From Mesonia aquimarina (GTDB taxonomy: Bacteria > Bacteroidota > Bacteroidia > Flavobacteriales > Flavobacteriaceae), in contig NZ_RCNV01000010.1 in NCBI RefSeq assembly GCF_003667275.1, positions 62,001-126,000 on the forward strand: a DNA stretch of 64,000 nucleotides, written 5' to 3'. The first letter of the stretch is position 1, and each line of letters begins with the position of its first letter. The notes under the pieces were generated by a model that saw only the letters and a list, made by a program, of their open reading frames with translations, was not told the DNA's origin and did no database searches. Below, in pieces: positions 1 to 64,000 of this stretch. Position numbers and translations under genes: made by a program.

Positions 1-821
1 TTTTAGAATTAGAAGAAGCCTTGGAAGTAATTGAATCTGATATTGATGATAGTTTAACCCGCGCCGAAAAAGGCATGGAGATTAGCAAGCACTATATTAA
101 CAGTATGCGTCGCCTAGTAGTAGAACACGACTTCTCTTCTGAAGAAAATGAATGTTTATTCTTTAAAAAAATAAAACCCCAAGCACTTAGCAAACTGATT
201 TATTACATTAAACTGTTTACCATTGAAAGTAAACGTCCAAGGAGCAGTCCTAAAGCACAAAAAAGGTATTTTCAAACTGAGATAGATAAGTTACAGGCTT
301 ACTTTAATGAAAACTTGGAGTTTTATCACTATTATCGGCGCGGTTCTGTCCGTTTAGATTATCAATTTTTTCTTCGAAAAAAAGCAAGCCTCCGACTCCA
401 TCCCGATAGCATTCACTTTGTGATCGACGCGCAATTTTCTACCAGTCATGATAGCTCGGTGGCTACTATTATTGCTTACGATATGCTAATTGTATATTTA
501 CAACAGGAAATAGAAAATATCATTTACAAAAAGAATGCTATTTATAAACAGCCCAAAAAATCACTTCCCTCTGTTAAATGGTCGCACAACAAAGTAGATC
601 TAATTGAGCTTATCTACGCGCTACATACTACCGGTGCTATTAATAGTGGTACTGCCAGCATCAATGAAATCGCGCTACTCTTTGAGCGAGTTTTTGACAT
701 TGAATTAGGTGATTATTACCGTACGTATTTAGAATTACGTTCTCGTAAAATAAACCAACTTAAATTTTTAGATTTACTGAAAACTTCCCTTCATCAACGC
801 ATGCAAGATGCGGATGCTTAG
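1..821 (+). CDS. RteC-like regulatory protein, 5' end outside window
   Basis: The reading frame is open from the left edge of the window, so the gene starts upstream; a TTG at 21 is only an internal codon. About 270 residues are visible. The sequence resembles the RteC family: a helical N-terminal part rich in Lys, Tyr and Phe (YYIKLF, FYHYYRRGS, QFFLRKKAS) and a C-terminal winged-helix-like part around an ALHTTGAIN segment, ending with a helix like that of other RteC proteins. RteC is known from Bacteroides conjugative transposons, where it activates excision genes; chromosomal homologues are common in Flavobacteriia. No excision, mobilisation or tetracycline-resistance genes are visible next to it, so a role in element transfer is only a possibility. 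It is followed by 1.8 kb of non-coding repeats. Confidence 0.75.
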   Translation, partial: LELEEALEVIESDIDDSLTRAEKGMEISKHYINSMRRLVVEHDFSSEENECLFFKKIKPQALSKLIYYIKLFTIESKRPRSSPKAQKRYFQTEIDKLQAYFNENLEFYHYYRRGSVRLDYQFFLRKKASLRLHPDSIHFVIDAQFSTSHDSSVATIIAYDMLIVYLQQEIENIIYKKNAIYKQPKKSLPSVKWSHNKVDLIELIYALHTTGAINSGTASINEIALLFERVFDIELGDYYRTYLELRSRKINQLKFLDLLKTSLHQRMQDADA

Positions 822-2594
822 TTATACGCTTTAGGCTGTAGGCTGTAGGCTGTAGGCTGTAGGCTTAGGTTGTTATGGTGTTATGCTATTCGCTGTAAGC
901 TCTAAGCGCTAAGCGCTAAGCAAGTTTCTAAAAAAACTTCAACTGTACGAATGTCATGCTGAGCCTGTCGAAGCATTAGTTAAGCTTACAGTATTGTTCG
1001 GAATAACAATTTTATTATCAATTTTTAAATTCTTATCGTTTACATTGTAAAATATGGACTATTACTTTCATTCCTTTACTTTTTTACTCACCCACTTTAT
1101 TATTGTTTAAGTGTTCGTGAATCGTTGATTTCCATTGCTGTAAAAATGCATTCCTCTTCCGTTGGTCGTCGGATGCACTAAAAGTCTAGGCTTAAGAAAC
1201 TAGCTCTAAATTTTTTGTTTGGCTCCTAAATTTTAGGAACTCGCCCGATAGCTATCGGGACCATCGCGGCTCAAACAGCCTAAAATTGCCAACGCGACAG
1301 GCTGGCTCTCTCACTAAAATAGTCCACAGGACTATTTTTTAACGTTCAGCCCTTCTTCAAATTTTACGAGCTATTTTCTGTAGGCCGGGGTTATTTGAAA
1401 TAGAAATTCATAACTTTCAAATTAACACATCAACTCATTAACACATCTATCTCTTCCACCTTCAAACATCCAGCTTCCGTCTTCACTCATTCACTCATTC
1501 ATAACTCAAAACTCAAAACTCATAACTTGATAACTAAATTATATAAGCTGTAAGCTATAGGCTGTAGGCTGTAAGCGAGTTTATAAAAAATCTTCACCTT
1601 CAAAACACTTCGACAGGCTCAGTGTGACATTTTAAAAGCTATATGCTTTAGGCTGTAAGCTTGTTTTTTTTGAAAAATGAATCACGAAACACGAAACAGG
1701 ACTTTTTTCGTTTTTAAATTGAGACTTCCAACTTCAAACCTTTAACCTTTAACAACACGAATGTCATGCTGAGCCTGTTGAAGCATTCGTTAAGCTGTAT
1801 GCTGTTATGTTGCTATGTTGTTATGTTGTTATGCAATTTGTTGTTATGCTGTTATGCTGTTATGCTATTTGCTGTAAGCGAGTTTTTATAGAAACACGAA
1901 GCAAGAAACAGGAGGCAGGACTTTACTTCATATTTAATTTGAGCCATTATTCTATTAACCTCTTCAAGCGTCCAACAACAAGCTTCCAACTTTAAACATT
2001 AAACATTATTCATTTAACAATTAAAAAACTTCGACAAGCTCAGTGTGACAGATCATTTTCAAATTTTCAAATTGACTCATTACTTCATCAATCGCTTCCA
2101 ACTTCCAACTTTATACTACTAAGTACTCATGGACATAATCCATATGACATTTCAATTAAACATTATTCATTTAACGATTAAAAACACTTCGACAAGCTCA
2201 GTATGACAAAGCGTATTCTCAATAATATTATGTTCTTCATATCCAAATTAACCCATCAACACATCATCACATTAACTTCTTCCAGCTTCAAATTCACAAC
2301 CCTCTTTTATCTTAAGCCTATACTTCTCTTTTTATAAAAGCATCACAAAGTATTTACCACTGCTAATAGGCTAATCATAATCATACTTCCGGCAATATTG
2401 ATACAGAACACAAAACGTTAAACTTATCTTAAATCAACACCCCACTTGGGTATAGCTTGTGGAAGAGAAGCTTTGATATTTCACAGTTTTGTGGTGTAAA
2501 CATTTTTAACGATGCATCAAAAAAAGTTTGCCGTGCCAAAAGAATGAGCCGCTAATAATCATTCTTCAACAGTAAATTTCTAAAACAATTAGTT
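822..2594. repeat. Gene-free repeat mosaic
   Basis: I see no credible gene in this 1.8 kb. It starts with tandem TGTAGGC heptamers (about 836-866). It carries REP-like words CTTCGACAGGCTCAGTGTGACA at about 1608, 2030 and 2188, and their reverse form TGTCATGCTGAGCCTGTCGAAG at 952 and 1762. It also holds runs of TGTTATG (1805-1870), ACTCATTCATT/CATTCAA-type words, and the 438-bp element described separately. The 200 bases before the next gene lose the repeats and may contain its promoter, but I recognise no clear TAnnTTTG box. Confidence 0.8.
951..1388. repeat. 438-bp structured repeat, copy 1
   Basis: This copy matches 35291-35728 over its whole length, with most positions identical by eye in the last 300 bp. 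It contains no long reading frame. It has several hairpins: the palindrome CCCGATAGCTATCGGGA near 1243-1260, and AATAGTCC-ACA-GGACTATT at 1318-1336. It opens with a REP-like word in reverse orientation and ends at TAGGCCGG. A deleted third copy lies at 43437-43515. Its function is unknown. Confidence 0.85.
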
Positions 2595-3350
2595 ATGGCT
2601 AAACAAACAGGAATTATCAAATTAAATGGAACAATTGGAGGAATCTCTTTCTACAAAACCGGCGACGGGTATTTAGCGCGCGAAAAAGGAGGTGTAAGCG
2701 CACAACGTATTGCTACCGATCCTGCTTTTCAGAGAACTAGGGAAAACAATGCAGAATTTGCTACCGCCGGAAGAGCCGGGAAGTTAGTCCGTAATGCCAT
2801 ACAGGTATTATTGCAAAACGCCAAAGATAAGCGCTGTGTAGGACGTTTAACACGAGCATTATTAGGTGTTGTTAAAACCGATGCACTTAATGTTCGTGGT
2901 GAGCGAAGCATTCAAGACGGGAACATGCAACTGATCAATGGGTTTGAGTTTAACCAAAACGGAAAGTTAGGCTCTACATTTTTTACGCCCTTTGTAGCTG
3001 CATTAGACCGCACCACGGGAGAACTTAGTGTAGCTATAGACGCTTATCAGCCGGCTGTAAGAATTGCGGCACCCGGAGGAACCACCCACTATCGTTTGAG
3101 TTTGGCGGGAGTAGAATTGGATTTTGAACAAGGCAGCTTCAATTTTGGAATGGAGCAGACCGCTATTTTTACGCATTCAACAACTGAACAAGCGACGAGT
3201 ACTTTAACGGCAGCGTTAACAGCTGACAGTGTTTTACCGGTAATGGGTGTCTTGGGTGTTGAGTTTTTTCAGGAAGTCAACGGCGAAATGTACCCTCTTA
3301 AAAATGGGGCATTCAATACCTTGGCTGTCATCTTAGTTGATCAGGTTTAA
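2595..3350 (+). CDS. DUF6266 family protein
   Basis: 251 residues. The N-terminus (MAKQTGIIKLNGTIGG, then SFYKTGDGYLAREKGGV) is the conserved start of the DUF6266 family, found almost only in Bacteroidota. The middle is helical and basic; the last 120 residues look beta-rich, like an immunoglobulin-type or adhesin-like domain. There is no signal peptide or membrane segment. It is the first gene of a tight four-gene cassette: its TAA stop is one base before the ATG of the DUF5675 gene. The function of the family is not known. The association with DUF5675 and small holin-like membrane proteins recalls phage-derived or secretion cassettes, but that is inference. The ATG at 2595 is chosen because it gives the conserved MAKQ start. 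Confidence 0.8.
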   Translation: MAKQTGIIKLNGTIGGISFYKTGDGYLAREKGGVSAQRIATDPAFQRTRENNAEFATAGRAGKLVRNAIQVLLQNAKDKRCVGRLTRALLGVVKTDALNVRGERSIQDGNMQLINGFEFNQNGKLGSTFFTPFVAALDRTTGELSVAIDAYQPAVRIAAPGGTTHYRLSLAGVELDFEQGSFNFGMEQTAIFTHSTTEQATSTLTAALTADSVLPVMGVLGVEFFQEVNGEMYPLKNGAFNTLAVILVDQV

Positions 3351-3351
3351 G

Positions 3352-3747
3352 ATGGAACTGGTTCTAAAACGAAGCTACTTTAAAGAAGGCTGCAACAGCA
3401 GCCTTTTTATACAAGGAAAGCTGATTTGCCATTGCATTGAACTGCCATGGAAGAAGAATATACGATCACAATCGTGTATACCCGAAGGAAAGTATCGCTT
3501 GAAGATGCGCTATAGTCCGAAGTTTAAGTGGCACTTGCACGTGCTCGATGTACCGGGAAGAGAATTCATCTTGTTTCATCCGGCGAATCATGCCTTACGG
3601 GAGTTACGCGGATGCATAGCACCGGTTCAGCGCTTAAGTGGCCCCGGAAGGGGTCTCCAGTCACGCATTGCGTTTCACCAGGTAAAGCAGCTGCTGTACC
3701 CGGTACTTAAACGGAGAGAGTCCGTATTTCTAATTATTAATTCTTAA
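3352..3747 (+). CDS. DUF5675 family protein
   Basis: 131 residues from the ATG at 3352, one base after the preceding stop; an upstream TTG in frame overlaps the previous gene and is less likely. Family hallmarks visible in order are: LVLKRSYF, an IELPWKKN segment, SCIPEGKYRL, a YSPKFKWHLHV segment, and ILFHPANHA followed by LRGCIAP. The conserved Cys, His and Arg residues suggest an enzyme active site. The arrangement is reminiscent of YkuD-like or other cell-wall-active domains, but I cannot demonstrate that. It has no signal peptide. It is translationally coupled to the DUF6266 gene and followed 10 bases later by a small membrane protein, so the cassette probably works as one unit. Confidence 0.8.
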   Translation: MELVLKRSYFKEGCNSSLFIQGKLICHCIELPWKKNIRSQSCIPEGKYRLKMRYSPKFKWHLHVLDVPGREFILFHPANHALRELRGCIAPVQRLSGPGRGLQSRIAFHQVKQLLYPVLKRRESVFLIINS

Positions 3748-3757
3748 CATTTAATTT

Positions 3758-3991
3758 ATGAAACTAGCAGAAAGAACAAAGAAGCCAACTCCGAAGTTTT
3801 TTAAAACCTTACGGACCATTGGCTTAAGCTTAGCCGGAATCGGTGGTACAATTGTAGCAGCCCCCGTCGCTTTGCCGAGTATCATAACCACCATAGCCGG
3901 TTATTTTACGGTTGCCGGAGGGGTACTCAGCGGGGTGAGTCAACTAACGGTTGATGATAAAGCTAAAAAACCGAAGAAGCATGAAGAATAA
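3758..3991 (+). CDS. Small glycine-rich membrane protein
   Basis: 77 residues. A basic N-terminus (KLAERTKKPTPKFFK) is followed by about 45 hydrophobic, Gly/Ala-rich residues (roughly 22-63) that could form one or two membrane helices. A charged tail rich in Lys follows (DDKAKKPKKHEE). This layout is holin-like, but no family is recognised with certainty. The gene starts 10 bases after the DUF5675 stop and overlaps the next small gene by 11 bases, so it belongs to the same transcript. A function in membrane permeabilisation or anchoring is conjecture. Confidence 0.65.
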   Translation: MKLAERTKKPTPKFFKTLRTIGLSLAGIGGTIVAAPVALPSIITTIAGYFTVAGGVLSGVSQLTVDDKAKKPKKHEE

Positions 3992-4151
3992 TCTTTTTAT
4001 ATCAGGAACTGCGGGAGGAACGCTTTGCAGCATTTTGCCGGTCTTGAGTTCTGAGGATATTCTGAAAACCATCATTCTTGCTGCAATTGGCGCAGTAGTG
4101 AGTTGTATGGTCAGCTTTCTTATCAAAACCTATTGGAAGAAAGACGAGTAA
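3981..4151 (+). CDS. Small membrane protein
   Basis: 56 residues from the ATG at 3981, which overlaps the end of the preceding gene; a start at 3951 would overlap more and give a charged N-terminal extension. Two hydrophobic stretches are visible, one near residues 4-20 and one near 24-48 (IILAAIGAVVSCMVSFLI), followed by a basic-acidic tail YWKKDE. It is the last gene of the cassette and is followed by a rho-independent terminator. No family is recognised. A two-helix hairpin protein next to another small membrane protein is again compatible with a holin/antiholin-like pair. Confidence 0.55.
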   Translation: MKNNLFISGTAGGTLCSILPVLSSEDILKTIILAAIGAVVSCMVSFLIKTYWKKDE

Positions 4152-4173
4152 GTCGATTATAGACTGAAGTTAG

Positions 4174-4209
4174 TAAAAGGATCGTTTCTTAGAGGCGATC
4201 CTTTTTTTT
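4174..4209 (+). terminator. Rho-independent terminator
   Basis: The stem AAAGGATCG / CGATCCTTT has an 11-base loop and is followed by a run of T. It lies 23 bases after the last gene of the DUF6266 cassette. The remaining bases up to 4458 hold no gene or repeat that I can recognise. Confidence 0.85.
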
Positions 4210-4458
4210 CTAAATGCTATTAAATCTATTAAAACACAAATTGAAGCGAAAAGGGAGTTGTTGAAAAATGCTTAGGTGTTTCATCACTATAATTTATCTA
4301 CGGCATATAGTGCAAAACGCCTGTTAAACACTGGCTGGCTTCTAAGAGGATAAAATTTTTATTAGGTTTAGCTTGCACGTGCGAAGGTATTTTTATGTAA
4401 GTTGACATTAGATATTGAAGGTTTTACTTAAAATAAGATCTAATTCAGTTCTTATTCT

Positions 4459-4466
4459 TAAATTTG
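4459..4466 (+). promoter_or_regulatory. Bacteroidota -7 box for the ATPase/RloB pair
   Basis: TAAATTTG matches the TAnnTTTG consensus and lies 31 bases before the ATPase start codon. No clear TTTG element is seen 19 bases upstream, so the call rests on the -7 box alone. Confidence 0.5.
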
Positions 4467-4496
4467 AATTATATTTACAAATAATTATTTAAGAAA

Positions 4497-5813
4497 ATGA
4501 AACTGCAAGAATTTAGCTTTGGTAATTTTAGGTCATTTAAAGATATTAACACCTTAAATTTATCAGCAGCAAAAATAAAATCAAAGTTCGAAAACATTGA
4601 TAATGATAATGTTATTCAAGGGAAGAATATCGAAAAGATTTCTTTTTTAAAATCGAAAGCTATTTATGGGGCTAATGCAAGTGGAAAAAGTAATGTAATC
4701 AAAGCTTTTGTTAGTTTTTTTAGGATTATTAGAAATTCGGTAAAAGATGACAAAGTTCTAAGTATGATTGATTCATTTAGACTTTCTACTGAAACCGAAA
4801 ATGAACCTAGTTTTTTTCAGATTATTTTTTGGGATAATAATGTGAAATATAGATATGGGTTTGAATTAGACAATGAGAGCATTTACTCAGAGTGGTTGTA
4901 TGGAAAACCAGGCGAAAGAGAACTCTGTTATTTTATTAGAGATGGTAAAGAAATAATAGAGCTTGATAAAACTAATTTTTCTGAAGGAGATAAATTAAAA
5001 ACGCTATTATTTGATGAGAGTACTGAAGAAAATGAAATTTTTAGACACAATTCTTTATTCTTATCTACGCTTGCTACGTTTGGCTTTGCTAAACTTTCTA
5101 AACAATTAATAGAGAGCATGACTTCAACCTATATCATTAGTGGTTTAGGGCATCAAGGGATGTATCAATATGCCGGAGAGTCTTTAAAGGATGATAATAA
5201 GAAAAAATATATTTTAGATTTCCTCAAATATGGAGATATTGGTATAGAAGATTTAAATGCTATTGAAATTTCATCTGATGATTTACCAGACGATTTAGAG
5301 CATGACATAAAAAAAGACTTCGATAAATCAAAAAAAAGAAAACTTCTAATTTCATCAAGAAAAAAATTTGATAAAAACAAAAAGTTTGTAGAGGATGAAC
5401 AGTTCTCTTTTGGTTTACATGAATCTGAAGGTACTCAGAAACTTTTTGAGTTAAGTCCATTTATTTATCAAGCTTTAAAAGAACAAAAAACTATTATTAT
5501 TGATGAGTTTGATGCTAGATTTCATCCGTTATTGACGAAAAAGATACTTGAACTTTTTAATTCAAAAGATAATATAGGAGCACAATTAATTTTTACAACG
5601 CACGACACTAACCTTTTATCATCTGATTTATTGAGAAGAGATCAAATTGAGTTTACTGAAAAAGATAAATATGGAGCAAGTCATCTATATTCTCTTGTTC
5701 AGTTTAAAGGGATTAGAAATAACGCAACATTTGAAAAAGATTATATTCAAGGGAAATATGGGGCTATTCCTTTTTTGGGTAATTTCAAAAAAATCTTAAA
5801 TTTCGCTGAATAA
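4497..5813 (+). CDS. AAA/ABC-type ATPase of a two-gene defence pair (AbiLi/RloA-like)
   Basis: 438 residues. The protein has the layout of COG1106/AAA_15 ATPases, which are SMC/OLD-like. The N-terminal beta strand NFRSFKD is typical; the Walker A is GANASGKS at 58-65; the ABC-like signature region LHESEGTQKLFEL precedes the Walker B IIIDEFD at 333-339, and a switch histidine follows in TTHD near 369. The middle is a charged coiled insertion. Such ATPases act with a nuclease-like partner in abortive phage defence. Here the stop codon overlaps the start of an RloB-family gene (TAATG), the gene order of lactococcal AbiL and other RloB-containing systems. Phage defence is inferred from family and context. 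Codon use is very A+T rich, consistent with recent acquisition. Confidence 0.85.
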   Translation: MKLQEFSFGNFRSFKDINTLNLSAAKIKSKFENIDNDNVIQGKNIEKISFLKSKAIYGANASGKSNVIKAFVSFFRIIRNSVKDDKVLSMIDSFRLSTETENEPSFFQIIFWDNNVKYRYGFELDNESIYSEWLYGKPGERELCYFIRDGKEIIELDKTNFSEGDKLKTLLFDESTEENEIFRHNSLFLSTLATFGFAKLSKQLIESMTSTYIISGLGHQGMYQYAGESLKDDNKKKYILDFLKYGDIGIEDLNAIEISSDDLPDDLEHDIKKDFDKSKKRKLLISSRKKFDKNKKFVEDEQFSFGLHESEGTQKLFELSPFIYQALKEQKTIIIDEFDARFHPLLTKKILELFNSKDNIGAQLIFTTHDTNLLSSDLLRRDQIEFTEKDKYGASHLYSLVQFKGIRNNATFEKDYIQGKYGAIPFLGNFKKILNFAE

Positions 5814-6499
5814 TGCCAAAAAAAACCAAAGCAATAAAGAAAACCGATAGAAAAAAGGCCTGGTTAAAAAAGGTTAAGCCCTCAATTTATGAAATTGAAA
5901 CCAAAGATGTAAATAAAACAATTCTTATTGTTGCTGAAGGTCAAACAGAAACGCTTTATTTTGAATCATTTCCCGTATTATCCTTAACAGTAAAAACTGT
6001 AAATGTAGGAGGTCAAAGCAAATTAAAATTAATAGAAGCTACCGAAAACATTGTAAACAACGCTACTGTTAAATTTGATAGTATTTGGTGTGTATTCGAT
6101 ATGGACGTCAGGCAAGAAGAAAAAGAGTTTGCCGACTTTGATAATGCAATAGAAAGTGGTAATTCAAAAAGTTATAAGTTAGCTTATTCGAATGACTGTT
6201 TTGAACTTTGGTTCTATTTGCACTATAACTTTACAGACCAAAAAAATCATAGAATATTTTACTATAGGCAATTAGGGAATATGTGGGATTGTAATTATGA
6301 AAAAGAAGGAAAAAAGTATGACTTCTGCCTAAAATCCTACTCTCGTTTAGAGTCTGATGAAAATGCTTCTCAAGAAAAGGCAATTGAAAGAGCAAAAAAA
6401 CTATATGAGAATCAAAAAGGGCTAAGCTTTCATGAACAAAATCCAATAACACTGGTTTATGAATTAGTAGAGTTTTTAAATAAAAACTGTAGACCATAA
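5813..6499 (+). CDS. rloB: RloB family protein (TOPRIM-like partner of the ATPase)
   Basis: 228 residues. The first 35 residues are strongly basic. The core carries LIVAEGQTE (about 38-46), the acidic motif FDMD (95-98) and SNDCFELWF (126-134), followed by a C-terminal helical part. These are the conserved blocks of the RloB family (also found in AbiLii). The Glu and Asp-x-Asp arrangement resembles a TOPRIM nuclease fold. The start codon shares one base with the ATPase stop, so the two are translationally coupled and probably form a complex in which ATP turnover controls nuclease action. Target and trigger cannot be read from sequence. Confidence 0.85.
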   Translation: MPKKTKAIKKTDRKKAWLKKVKPSIYEIETKDVNKTILIVAEGQTETLYFESFPVLSLTVKTVNVGGQSKLKLIEATENIVNNATVKFDSIWCVFDMDVRQEEKEFADFDNAIESGNSKSYKLAYSNDCFELWFYLHYNFTDQKNHRIFYYRQLGNMWDCNYEKEGKKYDFCLKSYSRLESDENASQEKAIERAKKLYENQKGLSFHEQNPITLVYELVEFLNKNCRP

Positions 6500-6561
6500 A
6501 AGTACCTTGGTTAAAGGTTACCTTTATGCTTGAAGAAAATTAAACTGAACAAAATTTTTCG

Positions 6562-6569
6562 TAAATTTG
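6562..6569 (+). promoter_or_regulatory. Bacteroidota -7 box for the first RelBE-like module
   Basis: TAAATTTG matches TAnnTTTG and lies 20 bases before the antitoxin ATG. No good -33 element is present at the usual distance. Confidence 0.5.
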
Positions 6570-6588
6570 AATTTAAAGAAAATTAACG

Positions 6589-6807
6589 ATGGATATTCAA
6601 ACAACAAAACTTGAACTCTTAAAAACTATTATGGATAATGAAAATGCGGATTTTATCCAAAGAGTTGCGGATTTTGTAAAAAAGGAAAAAATTGACTTTT
6701 GGAACGAATTAAGTCTATCTGAACAAAAAGAAATTAAACAAGGAATTAATGAATTGGATAATGGAAAAAGAGTATCGTATGAGTCCTTTTTAAAGAAAAT
6801 TTCTTAA
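6589..6807 (+). CDS. RelB/ParD-like antitoxin (module 1)
   Basis: 72 residues, helical and acidic. The C-terminal half, FWNELSLSEQKEI followed by a Gly and YESF, is typical of the addiction-module antitoxins paired with RelE/ParE toxins in Bacteroidota. The first half is probably a dimerising or DNA-binding helix pair. The TAA stop shares its last A with the ATG of the toxin gene. It is a clear paralogue of the antitoxin at 7224-7445 (MDIQ/MNIQ start, same YESF motif). It probably represses its own promoter just upstream, as is usual for type II antitoxins. Confidence 0.8.
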   Translation: MDIQTTKLELLKTIMDNENADFIQRVADFVKKEKIDFWNELSLSEQKEIKQGINELDNGKRVSYESFLKKIS

Positions 6808-7112
6808 TGAAAGTATTTTTATCTGAACTTGCCGAATCAAAACTCATTAAATTATCCGAATATTTGTTAGAAAATTGGAACCTAAAAACCCGTGATAGGT
6901 TTATTTCCAAACTGACTGAAAAAATAAAACAAATATCTTACCAGCCAAATAGTTGTCCACAATCAACTGAATTTAATGGACTTTATAAATGTGTAGTGAC
7001 AAAACAAACTACTTTTTACTACAGAATAGTAAGCCAAGAGGGTGAAGTAGAAATTGTTACAATATTTGATACAAGGCAAAATCTCGATAAATTAAAAAAG
7101 GACATTGAATAA
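6807..7112 (+). CDS. RelE/ParE-family toxin (module 1)
   Basis: 101 residues. It has the fold order of the RelE/ParE family: a beta strand at the start (KVFLSELAE), two helices (KLSEYLLENW..., KLTEKIKQI), then the beta-sheet with CVVTKQTTFYYRI and EIVTIFDTRQN. The family contains ribosome-dependent mRNases (RelE) and gyrase poisons (ParE); the sequence alone does not tell which. It overlaps the antitoxin stop by one base. The downstream 25 bases (AAAAGTCCCTTGGTTAAA) resemble those after the RloB gene, a sign of duplicated flanks. Confidence 0.85.
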   Translation: MKVFLSELAESKLIKLSEYLLENWNLKTRDRFISKLTEKIKQISYQPNSCPQSTEFNGLYKCVVTKQTTFYYRIVSQEGEVEIVTIFDTRQNLDKLKKDIE

Positions 7113-7223
7113 AAGTCCCTTGGTTAAATGTTATATCATACTGTTGGTCTTCATTTAAAAGATTCGTTTTCAGAACAAAATTTCGGGCTTTAATTCTTAT
7201 TTTTAAAATAAATATGAATTGTG

Positions 7224-7445
7224 ATGAATATTCAAGCCGAGAAAATACATTTAGCCAAACTTCTTTTGGAAACTGAAAATCCTAAAATAATTGAATCTAT
7301 AAAAAAGATTTTCAAAAAGGATAAAACAGCGGATTTTTGGGATGATTTACCTGTTGAACAAAAAGAGGAAATCGATAAGGCCTTGTTGGAAATTAAAAAT
7401 GGAGAAGTAACAGACTATGAATCATTTATGGAAAAACACCGATAA
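7224..7445 (+). CDS. RelB/ParD-like antitoxin (module 2)
   Basis: 73 residues from the ATG at 7224; a GTG directly before it is possible, but the ATG gives a start (MNIQ) matching the paralogue MDIQ of module 1. The conserved C-terminal FWDDLPVEQKEEI and YESFMEK segments match the module 1 antitoxin. It is followed immediately by a GTG codon at 7446 that would start the toxin. If the toxin is broken by the frameshift described for it, this antitoxin may persist as an orphan. Confidence 0.8.
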   Translation: MNIQAEKIHLAKLLLETENPKIIESIKKIFKKDKTADFWDDLPVEQKEEIDKALLEIKNGEVTDYESFMEKHR

Positions 7446-7749
7446 GTGAATAGAAAAGTTGCTATTTCAAAAAACAGTCCAAAAGAAACTGGATAAACTT
7501 TTCGATTATCTTATCGAAAAATGGTCTGTGGATGTAAAGAATGAATTTATCTCAAAATTAGACGATTGTATTGATATTATAAAACATCAACCTGAAGCTT
7601 TTCCCGAATCCAATAAAAGAAAAGGATTAAGAAGATGCGTTGTAACTAAACAAACCACTTTATATTATCGGTTTAACTCAAAACGAATTAACGTGGTTAC
7701 CATAGTTGACACACGACAAAAACCAAAAATGTTAAACAAGGAAATATAA
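7446..7749 (+). pseudogene. RelE/ParE-family toxin (module 2), frameshifted at its N-terminus
   Basis: The long reading frame from 7459 would have to start at a TTG and lacks the first beta strand. In the next frame a GTG at 7446, directly abutting the antitoxin stop, reads NRKVAISK; it joins the main frame if one A is removed from the six-A run at 7469-7474. The repaired start VAISKTVQKKLDKLFDYL aligns residue by residue with VFLSELAESKLIKLSEYL of the module 1 toxin. The rest is intact, including CVVTKQTTLYYRF and VVTIVDTRQK. Either the toxin is inactivated, or it is made by slippage or a phase-variable A tract, or the base is a sequencing error. Confidence 0.7.
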
Positions 7750-8154
7750 CCGAAAAAAACGTAACACAATAACTAGCGTTCGTGTGGTCGGTACGACCTA
7801 ACATGAACACCTTGTTAACTGAACCGGTTGTCGGTCGGTTAGCCTACTATGGGGATTAGTCTGTTTTAGGAAAGAATGTTTATGTGCAGAGCTAAGCGCT
7901 AGGCAAAAACTAGCACTCGACTCAAGGAGCTTCTACAAGGAATCTTAAAAGAAACCATAAGTGAACTTTTAGCGCATATAGATCTAAAAAAACAGGTTTG
8001 GGGATGTTGGTATTAAAAAACCGGGTAACATCGGTTTTTGGTTTGAAACTAAATTGTAAGTATTTTCAACCACTAATTAGGTAGTTTTGAGACAGACTGC
8101 CGTTAGCCACAAGCAAAAAATTCATCAAAACGCAAAATTTACGTAACAAATTAA
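7750..8154. other. Gene-free gap with hairpins
   Basis: There is no gene. A hairpin GGTCG-GTA-CGACC lies near 7788-7800, followed by AACCGGTT. A terminator-like stem AAAACCG / CGGTTTT with an 8-base loop lies at 8015-8039. The 9-mer GTTAGCCAC at 8102-8110 recurs inverted at 8842-8850, after the VapC gene. Confidence 0.6.
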
Positions 8155-8162
8155 TATATTTG
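8155..8162 (+). promoter_or_regulatory. Bacteroidota -7 box for the VapBC-like module
   Basis: TATATTTG fits TAnnTTTG exactly and is followed by GC as in many strong promoters; the ATG of the antitoxin is 18 bases downstream. Confidence 0.55.
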
Positions 8163-8180
8163 CACGTAAAACATTTTGTT

Positions 8181-8426
8181 ATGGATAAAAAACTCACATT
8201 AAGTTTGAATGAGAAAATCATTGAAACTGCTAAACATTATGCTAAGTCTAATAATATCAGTTTATCTAAATTGATAGAGTCTTATTTAGGTACTTTGACT
8301 AAAAAAGAAAAAAAGGAAAGTGAGATTACACCTTTAGTGAAAAGTCTGAGCGGTGTCATCTCAATCGAGAATGATATAGATATTAAGGATGAATATACTG
8401 AATACTTAATGGAGAAATATAAATGA
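8181..8426 (+). CDS. DUF6364-like antitoxin of a VapBC-type module
   Basis: 81 residues from the ATG at 8181; a TTG further up would lie inside the promoter. The start MDKKLTLSLNEKIIETAKHYA, followed by SNNISLSKLIESYL, is a ribbon-helix-helix DNA-binding unit as in the DUF6364 family, in which a beta strand of hydroxyl residues contacts DNA. The C-terminal 30 residues are acidic and would wrap the toxin. The stop codon overlaps the toxin ATG by four bases (ATGA). Autorepression of the promoter at 8155 is expected from the family. Confidence 0.8.
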   Translation: MDKKLTLSLNEKIIETAKHYAKSNNISLSKLIESYLGTLTKKEKKESEITPLVKSLSGVISIENDIDIKDEYTEYLMEKYK

Positions 8427-8836
8427 GAAAAATATTAATTGATACAAATATCGTAATTGATTTACTTTCTAAAAGAAAGGATTTTTATGATGACGCAGCT
8501 AATTTATTTTCCCAAGCAGATAAAAAGCAGTTGAAGCTTACGATTTCATCACTCACTTTTGCTAATACAAATTATATTTTGACAAAATTAAAATCTGCAA
8601 AAGAAGCTAGAGAAATTTTGAGAAAATTTAAAGTACTTGTCGAGTTATTAAGTTTAGATGATAAAATAACTGAGCTTGCTTTGAGTGATGAAACCTTTCC
8701 GGATTTCGAGGATGGGCTTCAATATTATTCCGCTATTGAAAATGATGTTGATATTATCATTACAAGAAATAAAAAGGGTTTTAAAAATTCTAAATTACCC
8801 GTTTTAACAGCAAGAGAATTTTTAGCAAGAAAATAA
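8423..8836 (+). CDS. VapC-like PIN-domain toxin
   Basis: 137 residues. The PIN nuclease pattern is present: D7 in LIDTNI, a conserved Asp at 97 in FEDGLQYYSA, and TRN at 114-116 followed by GF. These residues bind the metal ions that cut RNA (often tRNA) in VapC toxins. It overlaps the DUF6364-like antitoxin by four bases. The module is bracketed by the inverted 9-mers GTTAGCCAC (8102-8110) and GTGGCTAAC (8842-8850). The substrate is not predictable from sequence. Confidence 0.85.
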   Translation: MRKILIDTNIVIDLLSKRKDFYDDAANLFSQADKKQLKLTISSLTFANTNYILTKLKSAKEAREILRKFKVLVELLSLDDKITELALSDETFPDFEDGLQYYSAIENDVDIIITRNKKGFKNSKLPVLTAREFLARK

Positions 8837-8882
8837 TGCCAGTGGCTAACAAAGTACTGTGGAAAAAACAAGTAAAAACTCA

Positions 8883-8996
8883 TTAATTTTTTATTAAAAC
8901 ACTTTTATGAGAATCGTCATAAGTTAGTCTTGATTTCGCTATGGCAAAAGCTTGCTTTAATAGTTTGTTGGATACGGTAATTAAAGTCATTAGCTT
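8883..8996 (-). pseudogene. Remnant of an IS110-family transposase C-terminus
   Basis: Read on the - strand, the last 37 codons before the stop give TLITVSNKLLKQAFAIAKS, then LTYDDSHKS. From memory this looks like the final segment of IS110-type (DEDD) transposases of Bacteroidota. Upstream of residue 28 of the open frame the similarity stops abruptly, so only the tail is left. No element ends can be defined. The rest of 8837-9225 holds nothing else that I recognise. Confidence 0.45.
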
Positions 8997-9225
8997 ATAA
9001 TTAAAAAGAATTTTTTTTGATGCTAAGTCGACTAGTTGTGTGTATGCGAAACGTATATAAAGAGTAATCCCCAATTCAAAAAATACGTTTTCAATTGCTA
9101 TTCATAGATAAATGATTATACCTTTGATAGTATCAAATGATACCACCTTATAGTATTACTCCTACTATATTAAAAGGAACAACCTATATATGTAAATAAA
9201 ATTAGAGGGGCTATATGATGGGAGA

Positions 9226-9519
9226 GTGTCTCATACGGTGCTGTTAGCGACTCGTGATGAAACCCTCTTATCTACTCGACCCGTATTCGTAAAACCTAAG
9301 AAAATGAATGTCAAACTATTCTCTTACGCCAGACTAATAGAACAAATTAAGACCTACATAAGCCGAATTGAATCAATTTCGATCTACATTTCGGAAGAGG
9401 ATGATAAAGCAAAGCGAAGAATTTTACTATATCAGTTCCAAAAAAACAGCATCATTTTACAAATGTTAATTACCGAGAAAAAAAACAGGAAGCTTAACGC
9501 CAAAAATAACCTTAATTAG
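9226..9519 (+). CDS. Hypothetical protein
   Basis: An open frame of up to 97 residues. An ATG at 9304 would give a 71-residue protein (MNVKLFSYARLIEQIK...), mostly helical and rich in Lys, Arg and Ile, which could be a short coiled coil. The part before 9304 looks non-coding in composition. I do not recognise a family. It lies between a transposase remnant and repeat DNA, so it could also be a leftover of a mobile element. Confidence 0.3.
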   Translation: MSHTVLLATRDETLLSTRPVFVKPKKMNVKLFSYARLIEQIKTYISRIESISIYISEEDDKAKRRILLYQFQKNSIILQMLITEKKNRKLNAKNNLN

Positions 9520-9966
9520 TCTATTTTTTAAAAACTTCTTCTACTTAGATTAATTTGAGCATAATCAAAATGCTATAACACCTCTAAAATTAAGTTCTGT
9601 TAATTCAGTTATAAAAGTACATATAGGTGTAAAAATCAAAACCCGATAGTTTGATAAATCAGGGACTATCGGGAATAAGGTATCACAAAGATAAGATTTA
9701 ATTTTTTTATGTTTAAAGTGTTGATTGTTCAGATAAGACGCTTTAGGCTATACGCCGTAAGTCTGCTTCTAAAAATATTTTTCAACTTCAAAACACTTCG
9801 ACAAGCTCAGTGTGACAGCTTCATTTTCAAATTAACACATTAAACTCTTCCAGCTTCTAGCTTCCAACAATCAACATTCATAACTCATAACTATCACATC
9901 ACCCCACTACCGTTTTCCAAAGAATCCCCCTAGCCCCCTCCTCGATAGCTATCGGGAGGGGGAATA
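9520..9966. repeat. Repeat-rich gap before the tandem array
   Basis: There is no gene. It contains an inverted repeat CCGATAGT / ACTATCGG near 9643-9671 (terminator-like but without a T run), a REP-like word CTTCGACAAGCTCAGTGTGACA at about 9797, and the palindrome CGATAGCTATCG near 9943. Confidence 0.7.
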
Positions 9967-10505
9967 CTTGATTACTGTCATATTGAGCGACGGAACGGAG
10001 TCGAAATATCTTTTTGTTATGAAGCTACAGACTCTTCGGCTTTATTACATTTCGCTCAGAGTGACACTTGCTTACTGTCATTCAGAACGAAGTAAAACGG
10101 AGTGAAGAATCTTTTGTAACGGAATAAGCAGATTCCTCGCAAACTCGGAAACCTAACGAAGTAGTTCGGCCTAGCCAATGACACTTGAATACTGTCATAT
10201 TGAGCGACGGAACGGAGTCGAAATATCTCTTTGTTGTGAAGCTACAGACTCTTCGGCTTTATTACATTTCGCTCAGAGTGACACTTGAATACTGTCATTC
10301 AGAACGAAGTAAAACGGAGTGAAGAATCTTTTGTAACGGAATAAGCAGATTCCTCGCAAACTCGGAAACCTAACGAAGTAGTTCGGCCTAGCCAATGACA
10401 CTTGATTACTGTCATATTGAGCGACGGAACGGAGTCGAAATATCTTTTTGTAAAGAAAGAAGAAGATTTCTCGGCTTCACTGCGCTTCGCTCGAAATGAC
10501 ATACA
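9967..10505. repeat. 217-bp tandem direct repeat, about 2.5 copies
   Basis: Unit 1 is 9967-10183, unit 2 is 10184-10400, and a partial unit 3 is 10401-10505; the first two have the same length and are almost identical. Each unit joins two smaller elements. One is a 91-bp inverted-repeat-ended element starting TGTCATATTGAGCG and ending CGCTCAGAGTGACA. The other is an approximately 115-bp element starting TGTCATTCAGAACGAAG and ending TAGCCAATGACA. Both recur elsewhere in the window. Confidence 0.9.
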
Positions 10506-10526
10506 AGAATTTAGTATATTTAAACT

Positions 10527-10832
10527 ATGAAAACTTTAGGTACACATAATTACTATGTCTATATCCTAACAAATAAGAATAAAACTGTTCTTTATATTGG
10601 TGTCACTCAAAATTTAGAAAAGCGTATATATCTACATCGTAATCCTGAAACATCCTCTAACGCGTTTACTAAGCGCTATAATTGTTATTATTTAATCTAT
10701 TATGAACATTTTGATCAAATCGAAAGTGCTATTCTTCGAGAGAAACAATTAAAAGGCTGGTCAAGAACTAAAAAAGAAAAGTTAATTACAGAGTTTAATA
10801 AAGACTGGAAGTTTTTAAATGAGGCTATATAA
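10527..10832 (+). CDS. Single-domain GIY-YIG nuclease
   Basis: 101 residues forming a complete GIY-YIG domain. YYVYILTN is the first strand, followed by LYIGVT (the YIG half), then a conserved Arg in EKRIYLHR. A conserved Glu lies in ESAILREKQLKGW, and the end is K-rich. This is the YhbQ/UPF0213-like group, possibly able to cut branched or single-stranded DNA; the cellular role is unknown. It stands alone on the + strand within repeat DNA: the 217-bp array ends 22 bases upstream and copies of the same elements follow downstream. A divergent relative lies at 42132-42440, also beside repeats. Confidence 0.85.
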   Translation: MKTLGTHNYYVYILTNKNKTVLYIGVTQNLEKRIYLHRNPETSSNAFTKRYNCYYLIYYEHFDQIESAILREKQLKGWSRTKKEKLITEFNKDWKFLNEAI

Positions 10833-10849
10833 ATGTCATTAAGCATCTT

Positions 10850-11141
10850 TCTGTTTTAAAAGAGACAGATTTTTCGGCTTCATTGCATTGCGCTCAAAAT
10901 GACACTCGACTACTGTCATTCAGAGTGAAGCGCAGCGAAACGAAGAATCTTTTGGTTAAAGAATAAGCAGATTCCTCGCAAACTCGGAAACCTAACAAAG
11001 TGGTTCGGCCTAGCCAATGACACTTGAATACTGTCATTCAGAACGAAGTAAAACGGAGTGAAGAATCTTTCTTATAAAGACGGAGTCGAACTATCTTTTT
11101 GTTATGAAGAGAAAGTTACAGATTGTTTGACTCCCTTACTG
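10850..11141. repeat. Copies of the 91/115-bp elements
   Basis: The gap after the GIY-YIG gene contains the right half of the 91-bp element (about 10860-10903), a full 115-bp-type element (about 10914-11022, TGTCATTCAGAGTGAAG to CCAATGACA) and a truncated next copy at 11033-11100. No gene is supported here. Confidence 0.75.
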
Positions 11142-11756
11142 TTACTTAATTACTCTACCCGGATTCCCTACAACTGTAGCGCCATCGGGAATATCTTTTA
11201 TAATCACTGCGCCGGCGCCGATTGTACACCATTTTCCTATACGTATTCCTTGGATAACTTGTGCTCCAATACCAATTTGAGTACCCTCCCCTACACTTAC
11301 ATTACCTGCTAAAGCGGCATTGGGTGATATATGGGCATAATCTCCAATCTTACAATCGTGTTCTATAATCGCCCCGGTATTGATAATTGCATGTTTTCCA
11401 ATCTTAGCATCAGCATTGATAATAGCTCCCGGCATCACAACACTTCCTTGGTTAATTTTACAGGATGGAGAAGTAATCGCATTATGGTGAACTACAGCAC
11501 CGGCAATTGGAGATGTTAGCTTTTCAGCAATTTTTTTTCGTATTTTATTTTTTCCAATCCCAATAAGTATTGGATACTCTCGCAACCTTTCAGGTGTTGC
11601 TATGCTTATTGTTTTAGCCTGTAAGTTTTCTAAACTAATATCATCATCAAATAAATAGGCGAGTTCACAACTGGGATTCGATTGAATACAATCGATTATT
11701 ACTTTGGTGTGACCACTGGCTCCGTATATGCTTATTTTATTTTTTTTAGTCATCAC
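11142..11756 (-). CDS. PglD/NeuD-like sugar O- or N-acetyltransferase
   Basis: 204 residues; the start may be this ATG or the next codon. An N-terminal Rossmann-like half begins ISIYGASGHTKVI. From about residue 85 it is a left-handed beta-helix of hexapeptide repeats (VVMPGAI, IINADAKIG, IINTGAIIEHDCKIG), ending GNPGRVIK. In PglD the histidine of the EHDC segment is the catalytic base and acetyl-CoA is the donor. It is the last gene of the polysaccharide operon. Together with the PglC-like transferase upstream it suggests that a bacillosamine-type or other amino sugar is acetylated, although NeuD-type O-acetylation of the nonulosonic acid is an alternative. Confidence 0.85.
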   Translation of the reverse strand: MMTKKNKISIYGASGHTKVIIDCIQSNPSCELAYLFDDDISLENLQAKTISIATPERLREYPILIGIGKNKIRKKIAEKLTSPIAGAVVHHNAITSPSCKINQGSVVMPGAIINADAKIGKHAIINTGAIIEHDCKIGDYAHISPNAALAGNVSVGEGTQIGIGAQVIQGIRIGKWCTIGAGAVIIKDIPDGATVVGNPGRVIK

Positions 11757-12142
11757 AACCTTATTTAAAATATTACTACTTATTCAACTAATCTAACTAT
11801 GGTTTAGGTGTTCTCTAAGTGAAGATTCATTCATAAAATAATATATTTCTTCAGGTCAGTTAGCTACAAAAGAAACTACATTAAAAATCATTACTTTTTG
11901 CTATTGCCGCAAAAACTAAGAAAAAAGTCTAGGCTTACGAAAAAAATATAAAAAAATACTACGGAACCCACCGCCACGAATGAAAATAACTCAACCTCCC
12001 TATCGATCGGTCTCAAACAGATTTTCATCCCATAACCGTGCTGCTTCCTTGATTTTCAATTCTTTTTTCGATAGGCCAAATGGCTACAATACATCCGTAA
12101 ACCCTAGTATTTTTCACAAAAAGATTTATTTAATTTACTTTA
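11757..12142. other. Gene-free gap inside the polysaccharide locus
   Basis: 386 bases without a gene. It lacks the REP-like words of other gaps. It contains AGTCTAGGCTTACGAAA (about 11927), which resembles a piece of the 438-bp repeat (AGTCTAGGCTTAAGAAA near 1185). No promoter or terminator is evident. Confidence 0.5.
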
Positions 12143-12748
12143 TCAATTATCCCCATTAAACGCAGTAGTTGTGGCTTGTCCTGCTGTATTAATTCCTTCG
12201 GATATAAATACCTTTTTTATCGTCTTGAATAGTATTTTTACATCCAATAGAAAACTAAGGTGCTCTACGTACCATACGTCATATTCGAATTTCTTTGTCC
12301 ACGAAATTGCATTTCGTCCGTTGACTTGCGCCCAACCTGTAATCCCCGGGCGTACTTGGTGGCGTTTTTTTTGTTCTTTATTATATAAAGGCAGATACTG
12401 CGGTAATAAAGGGCGTGGGCCGATTAAGCTCATATCCCCTTTTAGGACGTTGATTAATTGCGGAATTTCATCTAGCGATGTCTTTCTAACAAATTTACCG
12501 ATATTCGTTAAACGTTCAGCATCGGGCAATAAATTCCCTTTAGCATCCTTTTTATCATTCATCGTCTTAAACTTGATGATGCTAAAAATACGTTCATTTT
12601 TCCCCGGACGGCGTTGAAAGAAAAAAGGCTTCCCGTTATTGGCAATCAACAATCCCACCCAAACGAAAATAAAAATTGGGCTTAAAATGAGTAAGCCTAA
12701 TAGTGCTGCAATGAAATCGATAAGGGGTTTGAGGAAGTTTTTGTACAT
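12143..12748 (-). CDS. PglC-like initiating phosphoglycosyltransferase
   Basis: 201 residues, the size of the small monotopic class (PglC, WecP-like) that moves a sugar-1-phosphate from a UDP-sugar to undecaprenyl phosphate at the inner face of the membrane. It has one re-entrant hydrophobic helix (about 8-36), then [11 protein letters not shown], the catalytic Asp-Glu pair D93-E94 in [18 protein letters not shown], and [14 protein letters not shown]. It would start the repeat unit of the glycan. The substrate may be a diamino-trideoxy sugar because a PglD-like gene follows. The gene upstream in the operon is a four-helix-bundle protein rather than the glycosyltransferase expected next. Confidence 0.9.
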
Positions 12749-12762
12749 TTTTAAGTGTTAGA

Positions 12763-13213
12763 TACTAGGAACTAGGGACTAGAAATTAGGACTAGGATTT
12801 TGATTTTCTATAAGAAATAAGACCGCTCAGCATTTTTCCGATTTCATCAACTTGTTTATTGCAGTTTTCATAATCATTATTACTTATATAATTTAAGTTA
12901 TGGGCAATTAACAACTGTGTTTCTAATTCTGAATTACTTCCTAAAGCAATATACAAAAACTGAATAAATTCTTTATTTGTTTGTCGAGCAGCTCCTTCAG
13001 ATATATTTGATGACACAGAAACTGCAGCTCTTCGTATTTGATTTGTTAAACCATATATTTCTTCCTTAGGGAAAGATTGTGTGGATGAATAAATTTGAGT
13101 AACTAAGCTTATTGACTTCTTCCAAACCTTTAAATCTTTATGTGTTCTAATCATTCGATTTTATTCACTTCTATTTACTAACTCCTAATTTCTAATCCCT
13201 AGTTCCTAATCAC
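12763..13213. repeat. Inverted repeats bracketing a four-helix-bundle gene
   Basis: The left arm is 12763-12794 (CTAGGAACTAGGGACTAG...) and the right arm 13182-13213 (...TAATCCCTAGTTCCTAATC). The two can pair over about 31 bases with about four mismatches. The left arm overlaps the stop codon of the enclosed gene; the right arm begins 28 bases upstream of its start. In the - strand transcript this would form a stem enclosing the whole reading frame. Confidence 0.7.
12792..13154 (-). CDS. Four-helix-bundle protein, 23S rRNA IVS family (copy 1)
   Basis: 120 residues. It shows the pattern of the S23/IVS family: HKDLKVWKKSISL in helix 1, FPKEEIYGLTNQIRRAA between helices 1 and 2, then VSSNISEGAAR, FLYIALGSNSELETQL, and a final helix. 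The family was named from reading frames within intervening sequences of 23S rRNA; free-standing copies and the DGR protein Avd share the fold and form pentamers that bind nucleic acid. Here it sits between GT4 and PglC genes in operon orientation, within inverted repeats. Three more copies are in this window. Confidence 0.85.
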   Translation of the reverse strand: MIRTHKDLKVWKKSISLVTQIYSSTQSFPKEEIYGLTNQIRRAAVSVSSNISEGAARQTNKEFIQFLYIALGSNSELETQLLIAHNLNYISNNDYENCNKQVDEIGKMLSGLISYRKSKS

Positions 13214-13233
13214 CATTACCAAGTTCCTAGTCA

Positions 13234-14481
13234 CTATCTTCTTCCCACTACTTTTTCTAATTCTGTGAGGTACTTATTCGCCAAGAAAGAGCGATCAAAA
13301 TGTTTTTTGGCATAGGTATATCCATTTTGGCCCATTAGATGTAATTGTTCGTGGGGTGTATTGTATAATTTTCTGACCTTTTCAGCGATGTCTGTGGGAT
13401 TTTCCGGTTCGACATAGACTCCGCAATCGGCTTCTTCCACCAGTGTTCTTGACACGCCATCTATAGCCAATAAAATTGGTTTTTTACAGGACATATAATC
13501 AAACGTCTTATTTGAGTAAATGGTTTTAAACGTATCTACTTTTTTTAATACGGATGTACCCATATCTGACGCTAAAATATATTTAAACACTTCAGCTTTT
13601 GCTACCGGATCTCGAAAAATCACATTAGAAAGTTTCCTTTGTTCAACTTCTTGTTGCAACATTTCTTTTTGCATTCCACTTCCGATGAATTGAAATACTA
13701 CGGGAATATCTTTCAATAATTCTGCAGCTTCAATCAATTGAATTAAATGGTTGGCTACCCCGTGAGCTCCTACATAGGTAATCACAAATTTGTTTTCTAA
13801 ACCTAATTCTTTTTTAAAATTTTGAGGGTCAAAATTTTCTTGTACCTTTTCGGCTAAGCTAAAATCGGCTGCATTCGGTATAAAACATATCTTTTCTTTC
13901 GGTACGCCTTTTTGAATCAGTTTTTCCCGAAAAGCCGGGGTTAATACATTTATGCGCTTTGCTCTTTTATACATAAAGTTTTCAAATGCATAGGCCATTT
14001 TAATGATCCATTTATTTGTTAACACACCGGTATCAATAGCCGATTCAGGCCAAAGGTCGCGCACTTCAAAAACAAAGGGAATACGTTTTAATCGAGAAAG
14101 CACGTAGGCTGATGCTCCCACAAATAAAGGAGGGGAAGTCACTAAGATAATATCAAATTTCTTTTCCGTATTAAAGAGACCTGCCCATATAGCAGAAAAC
14201 ATAAAGGAGAAATACCCCCAAAGCCTGCCTAGAAAATTCACATTGTAACTTTCGGACACATGGCAACGAATCACATCTAATTTCTCATAAAAGTTTAGAT
14301 CTTTATAAAAGTATTTTCCTTGATAACGTTTAGGTTTTTTCCCTGTTGTATAATTTACCATCCCGGCTAGAACTGTAATTTCATGACCTTGTTCTTGCCA
14401 TAAGCGGGTCATTTCATTAAACCGTGAACCTCCACCTTCGTCCTTTTCTAAAAAATATTGATGTATAAGTAGTATGCGCAT
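13234..14481 (-). CDS. GT4-family glycosyltransferase (WbuB-like)
   Basis: 415 residues with a GT-B layout. The N-terminal half starts MRILLIHQYF and has the Gly-rich GGGSRFNEM loop and EVRDLWPES. The C-terminal half has VITYVGAHG (start of the donor domain), then SDMGTSVLKK and SNKTFDYMSCKKPILL, where the usual EXnE donor-binding glutamates are partly replaced. This is the WbuB/WcaI-type branch common in O-antigen and capsule loci; many members use UDP-GlcNAc/FucNAc-type donors. It probably adds a sugar to the lipid-linked unit begun by the PglC-like enzyme downstream. It is one of only two obvious glycosyltransferase candidates in the locus. Confidence 0.85.
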   Translation of the reverse strand: MRILLIHQYFLEKDEGGGSRFNEMTRLWQEQGHEITVLAGMVNYTTGKKPKRYQGKYFYKDLNFYEKLDVIRCHVSESYNVNFLGRLWGYFSFMFSAIWAGLFNTEKKFDIILVTSPPLFVGASAYVLSRLKRIPFVFEVRDLWPESAIDTGVLTNKWIIKMAYAFENFMYKRAKRINVLTPAFREKLIQKGVPKEKICFIPNAADFSLAEKVQENFDPQNFKKELGLENKFVITYVGAHGVANHLIQLIEAAELLKDIPVVFQFIGSGMQKEMLQQEVEQRKLSNVIFRDPVAKAEVFKYILASDMGTSVLKKVDTFKTIYSNKTFDYMSCKKPILLAIDGVSRTLVEEADCGVYVEPENPTDIAEKVRKLYNTPHEQLHLMGQNGYTYAKKHFDRSFLANKYLTELEKVVGRR

Positions 14482-14698
14482 TTATTTTGCTATTCTTTAT
14501 AAAATTAACTTCTCTGTAATCCGAGGGTTAAACTTGTATTTAATGTGCTTTCTTTTTAAGAATGTCATTCCGAGGTAGGAGAAATCTTTTATTTCCGAAA
14601 CGAAGAGATTCTTCATTACACTTCTTTACATTCAGAATGACATGTTTCCAAAATAAGATTCTTCACTGCGCTTTGACTTCGTTCAGAATGACAGGTAA
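14482..14698. repeat. Short repeat gap
   Basis: The right part (about 14563-14695) holds two degenerate copies of the TGTCATTC...GAATGACA type elements. No gene is present. Confidence 0.6.
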
Positions 14699-16573
14699 TT
14701 AATCTTTTATTTTGATTCTTGTTATAAAGCCCTTTGTGCTTTTAGCACTCCAATACATTGCCTGTTCTTTTACTCCATAATACCCCGAATACCAACCTTC
14801 ATTTTCTATTAAAGCTATTTTTTTTCCCTCTAAGTCCGTTACCTCAATATGCAGGTTATCTAATTGGGAAGGATTAGGATGCCAAAAAATTTCCTTTTGC
14901 AAATTCCCCTCTCCTTCAAAAGTGTCAATTATCTCCCAAGATAAACTTGAATGATCCTTTATTACTTCGCGGTGATGCCAAAGCTCTTTTTTGATTTGTT
15001 TAAAACCTTCAAAAGATCCCCGTAGCACGGTATATTTATCAGTTTGTTTAGTTTTTAATAAAGCATTTTTAATCCAATGATACCAAATAAAACGCCCTCC
15101 TTTTTCCATTTGATTTTCACCACTCAACTTTACAGTATTATGTCCTTTTGTTCCCATAAAATAATCCAGTTCGTCAAGGCCTGTATTATATTTATACGAA
15201 CCGGCATCTCTTAGGTAATTGATTCCCTCATGCCAAATATCCAAATGATTATTATCTGCTTGAGCAGGTCGGTCTTTGTATTGCCCACAGCGTAAAAATG
15301 TTCTTGTAGTATTTTCTTGTAAAACTGCATAACCTCCATCCTTAAATAATCTTACTTCTCGTCTAGGTTGTTGGTTTTGATGTATTTCAATTTCTTGTTT
15401 CGAAAAACCATACCAAAACTGACTCTCACTTAAATTAGAAATCGGACTTCTTAGTACTTGTTTTAAATCATCGAGTTGCGAGCGGTATACTTGATAATCA
15501 TCATCATTCAATTTAATAAACAGCGCTCCGTCGTTACTCCCATAATTTGGCATTTTTCCACTTATCGGATCCATACAGCTTTCTAAATAATATAAAGAAG
15601 ACTTTGCCCGTTTATACACCACTTCAGAAAAGCCATCTTTATTCAATTCGCTTAAACGAATACCCCAGGTTAACAACTGTATCACAACCCGATGGTAATT
15701 CATACTGAATTGCAGAAACGTGCCGTCCGGATATATTTGATAAGCAACCTCTTCTTCAAACCATTTTTTTCCTTTCTTACTCCAGTTTTCTCCCTCCGGA
15801 AAAAAAGGGAATAATTTCCCGGAAAGGTATAACATTAATGTTTCCGTAATGGCATGATTATTTCGAACCGCAATACGAGAAAAATTAATATTGTGATAGA
15901 CGTGATGCACTTGCCAGTATATGCTGTGCATTATTTTCTGAAAAAGCCTTTCCGTTAAGTATTCATCATCTTTATAATAATAGAGCGCATAGGTCCAATT
16001 TAAGACTCGTAAACTGATCTCCTGACTACATTTGTATTGAGGGCCCTGATTAATAGGGTTTTGATCAATAAAATCTTCCAGTTGATCAAAGACAAATTTT
16101 GCTTGATTTTCTTTACTATGATAATCATAACGAATAACATCATACAACCAAGAAAAGCGTGCTTTTTCCCATACAAATTTGATATCACCTGCTTCCTTGG
16201 AGTAATCTTGCACTTGTGTCCAATGGACATCTTTAGCATAATGATAGCCTGAATCCGGATTGGTATGCCAAGGATTTGTTGAATCCAATCTTTTCCAAGA
16301 TCTACTAAAAAAACAAACTTCTCCTTGTTTAATTTTAGCAACACGTCGTTCAAGTTCTTTTGTTAAATTGACCGGAGCTTGTATTTCTTCTTTCCCTCGA
16401 AAGAAAAAAGGAGGCGTATTTTTTCGCCAGCCCTGGAGATCAATATATTTCGTAAACGAAGGATCTACCGGGAACTTTTTTTTATGCACACCGAACTTTT
16501 GTGCTAAGGCATATTGTACACGGAAGCTTACATAACGTAGCCCCATGTTATTTAATAAATCAAAATATTTCAT
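14699..16573 (-). CDS. Heparinase II/III-family protein of the polysaccharide locus
   Basis: 624 residues. The N-terminal two thirds are alpha-helical (alpha/alpha toroid) and include NNHAITETLMLYLSG and the tyrosine-rich QFSMNYHRVV. The C-terminal third is the beta-sandwich of the heparinase II/III family (FLRCGQYKDRPAQADNNHLD, then MGTKGHNTVKLSG). The Asn-His, Tyr-His and His residues match the catalytic set expected of lyases. There is no signal peptide, so it may act in the cytoplasm. Members are regularly found inside Wzx/Wzy loci of Bacteroidota and Proteobacteria, where they may trim or epimerise uronic-acid-containing chains. That fits the predicted ManNAcA and GalNAcA residues. It begins three bases after the preceding gene. 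Confidence 0.8.
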   Translation of the reverse strand: MKYFDLLNNMGLRYVSFRVQYALAQKFGVHKKKFPVDPSFTKYIDLQGWRKNTPPFFFRGKEEIQAPVNLTKELERRVAKIKQGEVCFFSRSWKRLDSTNPWHTNPDSGYHYAKDVHWTQVQDYSKEAGDIKFVWEKARFSWLYDVIRYDYHSKENQAKFVFDQLEDFIDQNPINQGPQYKCSQEISLRVLNWTYALYYYKDDEYLTERLFQKIMHSIYWQVHHVYHNINFSRIAVRNNHAITETLMLYLSGKLFPFFPEGENWSKKGKKWFEEEVAYQIYPDGTFLQFSMNYHRVVIQLLTWGIRLSELNKDGFSEVVYKRAKSSLYYLESCMDPISGKMPNYGSNDGALFIKLNDDDYQVYRSQLDDLKQVLRSPISNLSESQFWYGFSKQEIEIHQNQQPRREVRLFKDGGYAVLQENTTRTFLRCGQYKDRPAQADNNHLDIWHEGINYLRDAGSYKYNTGLDELDYFMGTKGHNTVKLSGENQMEKGGRFIWYHWIKNALLKTKQTDKYTVLRGSFEGFKQIKKELWHHREVIKDHSSLSWEIIDTFEGEGNLQKEIFWHPNPSQLDNLHIEVTDLEGKKIALIENEGWYSGYYGVKEQAMYWSAKSTKGFITRIKIKD

Positions 16574-16576
16574 ATT

Positions 16577-18295
16577 CTACCTTAAATCAAGCTTATTTAA
16601 CAATGCACTTACATTTACTTTTTTAGAATTTAAGTAAGGATGAGAATAAAAGTTAAATTCTAAATTTTCAATAAATAAATCTAACTCTTGAATTGATGGT
16701 TCGTGTCGAAAATCACCACTATAGCCTCTCGGTATGTAAGGTATATTATTAGACTTTAAAGAACCATAAGTAAGAAAAATGACAGGTACAGATAACATCC
16801 ACGCATCTAAGCCTATAGTTGAATTTCTAGTTATAACAATGTCGGCATTATTAATTGCATCAGTTGATGATTTATCTAATTCTTCAAAATCTACACCTAG
16901 TTTGAGATAATCATTCTTCTTTGATCGAGGATGAAGTTTTAATTTCAAATCAAAATTATAATTTTCCGTCCATTTTTTCACAAGTTTTATCATCTCAACT
17001 TCTTCTTTAATAAAGATTGGTTGAGTAAAAAACATAACTTTCTTAATACTTTTCACCTTTATTTTTCTTTGTAAAGTTGCGTATTTTATATTGTTCAATA
17101 AGTCAAACTTACTGCTATAAGGCTTATTTACTTTTAAATGCTGATTGTATGTTTCCTCTTCTGTAAAAAAAAACTTATCTCCAAATACGAAATTACACTG
17201 TTCTATACCTTCCATTAGGGTAGTTTGTATTTGAACTGTTTCAATATTATTATATAATTTAACATAATACGGCTGAGGGGTTAGCATGTCAAAACAAAAT
17301 ATTTTTTTTGGTTTATTGCTAGATAAATCATTAAGAGTTTTTCGTAAAGTAAGACCTTGAGTTTCACTATAATATTGAAATACATAGACCTCTGGAAGAA
17401 GGTCATTTATAAAAACAGGTACCCCACAAAAAAAAGCTTTATTATTATTATTACTAAAAACTCTTTTATAAATATTAAAACTTACATCGCAAAATCTATT
17501 TATGATAGTAGCTAATTTTAAATTACCTTCAATAAAATTATAATCTCCAATTGTTTTTTTATAATATTTAAGATTTCTAAATGGGAAAATAGATGATTCA
17601 TTTACTAAAACAGAATAGTCCTTAACATTTAATATACCTCTAAAAGTTTCGAAAAATTGTGATTGAATTACACCTCTTGATAGAATCAAATTATGATTTA
17701 AAGATGTTATTTTCTTTACAAATAAAAAGTTATTAATTTTATATATTAACTGCTGAAAAAATTTGGATGATAAAAAAATAATTATTCTTAAATAAAATGA
17801 AAACTTAGCCTTTAAACTGTCATCTTTTTGAATTTTAATATTATTACAGCCTATACATCCTTCAAGATACTTTTTCAAATAAAAGGATAAGAAATATGAA
17901 GATTTATACAAAACATTTGTTTGACTTTCACCCTCTGCCTCTAATATTGAAATCTTTTTATTTTCGCAATATGAGACAAACAGTATGTCTATATTTTTTT
18001 CAATTTTTCTTTCGTCAAATATTAGATCAATTAAAGTAATCCACTTAAAAAGTGGAATAAAAAAAGAACGAAAGATAACAGGTTTATGAGCTTTTATATG
18101 TTCAAAACCAATAGAGTGTAAATCCTCAAAATAAGCATTAAACAAACGTAACGCTTTTGAGCGATCATAAAAAATATCATTTACATAATAAATATGTTTT
18201 TGAGGAATATTTTTTTCTAAAAAAACTACTTTTCCTTTAATATTCTTTTTATCTGTACCGTAAGTACCGTTAATATCTATTATTAATCTTTCCAT
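16577..18295 (-). CDS. Putative glycosyltransferase (GT-B-like, possible nonulosonate transferase)
   Basis: 572 residues, strongly A+T rich and Lys/Asn/Phe rich, unlike the surrounding sugar-nucleotide genes. No N-terminal family is recognised. The last 150 residues look like the donor domain of GT-B enzymes acting on activated nonulosonic acids or of polysialyltransferase-type proteins: VMFFTQPI, then LKLKLHPRSKKNDY (a K-x-HP motif), and ADIVITRNSTIGLDAWML followed by PVIFLTYG. An HP motif followed by a Ser/Thr motif is typical of CMP-sialic-acid-using transferases. Together with CMP-nonulosonate synthesis in the same operon, this makes it the best candidate to add that sugar. It overlaps the Wzy-like gene by 13 bases. 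Confidence 0.5.
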   Translation of the reverse strand: MERLIIDINGTYGTDKKNIKGKVVFLEKNIPQKHIYYVNDIFYDRSKALRLFNAYFEDLHSIGFEHIKAHKPVIFRSFFIPLFKWITLIDLIFDERKIEKNIDILFVSYCENKKISILEAEGESQTNVLYKSSYFLSFYLKKYLEGCIGCNNIKIQKDDSLKAKFSFYLRIIIFLSSKFFQQLIYKINNFLFVKKITSLNHNLILSRGVIQSQFFETFRGILNVKDYSVLVNESSIFPFRNLKYYKKTIGDYNFIEGNLKLATIINRFCDVSFNIYKRVFSNNNNKAFFCGVPVFINDLLPEVYVFQYYSETQGLTLRKTLNDLSSNKPKKIFCFDMLTPQPYYVKLYNNIETVQIQTTLMEGIEQCNFVFGDKFFFTEEETYNQHLKVNKPYSSKFDLLNNIKYATLQRKIKVKSIKKVMFFTQPIFIKEEVEMIKLVKKWTENYNFDLKLKLHPRSKKNDYLKLGVDFEELDKSSTDAINNADIVITRNSTIGLDAWMLSVPVIFLTYGSLKSNNIPYIPRGYSGDFRHEPSIQELDLFIENLEFNFYSHPYLNSKKVNVSALLNKLDLR

Positions 18296-19419
18296 TTGTT
18301 TAATCTAAAATAGTATAAATAACCTAATGAAATTGGTAATATAGACGTTACAAAGATTGCATAAGAAAAAAAAGATTCAAGAAAAACAAAAAATAGCGTT
18401 CCATAAGCAACTATATAATACTTACTTACACCCTTTTTATTAAACTTCAAAATCTCTCGAACCATAAAATAATAAAAAAACAATGTAAATATAATACCAT
18501 ATTTAAATATTAAACTTAATGGTGTAAAATGAATATTGGATACTTCTTTTTTCTCTCTACCTAAAAGAAGTTCAACTGAAACACCACAACCCTTACCCAA
18601 TATATAATCCCAAAAACCCATATCCGCAATAATGGCTTCAACTTCTGCATCACGACCTGAACTTATATTTTCGACGCCTTCATAAGTGTTTTTTGAATTT
18701 GTAAAATTTTCTAAAGTGCTATTAATTCTACCAACAGCTAAATTATCCGAATAATTAGAAAAAATAAAATTAACACCCATTATAATTACTAATAAAACAA
18801 GTAAGTACTTAAAAATATTTTTTCTTTTATATTTATATATAAACCACACAAAAGTTATAATTGCGCTTAATAGCTGTGATCTTTTACCGTATAACAGTAT
18901 GATAATAAAAGTCAAAATAAAAAACACACCTCCACTTTGCATATAAACGGAAAAAGGTAATTCTAAAGGCGGAAAAATAGCTATACGTCTTACACCTCCT
19001 GAATGAAAAATCAAATACACTATAGGTAACAAAATAAGACTGCCCCATAATGATATTTTTGAATAAAACTTAACATACTCTTTAAAGCTATTAACCTTCC
19101 AATATTGAGCGAAAATTAAAATTTTTGAAAAAAAGAAAAAGGGATTTGTAAAATCTGTTATATAGTGCCTAGATAATTCATTACCATTTAGTAGCCCAAC
19201 CACAACACTACAAATTAGTAATATAAACACAAGCCCAATAAGTTTATTCAACAAGTATCTATATCCATATAATATTATTATTAAATCTAAAATAGCACCA
19301 ATTACTAATAAAAAAAAAGTAGCTTGACTTGAATAAACTATCCTTAATGTACTTAAAATTATACCTAGTAAGCTGATAAATGGTATTAATTTGAGATAAA
19401 TTTTTATAAATTTATTCAT
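18283..19419 (-). CDS. wzy: O-antigen/capsule polymerase-like membrane protein (Wzy)
   Basis: 378 residues from the ATG at 19419; an ATG three codons earlier is possible. It has about ten hydrophobic segments, with a larger polar loop around residues 225-280 (SGRDAEVEAI and ILGKGCGVS), as in Wzy/WaaL-type polymerases. Sequence conservation in this family is low, so the call rests on topology and on its place directly after a flippase gene. It would join lipid-linked repeat units on the outer face of the inner membrane. It overlaps both neighbours, showing tight coupling. Very A+T rich. Confidence 0.7.
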   Translation of the reverse strand: MNKFIKIYLKLIPFISLLGIILSTLRIVYSSQATFFLLVIGAILDLIIILYGYRYLLNKLIGLVFILLICSVVVGLLNGNELSRHYITDFTNPFFFFSKILIFAQYWKVNSFKEYVKFYSKISLWGSLILLPIVYLIFHSGGVRRIAIFPPLELPFSVYMQSGGVFFILTFIIILLYGKRSQLLSAIITFVWFIYKYKRKNIFKYLLVLLVIIMGVNFIFSNYSDNLAVGRINSTLENFTNSKNTYEGVENISSGRDAEVEAIIADMGFWDYILGKGCGVSVELLLGREKKEVSNIHFTPLSLIFKYGIIFTLFFYYFMVREILKFNKKGVSKYYIVAYGTLFFVFLESFFSYAIFVTSILPISLGYLYYFRLNKWKD

Positions 19420-20656
19420 ATGAACCAATCAAAGTTTTATTTACAAATAAAGTTTTCCTAATAACCTCTAATGTTAATAAAAAAGAAATACACATTGGTA
19501 TATAAAATAATTCTATATCATTCATTAATATAATTGTAATTACGACGGCCAATATTATAACAGTTAAAGGAATTAAAGATTTTAAAAAATCTTTTTCTTT
19601 GTCTAATCCAATATATAACATGCCATAAGTAGAAAGTAAAATTACGAGTAATTTAATATAACAATTTAATGAAATATAAATTGCTAAATTCTCATAATCC
19701 TTAAAGATAAATAGTGTCACAAAACTAGAAACCAAATATACTAGACTTATAAAGGGTAATATTAGTAATAAAGCTAATTTTAATATTTTCCCCAAACGTT
19801 TTCTGAAATTTATATCATTTCTTATTCTTTCAATATATTGTGGGTAAAAATAAAAAACAACTGTTGTTATTCCTATATAAATTGCCATACCAACATAATC
19901 AGCCAGCTGATAACTACCCTTCAATTCTAAAGGAGCATCAATTCTGTTAATAACAAAACGGTCTGAAGTAAGTACTAAAGTTGTAAAACCACCTATTAAT
20001 GCTAATTTAACCCCTTCACTAATACTAAACAAAAGGGTGTTTTTTTTTGGTTTTTTAAGAATATTTTTAATAATATTCTTAAAAAATGAAAAACTATCTA
20101 CAAAATATAACATTACACAGAAACACATACTAAATGACCAAAAAACCATATAGGCAAACCAATTCTCAACAAAAAAGTAAACAAGAATCATCAGTATAAA
20201 CGAGTAAATCAGATTATTTTTATTGAGAATCCTAATATTATTGATCACTCTAAAATAGGTAGCAAAAAAACTACGCAACAATATTGCACTTGAAACAAGA
20301 GCAGTAAAAAAAAAGAATCTAGAATCAATCACTAAAAAAGACAATAAAAAATTCAATAAACAGACAACTAATATATATTGAAAATTAATCGTTATAAATG
20401 ATAATATATTGCCATTTTCCTTTAATCTACTATAATTTTTTATAATTACTTGATTTACGCCTAATGTAAGATAGTTTGCATATGTAACATATAAAAGTAT
20501 TGGTATAGCTTTTCCCATCTCTGAAGGCCCCACCTTACTCGCTATCAAAAAAGTAGTGATAGTTGTAATAGCTACTTCTAGATACTTTAAGATGGTAAAC
20601 CAGAAAGAGGGACTTGAAGTTAATAAATTTAATTTTTGCTTAAGAAATTGTGTCAT
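19412..20656 (-). CDS. wzx: Polysaccharide flippase (Wzx/PST type)
   Basis: 414 residues with about twelve hydrophobic segments evenly spaced, and the MOP-superfamily pattern of small polar motifs: VGPSEMGKAI in the first loop, FSISEGVKLALIGGF before a central helix, and LTSDRFVINR. It would move undecaprenyl-linked oligosaccharide units across the inner membrane. It is 12 bases downstream of the PseI-like gene and overlaps the polymerase gene by 17 bases (8 with the chosen polymerase start). Like its two downstream neighbours it is much richer in A+T than the sugar genes, a common sign of a serotype-specific cassette. Confidence 0.85.
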   Translation of the reverse strand: MTQFLKQKLNLLTSSPSFWFTILKYLEVAITTITTFLIASKVGPSEMGKAIPILLYVTYANYLTLGVNQVIIKNYSRLKENGNILSFITINFQYILVVCLLNFLLSFLVIDSRFFFFTALVSSAILLRSFFATYFRVINNIRILNKNNLIYSFILMILVYFFVENWFAYMVFWSFSMCFCVMLYFVDSFSFFKNIIKNILKKPKKNTLLFSISEGVKLALIGGFTTLVLTSDRFVINRIDAPLELKGSYQLADYVGMAIYIGITTVVFYFYPQYIERIRNDINFRKRLGKILKLALLLILPFISLVYLVSSFVTLFIFKDYENLAIYISLNCYIKLLVILLSTYGMLYIGLDKEKDFLKSLIPLTVIILAVVITIILMNDIELFYIPMCISFLLTLEVIRKTLFVNKTLIGSYE

Positions 20657-20668
20657 ATGCTATTTTTA

Positions 20669-21685
20669 CTACTCTATCAATCCCCAAAAAAAAGCAAGCC
20701 CCTTATCAATGTTTTTATTAACTTTTTCTCCAATAATATCCTTCATATACTTAGGATGCAAACCAAAACCCGGTCGTACAGAACGTACATTTTTTTCGGT
20801 AATAACTTCTCCTTTTTTAATATCCTCTGCGACATATAAAGAACGGGAAAAGGCTTTTCCTGCTTTCTGTTTTTCAGTCAGCTTATAGGTTTCTTGGCCT
20901 AAGGCTTTTTCTGCCATTCTAACTGCACTTACCATCTCCGTGAATTCCTGTTCGTCTAAAGAGAAACTCGCATCGGGCCCACCAATTGATTTATCTAAGA
21001 TAAAATGCTTTTCAATAACTTTAGCGCCTAAAGCTGTAGCGACTACAGTAACCGTGGTACCCAACGTATGGTCTGACAACCCTACTTTCACCCCGAAATC
21101 TTTTGCAAAGCGTTGCATCATTACTAAATTGGCTTCGTCAATAGGTGCCGGGTATGATGAAGTACACTTTAAGATGGTAATATCTTCGTTTCCTGCATTT
21201 CTACAGGTTTCTACGGCCAGTTTGATATCTTCATATTCCGCAATGCCGGTGGATATGATGATGGGTTTTCCTTTAGATGCCGCATATTCAATCAAGGGAA
21301 TATCGGTGATTTCAAATGAAGCTATCTTATAAATCGGATTATCTAAGTCTTCCAAAAAATCAACAGCAGTTTTATCAAAAGGAGAAGAAAAACAAATCAA
21401 ACCTTCTTCTTTAGCTACTTGAAAGAGCTCTGCTTGCCATTCCCAAGGCGTATAAGCTTTTTGATATAACTCATAGTATTTTTTACCATCCCAAATACTT
21501 CCAGAATTAATAATAAAATCCTCTTTATCAGAGTCTAAGGTAATCGTATCCGGGGTATAGGTTTGTAGTTTGATTGCATCCGCTCCGGTACGCTTAGCGG
21601 CTCTGATCGTTTTTTTCGCTATTTCTATATTTCCGCCGTGATTGGCAGATAATTCGGCTATAATAAATACAGAATCTTTTTTCAT
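20669..21685 (-). CDS. pseI: Pseudaminic acid synthase-like enzyme (PseI)
   Basis: 338 residues. The NeuB-type TIM barrel (about 1-245) carries IIAELSANHGGN, FSSPFD, CTSSYPAP, GLSDHT and IEKHFILDK; the C-terminal SAF/antifreeze-like domain (about 285-338) carries SLYVAEDIKKGE and VRPGFGLHP. It condenses phosphoenolpyruvate with a 6-deoxy hexose (6-deoxy-AltdiNAc in the standard route) to give the nine-carbon acid. The end GFGLHPKY and the SIWDGKKYYELY segment fit PseI better than NeuB or LegI. The gene overlaps the formyltransferase by four bases. Confidence 0.9.
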   Translation of the reverse strand: MKKDSVFIIAELSANHGGNIEIAKKTIRAAKRTGADAIKLQTYTPDTITLDSDKEDFIINSGSIWDGKKYYELYQKAYTPWEWQAELFQVAKEEGLICFSSPFDKTAVDFLEDLDNPIYKIASFEITDIPLIEYAASKGKPIIISTGIAEYEDIKLAVETCRNAGNEDITILKCTSSYPAPIDEANLVMMQRFAKDFGVKVGLSDHTLGTTVTVVATALGAKVIEKHFILDKSIGGPDASFSLDEQEFTEMVSAVRMAEKALGQETYKLTEKQKAGKAFSRSLYVAEDIKKGEVITEKNVRSVRPGFGLHPKYMKDIIGEKVNKNIDKGLAFFWGLIE

Positions 21686-22539
21686 ATTAATAATGCTCCT
21701 TTTTTTAATTTAATATTTCCTCTCATTGATATTACTTCTAGTACACCATTTGGTGTTTTGACCAATAAAGGGGTAGTAGATAGTATTCTTCCATTTTCCA
21801 TCGAATAGTCAAAACCATAATTTGAAAGTGACACTTCATCAATAGTAAGCCTCATATCCCCATAAAAAGTATATGCCCCGGGATATGGATTTGCTTGCGC
21901 TCTAACCCAATTAAAAATTCTTTTTCGCTGCCAGTTCCAATTAATTTGACCATCCGAAGGAGTCCGTTTACCGAAATAAGTAGCTTCATCTTCTTTTTGA
22001 CTCTTAAAGGTGATTGTTCCTTCTTTATATTTTGCAATTACTTTCTCTATTAGCGGAACATAGTGCTTATGGTATTTGACTAGCACATCATTTCCCGTAT
22101 CCTTTATATCAATCGGTATAACAACTTGTTCTATTATACTTCCTGTATCACAGCCTTCATCTATTACATGCGCCGTAATACCTGTTTGTTTCTCATCATT
22201 AATAATAGCCCAAACGTGGGGGGTGCGTCCTCTATATTTTGGTAATAAAGAACCATGTATATTAAAGGTTAAATCAGTTCCCATATTAATAACATCCTGT
22301 TCTATAATGAACAAATAATTAATTGATATTAGAACGTTACAAGTATTTTCTTTTATAAATTTTTTTGCTTTACCTTTCCTTGGGTTACCAATAAATACGG
22401 GTATGCTATTATTTCTACATAATTCTATGATACTGATCGATTTTGAATCTGTAAAAACAAAATTGACTGGGTATTTATCCACCAACTTTACTAATGTAGA
22501 ATAGCCTAAACCTCCACTACATAATATGCCTAATTTCAT
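21682..22539 (-). CDS. 10-formyl-THF-dependent sugar formyltransferase
   Basis: 285 residues. The formyltransferase core has the catalytic triad N93, H95 and D131 in FNIHGSLLPKYRGRTP and ITAHVIDEGCDTGSI. A C-terminal OB-like domain (about 195-285) resembles that of Fmt and ArnA/sugar N-formyltransferases (FNWVRAQANPYPGAYTF). The neighbours are all nonulosonic-acid genes and it overlaps both by four bases, so the likely substrate is an amino group on that sugar or its precursor; 7-N-formyl pseudaminic acid is known from other bacteria. Which nitrogen is formylated is not visible. Confidence 0.8.
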   Translation of the reverse strand: MKLGILCSGGLGYSTLVKLVDKYPVNFVFTDSKSISIIELCRNNSIPVFIGNPRKGKAKKFIKENTCNVLISINYLFIIEQDVINMGTDLTFNIHGSLLPKYRGRTPHVWAIINDEKQTGITAHVIDEGCDTGSIIEQVVIPIDIKDTGNDVLVKYHKHYVPLIEKVIAKYKEGTITFKSQKEDEATYFGKRTPSDGQINWNWQRKRIFNWVRAQANPYPGAYTFYGDMRLTIDEVSLSNYGFDYSMENGRILSTTPLLVKTPNGVLEVISMRGNIKLKKGALLI

Positions 22540-23096
22540 GGATTAATTTTACTGTGTATAATAACATCTATAAATTTCTCTTCAAATAAACAATGTTCTT
22601 TTAAAACGGCTTCTTTTTTATAGCTTTTTTTTTCAATTGCTTGGTATAGATGAGGTCTTAAATCAAATGCATAAACAAAAAGCTTATGCAGTTTTAGCTC
22701 TTTAAAAGCTACTTGTTCTAGTAAACTAAGATAGATCCCCCAATGTTTTTCAAATTCATTTTCCTCTAATTTGGTTTCCATAATAAAAGAGATCTCCGCA
22801 TTTTTATCTATCCAGTTGATATGCACTAAACCGCCATACCCAATACATTCATTATATTTTAAGTAGGAAAACAAGAGTTGATCAGGTTGCTCTTTTTCAA
22901 AAAGTTTAGCAACCACATTTAAGAAATAGTTTTCCTGACCCTCTTCTGTTAAAGGTTTTGCTTGCCGTAAATGATATAACTGTTCATTACGCCATTGCAT
23001 AATTTTAAAACGATCTTTATAACGAATGGGAACAATGGAATATTCTCTTTCAGTAAAAGTATTGTTATTTAAAGCCTTATACTTTGTCTCAAACAT
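22536..23096 (-). CDS. GNAT N-acetyltransferase of the nonulosonate block (PseH-like)
   Basis: 186 residues with a GNAT fold. It contains the strand YSIVPIRYKDR, the WRNEQLYHLRQ helix, CIGYGGLVHINWID (strands 2-4), and FVYAFDLRPHLYQAIEKKSYKKEA, which matches the C-terminal acetyl-CoA region. Members next to PseB/PseC genes acetylate the 4-amino group of UDP-4-amino-4,6-dideoxy-AltNAc. Here the presence of a formyltransferase immediately downstream raises the question of which acyl group is used. The gene starts at the base after the cytidylyltransferase stop region and overlaps the formyltransferase by ATGA. Confidence 0.7.
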   Translation of the reverse strand: MFETKYKALNNNTFTEREYSIVPIRYKDRFKIMQWRNEQLYHLRQAKPLTEEGQENYFLNVVAKLFEKEQPDQLLFSYLKYNECIGYGGLVHINWIDKNAEISFIMETKLEENEFEKHWGIYLSLLEQVAFKELKLHKLFVYAFDLRPHLYQAIEKKSYKKEAVLKEHCLFEEKFIDVIIHSKINP

Positions 23097-23933
23097 TTAT
23101 GTTGATCTTGAAATTATATTTTTTATTAAATAATTCGCTGTTTGGTTGTACTCTAACTTCTGAAGCACCTTAATTGCCTCCTGTGTTTCTGAATAAATAT
23201 CAATTTGTGCATTTTTCTGAAAGATATTTGTATTAGCTTTAAGTAACCAAGGAAAGTTAGCTTCAATGTATTTTACCAACTCCATACCCGAAATATTTTC
23301 ATCATCTCCTATTTGTAATAAAGCACTTGCTAGTAAAAAATCTTGTGCGGTATCTACCGTCAATCTATATCTTTCGTAATCAACATCAGTATTATAGCTG
23401 CCGGTCTTAAAACAATTTTCTCTTTTAAGAGGTAAAGTTACATGTTCTTTATCTGATTCTGATTGTATATACTTTTCAGATTCTACTAAAGTATCCCCTT
23501 TTATCACTTCAACATTCATTCCTAAGGGTAAACCCTTAGTATACACATAGTCTAATTGGTTACTAACCAAATAACTTATAGCTTTCTCAATATAATTAAG
23601 GTCTAGAAAAGGATTGTCAGCTGTTAACCTTACAATGACATCGTAACTACTATTCTTTTGAATAGCAAGAAATCTGCTTAAAACATTTTTTTCGTCTCCA
23701 CGAAAGCACAAAATTTTCTTTTCTTTACAAAATGACTCTATTTGATCATTTTCAGGATTAACCGATGTAGCAACGATAATATCTCCATCAATATTTTTTA
23801 AGTTATCTACAATTCTTTCTAAAATTGAACGTCCCTTAACTAAAGGTATCGGCATTAAGACCTTTCCCGGTAATCGCTCAGACTTCATTCTGGCCTGGAT
23901 GATATAGGCTATTTTAGTTACTTGCTTGTCCAT
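23097..23933 (-). CDS. SpsF-like cytidylyltransferase (CMP-nonulosonate synthetase)
   Basis: 278 residues. The N-terminal nucleotide-binding part begins IIQARMKSERLPGKVL, the substrate Arg/Lys loop of this superfamily, and continues with RLTADNPFLD. This is the COG1861 (SpsF) branch known from the Bacillus spore-coat polysaccharide operon and from many nonulosonate loci, rather than classical PseF/NeuA. It would activate the nine-carbon acid with CTP to CMP-sugar. The C-terminal 70 residues are a less conserved helical extension. It overlaps the SDR gene by 16 bases. Confidence 0.8.
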   Translation of the reverse strand: MDKQVTKIAYIIQARMKSERLPGKVLMPIPLVKGRSILERIVDNLKNIDGDIIVATSVNPENDQIESFCKEKKILCFRGDEKNVLSRFLAIQKNSSYDVIVRLTADNPFLDLNYIEKAISYLVSNQLDYVYTKGLPLGMNVEVIKGDTLVESEKYIQSESDKEHVTLPLKRENCFKTGSYNTDVDYERYRLTVDTAQDFLLASALLQIGDDENISGMELVKYIEANFPWLLKANTNIFQKNAQIDIYSETQEAIKVLQKLEYNQTANYLIKNIISRST

Positions 23934-24712
23934 CCGCCGTCAATTATGATATTCTGCCCTGTCATATAACTTGAAGCATTAGAGGCCAATAGCACAAATG
24001 CTCCTATTAAGTCTTCGGGTAATCCTACTCTATTTAAAAAAGTATTGTTGGCTAAGCGTTTCTCAAAATCAGAATCACTATTTTTTACATAAGTCGAAGG
24101 AAATGGACCGGGAGTGATTGCATTTACATTTATATTATACTTCCCTAAATAAGAAGCATAATATTTAGTCAATTGAAGCACTCCTGCTTTTGCAGCTCCA
24201 TAATGCGGTGGGTTCAAAAAATCTGGTGATTCATCATACAATTTAAAATCTGGTGCAACTACTCCATACATTGAGGACACATTAATAATTTTTCCTCTTT
24301 TTTTATTTTTGAAATATGGTATAATTTCTCTTATACACCTGAACACTGAATTTAATGTTCCGTCTATACCATGCATAAAATCTTCATCGGTCATATGTTC
24401 TGGAGATTGACCTCTTGAATAAAATGCATTATTTATTAAAACATCTATTTTATTTTCTGTCTGATATATTTTCTTAAAAGCTTCCTTGATTGTTAAAGTT
24501 TGGCTTATATCACAATCAACAAAGAAAATATTTTTATGATTAAATTTAACTTCAAATTTTTCTTTATTTCGTGCCAATACATAAACTTTAGCCCCCAACT
24601 GAGCATAATATTTTACTGTTGCTTCCCCTAAATATCCATAACCGCCAGTAAATAAAATCACCTTATCCTTAATATCAAAAATATCTCCCATTTTTATTTT
24701 GATTTTAGCCAA
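23918..24712 (-). CDS. SDR-family oxidoreductase (PtmA-like)
   Basis: 264 residues; an internal ATG at codon 8 would also serve. It is a classical short-chain dehydrogenase: TGGYGYLG nucleotide loop (about 20-27), NNAFYSRG (from the NNAG motif), NVSSMYG with the catalytic Ser, HYGAAKAG with the Tyr-x3-Lys pair, and a C-terminal YMTGQNIIIDGG. Related genes (PtmA) occur in Campylobacter flagellar glycosylation loci. It may set a stereocentre or oxidation state in a modified pseudaminic acid. The standard Pse route needs no SDR at this step, so it points to a derivative. Confidence 0.8.
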   Translation of the reverse strand: MAKIKIKMGDIFDIKDKVILFTGGYGYLGEATVKYYAQLGAKVYVLARNKEKFEVKFNHKNIFFVDCDISQTLTIKEAFKKIYQTENKIDVLINNAFYSRGQSPEHMTDEDFMHGIDGTLNSVFRCIREIIPYFKNKKRGKIINVSSMYGVVAPDFKLYDESPDFLNPPHYGAAKAGVLQLTKYYASYLGKYNINVNAITPGPFPSTYVKNSDSDFEKRLANNTFLNRVGLPEDLIGAFVLLASNASSYMTGQNIIIDGGWTSK

Positions 24713-25539
24713 TTTGATGGCATTATTATTTTTTCATATAGTTTAGTTTCTAGCTTGGGTAACGTATTTACTTTACTTGCCTTTATACCTTCTACATTTT
24801 CTCTTAATTGTTTTACATCATTCACCCCTATATTTACTACATCAATAAACTGTTTTTCTAAAGCATAGTGTAATAATTGTTGTGCTAAATCATCTTGTTG
24901 CTGTAATCTACTTAGTAATGGTTTTATATCATTAAAGTAATCACTCAATGTATGCGGATTGCAAAAAAACAAGCCCTGTAAAAAAGCTGAACGGCTATGC
25001 ACCTCTACATTTTCTTTTTTTAATTGTTTGAGTAACTTTTCAAACCTTGTGTCAAAATAATTATAAGGTACTTGTACTATATCTAAAGCTATATTGTTTT
25101 TTAATACCTGTTCTAATTCTTCAACGGTATTAAAAGAAGCTCCTATTTTTTTTACTTTACCTTCCTCTTTAAACTTTAATAAGGTTTTCCAGTTTTTTTT
25201 TTCATCAGCAATTAAATCTAAAGGTCTATGAGCAAGATATCCGTGAAAACTGGGTATATTTAGTCTAGTTAATGAGCTTAAAAATTGGTCCGATAAACTA
25301 GTTTTATTGGGAATGTACTTAGATATCACCTTAAATGAAGAAAGGTTAAACTTACCTAGAACCTCTTCTGCATCACCATACGCATACGCAGTATCTACAT
25401 ATTGTATTCTTGATATTTCTGCAAACTGAATAATTTTTTCAACCTCACTTAATGTGGTTTTTCCACTCGTATTTGAAATCCCGTAATTAGTACCAAACTG
25501 AACAGTTCCTAAACCTATTTTATTTATTAAAGTACTCAT
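24694..25539 (-). CDS. Aldo/keto reductase of the nonulosonate block
   Basis: 281 residues. TIM-barrel aldo/keto reductase pattern: GLGTVQFGTNYG, the catalytic Asp and Tyr in VDTAYAYGDAEEVLG, Lys in FKVISKYI, and His in YLAHRPLD. C-terminal residues (NIGVNDVKQLREN) bind the cofactor phosphate. Genes of this type sit beside PseC/SpsF homologues in many Bacteroidota and Firmicutes loci, but their reaction is not established. Overlaps the aminotransferase by 20 bases and the SDR by 19, so expression is coupled. Confidence 0.8.
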   Translation of the reverse strand: MSTLINKIGLGTVQFGTNYGISNTSGKTTLSEVEKIIQFAEISRIQYVDTAYAYGDAEEVLGKFNLSSFKVISKYIPNKTSLSDQFLSSLTRLNIPSFHGYLAHRPLDLIADEKKNWKTLLKFKEEGKVKKIGASFNTVEELEQVLKNNIALDIVQVPYNYFDTRFEKLLKQLKKENVEVHSRSAFLQGLFFCNPHTLSDYFNDIKPLLSRLQQQDDLAQQLLHYALEKQFIDVVNIGVNDVKQLRENVEGIKASKVNTLPKLETKLYEKIIMPSNWLKSK

Positions 25540-26707
25540 CCATTGTTGTTATGACAAATTGTTGTTCTTCTTTGGTTAAGGTAGGATACATCGGTAAACT
25601 GATGCAGTGCTTATAGTAGTTTTCGGCATGAGGCAAATCTCCTTCTTTCCACCCAAACTGTCGGTAATATGGCATTAAATGACAAGGGATGTAATGAATT
25701 TGTGCATAAATCTTATGCGCTCGCAAGTAATTATATAAGCCTAAACGGTCACTTACCTCCACTACATACAAGTGATGCGCATGTCCTTTTACGATTCCGG
25801 ATTGTCCTTTTACATAATTTTTACCTTGAAAAGCCTGGGCGTAAACTTTAGCTATTTCTCGTCTTCGTTGTACACCTTCATCAGCACGTTGTAATTGACT
25901 GTTACCAAGTGCTGCTTGAAAATCTGTAATACGATAATTGTAACCTAATTCTTGCATCTCCATATACCATAAGGGGTAATTATCGTCTCCTCCGGCAAAA
26001 TCTATACTATTGATATACTGTGTATCATCTTTTATAATACCATGGGTTCGTAATTTTAGAAGTTTATGGTATAAAGCTTCATCAGTGGTCGTAATCATAC
26101 CTCCTTCTCCTGAAGCGATATGTTTTACCGGGTGGAATGAGAAAATAGCTAAATCAGCAAATTTTCCGTTACCACACCATTGTTCTTTTCCGTTTATATC
26201 GGTGAAAAAACCACCCGGTGCGTGGCAAGCATCTTCAATAATCCATAAATCATATTCATCTGCCAGCGCTCTAAATTCTTCTAAATTAACAGCTCTACCA
26301 GCAAAATCTACCGGAATAATTCCTTTATAGGTTCCTTTAGGAGATGTTTCTAATAGTTTTTTTACGGAATTGATATCGAGCAAATAAGTATCGGGATCAA
26401 TATCTCCAAAAACCACTTCTCCACCACAATACCTTACACAATTGGCAGAGGCGGCAAAAGTAATGGGTGTTGTAATTACTTTATCGCCAGGGCTTACCTC
26501 TAATGCCATTGCACATAAATGTAATGCTGCCGTACCATTAGCCAATGCTACTGCATATTTTGCCCCCACATATTGAGCAAAATTATCTTCAAACTCTTTA
26601 ATTTTAGGACCTTGAGTAAGGTAATCAGACTGGAGTGTCTCGATTACTACCTTGATGTCCTCTTCTGTAATGTGCTGTCTTCCGTAAGGTATTGCTTTAT
26701 TTCCCAT
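25520..26707 (-). CDS. pseC: UDP-4-amino-4,6-dideoxy-AltNAc transaminase (PseC-like)
   Basis: 395 residues of the DegT/DnrJ/EryC1 aminotransferase family. The opening IPYGRQHITEEDI with SDYLTQGP is typical of PseC. PLP-binding elements are NGTAALHL, IIEDACHAPGG (Asp 159) and the Schiff-base Lys at about 195 in SFHPVKHIASGEGG. It transfers an amino group from glutamate to C4 of the 4-keto sugar made by PseB, whose gene is seven bases upstream. Length is normal. Confidence 0.9.
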   Translation of the reverse strand: MGNKAIPYGRQHITEEDIKVVIETLQSDYLTQGPKIKEFEDNFAQYVGAKYAVALANGTAALHLCAMALEVSPGDKVITTPITFAASANCVRYCGGEVVFGDIDPDTYLLDINSVKKLLETSPKGTYKGIIPVDFAGRAVNLEEFRALADEYDLWIIEDACHAPGGFFTDINGKEQWCGNGKFADLAIFSFHPVKHIASGEGGMITTTDEALYHKLLKLRTHGIIKDDTQYINSIDFAGGDDNYPLWYMEMQELGYNYRITDFQAALGNSQLQRADEGVQRRREIAKVYAQAFQGKNYVKGQSGIVKGHAHHLYVVEVSDRLGLYNYLRAHKIYAQIHYIPCHLMPYYRQFGWKEGDLPHAENYYKHCISLPMYPTLTKEEQQFVITTMDEYFNK

Positions 26708-26714
26708 ATCTTAA

Positions 26715-27725
26715 TTATACTTCAAAACTAGGATCAACATGTTCTTTAATTAAGGCTCTTAAGCTTTCGACCGTTTCCCACTCTGTATTATCGCCGGAGT
26801 TATAGGCAAAGCCTTCTTTTACTTTTTCTGCCTCAAATTCTTGTTTAAACTGTTCTAAACTCCATTTAGGACGTGCGGGTAAAATAGTGAAATATTTACC
26901 TAAATCATAGGTATAAAAGGAATCTGAAGGCGTAATCATTTCTTCATGTACTTTTTCTCCCGGTCTGATTCCAATTACCGGATGTTCACACTCCGGACCA
27001 ATCGCCTCAGCAACTTTGGTTATTTTATACGAAGGTATTTTAGGTACAAATATTTCTCCTCCCCATGCGTGTTCTAAGGCATGCATCACCATATCTACTC
27101 CCCCTTGCAAAGAAATATTAAAACGGGTCATTTCAGGATCAGTTATCGGCAATACCCCTTCTTTCTTCTTGTTAATAAAAAATGGGATAACCGAACCATT
27201 TGAGCCCATTACATTCCCGTAACGTACTACTGAAAACCGAATAGGATTCCACCCCGTAATATTGTTTGCTGCTACAAATAATTTATCTGAGGCTAATTTT
27301 GTAGCTCCATATAAGTTAATAGGCGCACAAGCTTTATCGGTTGACAACGCTACGACTCGTTCTACCCCGGTTTCTAAACAAGCATTAATTACATTTTGGG
27401 CTCCGTGAATATTTGTTTTCACACATTCATCGGGATTGTATTCCGCGATAGGCACATGCTTCATCGCTGCCGCATGTATTACAAAATCAATATCTTTCAT
27501 TGCCCGTGTTAAACGATCTCGGTCTCGAATATCCCCAATAAAAAAACGAATTTGCGGAAAATCTTTAACCGGATATTCCTGCGCCATCTGAAACTGCTTT
27601 TGCTCATCTCTAGAATAGATAACAATTTTTTTAATCTCCGGATATTCCTTTAAAATATGTGCGGTTAAGGCTTTTCCTAAGGAACCAGTTCCTCCTGTAA
27701 TTAATAATGACTTGTCTTTTAACAT
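26715..27725 (-). CDS. pseB: UDP-GlcNAc 4,6-dehydratase (inverting), PseB
   Basis: 336 residues. This is an SDR of the PseB type rather than the membrane-bound PglF/CapD type, because it has no N-terminal membrane domain. Motifs are TGGTGSLGKA, FFIGDIRDRDRL, HAAAMKHVPIAEYNP, ALSTDKACAPINLYGATK (catalytic Asp/Lys and Tyr-x3-Lys), and VVRYGNVMGSNGSV. It converts UDP-GlcNAc to the 4-keto-6-deoxy-L-arabino form, the first committed step to pseudaminic acid. It lies between WecC and PseC, one base from WecC and seven from PseC. Confidence 0.93.
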   Translation of the reverse strand: MLKDKSLLITGGTGSLGKALTAHILKEYPEIKKIVIYSRDEQKQFQMAQEYPVKDFPQIRFFIGDIRDRDRLTRAMKDIDFVIHAAAMKHVPIAEYNPDECVKTNIHGAQNVINACLETGVERVVALSTDKACAPINLYGATKLASDKLFVAANNITGWNPIRFSVVRYGNVMGSNGSVIPFFINKKKEGVLPITDPEMTRFNISLQGGVDMVMHALEHAWGGEIFVPKIPSYKITKVAEAIGPECEHPVIGIRPGEKVHEEMITPSDSFYTYDLGKYFTILPARPKWSLEQFKQEFEAEKVKEGFAYNSGDNTEWETVESLRALIKEHVDPSFEV

Positions 27726-27726
27726 C

Positions 27727-28944
27727 TTATTTATTTTTTACTCCACAAAAATCTAAAATTATTTTATCTTGGTCTAATTTAAGCGTACTAAACTCCTTAT
27801 GCCCTACTAAAAAAGCTACAATATCCGCTTTTTCTAATGCTTCTTTATAATCTGTTATTTTAAATACCTGATGGGTTTTAATATTTGGTTCTACAATATA
27901 ATAGACTTCATCTTGGGCATCTTGCAATACTTTTTGAACGATATATTTGGCGGGTGATTCGCGTAAATCGTCTATATTCGGTTTAAAGGCTAAGCCCATT
28001 AACGCAATAGCCGGGGTTATCCCGTGTTTTAACTGAAACTCGTGCTTTGCTTTTTTTATTTGCTCTGCACACCAAAAGCTCTTGTAGTTATTAATCTCCC
28101 GCGCCTTTCCGATAATCTGTGATTCCATCGGGAATTCTGAAGTAATAAAATAAGGGTCTACCGCAATGCAATGTCCTCCGACGCCACAACCGGGTTGTAA
28201 GATATTCACCCGCGGATGTTTATTGGCTAACTTAATTAATTCCCATACATTAATCCCTGCTTTATCACAAATCAAGGATAATTCATTAGCAAAAGCAATC
28301 TGCACGTCACGACTTGAGTTCTCTGTTAACTTGCACATCTCTGCCGTACGGGCATTGGTGGCATGTAACTCACCTTTTACAAACTGACGGTAAAAATCAA
28401 GTGCTTTTAGCGTGCTTTCTTCATTAACTCCTCCAATTACGCGGTCGTTATGTACCAATTCATACATCACATTCCCGGGTAATACGCGTTCCGGACAATA
28501 GGCTAAATAAAGTTTTCCTTCAAGTTCCGGACGTTCCCTATATATTAATTCCATCATCTTTTCGGTAGTCCCCACCGGAGAAGTCGACTCAATGATATAG
28601 GTATCTCCTTCTTTTAACAAGGGGATAACACCTTTGGTAGCCGCTTCTACATAGGAAATATCGGGTTCATTTTTATCTTTAAAAGGGGTAGGCACCACAA
28701 TTAAGTACGTATCTGCCTCCTTTGCTTGTGTACCGGCTTCTAAAAAATTATGCTTAACCGCTTTAGCCACCACCGCATCTAACTCGGGTTCTACAATATG
28801 AATTTTCCCTTGGTTAATCGTTTCCACCACCGAAGGATTTACGTCTACCCCATATACCGGGATTTCGTTGTCAGCAATTAATGCAGAGGTGGGCAGACCG
28901 ATATAGCCTAAACCAATGGTTGTTACTTTTGGATTCATATTCAT
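27727..28944 (-). CDS. wecC: UDP-N-acetyl-D-mannosaminuronate dehydrogenase
   Basis: 405 residues of the UDP-glucose/GDP-mannose dehydrogenase family. Motifs: TIGLGYIGLP (NAD binding), VPTPFKD, STSPVGTTE, AYCPERVLPG, KLTENSSRDV, and the catalytic Cys in GCGVGGHCIAVDPYF. The WecC-type features include CPERVLPG and the spacing of the C-terminal domain (GLAFKPNIDDLRESPA). It oxidises UDP-ManNAc from WecB to UDP-ManNAcA. Start MNMNPK with an alternative at the second Met. Its first codons and 5' leader are nearly identical to those of the other dehydrogenase at 30593-31924. Confidence 0.9.
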   Translation of the reverse strand: MNMNPKVTTIGLGYIGLPTSALIADNEIPVYGVDVNPSVVETINQGKIHIVEPELDAVVAKAVKHNFLEAGTQAKEADTYLIVVPTPFKDKNEPDISYVEAATKGVIPLLKEGDTYIIESTSPVGTTEKMMELIYRERPELEGKLYLAYCPERVLPGNVMYELVHNDRVIGGVNEESTLKALDFYRQFVKGELHATNARTAEMCKLTENSSRDVQIAFANELSLICDKAGINVWELIKLANKHPRVNILQPGCGVGGHCIAVDPYFITSEFPMESQIIGKAREINNYKSFWCAEQIKKAKHEFQLKHGITPAIALMGLAFKPNIDDLRESPAKYIVQKVLQDAQDEVYYIVEPNIKTHQVFKITDYKEALEKADIVAFLVGHKEFSTLKLDQDKIILDFCGVKNK

Positions 28945-28960
28945 CTTATTTTGAAAGGTG

Positions 28961-28968
28961 CAAAGGTA
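28961..28968 (-). promoter_or_regulatory. Possible internal -7 box before wecC
   Basis: On the - strand TACCTTTG, followed by CA, fits TAnnTTTG. It lies 17 bases before the start codon, inside a leader shared with the dehydrogenase gene at 31924, where the box is one base longer (TACATTTTG). No -33 element is evident. Confidence 0.35.
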
Positions 28969-29309
28969 CTTCTTTTTTTTAGGTGTTATGTAGTTATCTT
29001 GTTAAGCTGTTATGATTTAACTGTATGCATTAGACATTAGACTATAGATTAGTTCCACCTTGTCAGTTCATATATTCTAAGGTAGATTTCTCGACTTCAC
29101 TGCGTTTCGCTCGAAATGACAAATTCAATTCAACATTAAACATTCAACATTATTCATTTAACAATTGAATACACTTCGACAAGCTCAGTGTAACACTCGA
29201 TTTCTGTCATATTGAGCGGAGGAACGGAGTCGAAATATCTTTTCGTTGTGAAGAAGAAGACGCTTCGACTGCATTACATTTCGCTCAGCGTGATAAATAA
29301 TATATCAAA
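28969..29309. repeat. Repeat gap between wecB and wecC
   Basis: There is no gene. The gap contains TGTTATG-type words, half of a 91-bp element (about 29088-29122), a REP-like word (about 29170) and a full 91-bp element at 29205-29295 with ends TGTCATATTGAGCG and CGCTCAGCGTGATA. Confidence 0.75.
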
Positions 29310-30434
29310 TTAACTCATCAACTCCCGAATATGTTCCACAATTCGCTGACAAGCTTTTCCGTCTCCATAGGGATTGTGTAAGCGGCTCATATCTTCGAAT
29401 CGACTAGGGTTGTTTAGCAAATCTAAAGTTTCGTTTACAATTTTATCGGTATCGGTCCCTACTAAGATCACCGTGCCGGCTTCTACTGCTTCCGGGCGTT
29501 CCGTGGTGTCGCGCATCACCAATACCGGTTTTCCTAAACTAGGCGCTTCTTCTTGTACCCCTCCGCTATCGGTTATAATCAATTTTGACCGATTCATTAA
29601 CCAAATAAAGTCTTGATAGGCTAGGGGATCAATTAAGATAATGTTCGAGATGTCTCCCAAGATACGATTGACCGGTTCTTTTACTTTGGGGTTTAAGTGT
29701 ACCGGATAAACAATTAAGGTATTTGGCTTCTCTTCAGCTATCTGCTTTAAAGCCGCACAAATACGTTCAAAACCTTCACCATGATTCTCACGACGGTGTC
29801 CGGTAACTAGAATAACCTCTTGTTCTCCTAAAGTTTTCTGCAAGTTTTGGATAAGCTCACTCGGGTTTTCATTTACTTTCTCTACACTTTTTAATAACGC
29901 ATCAATTACCGTATTTCCGGTCACTACAATACTTTTTTCAGGTGTATTCTCCTGTAATAAGTTATTCTTTGATGTTATAGTCGGTGCAAAATGCACATCG
30001 GCTATTCTACCGGTTACTTGACGGTTAATTTCTTCCGGAAAAGGAGAGCGCTTATTAAAAGTACGCAAGCCTGCTTCTACATGACACACTTTTGCTCCAC
30101 TATAAAAGCTAGCAATACTTCCTGCCATAGTTGTCGTAGTATCGCCGTGCACATATACATAATCCGGCTGAAACTCTTCTAACACCCCTTTTAGCTGCAT
30201 AATAATTTCTGCGGTTAAGTTGTATAGGTTTTGCCCCGGTTTCATTAAATCTAAATCAAAGTCAGGCGTGATTTCAAAGAAATCCAAGACCTGATCTAAC
30301 ATTTCCCGATGTTGAGCCGTTACACACACTTTGGTTTCAAAATCGTCAGTATTCTGCTGAAATTTTTTAACCAAAGGTGCCATTTTAATGGCCTCCGGAC
30401 GTGTTCCAAATAAAATGAGATTTTTTGTTTTCAT
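29310..30434 (-). CDS. wecB: UDP-GlcNAc 2-epimerase (non-hydrolysing)
   Basis: 374 residues, the normal WecB length. Motifs: LFGTRPEAIKMAPL at the start, VTAQHREMLDQVL, HGDTTTTMAG, CHVEAGLRTF with PFPEEINRQ, VTGHRRENHGEG, and ITDSGGVQEEAPSLGKPVLVMRDTTERPE. These are the UDP-binding and catalytic residues of the family. It produces UDP-ManNAc for WecC, the gene downstream, although 365 bases of repeats separate them. The pair indicates ManNAcA in the glycan. Confidence 0.93.
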   Translation of the reverse strand: MKTKNLILFGTRPEAIKMAPLVKKFQQNTDDFETKVCVTAQHREMLDQVLDFFEITPDFDLDLMKPGQNLYNLTAEIIMQLKGVLEEFQPDYVYVHGDTTTTMAGSIASFYSGAKVCHVEAGLRTFNKRSPFPEEINRQVTGRIADVHFAPTITSKNNLLQENTPEKSIVVTGNTVIDALLKSVEKVNENPSELIQNLQKTLGEQEVILVTGHRRENHGEGFERICAALKQIAEEKPNTLIVYPVHLNPKVKEPVNRILGDISNIILIDPLAYQDFIWLMNRSKLIITDSGGVQEEAPSLGKPVLVMRDTTERPEAVEAGTVILVGTDTDKIVNETLDLLNNPSRFEDMSRLHNPYGDGKACQRIVEHIRELMS

Positions 30435-30592
30435 AGGTTAGTTATTGTTGTTTTGTTATGCCTGTTATACTGTTACCCAGTTATGATGTTATCTTGTTAT
30501 GGGGTTTCTTTAGTGTGGTATTCAACTTTCAACAATAAAAAACCCTTCGACAGTTCTCATTATACATTCAACTTTATACATTCAACAAAGCC

Positions 30593-31924
30593 CTACAACT
30601 TCGCTTCTGCTTTATCGCCTAAAATTCCTTTAACGTCATAGACTACCGCCTTTTTTGCCTTTAAAGCGTCTAAGTCGAGGCTAAGGAACTGGTTATGGGC
30701 TACAGCGAGTATGATGGCATCGTACGAGTTTTCGGGTATTCGGGTGTTCGAGTGTGCGGGGAGCTCGTTGTGACAATCGATGCCGTATTCGTGCATAACC
30801 TCTTCGGGGTTTGCCCAAGGATCGTAAACGGTCACGTTGGTTTCGTATTCTTTTAGATCTCGAATCACATCGATTACACGCGTATTACGAACGTCCGGAC
30901 AGTTTTCTTTAAATGTAAAGCCCAACACTAACACCTTGCTCCCTTTTACCTTAATATCTTTTTTTAGCATGAGCTTGACCACTTCACTAGAAATATATTG
31001 TCCCATGGAATCGTTCATGCGACGACCGGCTAGAATAATCTCGGGATGGTAGCCAATCTCTTGTGCTTTTTGCGCTAAATAATATGGGTCTACTCCTATA
31101 CAATGTCCGCCGACTAAGCCTGGTCTAAAAGGCAGGAAATTCCATTTGGTACCTGCTGCTTCCAACACCGCTAACGTATCAATGTCCATTTTATTGAAAA
31201 TCTTAGCGAGTTCATTTACGAAAGCAATGTTGATATCGCGTTGTGAATTTTCAATCACCTTAGCCGCTTCTGCCACTTTTATGCTGGGTGCTAAATGCGT
31301 GCCTGCGGTTATAATAGACGCGTATAACTCGTTGACTTGTTTACCGATTTCCGGGGTACTTCCCGAAGTTACTTTTAATATCTTTTCTACCGTATGCTCT
31401 TTATCTCCCGGGTTGATGCGTTCCGGAGAATAGCCTACGTAAAAATCTTGGTTAAAGGTTAAGCCGGAACTTTGCTCCAAAATCGGAATGCATTCCTCTT
31501 CCGTAGCTCCCGGATATACTGTACTTTCATAAACCACTACATCACCTTTCTTTAAAGTCCTCCCTACGGTTTCACTCGCTTTCACTAGCGGGGTAAGTAC
31601 CGGACGGTTATTTTTATCAACCGGGGTCGGCACCGTGATGATGTAATAATTGCAATTCTTGATGTCGTCTAGGTTTGAAGAACAATATAATCCGTTCTCG
31701 ACTGCGCTCGAACTGACATTGGTTGTTGGGTTTTCTTGTTTGAGAACTGACTGTAATATATCGTCTTCTACTTCAAGGGTATCGTCGTGTCCTGCTTGTA
31801 ATTTCTCTACGCGTTTGGTATTGATATCAAAGCCGACTACCGGGTATTTTGTAGCGAACAATCGTGCTAAGGGAAGCCCGACATAGCCTAAACCAATTAT
31901 TGCAATTTTTGGATTCATATTCAT
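30593..31924 (-). CDS. Nucleotide-sugar dehydrogenase (TviB/WbpO-like)
   Basis: 443 residues. UDP-sugar 6-dehydrogenase with [63 protein letters not shown], and the catalytic Cys in [24 protein letters not shown] is the signature of the Vi-antigen TviB and WbpO branch that makes UDP-GalNAcA or UDP-GlcNAcA. The neighbouring TviC/WbpP-like epimerase supports this. The first seven residues and about 30 bases upstream duplicate those of wecC. Confidence 0.88.
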
Positions 31925-32517
31925 CTTATTTTGAAAGGTGCAAAATGTACTCCTTTTTTTCCTCCCCTAGCCCCTCCGATGGAAGGGAATTTTTGGGGGT
32001 TATGGGGTTACAAGTTATCTTGTTATCTTGTTATGTTGTTATATTCTTAGCTCTATGCTTTAGGCTTTAGGCTTTAGACTTTAGACTTTAGACTTTAGAC
32101 TTTAGACTTTAGACTTTAAGCTATACGTTCCTAAATTAAGACCCTTTATTTTTAAATTAACGTATTAATTTATTCTAGCTTCCAGCTTTTAGCTTCTAAT
32201 TTCTAGTTTCTAATTTCCAGCTTCAAACATTTAAAACACTTCGACAGGTTGAATGTGACACTCGACTACTGTCATATTGAGCGGAGGAACGGAGTCGAAA
32301 TATCTTTTCATTATAAAAGAAAAAGACCCTTCGACTTCACTTCGTTTCGCTCAGTGTGACAAGTCAGAACCGGCTTAAAGCTTACTGCATAAAGCTTATC
32401 GCTACAAACCTACTTCTCGATCCCGATCCCGATAATCATCGGGACTATCTGGACTATCGGAACAGTATGACAATTCATTTTCAAATTGACCCATCAACAC
32501 ATCATCAAATTCTTTAC
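31925..32517. repeat. Repeat gap with heptamer array
   Basis: There is no gene. Contains CTTTAGA heptamers repeated about ten times (32057-32115), TTCTAGT-type words, a divergent REP-like word (about 32238) and a full 91-bp element at 32270-32361. Near 32417-32440 is the imperfect palindrome CGATCCCGATAATCATCGGG. Confidence 0.8.
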
Positions 32518-33504
32518 TTACAAATTCTCCCAATACCACTGTACGGCTTCTTTTAAGCCTTCTTCAAAACGGTGTGTCGGTTGGTACCCCATATTCTTTT
32601 TTGCTTTTTCTACGGAAGCTAAGGAATGCGGTACGTCTCCTTGACGATTAGGACCGTAATTGATATCGACTTCTGCAATCTTCGGATCCAGCTCACTTAA
32701 AAAAGCGCGTAAGTTTTCGGCCATGGATTTGATGGTCGTCCGATCGCCTACTGCTGTGTTATATACCTCATTCAATGCCGTTGCATTATCGGTGGTTATC
32801 GCCAACATATTCATTTGTACGACATTATCGATATAAGTAAAATCTCTGGAATAAGTCCCGTCTCCGTTAATCTTGGGCGCTTCATGGTTCATAAATTGCA
32901 TAACGAATTTTGGAATCACCGCGGCATAGGCTCCGTTAGGATCTTGCTTTCTTCCGAAAACATTAAAATAACGTAATCCGATAGTATCTAAATTATAGGT
33001 GCGCTTAAAATTATCGGCATACAACTCATTTACATACTTCGTAATCGCATAGGGCGACAAAGGCTTCCCGATCTTATCTTCGATTTTCGGCAAACTTTCT
33101 GAATCGCCATAGGTAGAAGAACTCGCTGCATATACAAAACGTTTTACTTCTTGATCGCGCGCGGCAACCAACATATTTAAGAACCCGCCGACATTTACTT
33201 CATTACTGGTAATCGGATCTGCAATAGAACGCGGAACCGACCCTAAAGCTGCTTCATGCAATACGAAATCTACACCCTCACAAGCTTGCTGACAAGTTTC
33301 TAAGTTACGGATATCCCCTTCGATTAAGGTAAACTCTTCCTTGTCTAACAAATGTTCAATATTATGTCGGTGCCCGGTTGCAAAATTATCTAAGCAACGA
33401 ACATTAGCTCCTTGTGATAACAAGTATTCACATAGGTTGGAACCAATGAATCCCGCACCTCCGGTTACTAATATTGTTTTATTTTTTAATTTTTCTTTAA
33501 ACAT
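32518..33504 (-). CDS. UDP-N-acetylglucosamine 4-epimerase-like SDR (TviC/WbpP)
   Basis: 328 residues of the extended SDR family. TGGAGFIGSN at about 14-23, FVLHEAALGSVPRSI, AASSSTYGDSE, YAITKYVNELYAD (Tyr-x3-Lys), GLRYFNVFGRKQDPNGAYAAVIPKF. The GSVPRSI and NVFGRKQDP blocks are typical of WbpP/TviC enzymes that interconvert UDP-GlcNAc(A) and UDP-GalNAc(A). With the TviB/WbpO-like dehydrogenase downstream it gives UDP-GalNAcA. Separated from both neighbours by repeat DNA. Confidence 0.88.
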   Translation of the reverse strand: MFKEKLKNKTILVTGGAGFIGSNLCEYLLSQGANVRCLDNFATGHRHNIEHLLDKEEFTLIEGDIRNLETCQQACEGVDFVLHEAALGSVPRSIADPITSNEVNVGGFLNMLVAARDQEVKRFVYAASSSTYGDSESLPKIEDKIGKPLSPYAITKYVNELYADNFKRTYNLDTIGLRYFNVFGRKQDPNGAYAAVIPKFVMQFMNHEAPKINGDGTYSRDFTYIDNVVQMNMLAITTDNATALNEVYNTAVGDRTTIKSMAENLRAFLSELDPKIAEVDINYGPNRQGDVPHSLASVEKAKKNMGYQPTHRFEEGLKEAVQWYWENL

Positions 33505-34179
33505 ATATATTATTTTTAAGCTGTAAGTATTAGGCTTTAAGCTATAGTTTTGTTATGGGGTTATGTTTGTTACGATGTTATGGAGTTATCGTGTTATGGT
33601 GTTACATGGGTATGATGTTATCTGGTGCTGTATCACGATTTAAGCTTTAAGCCGTGGGCATACTTTAAATAAAGCCCTTCATTTTCAAATTAACATATTA
33701 ATTTATTCCAGCTTCAAACATTAAACATTTAACATTATTCATTTAACAAATGAAAACACTTCGACAATTCCGATAGTCCCGATGGTTATCGGGATCGGAA
33801 CAGTGTGACACTCGACTACTGTCATATTGAGCGAAGGAACGGAGTCGAAATATCTTTCAGTTGTGAAGAAGAAGATTTCTCGATTTCACTGCGTTTCGCT
33901 CGAAATGACAACATTCTTCAAAATCCTTCATTTTCAAATTTTCAAATTAACATATTAATTTATTCCAGCTTCCGCTTTCGACTTCAAAACACTTCGACAA
34001 GCTCAGTGTGACAGATCATTTTCAAATTTTCAAATTATTCCATTACCACATCAATCCCTTCCAGCTTCAAGCTTCCAACTTCATCTAAAATACACTTCGA
34101 CAGGCTCAGTGTGACATTTCAGTTCAACATTTTACATTACACATTAAACCTTCAACCTTATTCATTTAACTTTCCACAA
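33505..34179. repeat. Repeat gap with nested palindromes
   Basis: There is no gene. Contains GTTATG-type words (33545-33620). A REP-like word is interrupted after CTTCGACA by a near-palindrome (about 33762-33800, CCGATAGTCCCGATGG ... CGGGATCGGAAC). A full 91-bp element follows at 33820-33910, with further REP-like words at about 33990 and 34092. Confidence 0.8.
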
Positions 34180-35052
34180 CTAGCCTTTTATCACTTGTTT
34201 TAAATACTCAAAGTAATCGCCTTTCATGCCTTTTAGTTGTTGAGTTACTTGATTTTTGTTAACCCATTTATTACGTAAGGCTATTTCTTCTACACAGGCT
34301 ATTTTTAAGCCGGTGCGCTTCTCAACAGCTTTTACAAATTCCGTAGCTTCGGTTAAGGCTTCATGTGTTCCTGTATCTAACCAAGCGAAGCCTCTGCCTA
34401 ATAATTCTAATTTTAAATTGTTTGCCGCTAAATAAGCTCCGTTTACGGAGGTGATTTCTAATTCTCCTCGTGCTGAAGGGCTTACCGCTTTTGCTTTCTG
34501 AATTACCGAATTGGGATAGTAATACAAACCGATTACCGCATAATTGGATTTTGGTGCTTTTGGTTTTTCTTGAATGCTCAGTACATTTCCTTCTTCATCA
34601 AACTCCGCCACCCCATAACGCTCCGGATCGTTTACATTATACCCGAAAATAACCGCTTTTTCATCTTCTTGTACCGTTTTAACCGCCTGTTGTAACTTCT
34701 GACTCAAGCCTGCTCCGTAAAATATATTATCGCCCAAGACCAAACACACATCATCTCCCCCAATAAATTCCTCTCCGATAAGAAAGGCTTGTGCCAAGCC
34801 ATCGGGACTCGGTTGTTCTTTATACGATAGATTTAAGCCCAACTGACTCCCATCGCCTAATAATTTTTGAAAATTAGGTAAATCGTGTGGCGTACTGATG
34901 ATTAGGATCTCCCGTATGCCCGATAACATTAAAACGGATAAGGGATAATAAATCATCGGTTTATCATATACCGGCAGTAATTGCTTACTCACCGCTACCG
35001 TTAATGGATGCAATCGCGTCCCTGCACCCCCGGCTAAGATTATTCCTTTCAT
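34180..35052 (-). CDS. rmlA: Glucose-1-phosphate thymidylyltransferase
   Basis: 290 residues, the standard RmlA length. N-terminal [14 protein letters not shown], followed by [45 protein letters not shown] and a C-terminal helix region with [15 protein letters not shown]. It makes dTDP-glucose for the rhamnose pathway. The other three genes of the pathway are upstream in the same operon, but 1.16 kb of repeats separates it from rmlD. Confidence 0.95.
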
Positions 35053-36208
35053 GGTTGTTTTGTTATCTAGTTATGGTGTTATGGTTTATCAAGCGGTAAG
35101 CTTTAAGCATTTTGCTTTAGGCTGTAGTTTTTTTTGTTGTCTTGCTTTATGTTATATGCTTTAAACTGTAGGCATATTTTAAATAAAGTCCCTTCTTTTT
35201 TAATTAACGTATTAATTTATTCCCGCTTTCAACTTCCAGCTTCCGTTTTCGACTTCAAAACACTTCGACAGGTTTAAAGTGATAACAGGAATGTCATGCT
35301 GAGCTTGTCGAAGCATTTGTGAATACTAACAGTTTTCAATATTGTAACAATTGCATTATCAATCTTTAAGCTCTTATCGTTAACATTGTAAAATATGGAC
35401 TATTAAATTTATTATTCATTTTTTACTCACCCACTTAATTATTGTTAAAGTGTTCGTGAATCGTTGATTTCCATTGATGAAAAAATGCATTCCTCTCCCG
35501 TTGGTCGTCGGATGCACTAAAAATCTAGGCTTAAGAAACTAGCTCTAAATTTATTGATTGGCTCCTAAATTTTAGGAACTCTCCCGATAGCTATCGGGAC
35601 CATCGGGGCTCAAACAGCCTAAAATTGCCAACGCGACAGGCTGGCTCTCTCACTAAAATAGTCCACAGGACTATTTTTTAACGTTCAGCCCTTCTTCAAA
35701 TTTTACGAGCCATTTTCTGTAGGCCGGTTTATTTTAAACTATAAATGATTTCTTAAAAAAGAATTTCTAGCTTCTAACTTCCAGCTTCAACATTCAACAT
35801 TCAACATTATTTAACAATTAAAAACACTTCGACAGTTCCGATAGTCCCGATGGTTATCGGGATCGGAACAGTGTGACAGATCATTTTCAAATTTTCAAAT
35901 TATTCCATTATCACATCAACCCCTTCCAGCTTCCGCCTTCAAACTTCAATCATTCAAAATTCAAAACTCAAAACTCAAAACTCATAACTGCATAACAACA
36001 TCACTCGATAACTCGATAACTGCATAACTTCAAAACACTTCGACAGGCTCAGTGTGACATTTTCATTTTCATATTAACTCATTATCCCATCAACACATCA
36101 ACACATCAACCTCTTCCAACTTCTAATTTCTAGTTTCTAGTTTCTAGTTTCTAGTTTCAAACATTCAACATTATTCATTCAACAATTGAAAACTTTCAAC
36201 AAACAACA
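35053..36208. repeat. 1.16-kb repeat gap between rmlA and rmlD
   Basis: There is no gene. Contains the second copy of the 438-bp element (35291-35728), an interrupted REP-like word with a nested palindrome (about 35826-35878), REP-like words at about 35263 and 36020, ACTCATAACT-type words (35955-36015) and TTCTAGT heptamers (36125-36165). Confidence 0.85.
35291..35728. repeat. 438-bp structured repeat, copy 2
   Basis: Same length and order as 951-1388. The conserved hairpins are CCCGATAGCTATCGGGA (about 35583-35600) and AATAGTCC-ACA-GGACTATT (about 35658-35676). Differences cluster in the first 150 bases. Confidence 0.85.
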
Positions 36209-37084
36209 CTACTTCGTTGCTTTTAGTTTTTCCAGACATTTCTGTACACTTTCTTTCCAATGCGGTATAGCTATTTCTATAGATTGTTTCAATTTCTGTT
36301 TATTCAACACTGTAAAGGCCGGTCGTTTTGCGGCAGTGGGATATTCCGTCGCGGGTATGGGATGTAAACTATCTTGCTTTCCATAAAACTTAAATACCTC
36401 ATAAGCAAAATCGTACCACGAGGCGACGCCTTCATTGCTAAAATGATAAATTCCGAAAGGAATAGGCTCCGTAATCATTTTATCGATTAAAATTGCTAAA
36501 TCTCCCGCATAAGTCGGAGTCCCGATTTGATCATTCACTACGTTAATGGCTTTTTCTTGCTGTGCGAGTTTAGCCATGGTTTTTAAGAAATTAGTTTCGT
36601 ATTCACTAAACAACCAACTTGTTCTGATGATGATGTGCTTTTTCCAATTTTCTTTTAAAGCTTCTTCTCCGGCAAGCTTCGAGGCTCCATACACATTTAT
36701 CGGTTGTACCTCATCTTCTTCACCTAACGGTCTTTCCCGATTTCCCTGAAACACAAAATCGGTTGAAATATGAATGCAAATGCTCTTATGCTTTTTGCAA
36801 CTTTCAGCTATGTTGGCAAGGCCTTGTTTATTGACCGCATAGGCTTGTTCTTTTTCCTCTTCCGCTTTGTCTACCGCAGTATAAGCGGCAGCATTGATGC
36901 AATAAACAGGTTGATATATTGCGAAACAAGCTTCTACAGCTGCTTTATCGGTGATATCTACTTCTCTTGACGTTTTAAAAATATAATCAAACCTAGTAGT
37001 CTCCTTCAGTACATCCTGTAAGCAACGCCCCAATTGTCCGCCACTCCCTAATACCAACACGCTTTGCTTCTCTATTGTTCCCAT
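36209..37084 (-). CDS. rmlD: dTDP-4-dehydrorhamnose reductase
   Basis: 291 residues. SDR fold with VLGSGGQLGRCLQDVL, CINAAAYTAVDKAE, HISTDFVFQG, NVYGASKLAGEEA (Tyr-x3-Lys), IIRTSWLFSE. It reduces dTDP-4-keto-rhamnose to dTDP-L-rhamnose, the last step of the pathway. Its start overlaps the end of rmlC by 13 bases. An ATG at 37084 gives the Rossmann motif 11 residues from the start, slightly longer than usual. Confidence 0.94.
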   Translation of the reverse strand: MGTIEKQSVLVLGSGGQLGRCLQDVLKETTRFDYIFKTSREVDITDKAAVEACFAIYQPVYCINAAAYTAVDKAEEEKEQAYAVNKQGLANIAESCKKHKSICIHISTDFVFQGNRERPLGEEDEVQPINVYGASKLAGEEALKENWKKHIIIRTSWLFSEYETNFLKTMAKLAQQEKAINVVNDQIGTPTYAGDLAILIDKMITEPIPFGIYHFSNEGVASWYDFAYEVFKFYGKQDSLHPIPATEYPTAAKRPAFTVLNKQKLKQSIEIAIPHWKESVQKCLEKLKATK

Positions 37085-37608
37085 AATGGCAAGGCACTGT
37101 CTTTTGGTGAAATGATGTGTTCCTCTTCCGGAACCTGCCAGTCGATGTTAAAAAACGGATCGTCAAAACGATAGCCGAATTCCGCTGCTTGATGATAAAA
37201 ATTATCGCATTTATAGAAAAAGGTCGCTTCTTCACTCAAGACCGAAAAACCATGTAAACAACCTCTGGGCACAAAAAGTTGTTGCTTATTGCTTGCATTT
37301 AGCCTTATTACTACTTTTTTTAAATACGTGGGGGAGTCTTTACGCAAATCTACAGCCACATCCAAGACTTCTCCCGCCAAGACCCGTACTAACTTTGCCT
37401 GCGCATATTCTCCCTCTTGCGCGTGCAAACCCCTAATGACTCCATACACCGAATGCGATTCATTGTCCTGTACAAAATTTGTTTGTAAACCGGTTTGTTC
37501 TTGAAAGCTCTTTTCGTTAAAACTTTCCATAAAGTACCCGCGTTCATCTGTAAACACCTTGGGGGTGATGACAAAGCAATCTTTTATGGCGGTTTGTTCT
37601 ATGTTCAT
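37072..37608 (-). CDS. rmlC: dTDP-4-dehydrorhamnose 3,5-epimerase
   Basis: 178 residues, cupin fold. TPKVFTDERGYFMESFN, NESHSVYGVIRGLHAQEG (catalytic His in RGLH), VLDVAVDLRKDSPTY, FVPRGCLHGFSVLSEEATFFYKCDNFY with the catalytic Tyr region. It acts on the product of RmlB. It overlaps rmlD by 13 bases. Upstream of it, where rmlB would be expected directly, a four-helix-bundle gene intervenes. Confidence 0.94.
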   Translation of the reverse strand: MNIEQTAIKDCFVITPKVFTDERGYFMESFNEKSFQEQTGLQTNFVQDNESHSVYGVIRGLHAQEGEYAQAKLVRVLAGEVLDVAVDLRKDSPTYLKKVVIRLNASNKQQLFVPRGCLHGFSVLSEEATFFYKCDNFYHQAAEFGYRFDDPFFNIDWQVPEEEHIISPKDSALPLWEQ

Positions 37609-37813
37609 TGGGGTTTGTTTTGTTATGAGGTTATGCTGATATGGGGTTATGTTGTAATGTTGTAATGCTGTTATGTTGTTATCTTGTTATATTATTATAC
37701 TCATAACTACATCACTGGATATCTCCATAACTATTTTATTGTTATGGGGTTATGTTGTAATGCTGTTATGTTGTAATGCTGTTATGTTGTAATGCTGATA
37801 TGTTGTTATGGGG

Positions 37814-38170
37814 TTATAGGGTTTTAATTAATTTTGAAATCATTCTTCGAATGTAAATGATTCGATCTGAAACCAAATCAACTTGAGTAACTTCCGCTAA
37901 ATAATTCAATCGAATAGCAATTTCAAATTGGGTTTCTAACTCTGACAGAGAACCTAAAGCTATATATAAAAACCTACAAAATTCCTTTTTTCCTTTTCTT
38001 CCTGCTCCTTCTGCTATATTCGACGGAACCGAAACAGCCGATCTTCTTATTTGACTTGTCAACCCATATAATTCTTCATTAGGAAAAGCCTTAGATATTC
38101 TATAAACATCCTCTACTAAATCCATACTTTCCTTCCATAATGTTAAATCTTTATGTGAGTTGATGGTCAT
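37814..38170 (-). CDS. Four-helix-bundle protein, 23S rRNA IVS family (copy 2)
   Basis: 118 residues. HKDLTLWKESMDLV, FPNEELYGLTSQIRRSA, VPSNIAEGAGR, FLYIALGSLSELETQF: the family motifs are nearly identical to copy 1 at key positions, while the rest differs. It lies between rmlB and rmlC in operon orientation. It is flanked by units of the same minisatellite on both sides (37680-37810 and 38180-38600), as if inserted into the array or as if the array grew around it. Confidence 0.85.
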   Translation of the reverse strand: MTINSHKDLTLWKESMDLVEDVYRISKAFPNEELYGLTSQIRRSAVSVPSNIAEGAGRKGKKEFCRFLYIALGSLSELETQFEIAIRLNYLAEVTQVDLVSDRIIYIRRMISKLIKTL

Positions 38171-38614
38171 TATTTTATTGTTATGGCGTTATCTTGTTAT
38201 CTTGTTATGTTGTTATGATGTTATGTTGTTATCTTGTTATCTTGTTATATTAGTATACTCATAACTACATCACTGGATATCTCCATAACTATTTTATTGT
38301 TATTTTATTGCTATGCTGCTATGTTGTTATCCTGTTATCCTGTTATGTTGTTATCCTGTTATGTTAGTATACCCATAACTACATCACTTGATATCTCCAT
38401 AACTATTTGATTATTATTTTATTGCTATGCTGATATGTTGTTATCCTGTTATCCTGTTATGTTAGTATACTCATAACTACATCAATTGATATCTTCATAA
38501 CTATTTGATTATTATTTTATTGCTATGCTGCTATGTTGTTATCTTGTTATGTTGTTATGTTAGTATACTCATAACTACCTCACAGCGTAACTTTGTAACA
38601 ACTTTAATTTGCTA
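38171..38614. repeat. Minisatellite of about 98-114-bp units
   Basis: Four units share ACTCATAACTACATCA...ATATC and end with runs of TGTTATC/TGTTATG. The ACTC/ACCC landmarks fall at 38257, 38371, 38469 and 38567. An isolated unit lies at 37698, on the other side of the four-helix-bundle gene. There is no gene. Confidence 0.85.
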
Positions 38615-39715
38615 CTATTCGCCTTCTTCGGATGTATACTGCTTCCTATAATACGTTTGATAAGTCCCACTGGTAACATGCTGCATCCATGCTTCATTTG
38701 CTAAGTACCAGTCGATTGTTTTGGATAAGCCTTCTTCAAACGTCACGCTGGGCTTCCAGTCCAATTCTTTATTGATCTTACCGGCATCGATAGCATAACG
38801 CAAATCGTGTCCGGGACGATCGTTTACAAAGGTGATTAATTGTTCACTTTCTCCTTTTTCTCTACCTAATTTTTTATCCATTTGCCGACAAAGCAGCTTT
38901 ACTAAATCGATATTTTTCCATTCATTAAAGCCTCCTATATTATAGGTTTCCCCGAGTTTCCCTTTTTCAAATAACAGCTTGATCGCAATAGCATGATCAA
39001 TAACATATAGCCAATCGCGGGTGTAATTACCATCCCCATAAACAGGCAAGTTTTTTTTATGGATAATATTATTGATGAACAGGGGAATTAACTTTTCCGG
39101 AAACTGATTCGGTCCGTAATTATTGGAGCAATTAGAGATCACATAGGGCAAAGCATAGGTTTCTCCATAAGCACGCACAAAATGATCGGAAGAGGCTTTT
39201 GACGCAGAATATGGGGAATTCGGATCGTAATTCGTTTCTTCTGTGAATAAGCCGGTTGCACCCAATGTACCATACACCTCATCGGTACTGATATGGTAAA
39301 ATAATGCCCCCTGTCCCCCCGAAGGGTGAAGTTTACTTTTCCAAGTATTTTTAGCTGCTTGAAGCAAATTTAAGGTTCCCATAATATTTGTTTTGGCAAA
39401 AGCCAAGGGATCGGTAATCGAACGATCTACATGCGATTCGGCTGCTAAATGAATCACCGCATCAAATTGATATTCTGCAAATAAATCATTTATTTTATCT
39501 GCATCGGTGATATCAGCTTTTAGAAAAGTATAATTTTCTTTATTCTCAATATCCGTTAGATTCTCTAAATTCCCAGCATAAGTGAGTGCATCTAAATTAA
39601 AAATATGATGCTCCGAATACGAATTGACAAACAATCGTACGACGTGGCTACCGATAAATCCCGCACCTCCGGTAATTAATATGTTCTTTGTTTTTAATTT
39701 AGATGATTTTCCCAT
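38615..39715 (-). CDS. rmlB: dTDP-glucose 4,6-dehydratase
   Basis: 366 residues from the ATG at 39715, which gives MGKSSKLKTKNILITGGAG; a frame 15 codons longer exists but reads unlike the family. Motifs: TGGAGFIGSHVV, HLAAESHVDRSI, HISTDEVYG, YSASKASSDHFVRAY (Tyr-x3-Lys), NNYGPNQFPEKLIPLF. It converts dTDP-glucose to the 4-keto-6-deoxy sugar. First rml gene of the operon. Confidence 0.94.
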   Translation of the reverse strand: MGKSSKLKTKNILITGGAGFIGSHVVRLFVNSYSEHHIFNLDALTYAGNLENLTDIENKENYTFLKADITDADKINDLFAEYQFDAVIHLAAESHVDRSITDPLAFAKTNIMGTLNLLQAAKNTWKSKLHPSGGQGALFYHISTDEVYGTLGATGLFTEETNYDPNSPYSASKASSDHFVRAYGETYALPYVISNCSNNYGPNQFPEKLIPLFINNIIHKKNLPVYGDGNYTRDWLYVIDHAIAIKLLFEKGKLGETYNIGGFNEWKNIDLVKLLCRQMDKKLGREKGESEQLITFVNDRPGHDLRYAIDAGKINKELDWKPSVTFEEGLSKTIDWYLANEAWMQHVTSGTYQTYYRKQYTSEEGE

Positions 39716-41006
39716 AATTAATACTACTCTTCTTGTCCTGTGAAATAAGATTTGAGCCATATGCTTTAGGCGAGTTTCTATAATAAGGCTTCGGATTCAA
39801 AACACTTCAACAGGCTCAGTGTGACACTCAACTACTGTCATATTGAGCGAAGGAACGGAGTCAAAATATCTTTCAGTTGTGAAGAAGAAGATTTCTCGAT
39901 TTCATTTAGATTCATTTGCTGTTATGCTGTTACAAGTTATCTTGTTATGCGGTTATGCAGTTGTCTTGTTATGATGTTATCTGGTTATGGTGTTATCTTG
40001 TGTTGCAATATGCCATATGCTTTATGCTGTAAGCTATAGTTTTGTTATGGAGTTATGCTGTTATGGTGTTACACGCTGTAAGCTTTAAGCGGTATGCTTT
40101 AAGTTAGTTTCTGAAAAAGGTTTTTTGTTTGCATTTCATTCCTCTCGTTCGAAATCAAAAAGATTAATATACCTAGCTAACCGCTAATAACTAAAGGGTT
40201 ATTGCTACAAACCTACTTCTCGATAAAATTACTCCTTTCGTCGTAATCACTCGAAGTGACAGCTCATATAAGCTAAAAAAGACCCTTCATTTTCAAATTA
40301 ACATATTAATTTATTCTAACTTCAAACTTCCAGCTTATAACATTTAACATTTAACATTATTCATTTAACAATTGAAAACACTTCGACAAGCTCAGTGTGA
40401 CACTCGACTACTGTCATATTGAGCGAAGGAACGGAGTCGAAATATCTTTCCGTCGTGAAGAAGAAGGTTTCTCGATTTCATTTAGATTCATTTCCTGTTA
40501 TGCTGTTACAAGTTACCTTGTTATTGAGTTATCTTGTGATGCAATATGCCATATGCTTTATGCTGTAAGCTATAGTTTTGTTATGGGGTTATGCAGTTAT
40601 CTTGTTATGATGTAGTTTAGTTTCGCCTTGTCCGTTCGAGTGTTTTTAAGCACAATTCAATACTTCTCGATAAAATTACTCCTTTCGTCGCAATCACTCG
40701 AAGTGACAGCTCATATAAGCTAAAAAAGACCCTTCATTTTCAAATTAATATATTAATTTATTCTAGCTTCAAACTTCCAGCTTAAAACATTAAACATTTA
40801 ACATTATTCATTTAACAATTGAAAACACTTCGACAGGCTCAGTGTGACACTCGACTACTGTCATATTGAGCGGAGGAACGGAGTCGAAATATCATTCCGT
40901 CGTGAATAAGAAGACGCTTCGACTTCATTTCATTTCGCTCAGCGTGACAAATATTTTTCAAAATTCAGTATTAAACATTCAACATTATTCATTCAACATT
41001 AAACAC
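39716..41006. repeat. 1.3-kb repeat gap with two related halves
   Basis: There is no gene. It holds three 91-bp elements beginning at 39836, 40412 and 40859; the first two are cut at the same point (followed by CATTTAGATTCATTT), the third is complete to 40949. Each is preceded by a REP-like word CTTCGACAGGCTCAGTGTGACA. The stretch 40200-40610 and the stretch 40650-40900 repeat the same word order. Confidence 0.8.
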
Positions 41007-41543
41007 CTAAAGCTCCTCACTCCAAATCAACAAGGGTTGTTCTTCGTTGGCTTGTAAATAAGCTTGTTCTGCTCCCGGCTCTAATAACACATAGCGAATC
41101 GGTTTATGAATGATGCCTTCTGCTTTACTGATTAAATGCGTTAAATACTGCCGATCGATCTCCTCTCCTACTAAGATTAAATCGATTACTTCTGCTTCCA
41201 ACCCTCGCGCTAACTTCCCTTCTAAAAACACCCGTTCTAAGTTCCCGATTTTCGACAACACATGATTGATAATTTCATCGATCCCTACATATTTTCGTAC
41301 AATGCCTTGCATTTCCTTAAATAAGGGATGACCTGTATCGGCTTTAAAGTATTTGCGATTACCTTCTTTTTCACTTTCCAGCATACCCGCTTCTTCAAAA
41401 CGGTTCAATTCTAAACGTATGGCATTGGTACTTTCGCCAAACTCTGTTTCCAGGCTTCGCAAATACGAACGACTGCTGCTGTTCAAAAAGAATTTGAGCA
41501 GGAGTTTTATTCGTGTTTTAGAACTTATTAAGGTTTCTAACAT
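41007..41543 (-). CDS. Winged-helix regulator of the polysaccharide locus (ArsR-like)
   Basis: 178 residues. An N-terminal winged helix (about 1-70: SKTRIKLLLKFFLN, SLETEFGESTNAIRLELNRFEEAGML, then the KEGNRKYFKAD wing) is joined to a C-terminal domain with a nucleotidyltransferase-like core (GKLARGLEAEVIDLILVGEEID). Proteins of this build are common at the front of exopolysaccharide loci in Bacteroidota and probably regulate them. The signal is unknown. It is the second regulatory gene after the UpxY-type protein, separated from it by a GIY-YIG gene. Confidence 0.8.
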   Translation of the reverse strand: MLETLISSKTRIKLLLKFFLNSSSRSYLRSLETEFGESTNAIRLELNRFEEAGMLESEKEGNRKYFKADTGHPLFKEMQGIVRKYVGIDEIINHVLSKIGNLERVFLEGKLARGLEAEVIDLILVGEEIDRQYLTHLISKAEGIIHKPIRYVLLEPGAEQAYLQANEEQPLLIWSEEL

Positions 41544-42131
41544 GGTTTTATGATGGGGTTAGGTGTAGGCTGTTTGAATGTTATGTTGTTATGGTGTTAC
41601 GCTGTTACGCTGTTATTTTGTTAGGCTGTAGGCGTTGGTATAGGTATATGCTTTAAGCCGTAAGCTTTAGGCTTTATGCTAGTTTTCTATAGAAGCACGA
41701 ATCAGGAAACAAGAAATAGGACTTTTTTCGTTTTTAAGTTAAGACTTTCCGACTTCCGACTTCCGACTTCAAACATTATTCATTCAACAATTGAGGACAC
41801 TTCGACAGTACTAGTTGTGAGTTCAGAATGTAGCGTTATGAGTTAGTATTAAAGTGGTGAACGTTCATTTTCAAATTAACCCATCACCAAATTAGTCCTT
41901 TCCAGCTTCCAACTTCTAGTTTCTAGTTTCTAGTTTCTAGTTTCAACATTAGACAACTAAAACATACTTCGACAAGCTCAGTATGACAATTTCAATTTTT
42001 ATTTTCAAATTGATCCATCAACACATTAACTTCTTCCAGCTTCAAGCTTCAACAATCAAAAAACGCTACAACAGTACGAATGTCATGCTGAGCTTGTCGA
42101 AGCATTAGTAAAGTTTGTATTCGTTTAATAA
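41544..42131. repeat. Repeat gap
   Basis: There is no gene. Contains TTCTAGT heptamers (about 41915-41945), REP-like words at about 41968 (forward) and 42080 (reverse), and TGTTATG-type words near 41580-41620. Confidence 0.75.
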
Positions 42132-42440
42132 CTATCCGTTACCTTTTTGGTGTTGAGTATAGTTCTTTGCATATTCCTTTAGCCTTTCCCAATCTTTATT
42201 AATCAAGGCTTCCTTTTTCTTACGAGTCCAACCTTTTAATTGTTTCTCTTTTAAAATAGCTAAATTAACATCAGTAAACGCAGCATACCATTTAAGCTTA
42301 ACAGGTCTTCTCAAATAAGTATAAGAATCTTTATCCATGCCTATATTATGTTCTTCAACTCTTTCGAATACGTTAGATGTTACTCCTATATAATAAGAGC
42401 TGTCTAAACATTCTACGATGTAAACATAATATAGTTTCAT
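42132..42440 (-). CDS. Single-domain GIY-YIG nuclease (second copy)
   Basis: 102 residues. YYVYIVECL, SYYIGVTSNVFERVEEHN, and LKEKQLKGWTRKKKEALI reproduce the GIY-YIG motif set of the protein at 10527-10832, with low identity elsewhere. It lies between the UpxY-type gene and the winged-helix gene, in operon orientation, with REP-like words within 20-60 bases on both sides. The host function is unknown. Confidence 0.85.
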   Translation of the reverse strand: MKLYYVYIVECLDSSYYIGVTSNVFERVEEHNIGMDKDSYTYLRRPVKLKWYAAFTDVNLAILKEKQLKGWTRKKKEALINKDWERLKEYAKNYTQHQKGNG

Positions 42441-42697
42441 TATAGTTCATAAGCACACTTCGACAGGCTCAGTATGACAATTTCATTTTTCATTTTCAAA
42501 TTTACCCATCATCACATTAACCCATCACCAAATTAGTCCTTTCCAACTTCCAACTTCTAGTTTCTAGTTTCTAGTTTCAACATTAAACAACTAAAACATA
42601 CTTCGACAGGCTCAGTATGATAATTTCAATTCATCATTCCCATAGCTTCGCCTCCTCAGTCACAGACTAAGTCAGCCAACAATGGGTTTGTATTATA
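42441..42697. repeat. Short repeat gap
   Basis: Contains two REP-like words (about 42450 and 42601), TTCTAGT heptamers (about 42556) and a near duplicate of the preceding 41870-41960 region. No gene is present. Confidence 0.7.
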
Positions 42698-43183
42698 TTA
42701 AACCGCCTCTACTTGGGCTTTTGAAAGCTCTACGCTTAGTGAGCAATTTAACTGCTCTAATTGCAAACAGACTCGGTTTTTTTGTTGTCGTATCACCACT
42801 CCGTTTTTCCCTTCAAACACCCCGTGTTTTACACGCAATTGTTGTCCGGGCTCATAGTGTGTTATAGCAATGGTTTCGGCAGCATAGTCATTAAAAAAGG
42901 CTTGCACCGATTGCATTTCTTTTTCTGAAATAACCGCCGGTTGTTGCAACCAATAGACAAAAGCCACCACACCCGGGGTTTTTAATACCTCCAAGCGATT
43001 TTTTGCTGTCGTTTTAACAAACACATACGAAGAAAAATAAGGAACCTGTACTTTTTTCTTGCGATCGCTCCATTGGCGAACTTCCGTTTTTAACGGGCAA
43101 TACGCCTCGAAACCTTGTTGGTCTAAGCGATCGTTAACTTTCTTCTCCGCCCTGCTTTTTACATATACTGCATACCACTGCAT
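42698..43183 (-). CDS. UpxY-type specialised NusG transcription antiterminator
   Basis: 161 residues. NusG N-terminal domain (MQWYAVYVKSRAEKKVNDRL, CPLKTEVRQWSDRKKK, PYFSSYVFVKTT, VLKTPGVVAFVYW) plus a C-terminal KOW-like part with QQLRVKHGVFEGKNGVV. UpxY/RfaH-type proteins bind RNA polymerase near the start of one long operon and prevent early termination. It is the first gene after a strong promoter and precedes more than 30 kb of co-directional polysaccharide genes, the classic position. Such activity would be needed here because the operon includes many hairpin-rich gaps. Confidence 0.9.
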   Translation of the reverse strand: MQWYAVYVKSRAEKKVNDRLDQQGFEAYCPLKTEVRQWSDRKKKVQVPYFSSYVFVKTTAKNRLEVLKTPGVVAFVYWLQQPAVISEKEMQSVQAFFNDYAAETIAITHYEPGQQLRVKHGVFEGKNGVVIRQQKNRVCLQLEQLNCSLSVELSKAQVEAV

Positions 43184-43214
43184 AAACGAGTAGTTTTTTT
43201 ACTCAAACTAACGA

Positions 43215-43245
43215 CAAATATAGAATATTCGTTTTATTTTACAAA
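43215..43245 (-). promoter_or_regulatory. Bacteroidota promoter of the polysaccharide operon
   Basis: On the - strand a TTTG (43242-43245) is followed after exactly 19 bases by TATATTTG (43215-43222). This matches the primary sigma consensus TTTG-N19-TAnnTTTG at every fixed base. The start codon of the UpxY-type gene is about 31 bases downstream. Confidence 0.85.
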
Positions 43246-44258
43246 CGCTTTTGTTAAACAAAGCATTAGGAGAATGTTAAGTTATGGAGTTATCTTGTTA
43301 TGGGGTTATGTTGTTATGTCGTTATGTTGTTATGGGGTATCAGGCGGTAAGCTTTAAGCATTTTGCTTTAGGCGTATTTCAATAACATAGGTTGCTTTCA
43401 AAACACTTCGACAATTTCGATGGTTATCGGGATCGGAACCATCGGGGATCAAACAGCCTAAAATTTTATGCAGCCGGCTCTGCAAATTTTACGAGCTATT
43501 TTCTATAGGCCGGTTTTTCTCAACTATAAATAATTTTTTTTTGAAAGAATTTTTAGTTTCCTTTCATCTCTTCTCTATATTCTTTTTTCTTTTTATTAAA
43601 AGCAATACACTTTAAGCTATACGCTTGTTCCTAAACAATTATCCTTCATTTTCAAAAACACTTCGACAGGCTCAGTGTGACAGATCATTTTCAAATTTTC
43701 AAATTATTCCATTATCATATCAACCCCTTCCAGCTTCTAACTTCCAGCTTCAAACATTCAACATTAAACATTAATCATTTGACAATTAAAAACACTTCGA
43801 CAGGCTCAGTGTGACAGCACGTATGTCATGCTGAGCTTGTCGAAGCATTAGTTAATGCTTGTAATAGCTAAATAACTATCAGTTGAGCAGAAGAAGATTT
43901 CTCGACTTCATTTGGATTCATTTCCTGTTATGCTGTTACAAGTTAGCTTGTTATGGTGTTTTATTTTTATGCTGTTTGCTGCATGATATATGCTTTAGAC
44001 TGTAGGCGTATTTTAAATAAAACCCCTTCATTTTTAAATTAACGTATTAATTTATTCTAGCTTCTAACTTCCAGCTTCCGTTTTCGACTTCAAAACACTT
44101 CGACAGGCTCAGTGTGACATTTTAATTCAAAATTTTCAAATTGATCTATTACCACATTAATCCTTTTCAGCTTTAACCTTTAAACGTCAAACATTCATCA
44201 TTCAACATTCATCATTCAACATTCAACATTCAACATTTAAAACTATCCCTCTATAAAC
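43246..44258. repeat. Repeat gap between the polysaccharide operon and cysN
   Basis: There is no gene. Contains TTATGTTG-type words, a shortened copy of the 438-bp element (43437-43515), REP-like words at about 43658 and 44095, the perfect REP hairpin at 43797-43847, and ATTCAAC heptamers (44200-44240). Confidence 0.8.
43797..43847. repeat. REP-like long hairpin
   Basis: CTTCGACAGGCTCAGTGTGACA is followed after seven bases by its near-perfect reverse complement TGTCATGCTGAGCTTGTCGAAG. The 22-base arms have about two mismatches. Single arms are scattered through the window in both orientations; this is the only tightly paired one I found. Confidence 0.85.
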
Positions 44259-44290
44259 AAAAAAATCCCAAGCTATGCTCGGGAATTTTA
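44259..44290 (-). terminator. Rho-independent terminator after cysN
   Basis: On the - strand TTCCCGAGC-ATA-GCTTGGGA is followed by seven T. It ends the cysDN transcript about 100 bases after the cysN stop. Confidence 0.85.
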
Positions 44291-44389
44291 TACTACTTAA
44301 ATAAGTGCTCACTTATCACTTACAGCTTATTGCCTATTGCATATTGCTTAAGGCTTAAGGCTTAAGGCTTATTGCTTCATACCACAAAA

Positions 44390-45646
44390 CTACACGATCA
44401 TACCTGCCGCAACAGTTTCATTGGTACTTTCATCTATTAAGATCAGACTACCGGTATTGCGATTTTCGCGGTACGGATCTATCATTAAGCGACGCGAGGC
44501 ACGAACCCTAACACGAGCAATATCATTCATCGCTAGGTGATCATCATCAGTAATGCGGTCATAGGTATTGATATCTATTTTATACACTACTTTTTTAATC
44601 ATGGCACGTTGCTCATTAGCGGTATGCATTAAGGTGTATTTTGTACGGGGTTTTGCCGGCTCATTATTCAGCCAACATAACATTACATCAAATTCCTGCT
44701 CGGTTTCCGGTTGGTTGTTGGTTTTTACCAGCATATCGCCTCGACTGATATCGATATCATCTGTTAACGTAATCGCTATAGACATTGGTGCAAAGGCTTC
44801 TTGAACCTCTTCTTCTCCGGCATTGATACTTTTAATGGTTGAGGTAAAGCCTGATGGCAATACACTTACCTCATCGCCTACTCGGTATATTCCGCTGGCA
44901 AGACGCCCGGCATAACCACGGTAATCGATAAAGCCTTCTTTTTGCGGACGGATAACGGTTTGTACTGCAAAACGCCCGTCTACCTTATTGATATCACTAC
45001 TGATATGCATATTTTCCAACTCATGTAATAGTGGAGCACCTTGATACCAGTCCATATGGGTAGAGCGGTTAACCACATTGTCGCCTAACAAAGCACTAAT
45101 CGGAATAAAACGTACATCTTTAATCAAGAGTTTAGAGGCAAATTCTTCAAACTGACTCATAATATCTTCATAAACCTCCTCTTTAAAATCGACTAAATCC
45201 ATTTTATTGATGCATACAATAATATGCGGAATCTGTAGCAACGAAGCGATAAAGGTATGCCTTTTGGTCTGCTCGATAACCCCATTACGCGCATCGATTA
45301 AGATGATGGCCGCATTGGCTGTTGAAGCACCGGTTACCATATTACGGGTATACTGAATGTGCCCCGGGGTATCGGCAATAATAAATTTTCGTTTCGGGGT
45401 GGTAAAATAACGGTAAGCGACATCGATGGTGATACCCTGCTCGCGCTCATCTTTTAAGCCGTCGGTAAACAAGGCTAAATCTACCCCTTCTTGTCCTTTT
45501 TTCTTACTGGTATTGCTAACCGATTCTAGTTGATCTTCAAAAATTGATTTTGAATCGTATAACAAACGTCCGATAAGTGTACTTTTTCCGTCATCTACAC
45601 TTCCGGCCGTCGTAAATCGTAATAATTGATTTTTATTTATTTCCAT
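44390..45646 (-). CDS. cysN: Sulfate adenylyltransferase subunit 1 (GTPase)
   Basis: 418 residues, the bare CysN form without fused APS kinase. GTPase motifs: GSVDDGKSTLIG (P loop), DTPGHIQYTRNM, NKMDLVDF; then beta-barrel domains as in elongation factor Tu. With CysD it makes adenosine 5'-phosphosulfate from ATP and sulfate, driven by GTP hydrolysis. cysD is upstream as expected, but a four-helix-bundle gene lies between them. A terminator follows. Confidence 0.95.
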   Translation of the reverse strand: MEINKNQLLRFTTAGSVDDGKSTLIGRLLYDSKSIFEDQLESVSNTSKKKGQEGVDLALFTDGLKDEREQGITIDVAYRYFTTPKRKFIIADTPGHIQYTRNMVTGASTANAAIILIDARNGVIEQTKRHTFIASLLQIPHIIVCINKMDLVDFKEEVYEDIMSQFEEFASKLLIKDVRFIPISALLGDNVVNRSTHMDWYQGAPLLHELENMHISSDINKVDGRFAVQTVIRPQKEGFIDYRGYAGRLASGIYRVGDEVSVLPSGFTSTIKSINAGEEEVQEAFAPMSIAITLTDDIDISRGDMLVKTNNQPETEQEFDVMLCWLNNEPAKPRTKYTLMHTANEQRAMIKKVVYKIDINTYDRITDDDHLAMNDIARVRVRASRRLMIDPYRENRNTGSLILIDESTNETVAAGMIV

Positions 45647-45721
45647 GGTAATCGCTTTATACTTTAGGCTTTAAGCCGTAAGCTTAATCCCTATATTTTT
45701 AACAAATACGTTGTTTTATAA

Positions 45722-46078
45722 TTAACTTTTCAGTTTCTGACTCAAACGATACAATTTACGCTTGACGTGATTCACCTTCTCATTTAACTCTTCAGAAGTC
45801 GTATAATCAATAAAATTTAAATCCTTACTTAATAGAATAAAATATTCTAATTCATGAGCAGAACCTAAGCTGATTTGAACAAACCGATTAAAATCTTTAT
45901 CCGAATCCCTACCGCATCCTTCACTAAAATTAGATGGAATTGAATAGGCAGCTCTTCTCATTTGTGATATTAGTTGATACTTTTCATCTTGAGGGTAATT
46001 GCTTGTCAATTTATAAATATCAAGTGTCAATTTATGTGACAGTTTCCAAACCTCATATTTACTAAAATCCCTCATCAA
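45722..46078 (-). CDS. Four-helix-bundle protein, 23S rRNA IVS family (copy 3)
   Basis: 118 residues. KYEVWKLSHKLTLDIY, YPQDEKYQLISQMRRAA, IPSNFSEGCGR, FVQISLGSAHELEYFI, then a long basic C-terminal helix. Divergent from the other three copies, so not a recent duplicate. It is placed between cysD and cysN, genes that are normally adjacent and coupled, in the same orientation. Flanks are A+T rich; I see no convincing inverted repeat here. Confidence 0.85.
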   Translation of the reverse strand: MMRDFSKYEVWKLSHKLTLDIYKLTSNYPQDEKYQLISQMRRAAYSIPSNFSEGCGRDSDKDFNRFVQISLGSAHELEYFILLSKDLNFIDYTTSEELNEKVNHVKRKLYRLSQKLKS

Positions 46079-46140
46079 AATTCTTTTAAGTGGTTAAAAA
46101 ACAGCTAAAAGCTTAGTGCTAATAGCTTACTGCTTAGTAA

Positions 46141-47046
46141 TTAGAAATACCCTTCCCGTTTACGGTCTTCCATAGCTGTTTCTGAACGCTTATCATCGGT
46201 TCGATTACCACGCTCTGTCTGCCGCATGGCCGATACCTCTAAGGCTATTTTCTCTAAGGTATCTGCATCACTCTCGATCCCGCCCGTAATGGTAATATCG
46301 CCTAAGGTTCTAAACCGAATTTTTTTGGTAAGAATTTCTTCATGATCTTCTAACTGCAGGTATTCGGAATTCGGAATCCACGAACCGTTTCGCAACACCA
46401 CTTCTCGCTCATGTGCAAAATACAAGGAAGGAATCTCAATATTCTCTCGCTTGATATAATTCCACACATCCATTTCAGTCCAATTACTAATTGGAAAAGC
46501 TCTAAAATGCTCTCCTTCAAAATGCTTACCGTTGAGTAAGTTCCATAATTCCGGACGTTGGTTTTTAGGATCCCATTGTCCAAAATCATCTCGATGTGAA
46601 AAGAAACGTTCTTTGGCACGGGCCTTTTCTTCATCGCGTCGGCCTCCCCCAATGGCACAATCAACTTTATTAGATTCAATTGCATCTAACAAGGTGGTAA
46701 TTTGCAAGGCATTTCGAGTAGCATTTTTCCCTTTTTCCTCTTGCACCCGTCCTTGATCAATCGATTCTTGAACCGAGCCCACGATAAGCCGCGCTCCTAG
46801 ATTTTCGATTAAATCATCACGAAACTGAATAGTTTCCGGAAAATTATGTCCGGTATCCACGTGCATTAAGGCAAAGGGTATATTTGCCGGGTAAAAAGCT
46901 TTTTTAGCCAGGTGGGTGACTAAAATGGAGTCTTTTCCACCGGAAAATAAAATTACCGGATTCTGAAATTGCGCGTGTACCTCTCGTAAAATATAAATCG
47001 CTTCCGATTCTAATTCATCGAGGTAATTTAAATAGTATTTATTCAT
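46141..47046 (-). CDS. cysD: Sulfate adenylyltransferase subunit 2
   Basis: 301 residues. PP-loop ATPase motif PVILFSGGKDSILV, LMHVDTGHNFPETI, the CAIGGGRRDEEKARAKER block and FRAFPISNWTEMDVW are all CysD hallmarks, as is the C-terminal ERGNRTDDKRSETAMEDRKREGYF-type tail. It forms the adenylyl-transferring subunit with CysN. No PAPS reductase gene is visible, and an APS kinase gene is nearby, so the sulfate may be destined for transfer to carbohydrate rather than for assimilation. Confidence 0.95.
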   Translation of the reverse strand: MNKYYLNYLDELESEAIYILREVHAQFQNPVILFSGGKDSILVTHLAKKAFYPANIPFALMHVDTGHNFPETIQFRDDLIENLGARLIVGSVQESIDQGRVQEEKGKNATRNALQITTLLDAIESNKVDCAIGGGRRDEEKARAKERFFSHRDDFGQWDPKNQRPELWNLLNGKHFEGEHFRAFPISNWTEMDVWNYIKRENIEIPSLYFAHEREVVLRNGSWIPNSEYLQLEDHEEILTKKIRFRTLGDITITGGIESDADTLEKIALEVSAMRQTERGNRTDDKRSETAMEDRKREGYF

Positions 47047-47100
47047 AATGCTGGCATTATCTAGGTTATTACTTTTTTATTGTTTTTGTATTTTAGGCTG

Positions 47101-47579
47101 TAGGCTGTACGCTAGTTTTTTTTTAGAAACAAGAGACACGAACCAAGAAACAGGACTCTTTTTCTATAGTAAACAAAAGAGTTAATTGTCATGCTGTTCC
47201 GATAGCTATCGGAATCGATTCAGCATCTCATCCTTTTTTATTCATCAGTTAATAGCTAACAGTTTTCAGTTACTAAATTAGTTTAGGTTTTCTTCATAAA
47301 GGAATTTAAAATTCTACATTTTTTAAAAGCGTTATGCTTTAAGCGCTAAGCTGTAAGCGAATTTCTAAAAAAGACACCTTAGCTTCAAAACACTTCAACA
47401 TTTATCATTTTAAGACAATTAGTACTCTATTAAATTTCTTCATTTTCAAATTTTCAAATTGATCCATGATCACATAAACCTCTTCTAGCCTCCAGACTCA
47501 AGCTTCAAATCAACATTCTTTTCTACATATTCTTTACTCTTTTTTCTTATTATTGAAAGCTGTACGCAATATGCTTTAG
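47101..47579. repeat. 480-bp direct repeat, left copy
   Basis: It matches 49021-49502 closely from TAGGCTGTACGCTAG to TGTACGCAATATGCT. The chief difference is a palindrome TTCCGATAGCTATCGGAA near 47191-47208, absent from the other copy. The remaining bases up to 47875 repeat its first 60 bases and then hold TTCTAGT heptamers; no gene lies in 47047-47875. Confidence 0.88.
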
Positions 47580-47875
47580 GCTGTACGCTAGTTTTTTTTA
47601 GAAACAAGAGACACGAAACAAGAACCAGGACTCTTTTCATTTTCAAGTTAAGACTTCCCCGACTTCTAACTTCAAACATCCAGCTTCCAACATTCAACAT
47701 TATTCATTATTCATTAAACAATTGAAAAACACTTCGACAGCTCCGTATGACAATTTCATTTTCAAATCAACACATCAGCACATCAACCCCTTCCAACTTT
47801 CAACTTCAAGCTTCAAGCTTCTAGCTTCTAGCTTCTAGTTTCTAGTTTCTAGTTTCTAGTTTCAACATTAATAAT

Positions 47876-48463
47876 TCAAAATTTCAACTGTTTCACCAAC
47901 TGCTCTAAGCCTTCCTCTAAACTCAATTTTTCGGTATCAATTACAACATCTGCATGCTTGGGTGCTTCATACGGAGCGGATATTCCCGTAAAATTAGCTA
48001 TTTCTCCTGCTCGTGCTTTTTTATATAAGCCTTTAACATCCCGCTCTTCACATGTTTCAACACTCGCTTTTACATAGACTTCCATAAAATTATCGGCACC
48101 CACAATTTCTTTGATAGCCGTACGATCTTTAATCAACGGAGACACAAATGCTGCGATTGTTAGCATTCCGGCATCCACAAAGAGTTTTCCTATTTCCGCT
48201 ATACGGCGTAAATTTTCCGCTCGTCCTTCCGGGGTGAAATCTAAGTCTTGATTGATTCCTCTTCTGATGTTATCACCATCCAACACATAAGTATGCAAGC
48301 CTTGTTGATGCCAGTAACTTTCTAAGGCATTTGCTAAGGTGGACTTTCCCGAACCCGACAAGCCCGTAAACCAAATCAACTTTCCAGGATGCTGATGCAG
48401 CTGTTCGCGTTCTTTACGCGTTACTTGATAATCTTGTTGAATGACATATTTATTCATAACCAT
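47876..48463 (-). CDS. cysC: Adenylylsulfate kinase
   Basis: 195 residues. P loop GLSGSGKSTLANAL at about 34-47, YVLDGDNIRRGINQDLDF, AFVSPLIKDR, and GISAPYEAP near the end. It phosphorylates APS to PAPS. Its start overlaps the end of the DUF2061 gene by 14 bases. The pair is bracketed by the 480-bp direct repeats. PAPS would serve sulfotransferases, none of which is in the window. Confidence 0.95.
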   Translation of the reverse strand: MVMNKYVIQQDYQVTRKEREQLHQHPGKLIWFTGLSGSGKSTLANALESYWHQQGLHTYVLDGDNIRRGINQDLDFTPEGRAENLRRIAEIGKLFVDAGMLTIAAFVSPLIKDRTAIKEIVGADNFMEVYVKASVETCEERDVKGLYKKARAGEIANFTGISAPYEAPKHADVVIDTEKLSLEEGLEQLVKQLKF

Positions 48464-48896
48464 GTTCTCTCTCTTTTGTTAATCCGTAAGACGATTTATA
48501 CCATACCCGCTCATGGAGGTAATACAACAACATTTTGGTGATCACTTCAGCCAAACCAATCTGTAATCCGGCCATAGGATCTCCCGAAATGATCCACGCT
48601 AAGGTCATGGTATCCAGCGTTCCTACTAACCGCCAGGTAAGTGTTTTAGCGATATGCCGCTTCCGACTTTCGAGAATTTCACCTTCTTTGGACAAGTTTA
48701 AATTAAACCACACCCGTTCATGGAGGTAATACAACAGCATTTTAGTCACCACCTCTGCTACTCCGATACTCAAACCTAGCAATGGATCGCCGGTAATTAG
48801 CCAAGATAATAAAATGGTATCGATAGTCCCAACCATACGCCAGGTAATGGTTTTAGCGATATGTCGCTTTCGTGAACTATGGTGTTGATTTTTCAA
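48450..48896 (-). CDS. Membrane protein with two tandem DUF2061 domains
   Basis: 148 residues made of two similar halves (about 8-66 and 79-137). Each begins SRKRHIAKT, has W-R-VGT or W-R-LVGT, a hydrophobic segment with ISGDP or ITGDP, and ends with the same stretch of MLLYYLHERVW. DUF2061 proteins are small membrane proteins regularly found beside cysC/cysDN genes. A role in sulfate uptake or sulfation has been suggested by such context but is not shown. Overlaps cysC by 14 bases. Confidence 0.85.
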   Translation of the reverse strand: MKNQHHSSRKRHIAKTITWRMVGTIDTILLSWLITGDPLLGLSIGVAEVVTKMLLYYLHERVWFNLNLSKEGEILESRKRHIAKTLTWRLVGTLDTMTLAWIISGDPMAGLQIGLAEVITKMLLYYLHERVWYKSSYGLTKEREHGYE

Positions 48897-49020
48897 GCTT
48901 TACTATTATATTAATTAAGCGATGATCAAATTTTTTACAAATAACTTAAAACCTACAATTCCCACCAAATTTATAGGAGTTAAAATTTAAATTTTTTTAA
49001 AAGCTGTAGCCAGTATGCTT

Positions 49021-49502
49021 TAGGCTGTACGCTAGTTTTTTTAGAAACAAGAGACACGAACCAAGAAACAGGACTCTTTTTCTATAGTAAACAAAAGAGC
49101 TAATTGTCATGCTGAACTCGATTCAGCATCTCATCCTTTTTTATTCATCAGTTAATAGCTAACAGTTTTCAGTTACTAAATTAGTTTAGGTTTTCTTCAT
49201 AAAGGAATTTAAAATTCAACATTTTTTAAAAGCGTTATGCTTTAAGCGCTAAGCTGTAAGCTGTAAGCGAATTTCTAAAAAAGGACACCTTACCTTCAAA
49301 ACACTTCAACATTTATCATTTTAAGTCAATTAGTACTCTATTAAATTTCTTCATTTTCAAATTTTCAAATTGATCCATGATCACATAAACCTCTTCTAAC
49401 CTCTAGACTCAAGCTTCAAATCAACATTCTTTTCTACATATTCTTTGCTCTTTTTTCTCTGCTCTCCAAATTATTAAAAGCTGTACGCAATATGCTCTAA
49501 GC
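49021..49502. repeat. 480-bp direct repeat, right copy
   Basis: Second copy of 47101-47579. Where the left copy has the palindrome near 47191 this copy reads GCTGAACTCGATTCAGC. A small TGTAAGC duplication is present near 49254-49268. Confidence 0.88.
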
Positions 49503-50236
49503 TATATTCTAATCTTTATAGAAAATGAAACAGGACTCTTTTCGTTTTCAAGTTAAAACTTCCCCGTCTTCTAACTTTAAACATCAAACATTAAACAAGC
49601 CTTTATTTTTCAAATTGATTCATTAAACATTCAACCTTAAACATTATTCATTCAACAATCATAAAACACTCTAACAGACCTGGGGTGACAATCGGCTACT
49701 GTCATATTGAGCGAAGAAACGGAGTCGAAATATCTTTCTGTTATGAAAAGAAGAAAATTTTCGGTTTCCTTGATTTCATTTCTTGTTATGTTGTTACAAG
49801 TTATCTTGATATGGTGTTGGGTTGTTAGCTTTAAGCTATAAGCTTTACGCTATAAGCAGCATTCATTATACAGCTTCTATTGATAGCTGGTTATTTTTTT
49901 GCGAGTGGAATTTAACATTTAACATTCAACCTTCAACAATCAAAATACACTTCGACAAGCTCAGTGTGACACTCGGCTTTTAATCTATTGAGCGAAGCAA
50001 AAGAGGCGAAATATCGTTTCGTTATTAAAGAAGAAGGCACTTGGGTTTCACAAATGTCATGCTGAACTTGTTTCAGCATCTCATTGCGGGTAGCTGTAAG
50101 CTATAGGCTTTACGATATAAGCAGCTTTTAGTATACAGTTTCTAATGACAGTTTGTTATTTCTTTGAGAGTGGAATTCAATCTTCAATAGTTAACCTTCG
50201 ACAATTAAGGTTAAACATTATTCAAAACGTAAACGA
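49503..50236. repeat. Repeat gap
   Basis: There is no gene. Contains the left half of a 91-bp element from 49700, a REP-like word at about 49950, TAAGCTATAAGCTTTACG-type words (49828-49855 and 50093-50125) and a TGTCATGCTGAACTTG word near 50055. Confidence 0.7.
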
Positions 50237-50677
50237 CTAGTCTAGCATTCCTTTTTGATTTTGTTCACGATCTACAATATCAGCTAAAGTAGCTTTCTTT
50301 AGACGTCGAACTGTTTCATTACGAATCTCCATAACAACTTGCCGAATACCGCAAGTTTCTTCATCAACACACTCTTCGCAAGGCTCATAATAGTCGTAGG
50401 TAACACATGGCAATAAAGCGATAGCGCCATCAAACAAACGGGTAACTGAGGCCATATGGATTGCTTCAGGTTCTTTATGAAGGGAATAGCCTCCATATTT
50501 TCCTTTCTTACTATCTACAATTCGAGCATTTTTAAGCTCCACCAAAATAGATTCTAAGAATTTTAAAGGAATATTTTGTGCTTGAGCAATTGTACTTACC
50601 GAAATTGGAGCTTGAGCACGATTTCGTGCCAGATAAACCAAAGCGTTGAGAGCGTATTTTGTTTTTTTTGAGAGCAC
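50237..50677 (-). CDS. Rrf2-family transcription regulator
   Basis: 146 residues if the GTG at about 50677 is used, giving the usual start LSKKTKYALNALVYLAR; an ATG 21 codons upstream gives an atypical extension. Rrf2 winged helix (about 1-80) with ISVSTIAQAQNIPLKFLESIL, GKYGGYSL. The cysteine cluster CVTYDYYEPCEECVDEETC has four Cys, compatible with an iron-sulfur cluster as in NsrR/IscR-type sensors. It is divergent from a flavoprotein gene, with a long dyad between them as a likely operator. Confidence 0.85.
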   Translation of the reverse strand: MLSKKTKYALNALVYLARNRAQAPISVSTIAQAQNIPLKFLESILVELKNARIVDSKKGKYGGYSLHKEPEAIHMASVTRLFDGAIALLPCVTYDYYEPCEECVDEETCGIRQVVMEIRNETVRRLKKATLADIVDREQNQKGMLD

Positions 50678-50759
50678 TTTTTGTATTCTATGAATTGCCC
50701 AAAGATACATGTTCTTTAAAAAAACGCCTCCTTTCTCCATTTAATTTGACTATTTTTAC

Positions 50760-50792
50760 AAGCAAAAGTTAGGGTCAACCAAACTTTTGCTT
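50760..50792. promoter_or_regulatory. 33-bp dyad between the Rrf2 gene and the flavoprotein gene
   Basis: AAGCAAAAGTT and AACTTTTGCTT are perfect 11-base arms separated by 11 bases; the spacer itself has GG and CC placed symmetrically. It lies about 80-100 bases from both start codons. It is a good candidate operator for the Rrf2 protein; a second inverted pair AGCCT / AGGCT with a T run (about 50819-50858) could be a leader terminator. Confidence 0.6.
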
Positions 50793-50889
50793 ATAAAAAT
50801 ACAACAGTCTAGTTACACAGCCTAAAAATAACTTTAAATTTCTAAGGCTATTTTTTTATATTATTTAAGTCAGTGTTATAATTAAATCC

Positions 50890-52035
50890 TTGGAGAATTT
50901 ATTTAATGGTGCAGTGATAGGAAGTGGTCGTTCTGGTGCAACTGCCGCCTATGAATTGGCAAAAAAAGGAATAAAAACCATACTTATCGAAAAAGAAACA
51001 TTGCCACGCTACAAAACATGTGGAGGCGGTTTTGTGTATAGAGGACTAAGAAATATGCCTTTTTCGGTAGATGAAGCGATCGACATTAAGTTTAATGAAG
51101 TAGATATTCTCTTTGGCGCGAAAAATCTTTCGTTTAAAACGAAAAGAGAAAAGCCTATCATTAGCATGGTAATGCGTGATCAATTTGATCATCTCATCGT
51201 AAAGAAATCGCAAGCTGAAGGAGTTGAATTATTAGAAAATACTAAAGTTGAAAATTTAATATTCCATGAGGATTATACACAAATAGAAACTTCACAAGGA
51301 AAAATAAATACCAAATTTATCATTGCTGCCGATGGTGCACTAAGTCCAACAGCAAAATTAACCGGATGGGAAGAAACCCGGAGAATGTCTCCCGCATTAG
51401 AATATGAAATTACGGTAAGCGACGAAACTTTTAAAAAATTGGCTGAATCGGCTAGATTTGATATTGATGCTGCTCCCCAAGGTTATGGTTGGTGTTTTCC
51501 TAAAGCAAATCATTTATCTGTAGGCTTGGGTTGCACTATGAAATCTAGTAAAAAGATCAATTTAAAAAAAGCTTACCAGGAGTATCTTAAAATGTTAGGC
51601 ATAAAAGAAGTTTTAAGTGAAGAAGCGCACGGATTTATCATCCCTACTTCTCCGCGGACTGATGGTTTTGTTAAAAAGAATGTATTTCTTACCGGTGATG
51701 CTGCAGGGTTTGCAGATCCTATTACTGCGGAAGGAATTTCTAATGCAATCGCTAGTGGTTTAATGGCTGCCCATGCTATTATTGAAAGTCAATTAAATGT
51801 AGAGAAAGCTGAAACTTTATACTTAGAAAAATTAAACAAAAAGTTACTCCCTGAACTAGAAACAGGCATAAAATTAGCTAAGATTTTCTATGGTCAAAAA
51901 AAATTACGCAACATTTTATTGAAGAAACACGGACAGAGAGCTGCAGAATATATGACCGATATTTTTATGGGCGATAGTACTTATCCTCAAAATTTCTATG
52001 CAAAGGTCAAGCAAAAATTTAAGATCCCTTTTTAA
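50890..52035 (+). CDS. Geranylgeranyl reductase-family FAD oxidoreductase
   Basis: 381 residues from a TTG at 50890, which places the dinucleotide-binding AVIGSGRSGATAA motif at about residues 8-20, as in the family; no ATG is available nearby. Other motifs: IEKETLPRYKTCGGGF (typical of the geranylgeranyl reductase group), MRDQFD, AADGALSP, and FLTGDAAGFADPITAEGISNAI. Members saturate isoprenoid chains or act on other lipids. The substrate is unknown. The neighbouring divergent Rrf2 gene suggests redox- or iron-sulfur-linked control. The second Gly-rich position is GSGRSG instead of GAGPAG. Confidence 0.85.
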   Translation: MENLFNGAVIGSGRSGATAAYELAKKGIKTILIEKETLPRYKTCGGGFVYRGLRNMPFSVDEAIDIKFNEVDILFGAKNLSFKTKREKPIISMVMRDQFDHLIVKKSQAEGVELLENTKVENLIFHEDYTQIETSQGKINTKFIIAADGALSPTAKLTGWEETRRMSPALEYEITVSDETFKKLAESARFDIDAAPQGYGWCFPKANHLSVGLGCTMKSSKKINLKKAYQEYLKMLGIKEVLSEEAHGFIIPTSPRTDGFVKKNVFLTGDAAGFADPITAEGISNAIASGLMAAHAIIESQLNVEKAETLYLEKLNKKLLPELETGIKLAKIFYGQKKLRNILLKKHGQRAAEYMTDIFMGDSTYPQNFYAKVKQKFKIPF

Positions 52036-52040
52036 ACATA

Positions 52041-52192
52041 AAAAAAGGCTGTCTAAAAAGTCTATTTTTGTCAACCTGAACTTGATTCAGGTTCTCATAC
52101 TGATTTGTATTTCAGGATTATGAGATTCTGTTCCGAAAGCTATCGGAATAAATTCAGAATGACGCTTTTTTATTTTTTTAGACAGCCTCTTT
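52041..52192. mobile_element. Miniature inverted-repeat element (MITE), about 150 bp
   Basis: The ends AAAGGCTGTCTAAAAA (52044-52059) and TTTTTTAGACAGCCTCTTT (52174-52192) are inverted repeats. They are the same as the ends of the decayed IS1182-type element at 58109-59809. Inside are a second inverted pair (AACCTGAACTTGATTCAGGTT near 52074) and TTCCGAAAGCTATCGGAA. It lies six bases after the flavoprotein stop and can serve as its terminator. Confidence 0.75.
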
Positions 52193-52214
52193 CTATTCGA
52201 AATTAAAATGATGG

Positions 52215-52658
52215 TTATGATATAACCTCAAAGTTTTTTGCACTTTGTTGTGCTTGTTTAATTTCTTCGCGTTGCTTTACCAAAATATCTTTAGTTGTTG
52301 GTGGTAAATCTTCAGCAATTACTTCATCATATTCATTAATTGCAGACTGCTCTCCACGTTGAACTTCTTCCATAATATTTTCATGCTTATCTGAAGAAAC
52401 CGCGGCTTTTAAATCCATCCACGCGCGATGAGCAGCTCCTTTTACACTCCCTCCTTTATCTGGAGATTTTCCGTAATTTTTGATTTCAGACTTTAATTGA
52501 TGTCCAAAATCATAACGTTTCTGTGCTTGTTCAGATAAAAAATCTTTCATTTTTGGGTTTTCAACTCGTTCTGCAGCATCTTTATATCCTTTTTCTGCAT
52601 CGTAGTTTTTTTCTAAAAGCTGATTTAATCTTTTTGATACTTTGTCTGTAAATTCCAT
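52215..52658 (-). CDS. PA2169-family four-helix-bundle protein (DUF2383)
   Basis: 147 residues from the ATG at 52658; an upstream in-frame ATG adds 14 atypical residues. Ferritin-like helical protein: SKRLNQLLEKNYDAEKGYKDAAERV, FLSEQAQKRYDFGHQLKSEI, GAAHRAWMDLKAAVSS, EEVQRGEQSAINEYDEVI. The family (PA2169/DUF2383) is often linked to stress and envelope proteins and has no assigned reaction. It stands alone between the MITE and the mscS-like gene. Confidence 0.85.
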   Translation of the reverse strand: MEFTDKVSKRLNQLLEKNYDAEKGYKDAAERVENPKMKDFLSEQAQKRYDFGHQLKSEIKNYGKSPDKGGSVKGAAHRAWMDLKAAVSSDKHENIMEEVQRGEQSAINEYDEVIAEDLPPTTKDILVKQREEIKQAQQSAKNFEVIS

Positions 52659-52763
52659 AGCTAATTTTTTATTTAAATTTAGCATACAAACCGATTGCAA
52701 GTGAATTAATTAACTATGATTAACAACTGATTTAACGAAGATTAACGAATAAAAATAAAATGA

Positions 52764-53603
52764 CTAATTATTAATTTGTTCAACGTTTTTTTCTTGATAA
52801 ATAGCACGTTTAGGAATTGGAATTTTAATTCCGTTTTCATCAAGCGCCTTTTTTACCGCTTCAAGCTGCTCCCAATAAACCGGCCAATAATCTACCGATT
52901 CTACCCAACAACGTGCAACAACTTTCAATTCATATTCTCCTATTTCATCCAGCCATACATCCGGTGGTATTCGCTTTATTATTCTAGGATGTTTGTAAAG
53001 TGTGTTAATAATGATCTCGCGCACATGATCTATATCAGCTTCATAAGAAAATTTCAATTTTAAATCTATTCTGCGTTCATGCTCCATTGTTCGGTTATCT
53101 ACATCACTATTGGAAACATTTCCATTAGGCATGGTAATTATCCTGCCGTCAAAAGTTTTAATTCGCGTATAAAGGATATCAATTTTTTGAACAAAGCCTA
53201 AATTATTATTGACATGAATTAAATCTCCGACTTTAAAAGGCTTAAAAACCAATATTAAAACTCCGCCTGCAAAATTCGCTAAACTTCCCTGTAGAGCTAA
53301 ACCGATGGCAATTCCAGCAGCACCGAAAATTGCTAAAAAAGAAGCGGTCTTAATTCCTAAAATTGAACCAATTATAAAAAACAAAAAACCATACAGTAAA
53401 AAAATAGAGAGACTTTCAATAAAGGTAGTTAAAGATAATTCTACTTTAGATTTTCGAAGGATATTCTTTAAAATTCGCATTGAAATTTTAATCACAAAAA
53501 TTCCTAAGAGTAAGCATATTAAAGCATAAATTATATTAGGCCCTATTTCTACTAGAAAATTTAAGAATTGTGATTTTACTTCAGTCCAAAAACTTATATC
53601 CAT
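52764..53603 (-). CDS. Small mechanosensitive channel (MscS family)
   Basis: 279 residues from the ATG at 53603. Three membrane segments (about 15-45, 58-80, 88-115), the last with the pore signature GAAGIAIGLALQGSLANFAGG, then the beta domain starting FKPFKVGDLI and a cytoplasmic alpha/beta domain. It would open under membrane tension to release solutes. Starts 22 bases after the gene for a PH-like membrane protein, so probably the same transcript. Confidence 0.9.
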   Translation of the reverse strand: MDISFWTEVKSQFLNFLVEIGPNIIYALICLLLGIFVIKISMRILKNILRKSKVELSLTTFIESLSIFLLYGFLFFIIGSILGIKTASFLAIFGAAGIAIGLALQGSLANFAGGVLILVFKPFKVGDLIHVNNNLGFVQKIDILYTRIKTFDGRIITMPNGNVSNSDVDNRTMEHERRIDLKLKFSYEADIDHVREIIINTLYKHPRIIKRIPPDVWLDEIGEYELKVVARCWVESVDYWPVYWEQLEAVKKALDENGIKIPIPKRAIYQEKNVEQINN

Positions 53604-53625
53604 CGCTTGTATTTTAAAGCTTAAT

Positions 53626-54120
53626 TTACAATTTTTTCTGATCAAGTCTTTGTTGTGCTTGCATCAAACTTTTTTGCAATTCTTGATATTGTGTTGTTGC
53701 TATAATTATTTTTTCAGGTTGGTTTTTTAACCGAAAACTTAAACCCAGACCAGATTGAGCACAAAAAAAGGTTTTGCCTCCATAGCCCAATTTCCAACCC
53801 ATTCCGTAATACCAAGGAATAGTTTCTTTCTGAAAACTATCTGTCTTTATTTCATCTATCGTATAAGCTTTTCTTATACGTCCTGCACCAAAACGTAAAC
53901 ACAGTTCATTTTCACTAACTTCAATTCTTAATTGATACAAATGATAAAATAACAAGCACAGAAAAACTAAGGAAATTAATAAGGTTAACACTGCTAATTG
54001 ATTAGCTGCTGGATTTAACAGTAGATTTACAATAGCTATTGACACAAACAAAATCAGCATCCCCACAGGAATGCTGATAATATAACTTATAATTCTTTCT
54101 TTATATAAAATACGACTCAT
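53626..54120 (-). CDS. Membrane protein with bacterial PH-like domain
   Basis: 164 residues. Two hydrophobic helices (about 14-33 and 40-62) are followed by a beta-rich region (LRIEVSENELCLRFGAGRI, then YTIDEIKTDSF, ending in a helix) that fits a bPH-type domain. Its function is unknown. The ATG overlaps the stop of the E1 gene (TAATG), so it is translated as the next gene of that operon. Confidence 0.65.
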   Translation of the reverse strand: MSRILYKERIISYIISIPVGMLILFVSIAIVNLLLNPAANQLAVLTLLISLVFLCLLFYHLYQLRIEVSENELCLRFGAGRIRKAYTIDEIKTDSFQKETIPWYYGMGWKLGYGGKTFFCAQSGLGLSFRLKNQPEKIIIATTQYQELQKSLMQAQQRLDQKKL

Positions 54121-56222
54121 TAATAAGCAAAGATTTCTTGAATTTTAGCTTTTACTTTTTCAGTTGAAGGAATCATTGTTTCTTCTAAGGTAGAATTCAA
54201 TGGGATTGCAGGCATATTTTCTGAACCAATCGTCATAACCGGTGCATCTAAATATTTAAAACACTCTTCCTGAATTTTACCCGATAATGCTCTAGCAAAC
54301 GTATTATCTGAAGGTTCTTCAGTAACTACTAAACATTTCCCACATTTTTTAACCGATTTCATAATGGTTTCTTCATCCAGCGGAGAAAGTGTACGTAAAT
54401 CGACTACTTCAATTTGATCTTGCATTCCTAATTCTTCGGAAGCGTTCATCGCCCAATGCACGCCCATTCCATAAGTAATAATAGACAAAGTTTCTTTTTC
54501 TTCTTGCTTCCAAATTTCTTGCAACACCCAAGCTTTCCCGAAAGGCAACACGTAATCTTCACTTGGTTCTACTGAAGTTGCCCCTTTTGTTCCGGGAACT
54601 TTGCTCCAGTATAAACCTTTATGTTCAAAAATCACTACCGGATTTGGATCGTAATAGGCTGCTTTCATCAATCCTTTTAAATCTGCTCCATTACTCGGAT
54701 AAGCAATTTTTAATCCGCGGATATTGGTCACCACACTTTCTACGGAAGAAGAATGATATGGACCACCGCTTCCATAAGCGCCAATCGGAACACGAAGAAT
54801 CATTGAAACAGGCCATTTTCCGTTAGATAAGTAACAGCTTCTACTTACTTCTGTAAATAACTGATTTAAGCCCGGCCAAATGTAATCTGCAAATTGAACC
54901 TCGACAATAGGTTTTAAACCAACAGCTGACATTCCTACCGTTGACCCGACGATAAATGCTTCTTGAATAGGTGTATTAAAGACGCGATTATCTCCAAATT
55001 TCTGTGCTAAAGTTGCGGCTTCACGAAAAACACCGCCTAATCTTCCACCAACATCTTGTCCGTAAAGCAAACATTCTTTGTGTTTTTTCATCAGTTCTTC
55101 AACTGCGAAAAGGGCACAATCTACCATCACTACTTTTTCAGCTCCTTCGGGAGAGCGTTCTCCTTTTTCTTCGGTGATCGGCGTCGGAGCAAAATCATGC
55201 GTAAATAAATCTTCCGGTTTGGGATCTTCTGCCGCTAAAGCTTCTTGATAACTTTCCTTTACTTTTACGCTAGCCAAAGCTTCAATAGCTTCTAATTCAT
55301 CTTCCGTAAAATCATTTTTAGCGAGCATTTCTTTCATCTTCGGATAAGGATCGCGTGTTTTTGCTTCCTCCAAATCATCTCGATAAAATTCCATTCGCAC
55401 GCCGGAAGTATGGTGATTTAGCAAAGGAACTTTTGCATGAATAAGCATTGGTCTTCTTTCCTTCCGGATAGTTTCTAAAGCTTTATTAATGGTAGTATAA
55501 CTTTCTTCAAAATCAGTTCCATCAATACTAATTGCCTCTAAACCTTTAAAGCCTTGTGCATATTCTGCTGCATTTTGAGCTCTTGTTTCTGCTTCACTGG
55601 CAGAAATATCCCAACCATTATCTTGCACCACATATAAAATTGGCAATTGCTTTAACACAGCCATTTGAAAAGCTTCAGCAATTTCCCCCTCGGTAACACA
55701 AGCATCCCCTAAGGAGCAAACTACAACCGGCTTTTCATTATTTTCTAAGGCTTTATCATGCCCCATATCTTTAAAAAAGGCATATTGCTCGTCGGCTTTA
55801 AAAAGATCTCCCCCTTCACGATAATACATCCCTAAAGCAACACCGGTAGCCGGAATTGCCTGCATTCCTGTTGCTGAACTTTGATGAGGAATTTTAGGTT
55901 TATCGGCATCTTTTAAACTCGGATGCGAATAATAGGTTCTTCCTCCCGAAAAAGGATCGTCTTTTTTTGCCAGCACCTGCAACATTAAATCTTTAGGCTC
56001 CATTCCGATTCCTAATAAAATTGAATCATCTCGGTAATATGGAAAAACATAATCTTGCGGTAAAAGCTGCATTCCAACTGCTGTCTGAATTATTTCATGT
56101 CCTCGAGAGGTTGCATGCACGTATTTAGATACTGTTTTAAAGTTCTCTTCATATAAATCTGTCATTGCCTTTGCTGTACAAAGGTTTGAGAATGCTTTTT
56201 TGAATATATCTTTGGTTATCAT
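54120..56222 (-). CDS. 2-oxoacid dehydrogenase E1, fused alpha and beta subunits
   Basis: 700 residues. The alpha part (about 1-330) holds the thiamine diphosphate motif GDACVTEGE...QDNGWDIS and the HTSGVRMEFYRDDLEEAK end; the beta part (about 360-700) holds GQDVGGRLGGVF, TPIQEAFIVGSTVGMSA, VQFADYIWPG, RVPIGAYGSGGPYHSSS, and VVTEEPSDN. This is the fused form common in Bacteroidota, probably the branched-chain 2-oxoacid dehydrogenase that supplies starters for iso-fatty acids. The E2 gene lies upstream in the same operon, with a four-helix-bundle gene between them. Confidence 0.92.
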   Translation of the reverse strand: MITKDIFKKAFSNLCTAKAMTDLYEENFKTVSKYVHATSRGHEIIQTAVGMQLLPQDYVFPYYRDDSILLGIGMEPKDLMLQVLAKKDDPFSGGRTYYSHPSLKDADKPKIPHQSSATGMQAIPATGVALGMYYREGGDLFKADEQYAFFKDMGHDKALENNEKPVVVCSLGDACVTEGEIAEAFQMAVLKQLPILYVVQDNGWDISASEAETRAQNAAEYAQGFKGLEAISIDGTDFEESYTTINKALETIRKERRPMLIHAKVPLLNHHTSGVRMEFYRDDLEEAKTRDPYPKMKEMLAKNDFTEDELEAIEALASVKVKESYQEALAAEDPKPEDLFTHDFAPTPITEEKGERSPEGAEKVVMVDCALFAVEELMKKHKECLLYGQDVGGRLGGVFREAATLAQKFGDNRVFNTPIQEAFIVGSTVGMSAVGLKPIVEVQFADYIWPGLNQLFTEVSRSCYLSNGKWPVSMILRVPIGAYGSGGPYHSSSVESVVTNIRGLKIAYPSNGADLKGLMKAAYYDPNPVVIFEHKGLYWSKVPGTKGATSVEPSEDYVLPFGKAWVLQEIWKQEEKETLSIITYGMGVHWAMNASEELGMQDQIEVVDLRTLSPLDEETIMKSVKKCGKCLVVTEEPSDNTFARALSGKIQEECFKYLDAPVMTIGSENMPAIPLNSTLEETMIPSTEKVKAKIQEIFAY

Positions 56223-56266
56223 TTTTTTATTTTTTATTCATTTTTAGAACCACGACACACGACTTT

Positions 56267-56680
56267 TTTGAATCAAGACACTTTAAGAGTCAAGACTGTC
56301 AATAAAATTCGAAATTTTACTTTGTAATTTTTGTGCATTATTTATTAAACTCAGATATTTTTCTTCCGGAAGAAAATTTTGACGAAAACAAACTGTCAGC
56401 TGGGTTTCCCATTCATAAGTAGAGCCCAAACTATCTTCTAAGTATTTTACAAAATGCTTATCGGTTCTTTTACTAGATCCTTCTGAAATATTTGAGGCAA
56501 TGGAAACAGAACAACGATTCATTTGACTTCTCAATCCAAATTTTTCATAATCTGGCAAAGTAGAAGTGAAAGAATAATTTTCATCAATCAAATCCATAGC
56601 TTCTATCCAGATTTGTAATTTTTTAAAGTTATGTCGTCTCATTTTACCCCTGTCTTGTTTCTACTTGTCTTGTTTCAAAA
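56267..56680. repeat. Inverted repeats bracketing four-helix-bundle copy 4
   Basis: The left arm is 56267-56297 (GAATCAAGACACTTTAAGAG then TCAAGAC) and the right arm 56652-56680 (GTCTTGTTTCTACTTGTC then TTGTTTCAAAA). They can pair over about 29 bases with a 2-base bulge and a few mismatches. The left arm overlaps the end of the enclosed gene, the right arm ends just inside the E2 gene. Confidence 0.6.
56283..56642 (-). CDS. Four-helix-bundle protein, 23S rRNA IVS family (copy 4)
   Basis: 119 residues. KKLQIWIEAMDLIDENY, LPDYEKFGLRSQMNRCS, IASNISEGSSK, YLEDSLGSTYEWETQL. The most divergent of the four copies. It lies between the E2 and E1 genes of the 2-oxoacid dehydrogenase operon in the same orientation, bracketed by imperfect inverted repeats whose downstream arm overlaps its stop codon, as for copy 1. 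Confidence 0.85.
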   Translation of the reverse strand: MRRHNFKKLQIWIEAMDLIDENYSFTSTLPDYEKFGLRSQMNRCSVSIASNISEGSSKRTDKHFVKYLEDSLGSTYEWETQLTVCFRQNFLPEEKYLSLINNAQKLQSKISNFIDSLDS

Positions 56681-57979
56681 CCTCCTTTTTATATTAAAAT
56701 CTTCAAAATAATCGGCAACGCGACGCAAAAAACTACCACCTAAAAATCCATCGACTACGCGATGATCAAATGATAGGGATAAGTACATCATACTTCTGAT
56801 TTCAATTTTATCGCCATCTTCGTATTCCATTACCTCTGCCCTCTTTTTGATAATCCCGGTTGCTAGAATAGCAACTTCAGGCTGATTAATAATTGGTGTT
56901 CCCATTAAGCTTCCGAATGTCCCAACATTGGAGATAGTAAAAGTACTTCCGCTGGTATCGTCGTGTTTCAATTTATTATTTCGAGCTTTATCAGCCAACT
57001 GATTTACCTCTTTTGCAATTGTTTGTAAATCTTTTTCATTCGCTTCTTTTACGACAGGAACAATTAAATTTCCACTTGGTAAAGCGGTAGCCATCCCGAT
57101 ATTTATGGATTCTTTTTTAATGATATTTTTCCCATCAACACTTACATTAATCATCGGAAAATCTTGAACCGCTTTTGCTACAGCTTCAACAAATAATGGG
57201 GTAAAAGTTAATTTTTCACCGTATTTCTCCTGAAAGGCTTTTTTATTAGCATTTCTCCAATTTACCATTTCAGTTAAATCAGCTTCCACATAAGCGGTTA
57301 CGTGTGGAGAAGTATGTTTAGAAAACACCATATGATCTGCTATCATTTGGCGCATTCTGTCCATTTCTACAATTTCTCCTTTTCCTTTATCTAATTTTAA
57401 ATCTGGAACTTGAAAACCATTGTTTTCAGGAATAGCTTGTGCAAATTGTGCCGGCCGCCCTTCTTCAATATACTTAAAAATATCGCTTTTTCGTAAACGC
57501 CCCTCGTGACCGGTTGCAGGGATTCGCGCTAATTCTTCATAACTGATATAATAATCTTTCGCTATATTTTGAATTAAAGGAGAAAAAAAGGTATTCTGAT
57601 TTTCATTTAGCGTATAACTTTTAGAAGTAGAAACCGCTGGTTTTTTTTTAGCAGCTTTTTTAGGAGCTACCGCTTCTTTTGGTTTGTCCGGCGACTTTTT
57701 TTCTGTTTGCTTTTTTGTAGGCTTAGCCGATTGATCTGCTGAAGCTTCAATTTTTGCAATGACTTGCCCTACTTGCACCACTGTATCTGCTTGTGCTAAA
57801 ATTTCGGTTACTTTTCCGTTGGCAGGCGCAGGAACTTCAGAATCTACTTTATCGGTAGCGACTTCTAAAATTATTTGATCTTTTTCTATTTCATCTCCTT
57901 CATTTACCAACCAATTAATGATGGTTCCTTCAGAAATGCTTTCACCCATTTTGGGTAATTTAAACTCTATTGTTGACAT
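56675..57979 (-). CDS. 2-oxoacid dehydrogenase E2 (dihydrolipoyl acyltransferase)
   Basis: 434 residues. The lipoyl domain (about 3-78) has the modified Lys at 44 in EVATDKVDSEVPAP; a Lys/Pro/Ala linker follows (about 83-118); the E3-binding domain is about 131-172 (ISYEELARIPATGHEGRLRKSDI); the catalytic domain has FTPLFVEAVAKAV and the active-site SFDHRVVDGFLGG. It forms the core of the complex with the fused E1 downstream. The E3 gene is not in the window. Confidence 0.92.
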   Translation of the reverse strand: MSTIEFKLPKMGESISEGTIINWLVNEGDEIEKDQIILEVATDKVDSEVPAPANGKVTEILAQADTVVQVGQVIAKIEASADQSAKPTKKQTEKKSPDKPKEAVAPKKAAKKKPAVSTSKSYTLNENQNTFFSPLIQNIAKDYYISYEELARIPATGHEGRLRKSDIFKYIEEGRPAQFAQAIPENNGFQVPDLKLDKGKGEIVEMDRMRQMIADHMVFSKHTSPHVTAYVEADLTEMVNWRNANKKAFQEKYGEKLTFTPLFVEAVAKAVQDFPMINVSVDGKNIIKKESINIGMATALPSGNLIVPVVKEANEKDLQTIAKEVNQLADKARNNKLKHDDTSGSTFTISNVGTFGSLMGTPIINQPEVAILATGIIKKRAEVMEYEDGDKIEIRSMMYLSLSFDHRVVDGFLGGSFLRRVADYFEDFNIKRRF

Positions 57980-58016
57980 AAATAAGCTTATGTAATCGTT
58001 ATATTTTGTACGTAAA

Positions 58017-58024
58017 CAAAAATA
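58017..58024 (-). promoter_or_regulatory. Bacteroidota -7 box before the E2 gene
   Basis: On the - strand TATTTTTG fits TAnnTTTG and lies 37 bases before the E2 ATG. No -33 TTTG is seen at 19 bases. It is preceded by an inverted repeat AAGCATAAAATGCTT that could be an operator. Confidence 0.5.
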
Positions 58025-58108
58025 GCATTTTATGCTTATTTATAGGGCTTATTTTCAGCTTTTAGTAGAAATCAATTACTTTTTTCTAAGATATTTTAAA
58101 AATAGTAA

Positions 58109-59809
58109 TGCAAAAGAGGTCGTCTAAAAACAAATTAGGCGACCTTTTATATTTTGCATTATTCTCACCTCTTTTACTATTTGTTGGTTACAATTCATTA
58201 ATAGCTTTTAAAAATATGGCTTAGCGATGATTATATTGCTAAGCTCACTTTTTAAAGGTTATGTACCATTGCAATTAAGTCTATTTCAGTCTCTACCTTT
58301 TCTATTCCTCTTAGCATAAACCTTTTGAAGTTCATATTGTGCTTGATATTACCAAACACAGCTTCAATATCCCAACATCATTGTTTGCGTTGTACTACTC
58401 CTTTTGGACTGAGCAGTTTTCCCTTAGCTTTTTCCTTGAGCCTTATCAGTTTATGGTTTTTTTCAACTATTCTATTGGATTTGGATTTATAACAGAAGGA
58501 ACGGATGGGACAGCCAGAGCAATTTTTCGCTTGATATCGTTCTATCTTTTGTTTGCTACCTGTTGCTGTTGTTTTTTCATAGCTCCCTATGTTTTCCATC
58601 GCATGACCCATCGGACAGTAAATAGTATTGGTCTCCTTGTTGTAAAACAGCCTGTTTGCAGCAAAGGGCTTTTTGTGCTTGCCCTTTTTTTATCCAGCTG
58701 ATCTGTATGGAAATAATTATACTTGACAAAGGCCTCAATATGGTTATCTTCTAAATAGGTCTAGTTTTCATCACTGCCATAACCTGCGTCTGCAGTTAGT
58801 CTCTCTGGTGTTTGATCATATCCATCAATAAAGTCTTTTGCATGCTCTATGAGCGTGGTGGTGTCTGCCGTGGTTTGTACCAATGTAACTGGTGATGAAC
58901 TGATTGTTGGTTGATGCCTGCAGGTTGTAACCTGGTTTTAGTTGGCCATTGAGCATATGGTCTTCTTTCATTCGGATAAAACTGGTATCGGGGTCTGCCT
59001 TACTCATTGAGTTGCGCCCACCTATTTGTTGCTCTTGCCTGTTCTATTTTGCAATGTTCTTTGGTCAGTTCTTTTTGGCATAGTTCAGTTTTTGCTTTAC
59101 TTTTTTGTCAATGGTCTGGGAGACTTCATTGGGGTCAATGGCTTTAAAATCATCTGATCCATTGGGTTATTGCTCTTCTTCCGCATAAACGCTCTCTACA
59201 TATCACCATAAATCTTTAAGTTGTTTTTAAATGCGTGCGCGGGAGGTCTTTATGCTTTCACCCCAAACAAAGGTCTAGCGGTTTGCACTAGCTTCGATCT
59301 TTGTTCCGGCAACATAAATATCTTTTAGACTCAGCTAGCCCTGTTGTGCCAATAAAATAACTACTTGATTGAAAGTTTTTTTTTAACTTACCCTTGAGCT
59401 TGGCTGAGCGGAAATTGCTAATAGTATTGTGATCTGGCTTGATGTAGCCTGATAATCACATAAAATGTACATTTTCTCCTAAAGCTTGCTCAAGCTTTCT
59501 AGAAGAATATAGATTACGTAAATAAACATAGATCAAAATTTTCAATAAGTCTCCTGGGACGGTAACTGAAGGTGCCACCTCCTTTATAGGTTTTTTCTAT
59601 AGAAACAATAGCTATCTGATCTATAATTTCATTAACAATACCCACTGGATAATTCTCTGGAACAAAATCATCAGAACTGGGAGGAAGAAGACTTAGTTGA
59701 TTCTGACCATTAGTCTTCCTAACGGGATTTGATTTCATTCCATGAAAATACAAAATATCAACTGATTAACCATGAAAAAAGACTGCCTTTTTAGACAGCC
59801 TCTTTTGCA
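58109..59809. mobile_element. Decayed IS1182-family insertion sequence
   Basis: The terminal inverted repeats are TGCAAAAGAGGTCGTCTAAA (58109-58130) and, reversed, TGCAAAAGAGGCTGTCTAAA (59788-59809); they differ at two of 22 positions. The element is 1701 bp. It encloses the broken transposase. No target-site duplication is obvious. Confidence 0.85.
58245..59753 (-). pseudogene. IS1182-family transposase, multiply frameshifted and stopped
   Basis: Pieces of one DDE transposase can be read in several - strand frames. The N-terminus at 59514-59753 contains NQLSLLPPSSDDFVPENYPV; a middle piece near 59400-59500 reads YSSRKLEQALGENVHFM; another at 58825-59007 reads [15 protein letters not shown]; and the C-terminal Cys-rich piece at 58378-58611 reads YQAKNCSGCPIRSFCYK. 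A tail reading DIEAVFGNIKHNMNFKRF precedes 58250. Frameshifts and in-frame stops separate all of them, so it is inactive. Confidence 0.9.
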
Positions 59810-59890
59810 TCTAGATTTAGGAACTAATTAAAATTAGCTAGTGGAAGTAATACATGACACTTCTATATTTTTCAGAATGCTTAGTCTTTG

Positions 59891-60859
59891 TTAATTGAGT
59901 GATTCATCAGAACTGCTAACTTCCAGTCTTCCCATAACTAAGGTTTCTAAAATAATCTCCTCTCCATTTGCAGTATTTTCCATGGTAATGTTTTGAGCTC
60001 TTACAATAGTTCTGAAATCGCGAGAAATACTATTTACTTTTACCACATCAATCGTTTCCGATTGTGTGTCTTCCGGATCTAAGTAATTAGGAATACCGTT
60101 TTGGTTGGTGTCATCATCAGCAGGATTTAAAATAAATTCTTCCGGATTAGAACTATTCGCATTTGCGTTTAAATCTTCATACCGCGTTATCACACCATCG
60201 CCATCATCATCATCATCTAAATAATCAGGTATTCCATCGTTATCGGTGTCTAAATAATTTCCATTTTCAATGTCGCTCCCCAATTCATTTAACGTAAGTA
60301 CGTTATCGTTGTCATCATCTATATCTAGAAAATTAGGAATACCATCATTATCGGTGTCATCATCAAAATAATTTCCATTTCCATTTAAATCTTCGTCTTC
60401 AGCTGGTATACCATCATTATCATCTTGGGCTGTTATAGTAGTAATAAGAATTACTTGTCCGCCATTTGTGGTACTATATTCTTCTAAAACTCTAGGTTGA
60501 CTTGGTGGTATGTCATTACAGAAATACTCGCCTCCATTTATGGGTGCATCATAGGTGCGGTACACTATTTTGTTGGTTTGATTAAGATTTATGACAAGCG
60601 AATCTTGTTGTTCTATACCGCTAAATTTTCCTGTGAAATCTGTTCCTGATAGTGATAAAGATAAACTCTCACTAGGTTCAGTGTTGGTAGTGTATAATAA
60701 AGTGATAAGTTGATCACTCGTGTTAACTGCTTCATCTGCTTCACGACAAGCAGTTAGCGTAGCATCTTCATCAAAATCGAATGTAGTTACAATAATATCG
60801 CCATCATCACAAGAAAACAAGCTAAAAGAAACAAGTACTATTAAGAAAAAATTTTTCAT
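59891..60859 (-). CDS. Lipoprotein with thrombospondin type 3-like repeats
   Basis: 322 residues. Signal peptide with lipobox LFSC (Cys 17), followed by DDGD, an acidic stretch like the lipoprotein export signal that sends lipoproteins to the cell surface in Bacteroidota. Residues of about 145-260 form Asp-rich calcium-binding repeats (DNDGIP, DIDDDNDN, DTDNDGIPDYLDDDDDGDG). The rest is not recognised. Divergent from the cysteine desulfurase gene, each with its own TAnnTTTG box. Confidence 0.85.
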   Translation of the reverse strand: MKNFFLIVLVSFSLFSCDDGDIIVTTFDFDEDATLTACREADEAVNTSDQLITLLYTTNTEPSESLSLSLSGTDFTGKFSGIEQQDSLVINLNQTNKIVYRTYDAPINGGEYFCNDIPPSQPRVLEEYSTTNGGQVILITTITAQDDNDGIPAEDEDLNGNGNYFDDDTDNDGIPNFLDIDDDNDNVLTLNELGSDIENGNYLDTDNDGIPDYLDDDDDGDGVITRYEDLNANANSSNPEEFILNPADDDTNQNGIPNYLDPEDTQSETIDVVKVNSISRDFRTIVRAQNITMENTANGEEIILETLVMGRLEVSSSDESLN

Positions 60860-60879
60860 CAGTCTAGAATATTTTTCAG

Positions 60880-60887
60880 CAAAATTA
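60880..60887 (-). promoter_or_regulatory. -7 box of the TSP3 lipoprotein gene
   Basis: TAATTTTG on the - strand fits TAnnTTTG, 20 bases before the ATG. No clear -33 element. Confidence 0.5.
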
Positions 60888-60938
60888 CATCAATTGCTAT
60901 TTTATGGCTTGTAATCTATAAAATTATTTTAAATATTA

Positions 60939-60946
60939 TATTTTTG
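60939..60946 (+). promoter_or_regulatory. -7 box of the cysteine desulfurase gene
   Basis: TATTTTTG followed by C fits TAnnTTTG, 27 bases before the ATG. No clear -33 element. Confidence 0.55.
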
Positions 60947-60973
60947 CAGCCGTAAAGATTATAAATACAAGTT

Positions 60974-62122
60974 ATGAAGAACGTATATTTAGATAGTGCA
61001 GCAACAACACAAATGAGAGCCGAGGTTATTTCTAAAATGACAGAAGTAATGGAAACTTCTTTTGGAAACCCATCTTCTACTCACGCTTTTGGAAGATCAG
61101 CTAAATCTATGATTGAGAATGCGAGAAAAACCGTTGCGAGCTATTTAAATGTTTCTGCTGCTGAAATAGTCTTTACTTCAGGAGGAACTGAAGCGGATAA
61201 TCTGGCTTTAAATAGTGCAGTGAGAGATTTGGGCGTGCAACGAATCATCACTTCAAAAATTGAGCATCATGCGGTGTTGTACACAGTTAATCAATTGCAG
61301 GAATGTTTTGATGTAGAAGTGGAATATGTGAATTTAAAAGAATGTGGAAGTATTGATTTAGATCATTTAGCAAAACTTTTACAAGCTTCAGATAAAAAAA
61401 CACTAGTAAGCTTAATGCATGTGAATAATGAGGTGGGTAATATTTTAGATATCGAGCAAGTAGGAAGACTTTGTAAGCAATTTGATGCTTTGTTTCATAG
61501 TGATACGGTGCAATCTATTGGTCATTTTGAAATGGATTTACAAGAGTTGCCTGTAGATTTCACCGCGGTAAGCGCTCATAAATTTCACGGACCAAAAGGT
61601 GTTGGATTTGCCTTTGTACGAAAAAATAGCGGTTTACGCCCCTTGATTTTTGGAGGAGAACAAGAACGCGGTTACAGAGCCGGTACTGAAAGTGTTCATA
61701 ATATTGTAGGTTTAGCCGAAGCATTAAAAATTTCTTATGATAATTTAGCGGAAGAAAAACCATACATTACTGAAATAAAGAGTTATTTTATTAAACGACT
61801 AGAAGAAGAATTTCCCGGTGTCAAATTTAACGGAGGTTGTGCAGATTTACCAAAAAGCACCTATACCTTGGTGAATGTTTGTTTACCTATTTCAGCTGAA
61901 AAGGCATCTATGTTATTATTTCAATTAGACTTAAAAGGAATTGCCTGTTCAAAAGGTAGTGCTTGCCAAAGTGGAGCAGAGGGCGGATCTCACGTTTTAA
62001 ATGCTATTTTAAATGAAGAAGATTTTAAAAAACCATCTATTCGCTTCTCATTCTCTAAGTTTAATACAAAGGAAGAAATGGATTATGTAATTGATGTGCT
62101 TAAAAAAGTAATCAATGATTAA
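60974..62122 (+). CDS. Cysteine desulfurase (NifS/IscS family)
   Basis: 382 residues. VYLDSAATTQ at the start, FTSGGTEADNLAL, the PLP His in KIEHHAVL, HSDTVQSIGH, the Schiff-base Lys in AVSAHKFHGPKG, and the catalytic Cys in CSKGSACQSG on a short loop. It releases sulfur from cysteine as a persulfide for iron-sulfur clusters or thio-modification. The GSACQSG spacing fits the IscS/NifS group rather than SufS. No isc scaffold genes are adjacent in the window. A bidirectional terminator follows. Confidence 0.92.
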   Translation: MKNVYLDSAATTQMRAEVISKMTEVMETSFGNPSSTHAFGRSAKSMIENARKTVASYLNVSAAEIVFTSGGTEADNLALNSAVRDLGVQRIITSKIEHHAVLYTVNQLQECFDVEVEYVNLKECGSIDLDHLAKLLQASDKKTLVSLMHVNNEVGNILDIEQVGRLCKQFDALFHSDTVQSIGHFEMDLQELPVDFTAVSAHKFHGPKGVGFAFVRKNSGLRPLIFGGEQERGYRAGTESVHNIVGLAEALKISYDNLAEEKPYITEIKSYFIKRLEEEFPGVKFNGGCADLPKSTYTLVNVCLPISAEKASMLLFQLDLKGIACSKGSACQSGAEGGSHVLNAILNEEDFKKPSIRFSFSKFNTKEEMDYVIDVLKKVIND

Positions 62123-62140
62123 TTTTTAAAATAGCCCCCA

Positions 62141-62176
62141 AAAAAAAGCCTAGATCACAAAAATCTAGGTTTTTTT
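62141..62176. terminator. Bidirectional rho-independent terminator
   Basis: The stem CCTAGAT / ATCTAGG is flanked by a run of A on the left and T on the right, between the converging cysteine desulfurase and TonB-receptor genes. Confidence 0.9.
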
Positions 62177-62195
62177 AATTTAAAATATCTTCTTT

Positions 62196-64000
62196 TTAAA
62201 AACGCATTCCTAGACGAAGATTAAAAACTCTTGGCGATAAATAATTAGGAATTGCGTACATCTGCTTACTGTATACATCTCGAACAAATGTGTTCGTGAT
62301 TGAGTTTTGATTATCAAATAAGTTGAATATTTCAAATCCTATATTTAATTCTTTGAACACTTGAAGCCAATGCCCTTCTGATCGTTTTACAGGGTTATTA
62401 GGATCTACAATTACGTAGGAAAATCCAACATCTGCTCTTCTATAATCCGGTAATCGGGTTTGGTAATCATACGGATCTGCATAACGTGGTGAACCTCCGG
62501 GTAGACCGGTATTGTAAACTAAATTTAAATACATTTTTAAACTCGGAATTTTAGGCACATAATCTTGAAATAAGATACCAAATTTTAAACGCTGATCGGT
62601 AGGCCTGGAAATATATCCGCGATTGTTGATGTTTTCTTCTGTTTTTAAATACCCGAAACTCAGCCAACTTTCTGTGCCGCGAACAAATTCACCATTTAGA
62701 CGTAAATCTAATCCGTAGGCATAAGCTTCGGCGCTATTATTAGCACGGTAACGGATACGTACATTTTCAATCGTATACGGATTTACATCAGTTAAAGATT
62801 TATAGTATACTTCAGACACTAATTTAAACGGACGATCATCCATCTTAAAACTAAAATCGTTTCCGGCTACAATATGAATGGATTGTTGAGCTTTAACCCC
62901 AGGTTGAACAGTTCCGGTAGAATCTCTTAATTCTCGGTAAAACGGGGGTTGATGATAAAAACCTCCAGAAACTCTAAAAAGCATATCAGTTTCCCAGTCA
63001 GGCTTAATAGCAAATTGAGCACGCGGACTGATTACACTTTGGGTTGTACTTTTGATGTTTTCTCCGCTTACAGTCCAAGTATGTGAACGAACCCCAGCAT
63101 TAAACCAAGCTTGGTGTGAACCTAGTTCTGTTTGATAACTCCACTGTAAGAAATTTTGAAACCGATCTATTTGTGTCTTGTTAGTTGCCCTAATACTATT
63201 ATAAGGAACAAGCGGACTAGCGTAAGCTTCGTAGGGTTGGTTGTTTTTAAAATCATCTAACGGTGGTCTAATAGAAAATCCGGCAGAATCAATTACTTCA
63301 AATTCTCGTACACGATCACGAATATCTTCGTGTGTATATTTTACACCATATTCAAACTGATGATCTTCTACGTCTACAGTTCCCCGATGTTGAAAATTAA
63401 AAATAAGGGCATCTAAATCATTTCTGGCATGGGTTAATTGAGCGCCAACTCCTTCGGTAAACTCTACTTCTCCTAAGTTTTCTCCACCGATTGAGGCATT
63501 TGGTTCTCCTAATCTATATTCTGCAAAAATATCATAATACTCTTGTTCTTGCGTATTGTAAGTAGAAGCTATTAATTTTGCTGTATAATTTTCTGATACT
63601 TTGTAGGTCGCCTTTAAAGCTCCAAAATAGGTTTCATATTGATCTTGTTCCTGTCCTTCATAAAAAATAAGTAGTGCTCTGGGATCTTGTAATGTTCCGA
63701 AATTGGTTTGGCGTGTTTCGGGTTCGTAATCGTATTTATTGATAGAAATATTTCCCAAAAAGCCTAATTCAAATTTATCATTAAACTGATAGGTAAGGTA
63801 GGTTTGCGCATCGGCAAAACGTGGTCTAAAGTTTGTTTCGGTTTCTTTTGCGTTTACAAATAAACTGTTATCGCGATAGCGTAAGCCCAAAATAGCTGAA
63901 AGGTTTCCGTCTTTAGAAACACCTTCAATAGAAGCACTTCCTCCTAAAAAACTAGCTTCAACTGAAGCCCCAAAATCTACGGGTCTTCTGTAATCAATAT
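62196..64000 (-). CDS. TonB-dependent receptor, N-terminal part outside window
   Basis: The frame is open to the right edge; about 600 C-terminal residues are visible, so signal peptide, plug and any carboxypeptidase-like N-domain are missing. It consists of alternating beta strands with polar loops typical of a 22-strand outer-membrane barrel (GLRYRDNSLF, YLTYQFNDKFELGFLG, TYFGALKATYKVSENY, WLSFGYLKTEENINNRGY) and ends with Phe after LRLGMRF, the terminal residue needed for Bam insertion. The ligand is unknown. No SusD-like partner is seen on the visible side. Confidence 0.88.
   Translation of the reverse strand, partial: IDYRRPVDFGASVEASFLGGSASIEGVSKDGNLSAILGLRYRDNSLFVNAKETETNFRPRFADAQTYLTYQFNDKFELGFLGNISINKYDYEPETRQTNFGTLQDPRALLIFYEGQEQDQYETYFGALKATYKVSENYTAKLIASTYNTQEQEYYDIFAEYRLGEPNASIGGENLGEVEFTEGVGAQLTHARNDLDALIFNFQHRGTVDVEDHQFEYGVKYTHEDIRDRVREFEVIDSAGFSIRPPLDDFKNNQPYEAYASPLVPYNSIRATNKTQIDRFQNFLQWSYQTELGSHQAWFNAGVRSHTWTVSGENIKSTTQSVISPRAQFAIKPDWETDMLFRVSGGFYHQPPFYRELRDSTGTVQPGVKAQQSIHIVAGNDFSFKMDDRPFKLVSEVYYKSLTDVNPYTIENVRIRYRANNSAEAYAYGLDLRLNGEFVRGTESWLSFGYLKTEENINNRGYISRPTDQRLKFGILFQDYVPKIPSLKMYLNLVYNTGLPGGSPRYADPYDYQTRLPDYRRADVGFSYVIVDPNNPVKRSEGHWLQVFKELNIGFEIFNLFDNQNSITNTFVRDVYSKQMYAIPNYLSPRVFNLRLGMRF

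Follow-up and report, generated by a model that had tools for sequence, protein, structure and literature searches.

Genes of the IVP/S23 family, usually framed by mirror-image arms that often consist of 7-nt repeats, lie between operon partners in the marine bacterium Mesonia aquimarina and in many other bacteria, and they look like elements inserted into mRNA. The window analyzed here, a stretch of 64,000 nucleotides from M. aquimarina, contains four such IVP genes (Table 1). The first-pass annotation had described them as family members that all read with the host operon, and both points were borne out: an ORF check confirmed the four genes, all on the minus strand and all in operon sense, and all four pass the cutoffs of PF05635 (curated cutoff, 33.8 bits; window IVPs, 107.8 to 146.6 bits) and TIGR02436. 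The genome has 11 family members, 4 of which fall within these 64 kb of its 3.28 Mb, and the number per genome across the genus is patchy, ranging from 0 to 11. At least 578 IVP/S23 relatives were found, and the structures 2gsc and 2rld are relatives of the window IVPs by sequence. The family owes its name to rRNA inserts, and passages of PMC4990558 describe it as being without a known function and a Xanthomonas member as a pentamer.

Four IVP genes and their arms in the Mesonia window

The genes proposed as operon partners were only partly upheld. The CysD/CysN and RmlB/RmlC neighbors score over their HMM cutoffs, whereas the E2 and E1-beta-like chain neighbors are best HMM matches that fall below the equivalog cutoffs, and the PglC/WcaJ-type sugar phosphotransferase is likewise named by its best HMM match. 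The ORF at 13234-14481 has no NCBIfam match at an E value of 1e-60, and its GT4 label is that of the first-pass annotation. The site of IVP gene 1 is shared with a congener (G012). The neighbors in the window are protein-coding, and no rRNA match was found in 80 cross-phylum loci, so these genes do not have the rRNA-gene location of the classical inserts. There are no Rfam matches in the window, hence no group I or II intron match at the gathering score; the assembly has no 23S rRNA match, and an IVS in the 23S rRNA of this organism cannot be judged from it.

Table 1. Features of the four IVP elements and of a related GIY-YIG locus (positions in the window)
Feature	Position	Strand	Description	HMM score
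IVP gene 1	12792..13154	-	glycosyltransferase gene/pglC/wcaJ-type gene junction	PF05635, 146.6 bits
Element 1 downstream arm	12766..12791		7-nt units TAGGAAC TAGGGAC TAGAAAT TAGG; adjoins stop codon	
Element 1 upstream arm	13183..13208		inverted match to 12766-12791, 25/26 bp identical	
IVP gene 2	37814..38170	-	rmlB/rmlC junction	PF05635, 132.2 bits
Downstream tandem array of octamers (IVP gene 2)	37609..37813		direct, not inverted	
Upstream octamer arrays plus repeated module (IVP gene 2)	38171..38614		direct	
GIY-YIG gene	42132..42440	-	CTTCGACAGGCTCAGTATGAC-like repeats on both sides, inverted relative to each other	PF01541, 54.1 bits
IVP gene 3	45722..46078	-	cysD/cysN junction	PF05635, 125 bits
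Element 3 downstream arm core	45672..45684		13-bp core, partner of 46124..46136	
Element 3 upstream arm core	46124..46136		AGCTTACTGCTTA; 12/13 to 45672-45684	
IVP gene 4	56283..56642	-	E2/E1 junction, 2-oxoacid dehydrogenase (best matches)	PF05635, 107.8 bits
Element 4 downstream arm	56266..56296		inverted match to 56652-56680; overlaps IVP stop codon	
Element 4 upstream arm	56652..56680		overlaps E2 stop codon	

Inverted repeats had been noted around two of the genes. The complementary flanks are real and were, if anything, undercounted, since terminal inverted repeats of the kind that close an IVS are present at three of the four elements; the exception is rmlB-rmlC, where the near flanks give no notable inverted match (score of 15) and carry direct tandem repeats, including a direct 78-nt match between the 8-mer arrays. 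The E2-E1 repeat is an imperfect match over 31 columns. Set against arms from 89 further loci, the partner from the same locus ranks 1st at GT4-pglC and E2-E1, 4th at cysD-cysN, and 23rd at rmlB-rmlC. The GT4-pglC arm duplex has 46 pairs and an energy of -55 kcal/mol, the cysD-cysN arm duplex has an energy of -30.0 kcal/mol, and the MFE folds of whole gaps contain 35 arm-arm pairs at GT4-pglC, 16 at E2-E1, and 22 at cysD-cysN. The 60 arm-arm pairs at rmlB-rmlC, against 36.5 expected, come from a 1-kb gap of long repeats and need not imply a closing stem. The IVP ORF is the only ORF of at least 90 amino acids in each gap, and none of the gaps was seen to contain a transposase.

With the arm itself included, the two arms have 4 and 10 hits in the window for GT4-pglC, 69 and 52 for rmlB-rmlC, and 4 and 3 for cysD-cysN, while those of E2-E1 match only themselves. 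Because the arm families of three elements are dispersed in the window, the arms could belong to the local repeat stock and not be components that the element brings along. Heptamer arrays also occur away from IVP genes (33 in 17.3 kb). The region is rich in repeats whether or not an IVP gene is present.

The GIY-YIG gene of the window, whose flanks have an inverted-match score of 34, is a related arrangement with other cargo. GIY-YIG arms match each other in a larger set as well (24.0 versus 17.1; standard deviation [SD], 0.71; 37 small ORFs, which are part of all matches), but they have no 7-nt period, and GIY-YIG elements were therefore rejected as heptamer elements.

Pairing, period, orientation, and site occupancy in larger sets

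In larger sets the proposed stem holds statistically, with the rmlB-rmlC element, lacking inverted arms, standing apart. The first set was reduced from 114 to 95 IVPs before arms and orientation were counted, by dropping ORFs of <100 amino acids or without both neighbors in view, and the cross-phylum set was reduced from 90 to 79 by dropping ORFs of <95 amino acids or without a neighbor. The inverted match of own arms averages 24.7 versus 15.4 for permuted arms (SD, 0.39; maximum of 5,000 permutations, 17.1; n = 90), and 23.5 versus 15.4 (SD, 0.57) with one member per site group, which is the only correction for kinship, as the permutations and z values otherwise ignore it. Across phyla the match is 32.7 versus 15.9 (SD, 0.47; n = 79), or 32.1 versus 15.9 when plasmid loci are removed (n = 74). 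Duplex energies are also lower for own arms (-24.0 versus -14.25; SD, 0.46), with 20 or more pairs at 82 of the 90 loci, and the arm score of IVP genes exceeds that of 24 control genes (24.7 versus 17.4; Mann-Whitney P = 8.5e-6). Arms of different loci are no more similar than shuffled ones (mean of 15.3 for both), so that terminal repeats common to copies, as in IS elements or MITEs, were not seen. In 54 of 75 cases (Wilcoxon P = 7e-6, with members taken as independent), own arms pair better than arms exchanged with those of another genome at that site; swapped arms pair better at 5 of 19 multimember sites, and there is 1 tie. Thus, arms tend to coevolve.

Four sets of IVP gaps have a 7-nt period, with z values of 20 to 28 at lag 7 and 11 to 18 at lag 14, compared with lag-7 values of 1.5, 4.5, and 7.8 in three control gap sets. 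Some lag-7 signal (z of 4.5 and 7.8) is thus present in other gaps close to IVP genes as well. A strict heptamer test (12/14 matches at lag 7) is clear for 31 of 100 loci in the first set and for 41 of 90 across phyla. Among 17 related genomes, heptamer arrays and IVP number correlate (Spearman coefficient, 0.57; P = 0.018): there are 0 arrays in the 8 genomes with at most two IVPs and 8 arrays in the 9 genomes with at least four IVPs, 4 of which have none. This whole-genome link is only suggestive, because samples of 100 kb per genome (240 kb in the case of G000) yield too few arrays and the phylogeny is uncontrolled.

Orientation is not random in the larger samples; the first-pass proposal thus held up in this check, as it did in the one for empty sites described below. 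In the first set, 90 of 95 intact IVP genes are in sense with both neighbors, compared with 119 of 197 control triples; all 95 are in sense with the downstream neighbor; and 37 of 39 site groups are entirely sense. At codirectional junctions across phyla, 62 of 68 IVP genes are sense and 6 are antisense. These six (of 79 in the set), which cannot be read from the host mRNA, are on average still armed (mean arm score, 42.0; n = 6), and they rule out a universal sense rule. Sense orientation is a strong bias and not a rule.

The empty sites that the first-pass annotation had proposed looking for in related genomes exist, as do decayed and differently filled ones. At cysD-cysN an IVP ORF is present in 3 of 21 loci and absent from 18. 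The E2-E1 junction has seven different states in 15 of 16 genus genomes (G009 was left out, since the E2 frame is broken in its locus), and it can be occupied by an IVP from either of two clades, by a PDDEXK_3 gene, or by a GIY-YIG gene next to the remnant of an IVP, or it can measure just 30 nt. Inverted hairpins and arrays that have no ORF occur at IVP junctions in G043, G065, G005, and G010; G089 was not counted at fadA-fadE, where it has another downstream gene. Gaps were read by eye, also for target duplications, and are too diverged to fix exact insertion boundaries. In the IVP tree, whose deep forks are partly unresolved, at least three separate clades occupy fadB-fadA, and two occupy each of E2-E1 and cysD-cysN. 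Within the genus, vertical inheritance seems to account for most site groups, which suggests that movement is slow; at E2-E1, an IVP of the same clade is found in 8 of 16 genomes. Median dN/dS values of 0.08 to 0.29 in six groups indicate that the IVP proteins are under purifying selection. Junctions such as cysD-cysN, scoA-scoB, sufA-sufB, and fadB-fadA lie between subunits or consecutive enzymes, and the sites belong to many different pathways. Relatives were found in 12 plasmid records (with IVP 4 as the only query; 10 cover at least 80%) and in 1 phage record (with IVP 1 as the only query), all at <60% identity, so that nothing points to a phage or a plasmid as the vehicle of the window copies.

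Proposed mechanism and alternatives

The window elements are probably IVS-type elements that entered mRNAs and whose stem would be cut by RNase III. Each is read as a compact insert of about 450 to 500 nt in which the IVP gene lies between an upstream arm and its reverse complement, the downstream arm. Arm sequence varies by element, often as tandem 7-nt and less often 8-nt units, and pairing tends to persist through change. Entry points would be junctions of codirectional genes that are presumably cotranscribed, and insertion would almost always be in sense; the host operon RNA would then contain a long closing stem whose loop carries a translatable IVP message. By analogy with 23S rRNA IVSs, which RNase III excises without ligation, we infer that this double-strand-specific RNase may cut the stem and free the IVP message, dividing the operon transcript where translation of both halves remains possible; the insertion would then be nearly harmless. 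The IVP belongs to a conserved four-helix-bundle family, a solved relative being a pentameric ring, and it probably binds its own element's hairpin, as RNA or DNA, and in this way may favor survival or copying of the element. The anatomy, the arm pairing beyond chance, the 7-nt period, the sense bias, the empty or differently filled sites, the decay, and the purifying selection are supported directly; origin of the site states by insertion, cutting of the mRNA, the binding target of the IVP, and the manner in which copies move are what we infer from them.

The same hairpins might instead act in DNA, their shape being recognized by the IVP or a host enzyme, with message cutting absent or incidental and the sense bias reflecting selection against antisense genes in operons. 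Single-stranded hairpins do act in DNA for REP/RAYT or IS200/IS605 elements. The ORF-less inverted hairpins and arrays at IVP junctions (G043, G065, G005, and G010), the arms kept by antisense IVPs between codirectional genes, and the dispersal of arm families and of 33 heptamer arrays in intergenic DNA of the window are all in keeping with such a role. However, the sense bias (62 versus 6 junctions; 37/39 site groups) exceeds what a DNA mechanism alone would predict, and arms of different loci have, on average, no sequence in common, which makes a shared, sequence-specific recognition of ends unlikely. We regard action in DNA as rather doubtful.

It is unlikely that the stems are regulatory hairpins that tune the ratio of the flanking products through attenuation or stability, with the IVP as an autoregulator kept for the benefit of the host. 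The position of sites between subunits or consecutive enzymes and the tendency of arms to coevolve fit this idea, but other genomes of the genus lack an IVP at the same junctions, and the sites are spread over many pathways. Very unlikely, finally, is the notion that IVP genes are ordinary operon genes serving some cellular function and that the repeats are neutral clutter of a repeat-rich genome. Purifying selection, long retention at E2-E1, and a region filled with repeats with or without an IVP would be expected of ordinary genes, whereas the specificity of the arm match for the own partner and its excess over control genes, the patchy presence in the genus, and the alternation of IVP, PDDEXK_3, and GIY-YIG genes at one site would not.

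Comparison with known systems

REPs and BIMEs with their RAYT transposase, and MITEs, likewise combine short palindromes in intergenic DNA with a gene linked to them. In the elements described here, in contrast, no transposase was seen, and the arms are locus specific and have no common terminal sequence. Avd of diversity-generating retroelements is said, in a passage of PMC10053308, to be homologous in sequence and structure. IVP 1 and IVP 3 score 47.1 and 21.0 bits against DivGenRetAVD, IVP 2 and IVP 4 have no match to it among those listed at E values up to 0.001, and identity with Avd was rejected for all four (equivalog cutoff, 80 bits). Insertion elements in rRNA of CPR bacteria, as presented in parts of PMC11270868, include IVP ORFs at sites dominated by other families, mostly LAGLIDADG and some GIY-YIG; those elements are in 16S and 23S rRNA, whereas here IVP, GIY-YIG, and PDDEXK_3 genes alternate at one operon junction.

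Intergenic heptamer repeats have been reported, with units such as TAACTGA (PMC4679880) and GGGAATC or GGGGA(C/T)T (PMC4692102). According to sections of these papers, 7-nt repeats are overrepresented between bacterial genes and occur sporadically in Bacteroidetes, Cyanobacteria, and Gammaproteobacteria, for example, in the pecE/pecF gap. They resemble the arms in being tandem 7-nt units in intergenic DNA but are treated there as arrays with other proposed partners, a posttranscriptional regulator in the case of TAACTGA (PMC4679880). Neither PMC4679880 nor PMC4692102 uses the terms S23, intervening, or four helix anywhere in its main text, and the literature searched yielded no published link between the IVP/S23 family and bacterial heptamer repeats. 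It is conceivable, as a tentative extension, that heptamer arrays are arms, solo relics, or targets of IVP elements that cross phyla, with the IVP as the missing partner; IVP rings might then act on hairpins of 7-nt units as RAYTs do on REPs, with mRNAs as their habitat and, in some lineages, rRNA. If many family members are intervening elements of mRNA whose heptamer arms are particular to each locus, the family would gain a habitat and an anatomy, operon messages would gain a possible new class of processing sites, and the overrepresented intergenic 7-nt repeats (PMC4692102 and PMC4679880) would gain a candidate protein.

The closest likeness is to the 23S rRNA IVSs of Coxiella and Leptospira, which, in the account given in passages of PMC4990558, share with the present elements the protein family, a stem of terminal inverted repeats around the ORF, and the placement of the ORF within a host RNA. 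In Coxiella, the IVS is closed by a terminal stem of 28 bp and excised by RNase III, and two or three tandem GACAGAT heptamers precede its S23 ORF, a further likeness to the elements described here. The host here is a protein operon, and cutting of its message is what the analogy would predict. Furthermore, the rRNA-borne S23 protein of Coxiella is reported in the same source as probably not made, whereas the IVP proteins described here are under purifying selection.

IVP genes and their host junctions

Profile matches identify the four window genes as members of PF05635/TIGR02436 (rRNA-IVS/S23-type proteins, here IVPs), as the first-pass annotation had proposed, and all four run in the same direction as both neighbors. 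They are among 11 family members in the 3.28-Mb genome of this member of the Flavobacteriaceae. The claim that they separate expected operon partners holds over HMM cut-offs for CysD/CysN and RmlB/RmlC; E2, the PglC/WcaJ-type transferase, and the E1 neighbor, an E1-beta-like chain, are best matches only.

A first set of loci, from this genome, congeners, and family and order representatives, contains 114 distinct IVP ORFs, including fragments, of which 95 have at least 100 aa and both neighbors in view. In this larger sample, orientation is likewise nonrandom: 90 of the 95 are in sense with both neighbors and every one of them with its downstream neighbor at least, so that all 95 agree on that side, compared with control codirectionality of 159/209 for neighboring pairs and 119/197 for triples. 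One of the five exceptions (locus L194) is an artifact of ORF start choice, because E2 stands in sense upstream. Site groups, i.e., loci with similar neighbors, are all sense in 37 of 39 cases.

A cross-phylum set was obtained by scanning named genomes with an alignment of the 11 members via one conserved peptide pattern; the best 80 of at least 578 relatives come from Bacteroidota, candidate phyla, Acidobacteria, Clostridia, Planctomycetes, archaea, and others, and the set also took in 5 of 12 plasmid matches, all five cyanobacterial. Here, the IVP gene is in sense at 62 of 68 codirectional junctions (P = 8e-13), or at 60 of 63 minus plasmid loci, and 11 further members lie at mixed junctions. 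One antisense copy lies between two ribonucleotide reductase genes on Nostoc edaphicum plasmid pNe_5. None of the 80 loci has any rRNA match; despite the family name, these members are no rRNA inserts.

Site groups were formed by neighbor similarity, fragments included, and labeled after the top HMM match of a single representative, the FadB, PaaG, PaaH, and PaaY labels falling under their equivalog cut-offs. IVP genes occur at fadB-fadA in 17 genomes; at E2-E1 and paaG-paaH in 9 each; at fadA-fadE (7 by eye), hemF-hemB, and paaH-thioesterase in 5 each; at sufA-sufB, enoyl-CoA hydratase-paaY, and upstream of hutU in 4 each; at cysD-cysN in 3; and at scoA-scoB, paaD-paaG, ruvX-def, and rmlB-rmlA in 2 each, and further groups exist. 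Clustered IVP genes in genomes G011 and G002 (loci L187, L192, L215, and L221) lie partly between phenylacetate-degradation (paa-like) genes.

Coordinates of IVP genes and associated features
Feature	Source	Coordinates	Strand	Remark
IVP gene, GT4-pglC	Window	12792-13154	minus	
IVP gene, rmlB-rmlC	Window	37814-38170	minus	
IVP gene, cysD-cysN	Window	45722-46078	minus	
IVP gene, E2-E1	Window	56283-56642	minus	
GIY-YIG gene (PF01541)	Window	10527-10832		
GIY-YIG gene (PF01541)	Window	42132-42440		Bracketed by inverted CTTCGACAGGCTCAG-like repeats
Composite repeats	Window	821-2594		
Composite repeats	Window	35052-36208		
Composite repeats	Window	39760-41006		
Composite repeats	Window	43183-44389		
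Composite repeats	Window	47046-47875		
Composite repeats	Window	48896-50236		
IVP cluster	G011 C2	148509-167533		Five genes within 20 kb
IVP cluster	G002 C3	316804-321993		Three genes within 6 kb
PDDEXK_3 gene at E2-E1	L095 (G012)	2896-3273		
GIY-YIG ORF inside IVP ORF	L223	2477-3160		
GIY-YIG ORF inside IVP ORF	L225	2420-3140	minus	
GIY-YIG ORF inside IVP ORF	L227	2465-3130		
Antisense IVP gene	L358	2435-2869		Plasmid pNe_5

Empty and changing sites

Related genomes do have empty sites. The cysD-cysN junction lacks an IVP ORF in 18 of 21 loci, and the three IVPs present come from two separate clades, one in the window's own genome (G000) and G010 and the other in G005. At E2-E1, read in 15 of the 16 genomes of the genus, the junction differs among genomes, with seven states overall. 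Eight genomes carry an IVP of one clade; the IVP of G003 is from a distant clade, and its arms (the gap sequences on either side of the gene) differ. Two have a PDDEXK_3 gene with CGCAAAG-type arms (G012, and G014 in the gap of locus L102), and these are the only matches to PF13366 in all 16 genomes. The remaining four have a GIY-YIG gene next to the start of a decayed IVP (G010), an IVP relic with arms (G002), palindromic repeats only (G004), and a 30-nt gap (G008). The 19 fadA-fadE loci with fadE, read by eye, comprise seven with an IVP (two of them truncated where the locus ends, and the start of the G000 copy not in frame), one with a relic, two with inverted hairpins and no ORF (G043 and G065), two with tandem arrays only (G005 and G010), two with other palindromes (G002 and G014), and five with short or plain gaps.

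Three congeners have a GIY-YIG ORF nested in an IVP ORF at the most conserved IVP motif (SVPSN/EG); by eye, the interrupted IVPs belong to two subfamilies. An 11-bp inverted repeat, ACCTGTGAAAT / ATTTCACAGGT, borders the inner ORF, with one mismatch in L227, so that one element sits inside another. Across the loci at hand, GIY-YIG genes are themselves flanked by arms, from which heptamers are absent; 33 have both neighbors, and the 27 codirectional junctions include 25 sense and 2 antisense.

Mirrored arms and the heptamer period

Inverted flanks had been claimed for two window elements; complementary flanks are found for three. The GT4-pglC arms match inversely over 25 of 26 bp, with 35 arm-arm pairs in the fold, the E2-E1 arms imperfectly over 31 columns (16 pairs), and the cysD-cysN arms over a 13-bp core (22 pairs). 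The rmlB-rmlC element has octamer arrays on both sides that are direct, not inverted, and specific pairing was not found between its near arms, its own partner ranking 23rd of 90.

Among the 90 first-set genes in sense with both neighbors, the mean inverted match between own arms is 24.7 versus 15.4 (SD, 0.39) when partners are exchanged among loci, with a permuted maximum of ≤17.1 in 5000 tries; 24 ordinary genes gapped on both sides average 17.4. With one member per site group, the values are 23.5 and 15.4 (SD, 0.57), and duplex energies agree. The cross-phylum set gives 32.7 versus 15.9 (SD, 0.47; n = 79 intact members with both neighbors), or 32.1 versus 15.9 without plasmid loci (n = 74). 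Within sites, 54 of 75 comparisons favor own arms over those swapped in from another genome (P = 7e-6, treating members as independent); swapped arms do better at 5 of 19 sites, with one tie. Thus, an element's arms tend to change in concert.

At lag 7, the gaps flanking IVP genes repeat themselves with z values of 27.8 and 24.8 (first set) and 19.8 and 22.9 (cross-phylum set); the control values are 1.5 for random stretches taken from the same genome and, for the remaining gaps of IVP loci, 4.5 and 7.8. The flanking gaps also repeat themselves at lag 14 and weakly at lag 8 (z of 1.9 to 6.1), with no z above 2 at the other lags from 4 to 15. Clear heptamer runs occupy 25/186 and 46/148 IVP arms versus 0/57, 3/59, and 4/63 control gaps. 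The unit varies by locus, e.g., TTCTCAG (L325), GTGGTTA (L288), and near-perfect GGGAGTA in the antisense L358, and a few arms have other unit lengths (9 nt in L293).

Away from IVP genes, 17.3 kb of window intergenic DNA holds 33 heptamer and 16 octamer arrays; elsewhere in the genome, 17.9 kb of intergenic DNA (from twelve 20-kb stretches) holds one and none. Recurring composite stretches in long intergenic DNA combine the heptamer/octamer families GCTTTAG, TTCTAGT, AACATTC, TTATGTTG, and CATCAACA with CTTCGACAGGCTCAGTGTGACA, in an order that seems similar by eye. For three window elements, the arms are members of families dispersed in the window, so an element may either come with its arms or insert among repeats already present locally.

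A proposed IVS-type element of mRNA

We read the IVP loci as IVS-type elements of mRNA. Such an element would insert in sense between cotranscribed genes, and its mirrored arms, often heptamer arrays, would form a closing stem; a double-strand RNase would cut this stem and the IVP would be translated from the loop, the elements spreading and turning over slowly. The loci themselves show the placement in sense, the arms, and the turnover of sites, whereas cutting and the role of the IVP are inferred. Median dN/dS is 0.08 to 0.29 in six site groups (3 to 22 usable pairs each), so the protein is very likely produced and of importance to either element or host; by sequence, its solved relatives are 2gsc and 2rld. 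The main rival is a hairpin that acts in DNA rather than in mRNA, which fits well with the ORF-less hairpins, the dispersed arm families, and the antisense copies but less well with the sense bias.

The components of IVP elements are already known; their combination appears to be a new variant. A literature search, with most subscription papers outside its reach, did not find IVP genes described as operon inserts flanked by inverted heptamers. PMC4692102 and PMC4679880 record intergenic heptamer arrays in bacteria as a puzzle; "S23," "intervening," and "four helix" do not occur in the main text of either. A published table for Flavobacterium columnare (PMC5524665) lists gmk, a four helix bundle protein, and nadD within a listed phage region, the same kind of arrangement as at the junctions described here. 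PMC4990558 places two or three GACAGAT heptamers ahead of the S23 ORF in the Coxiella rRNA IVS as well.
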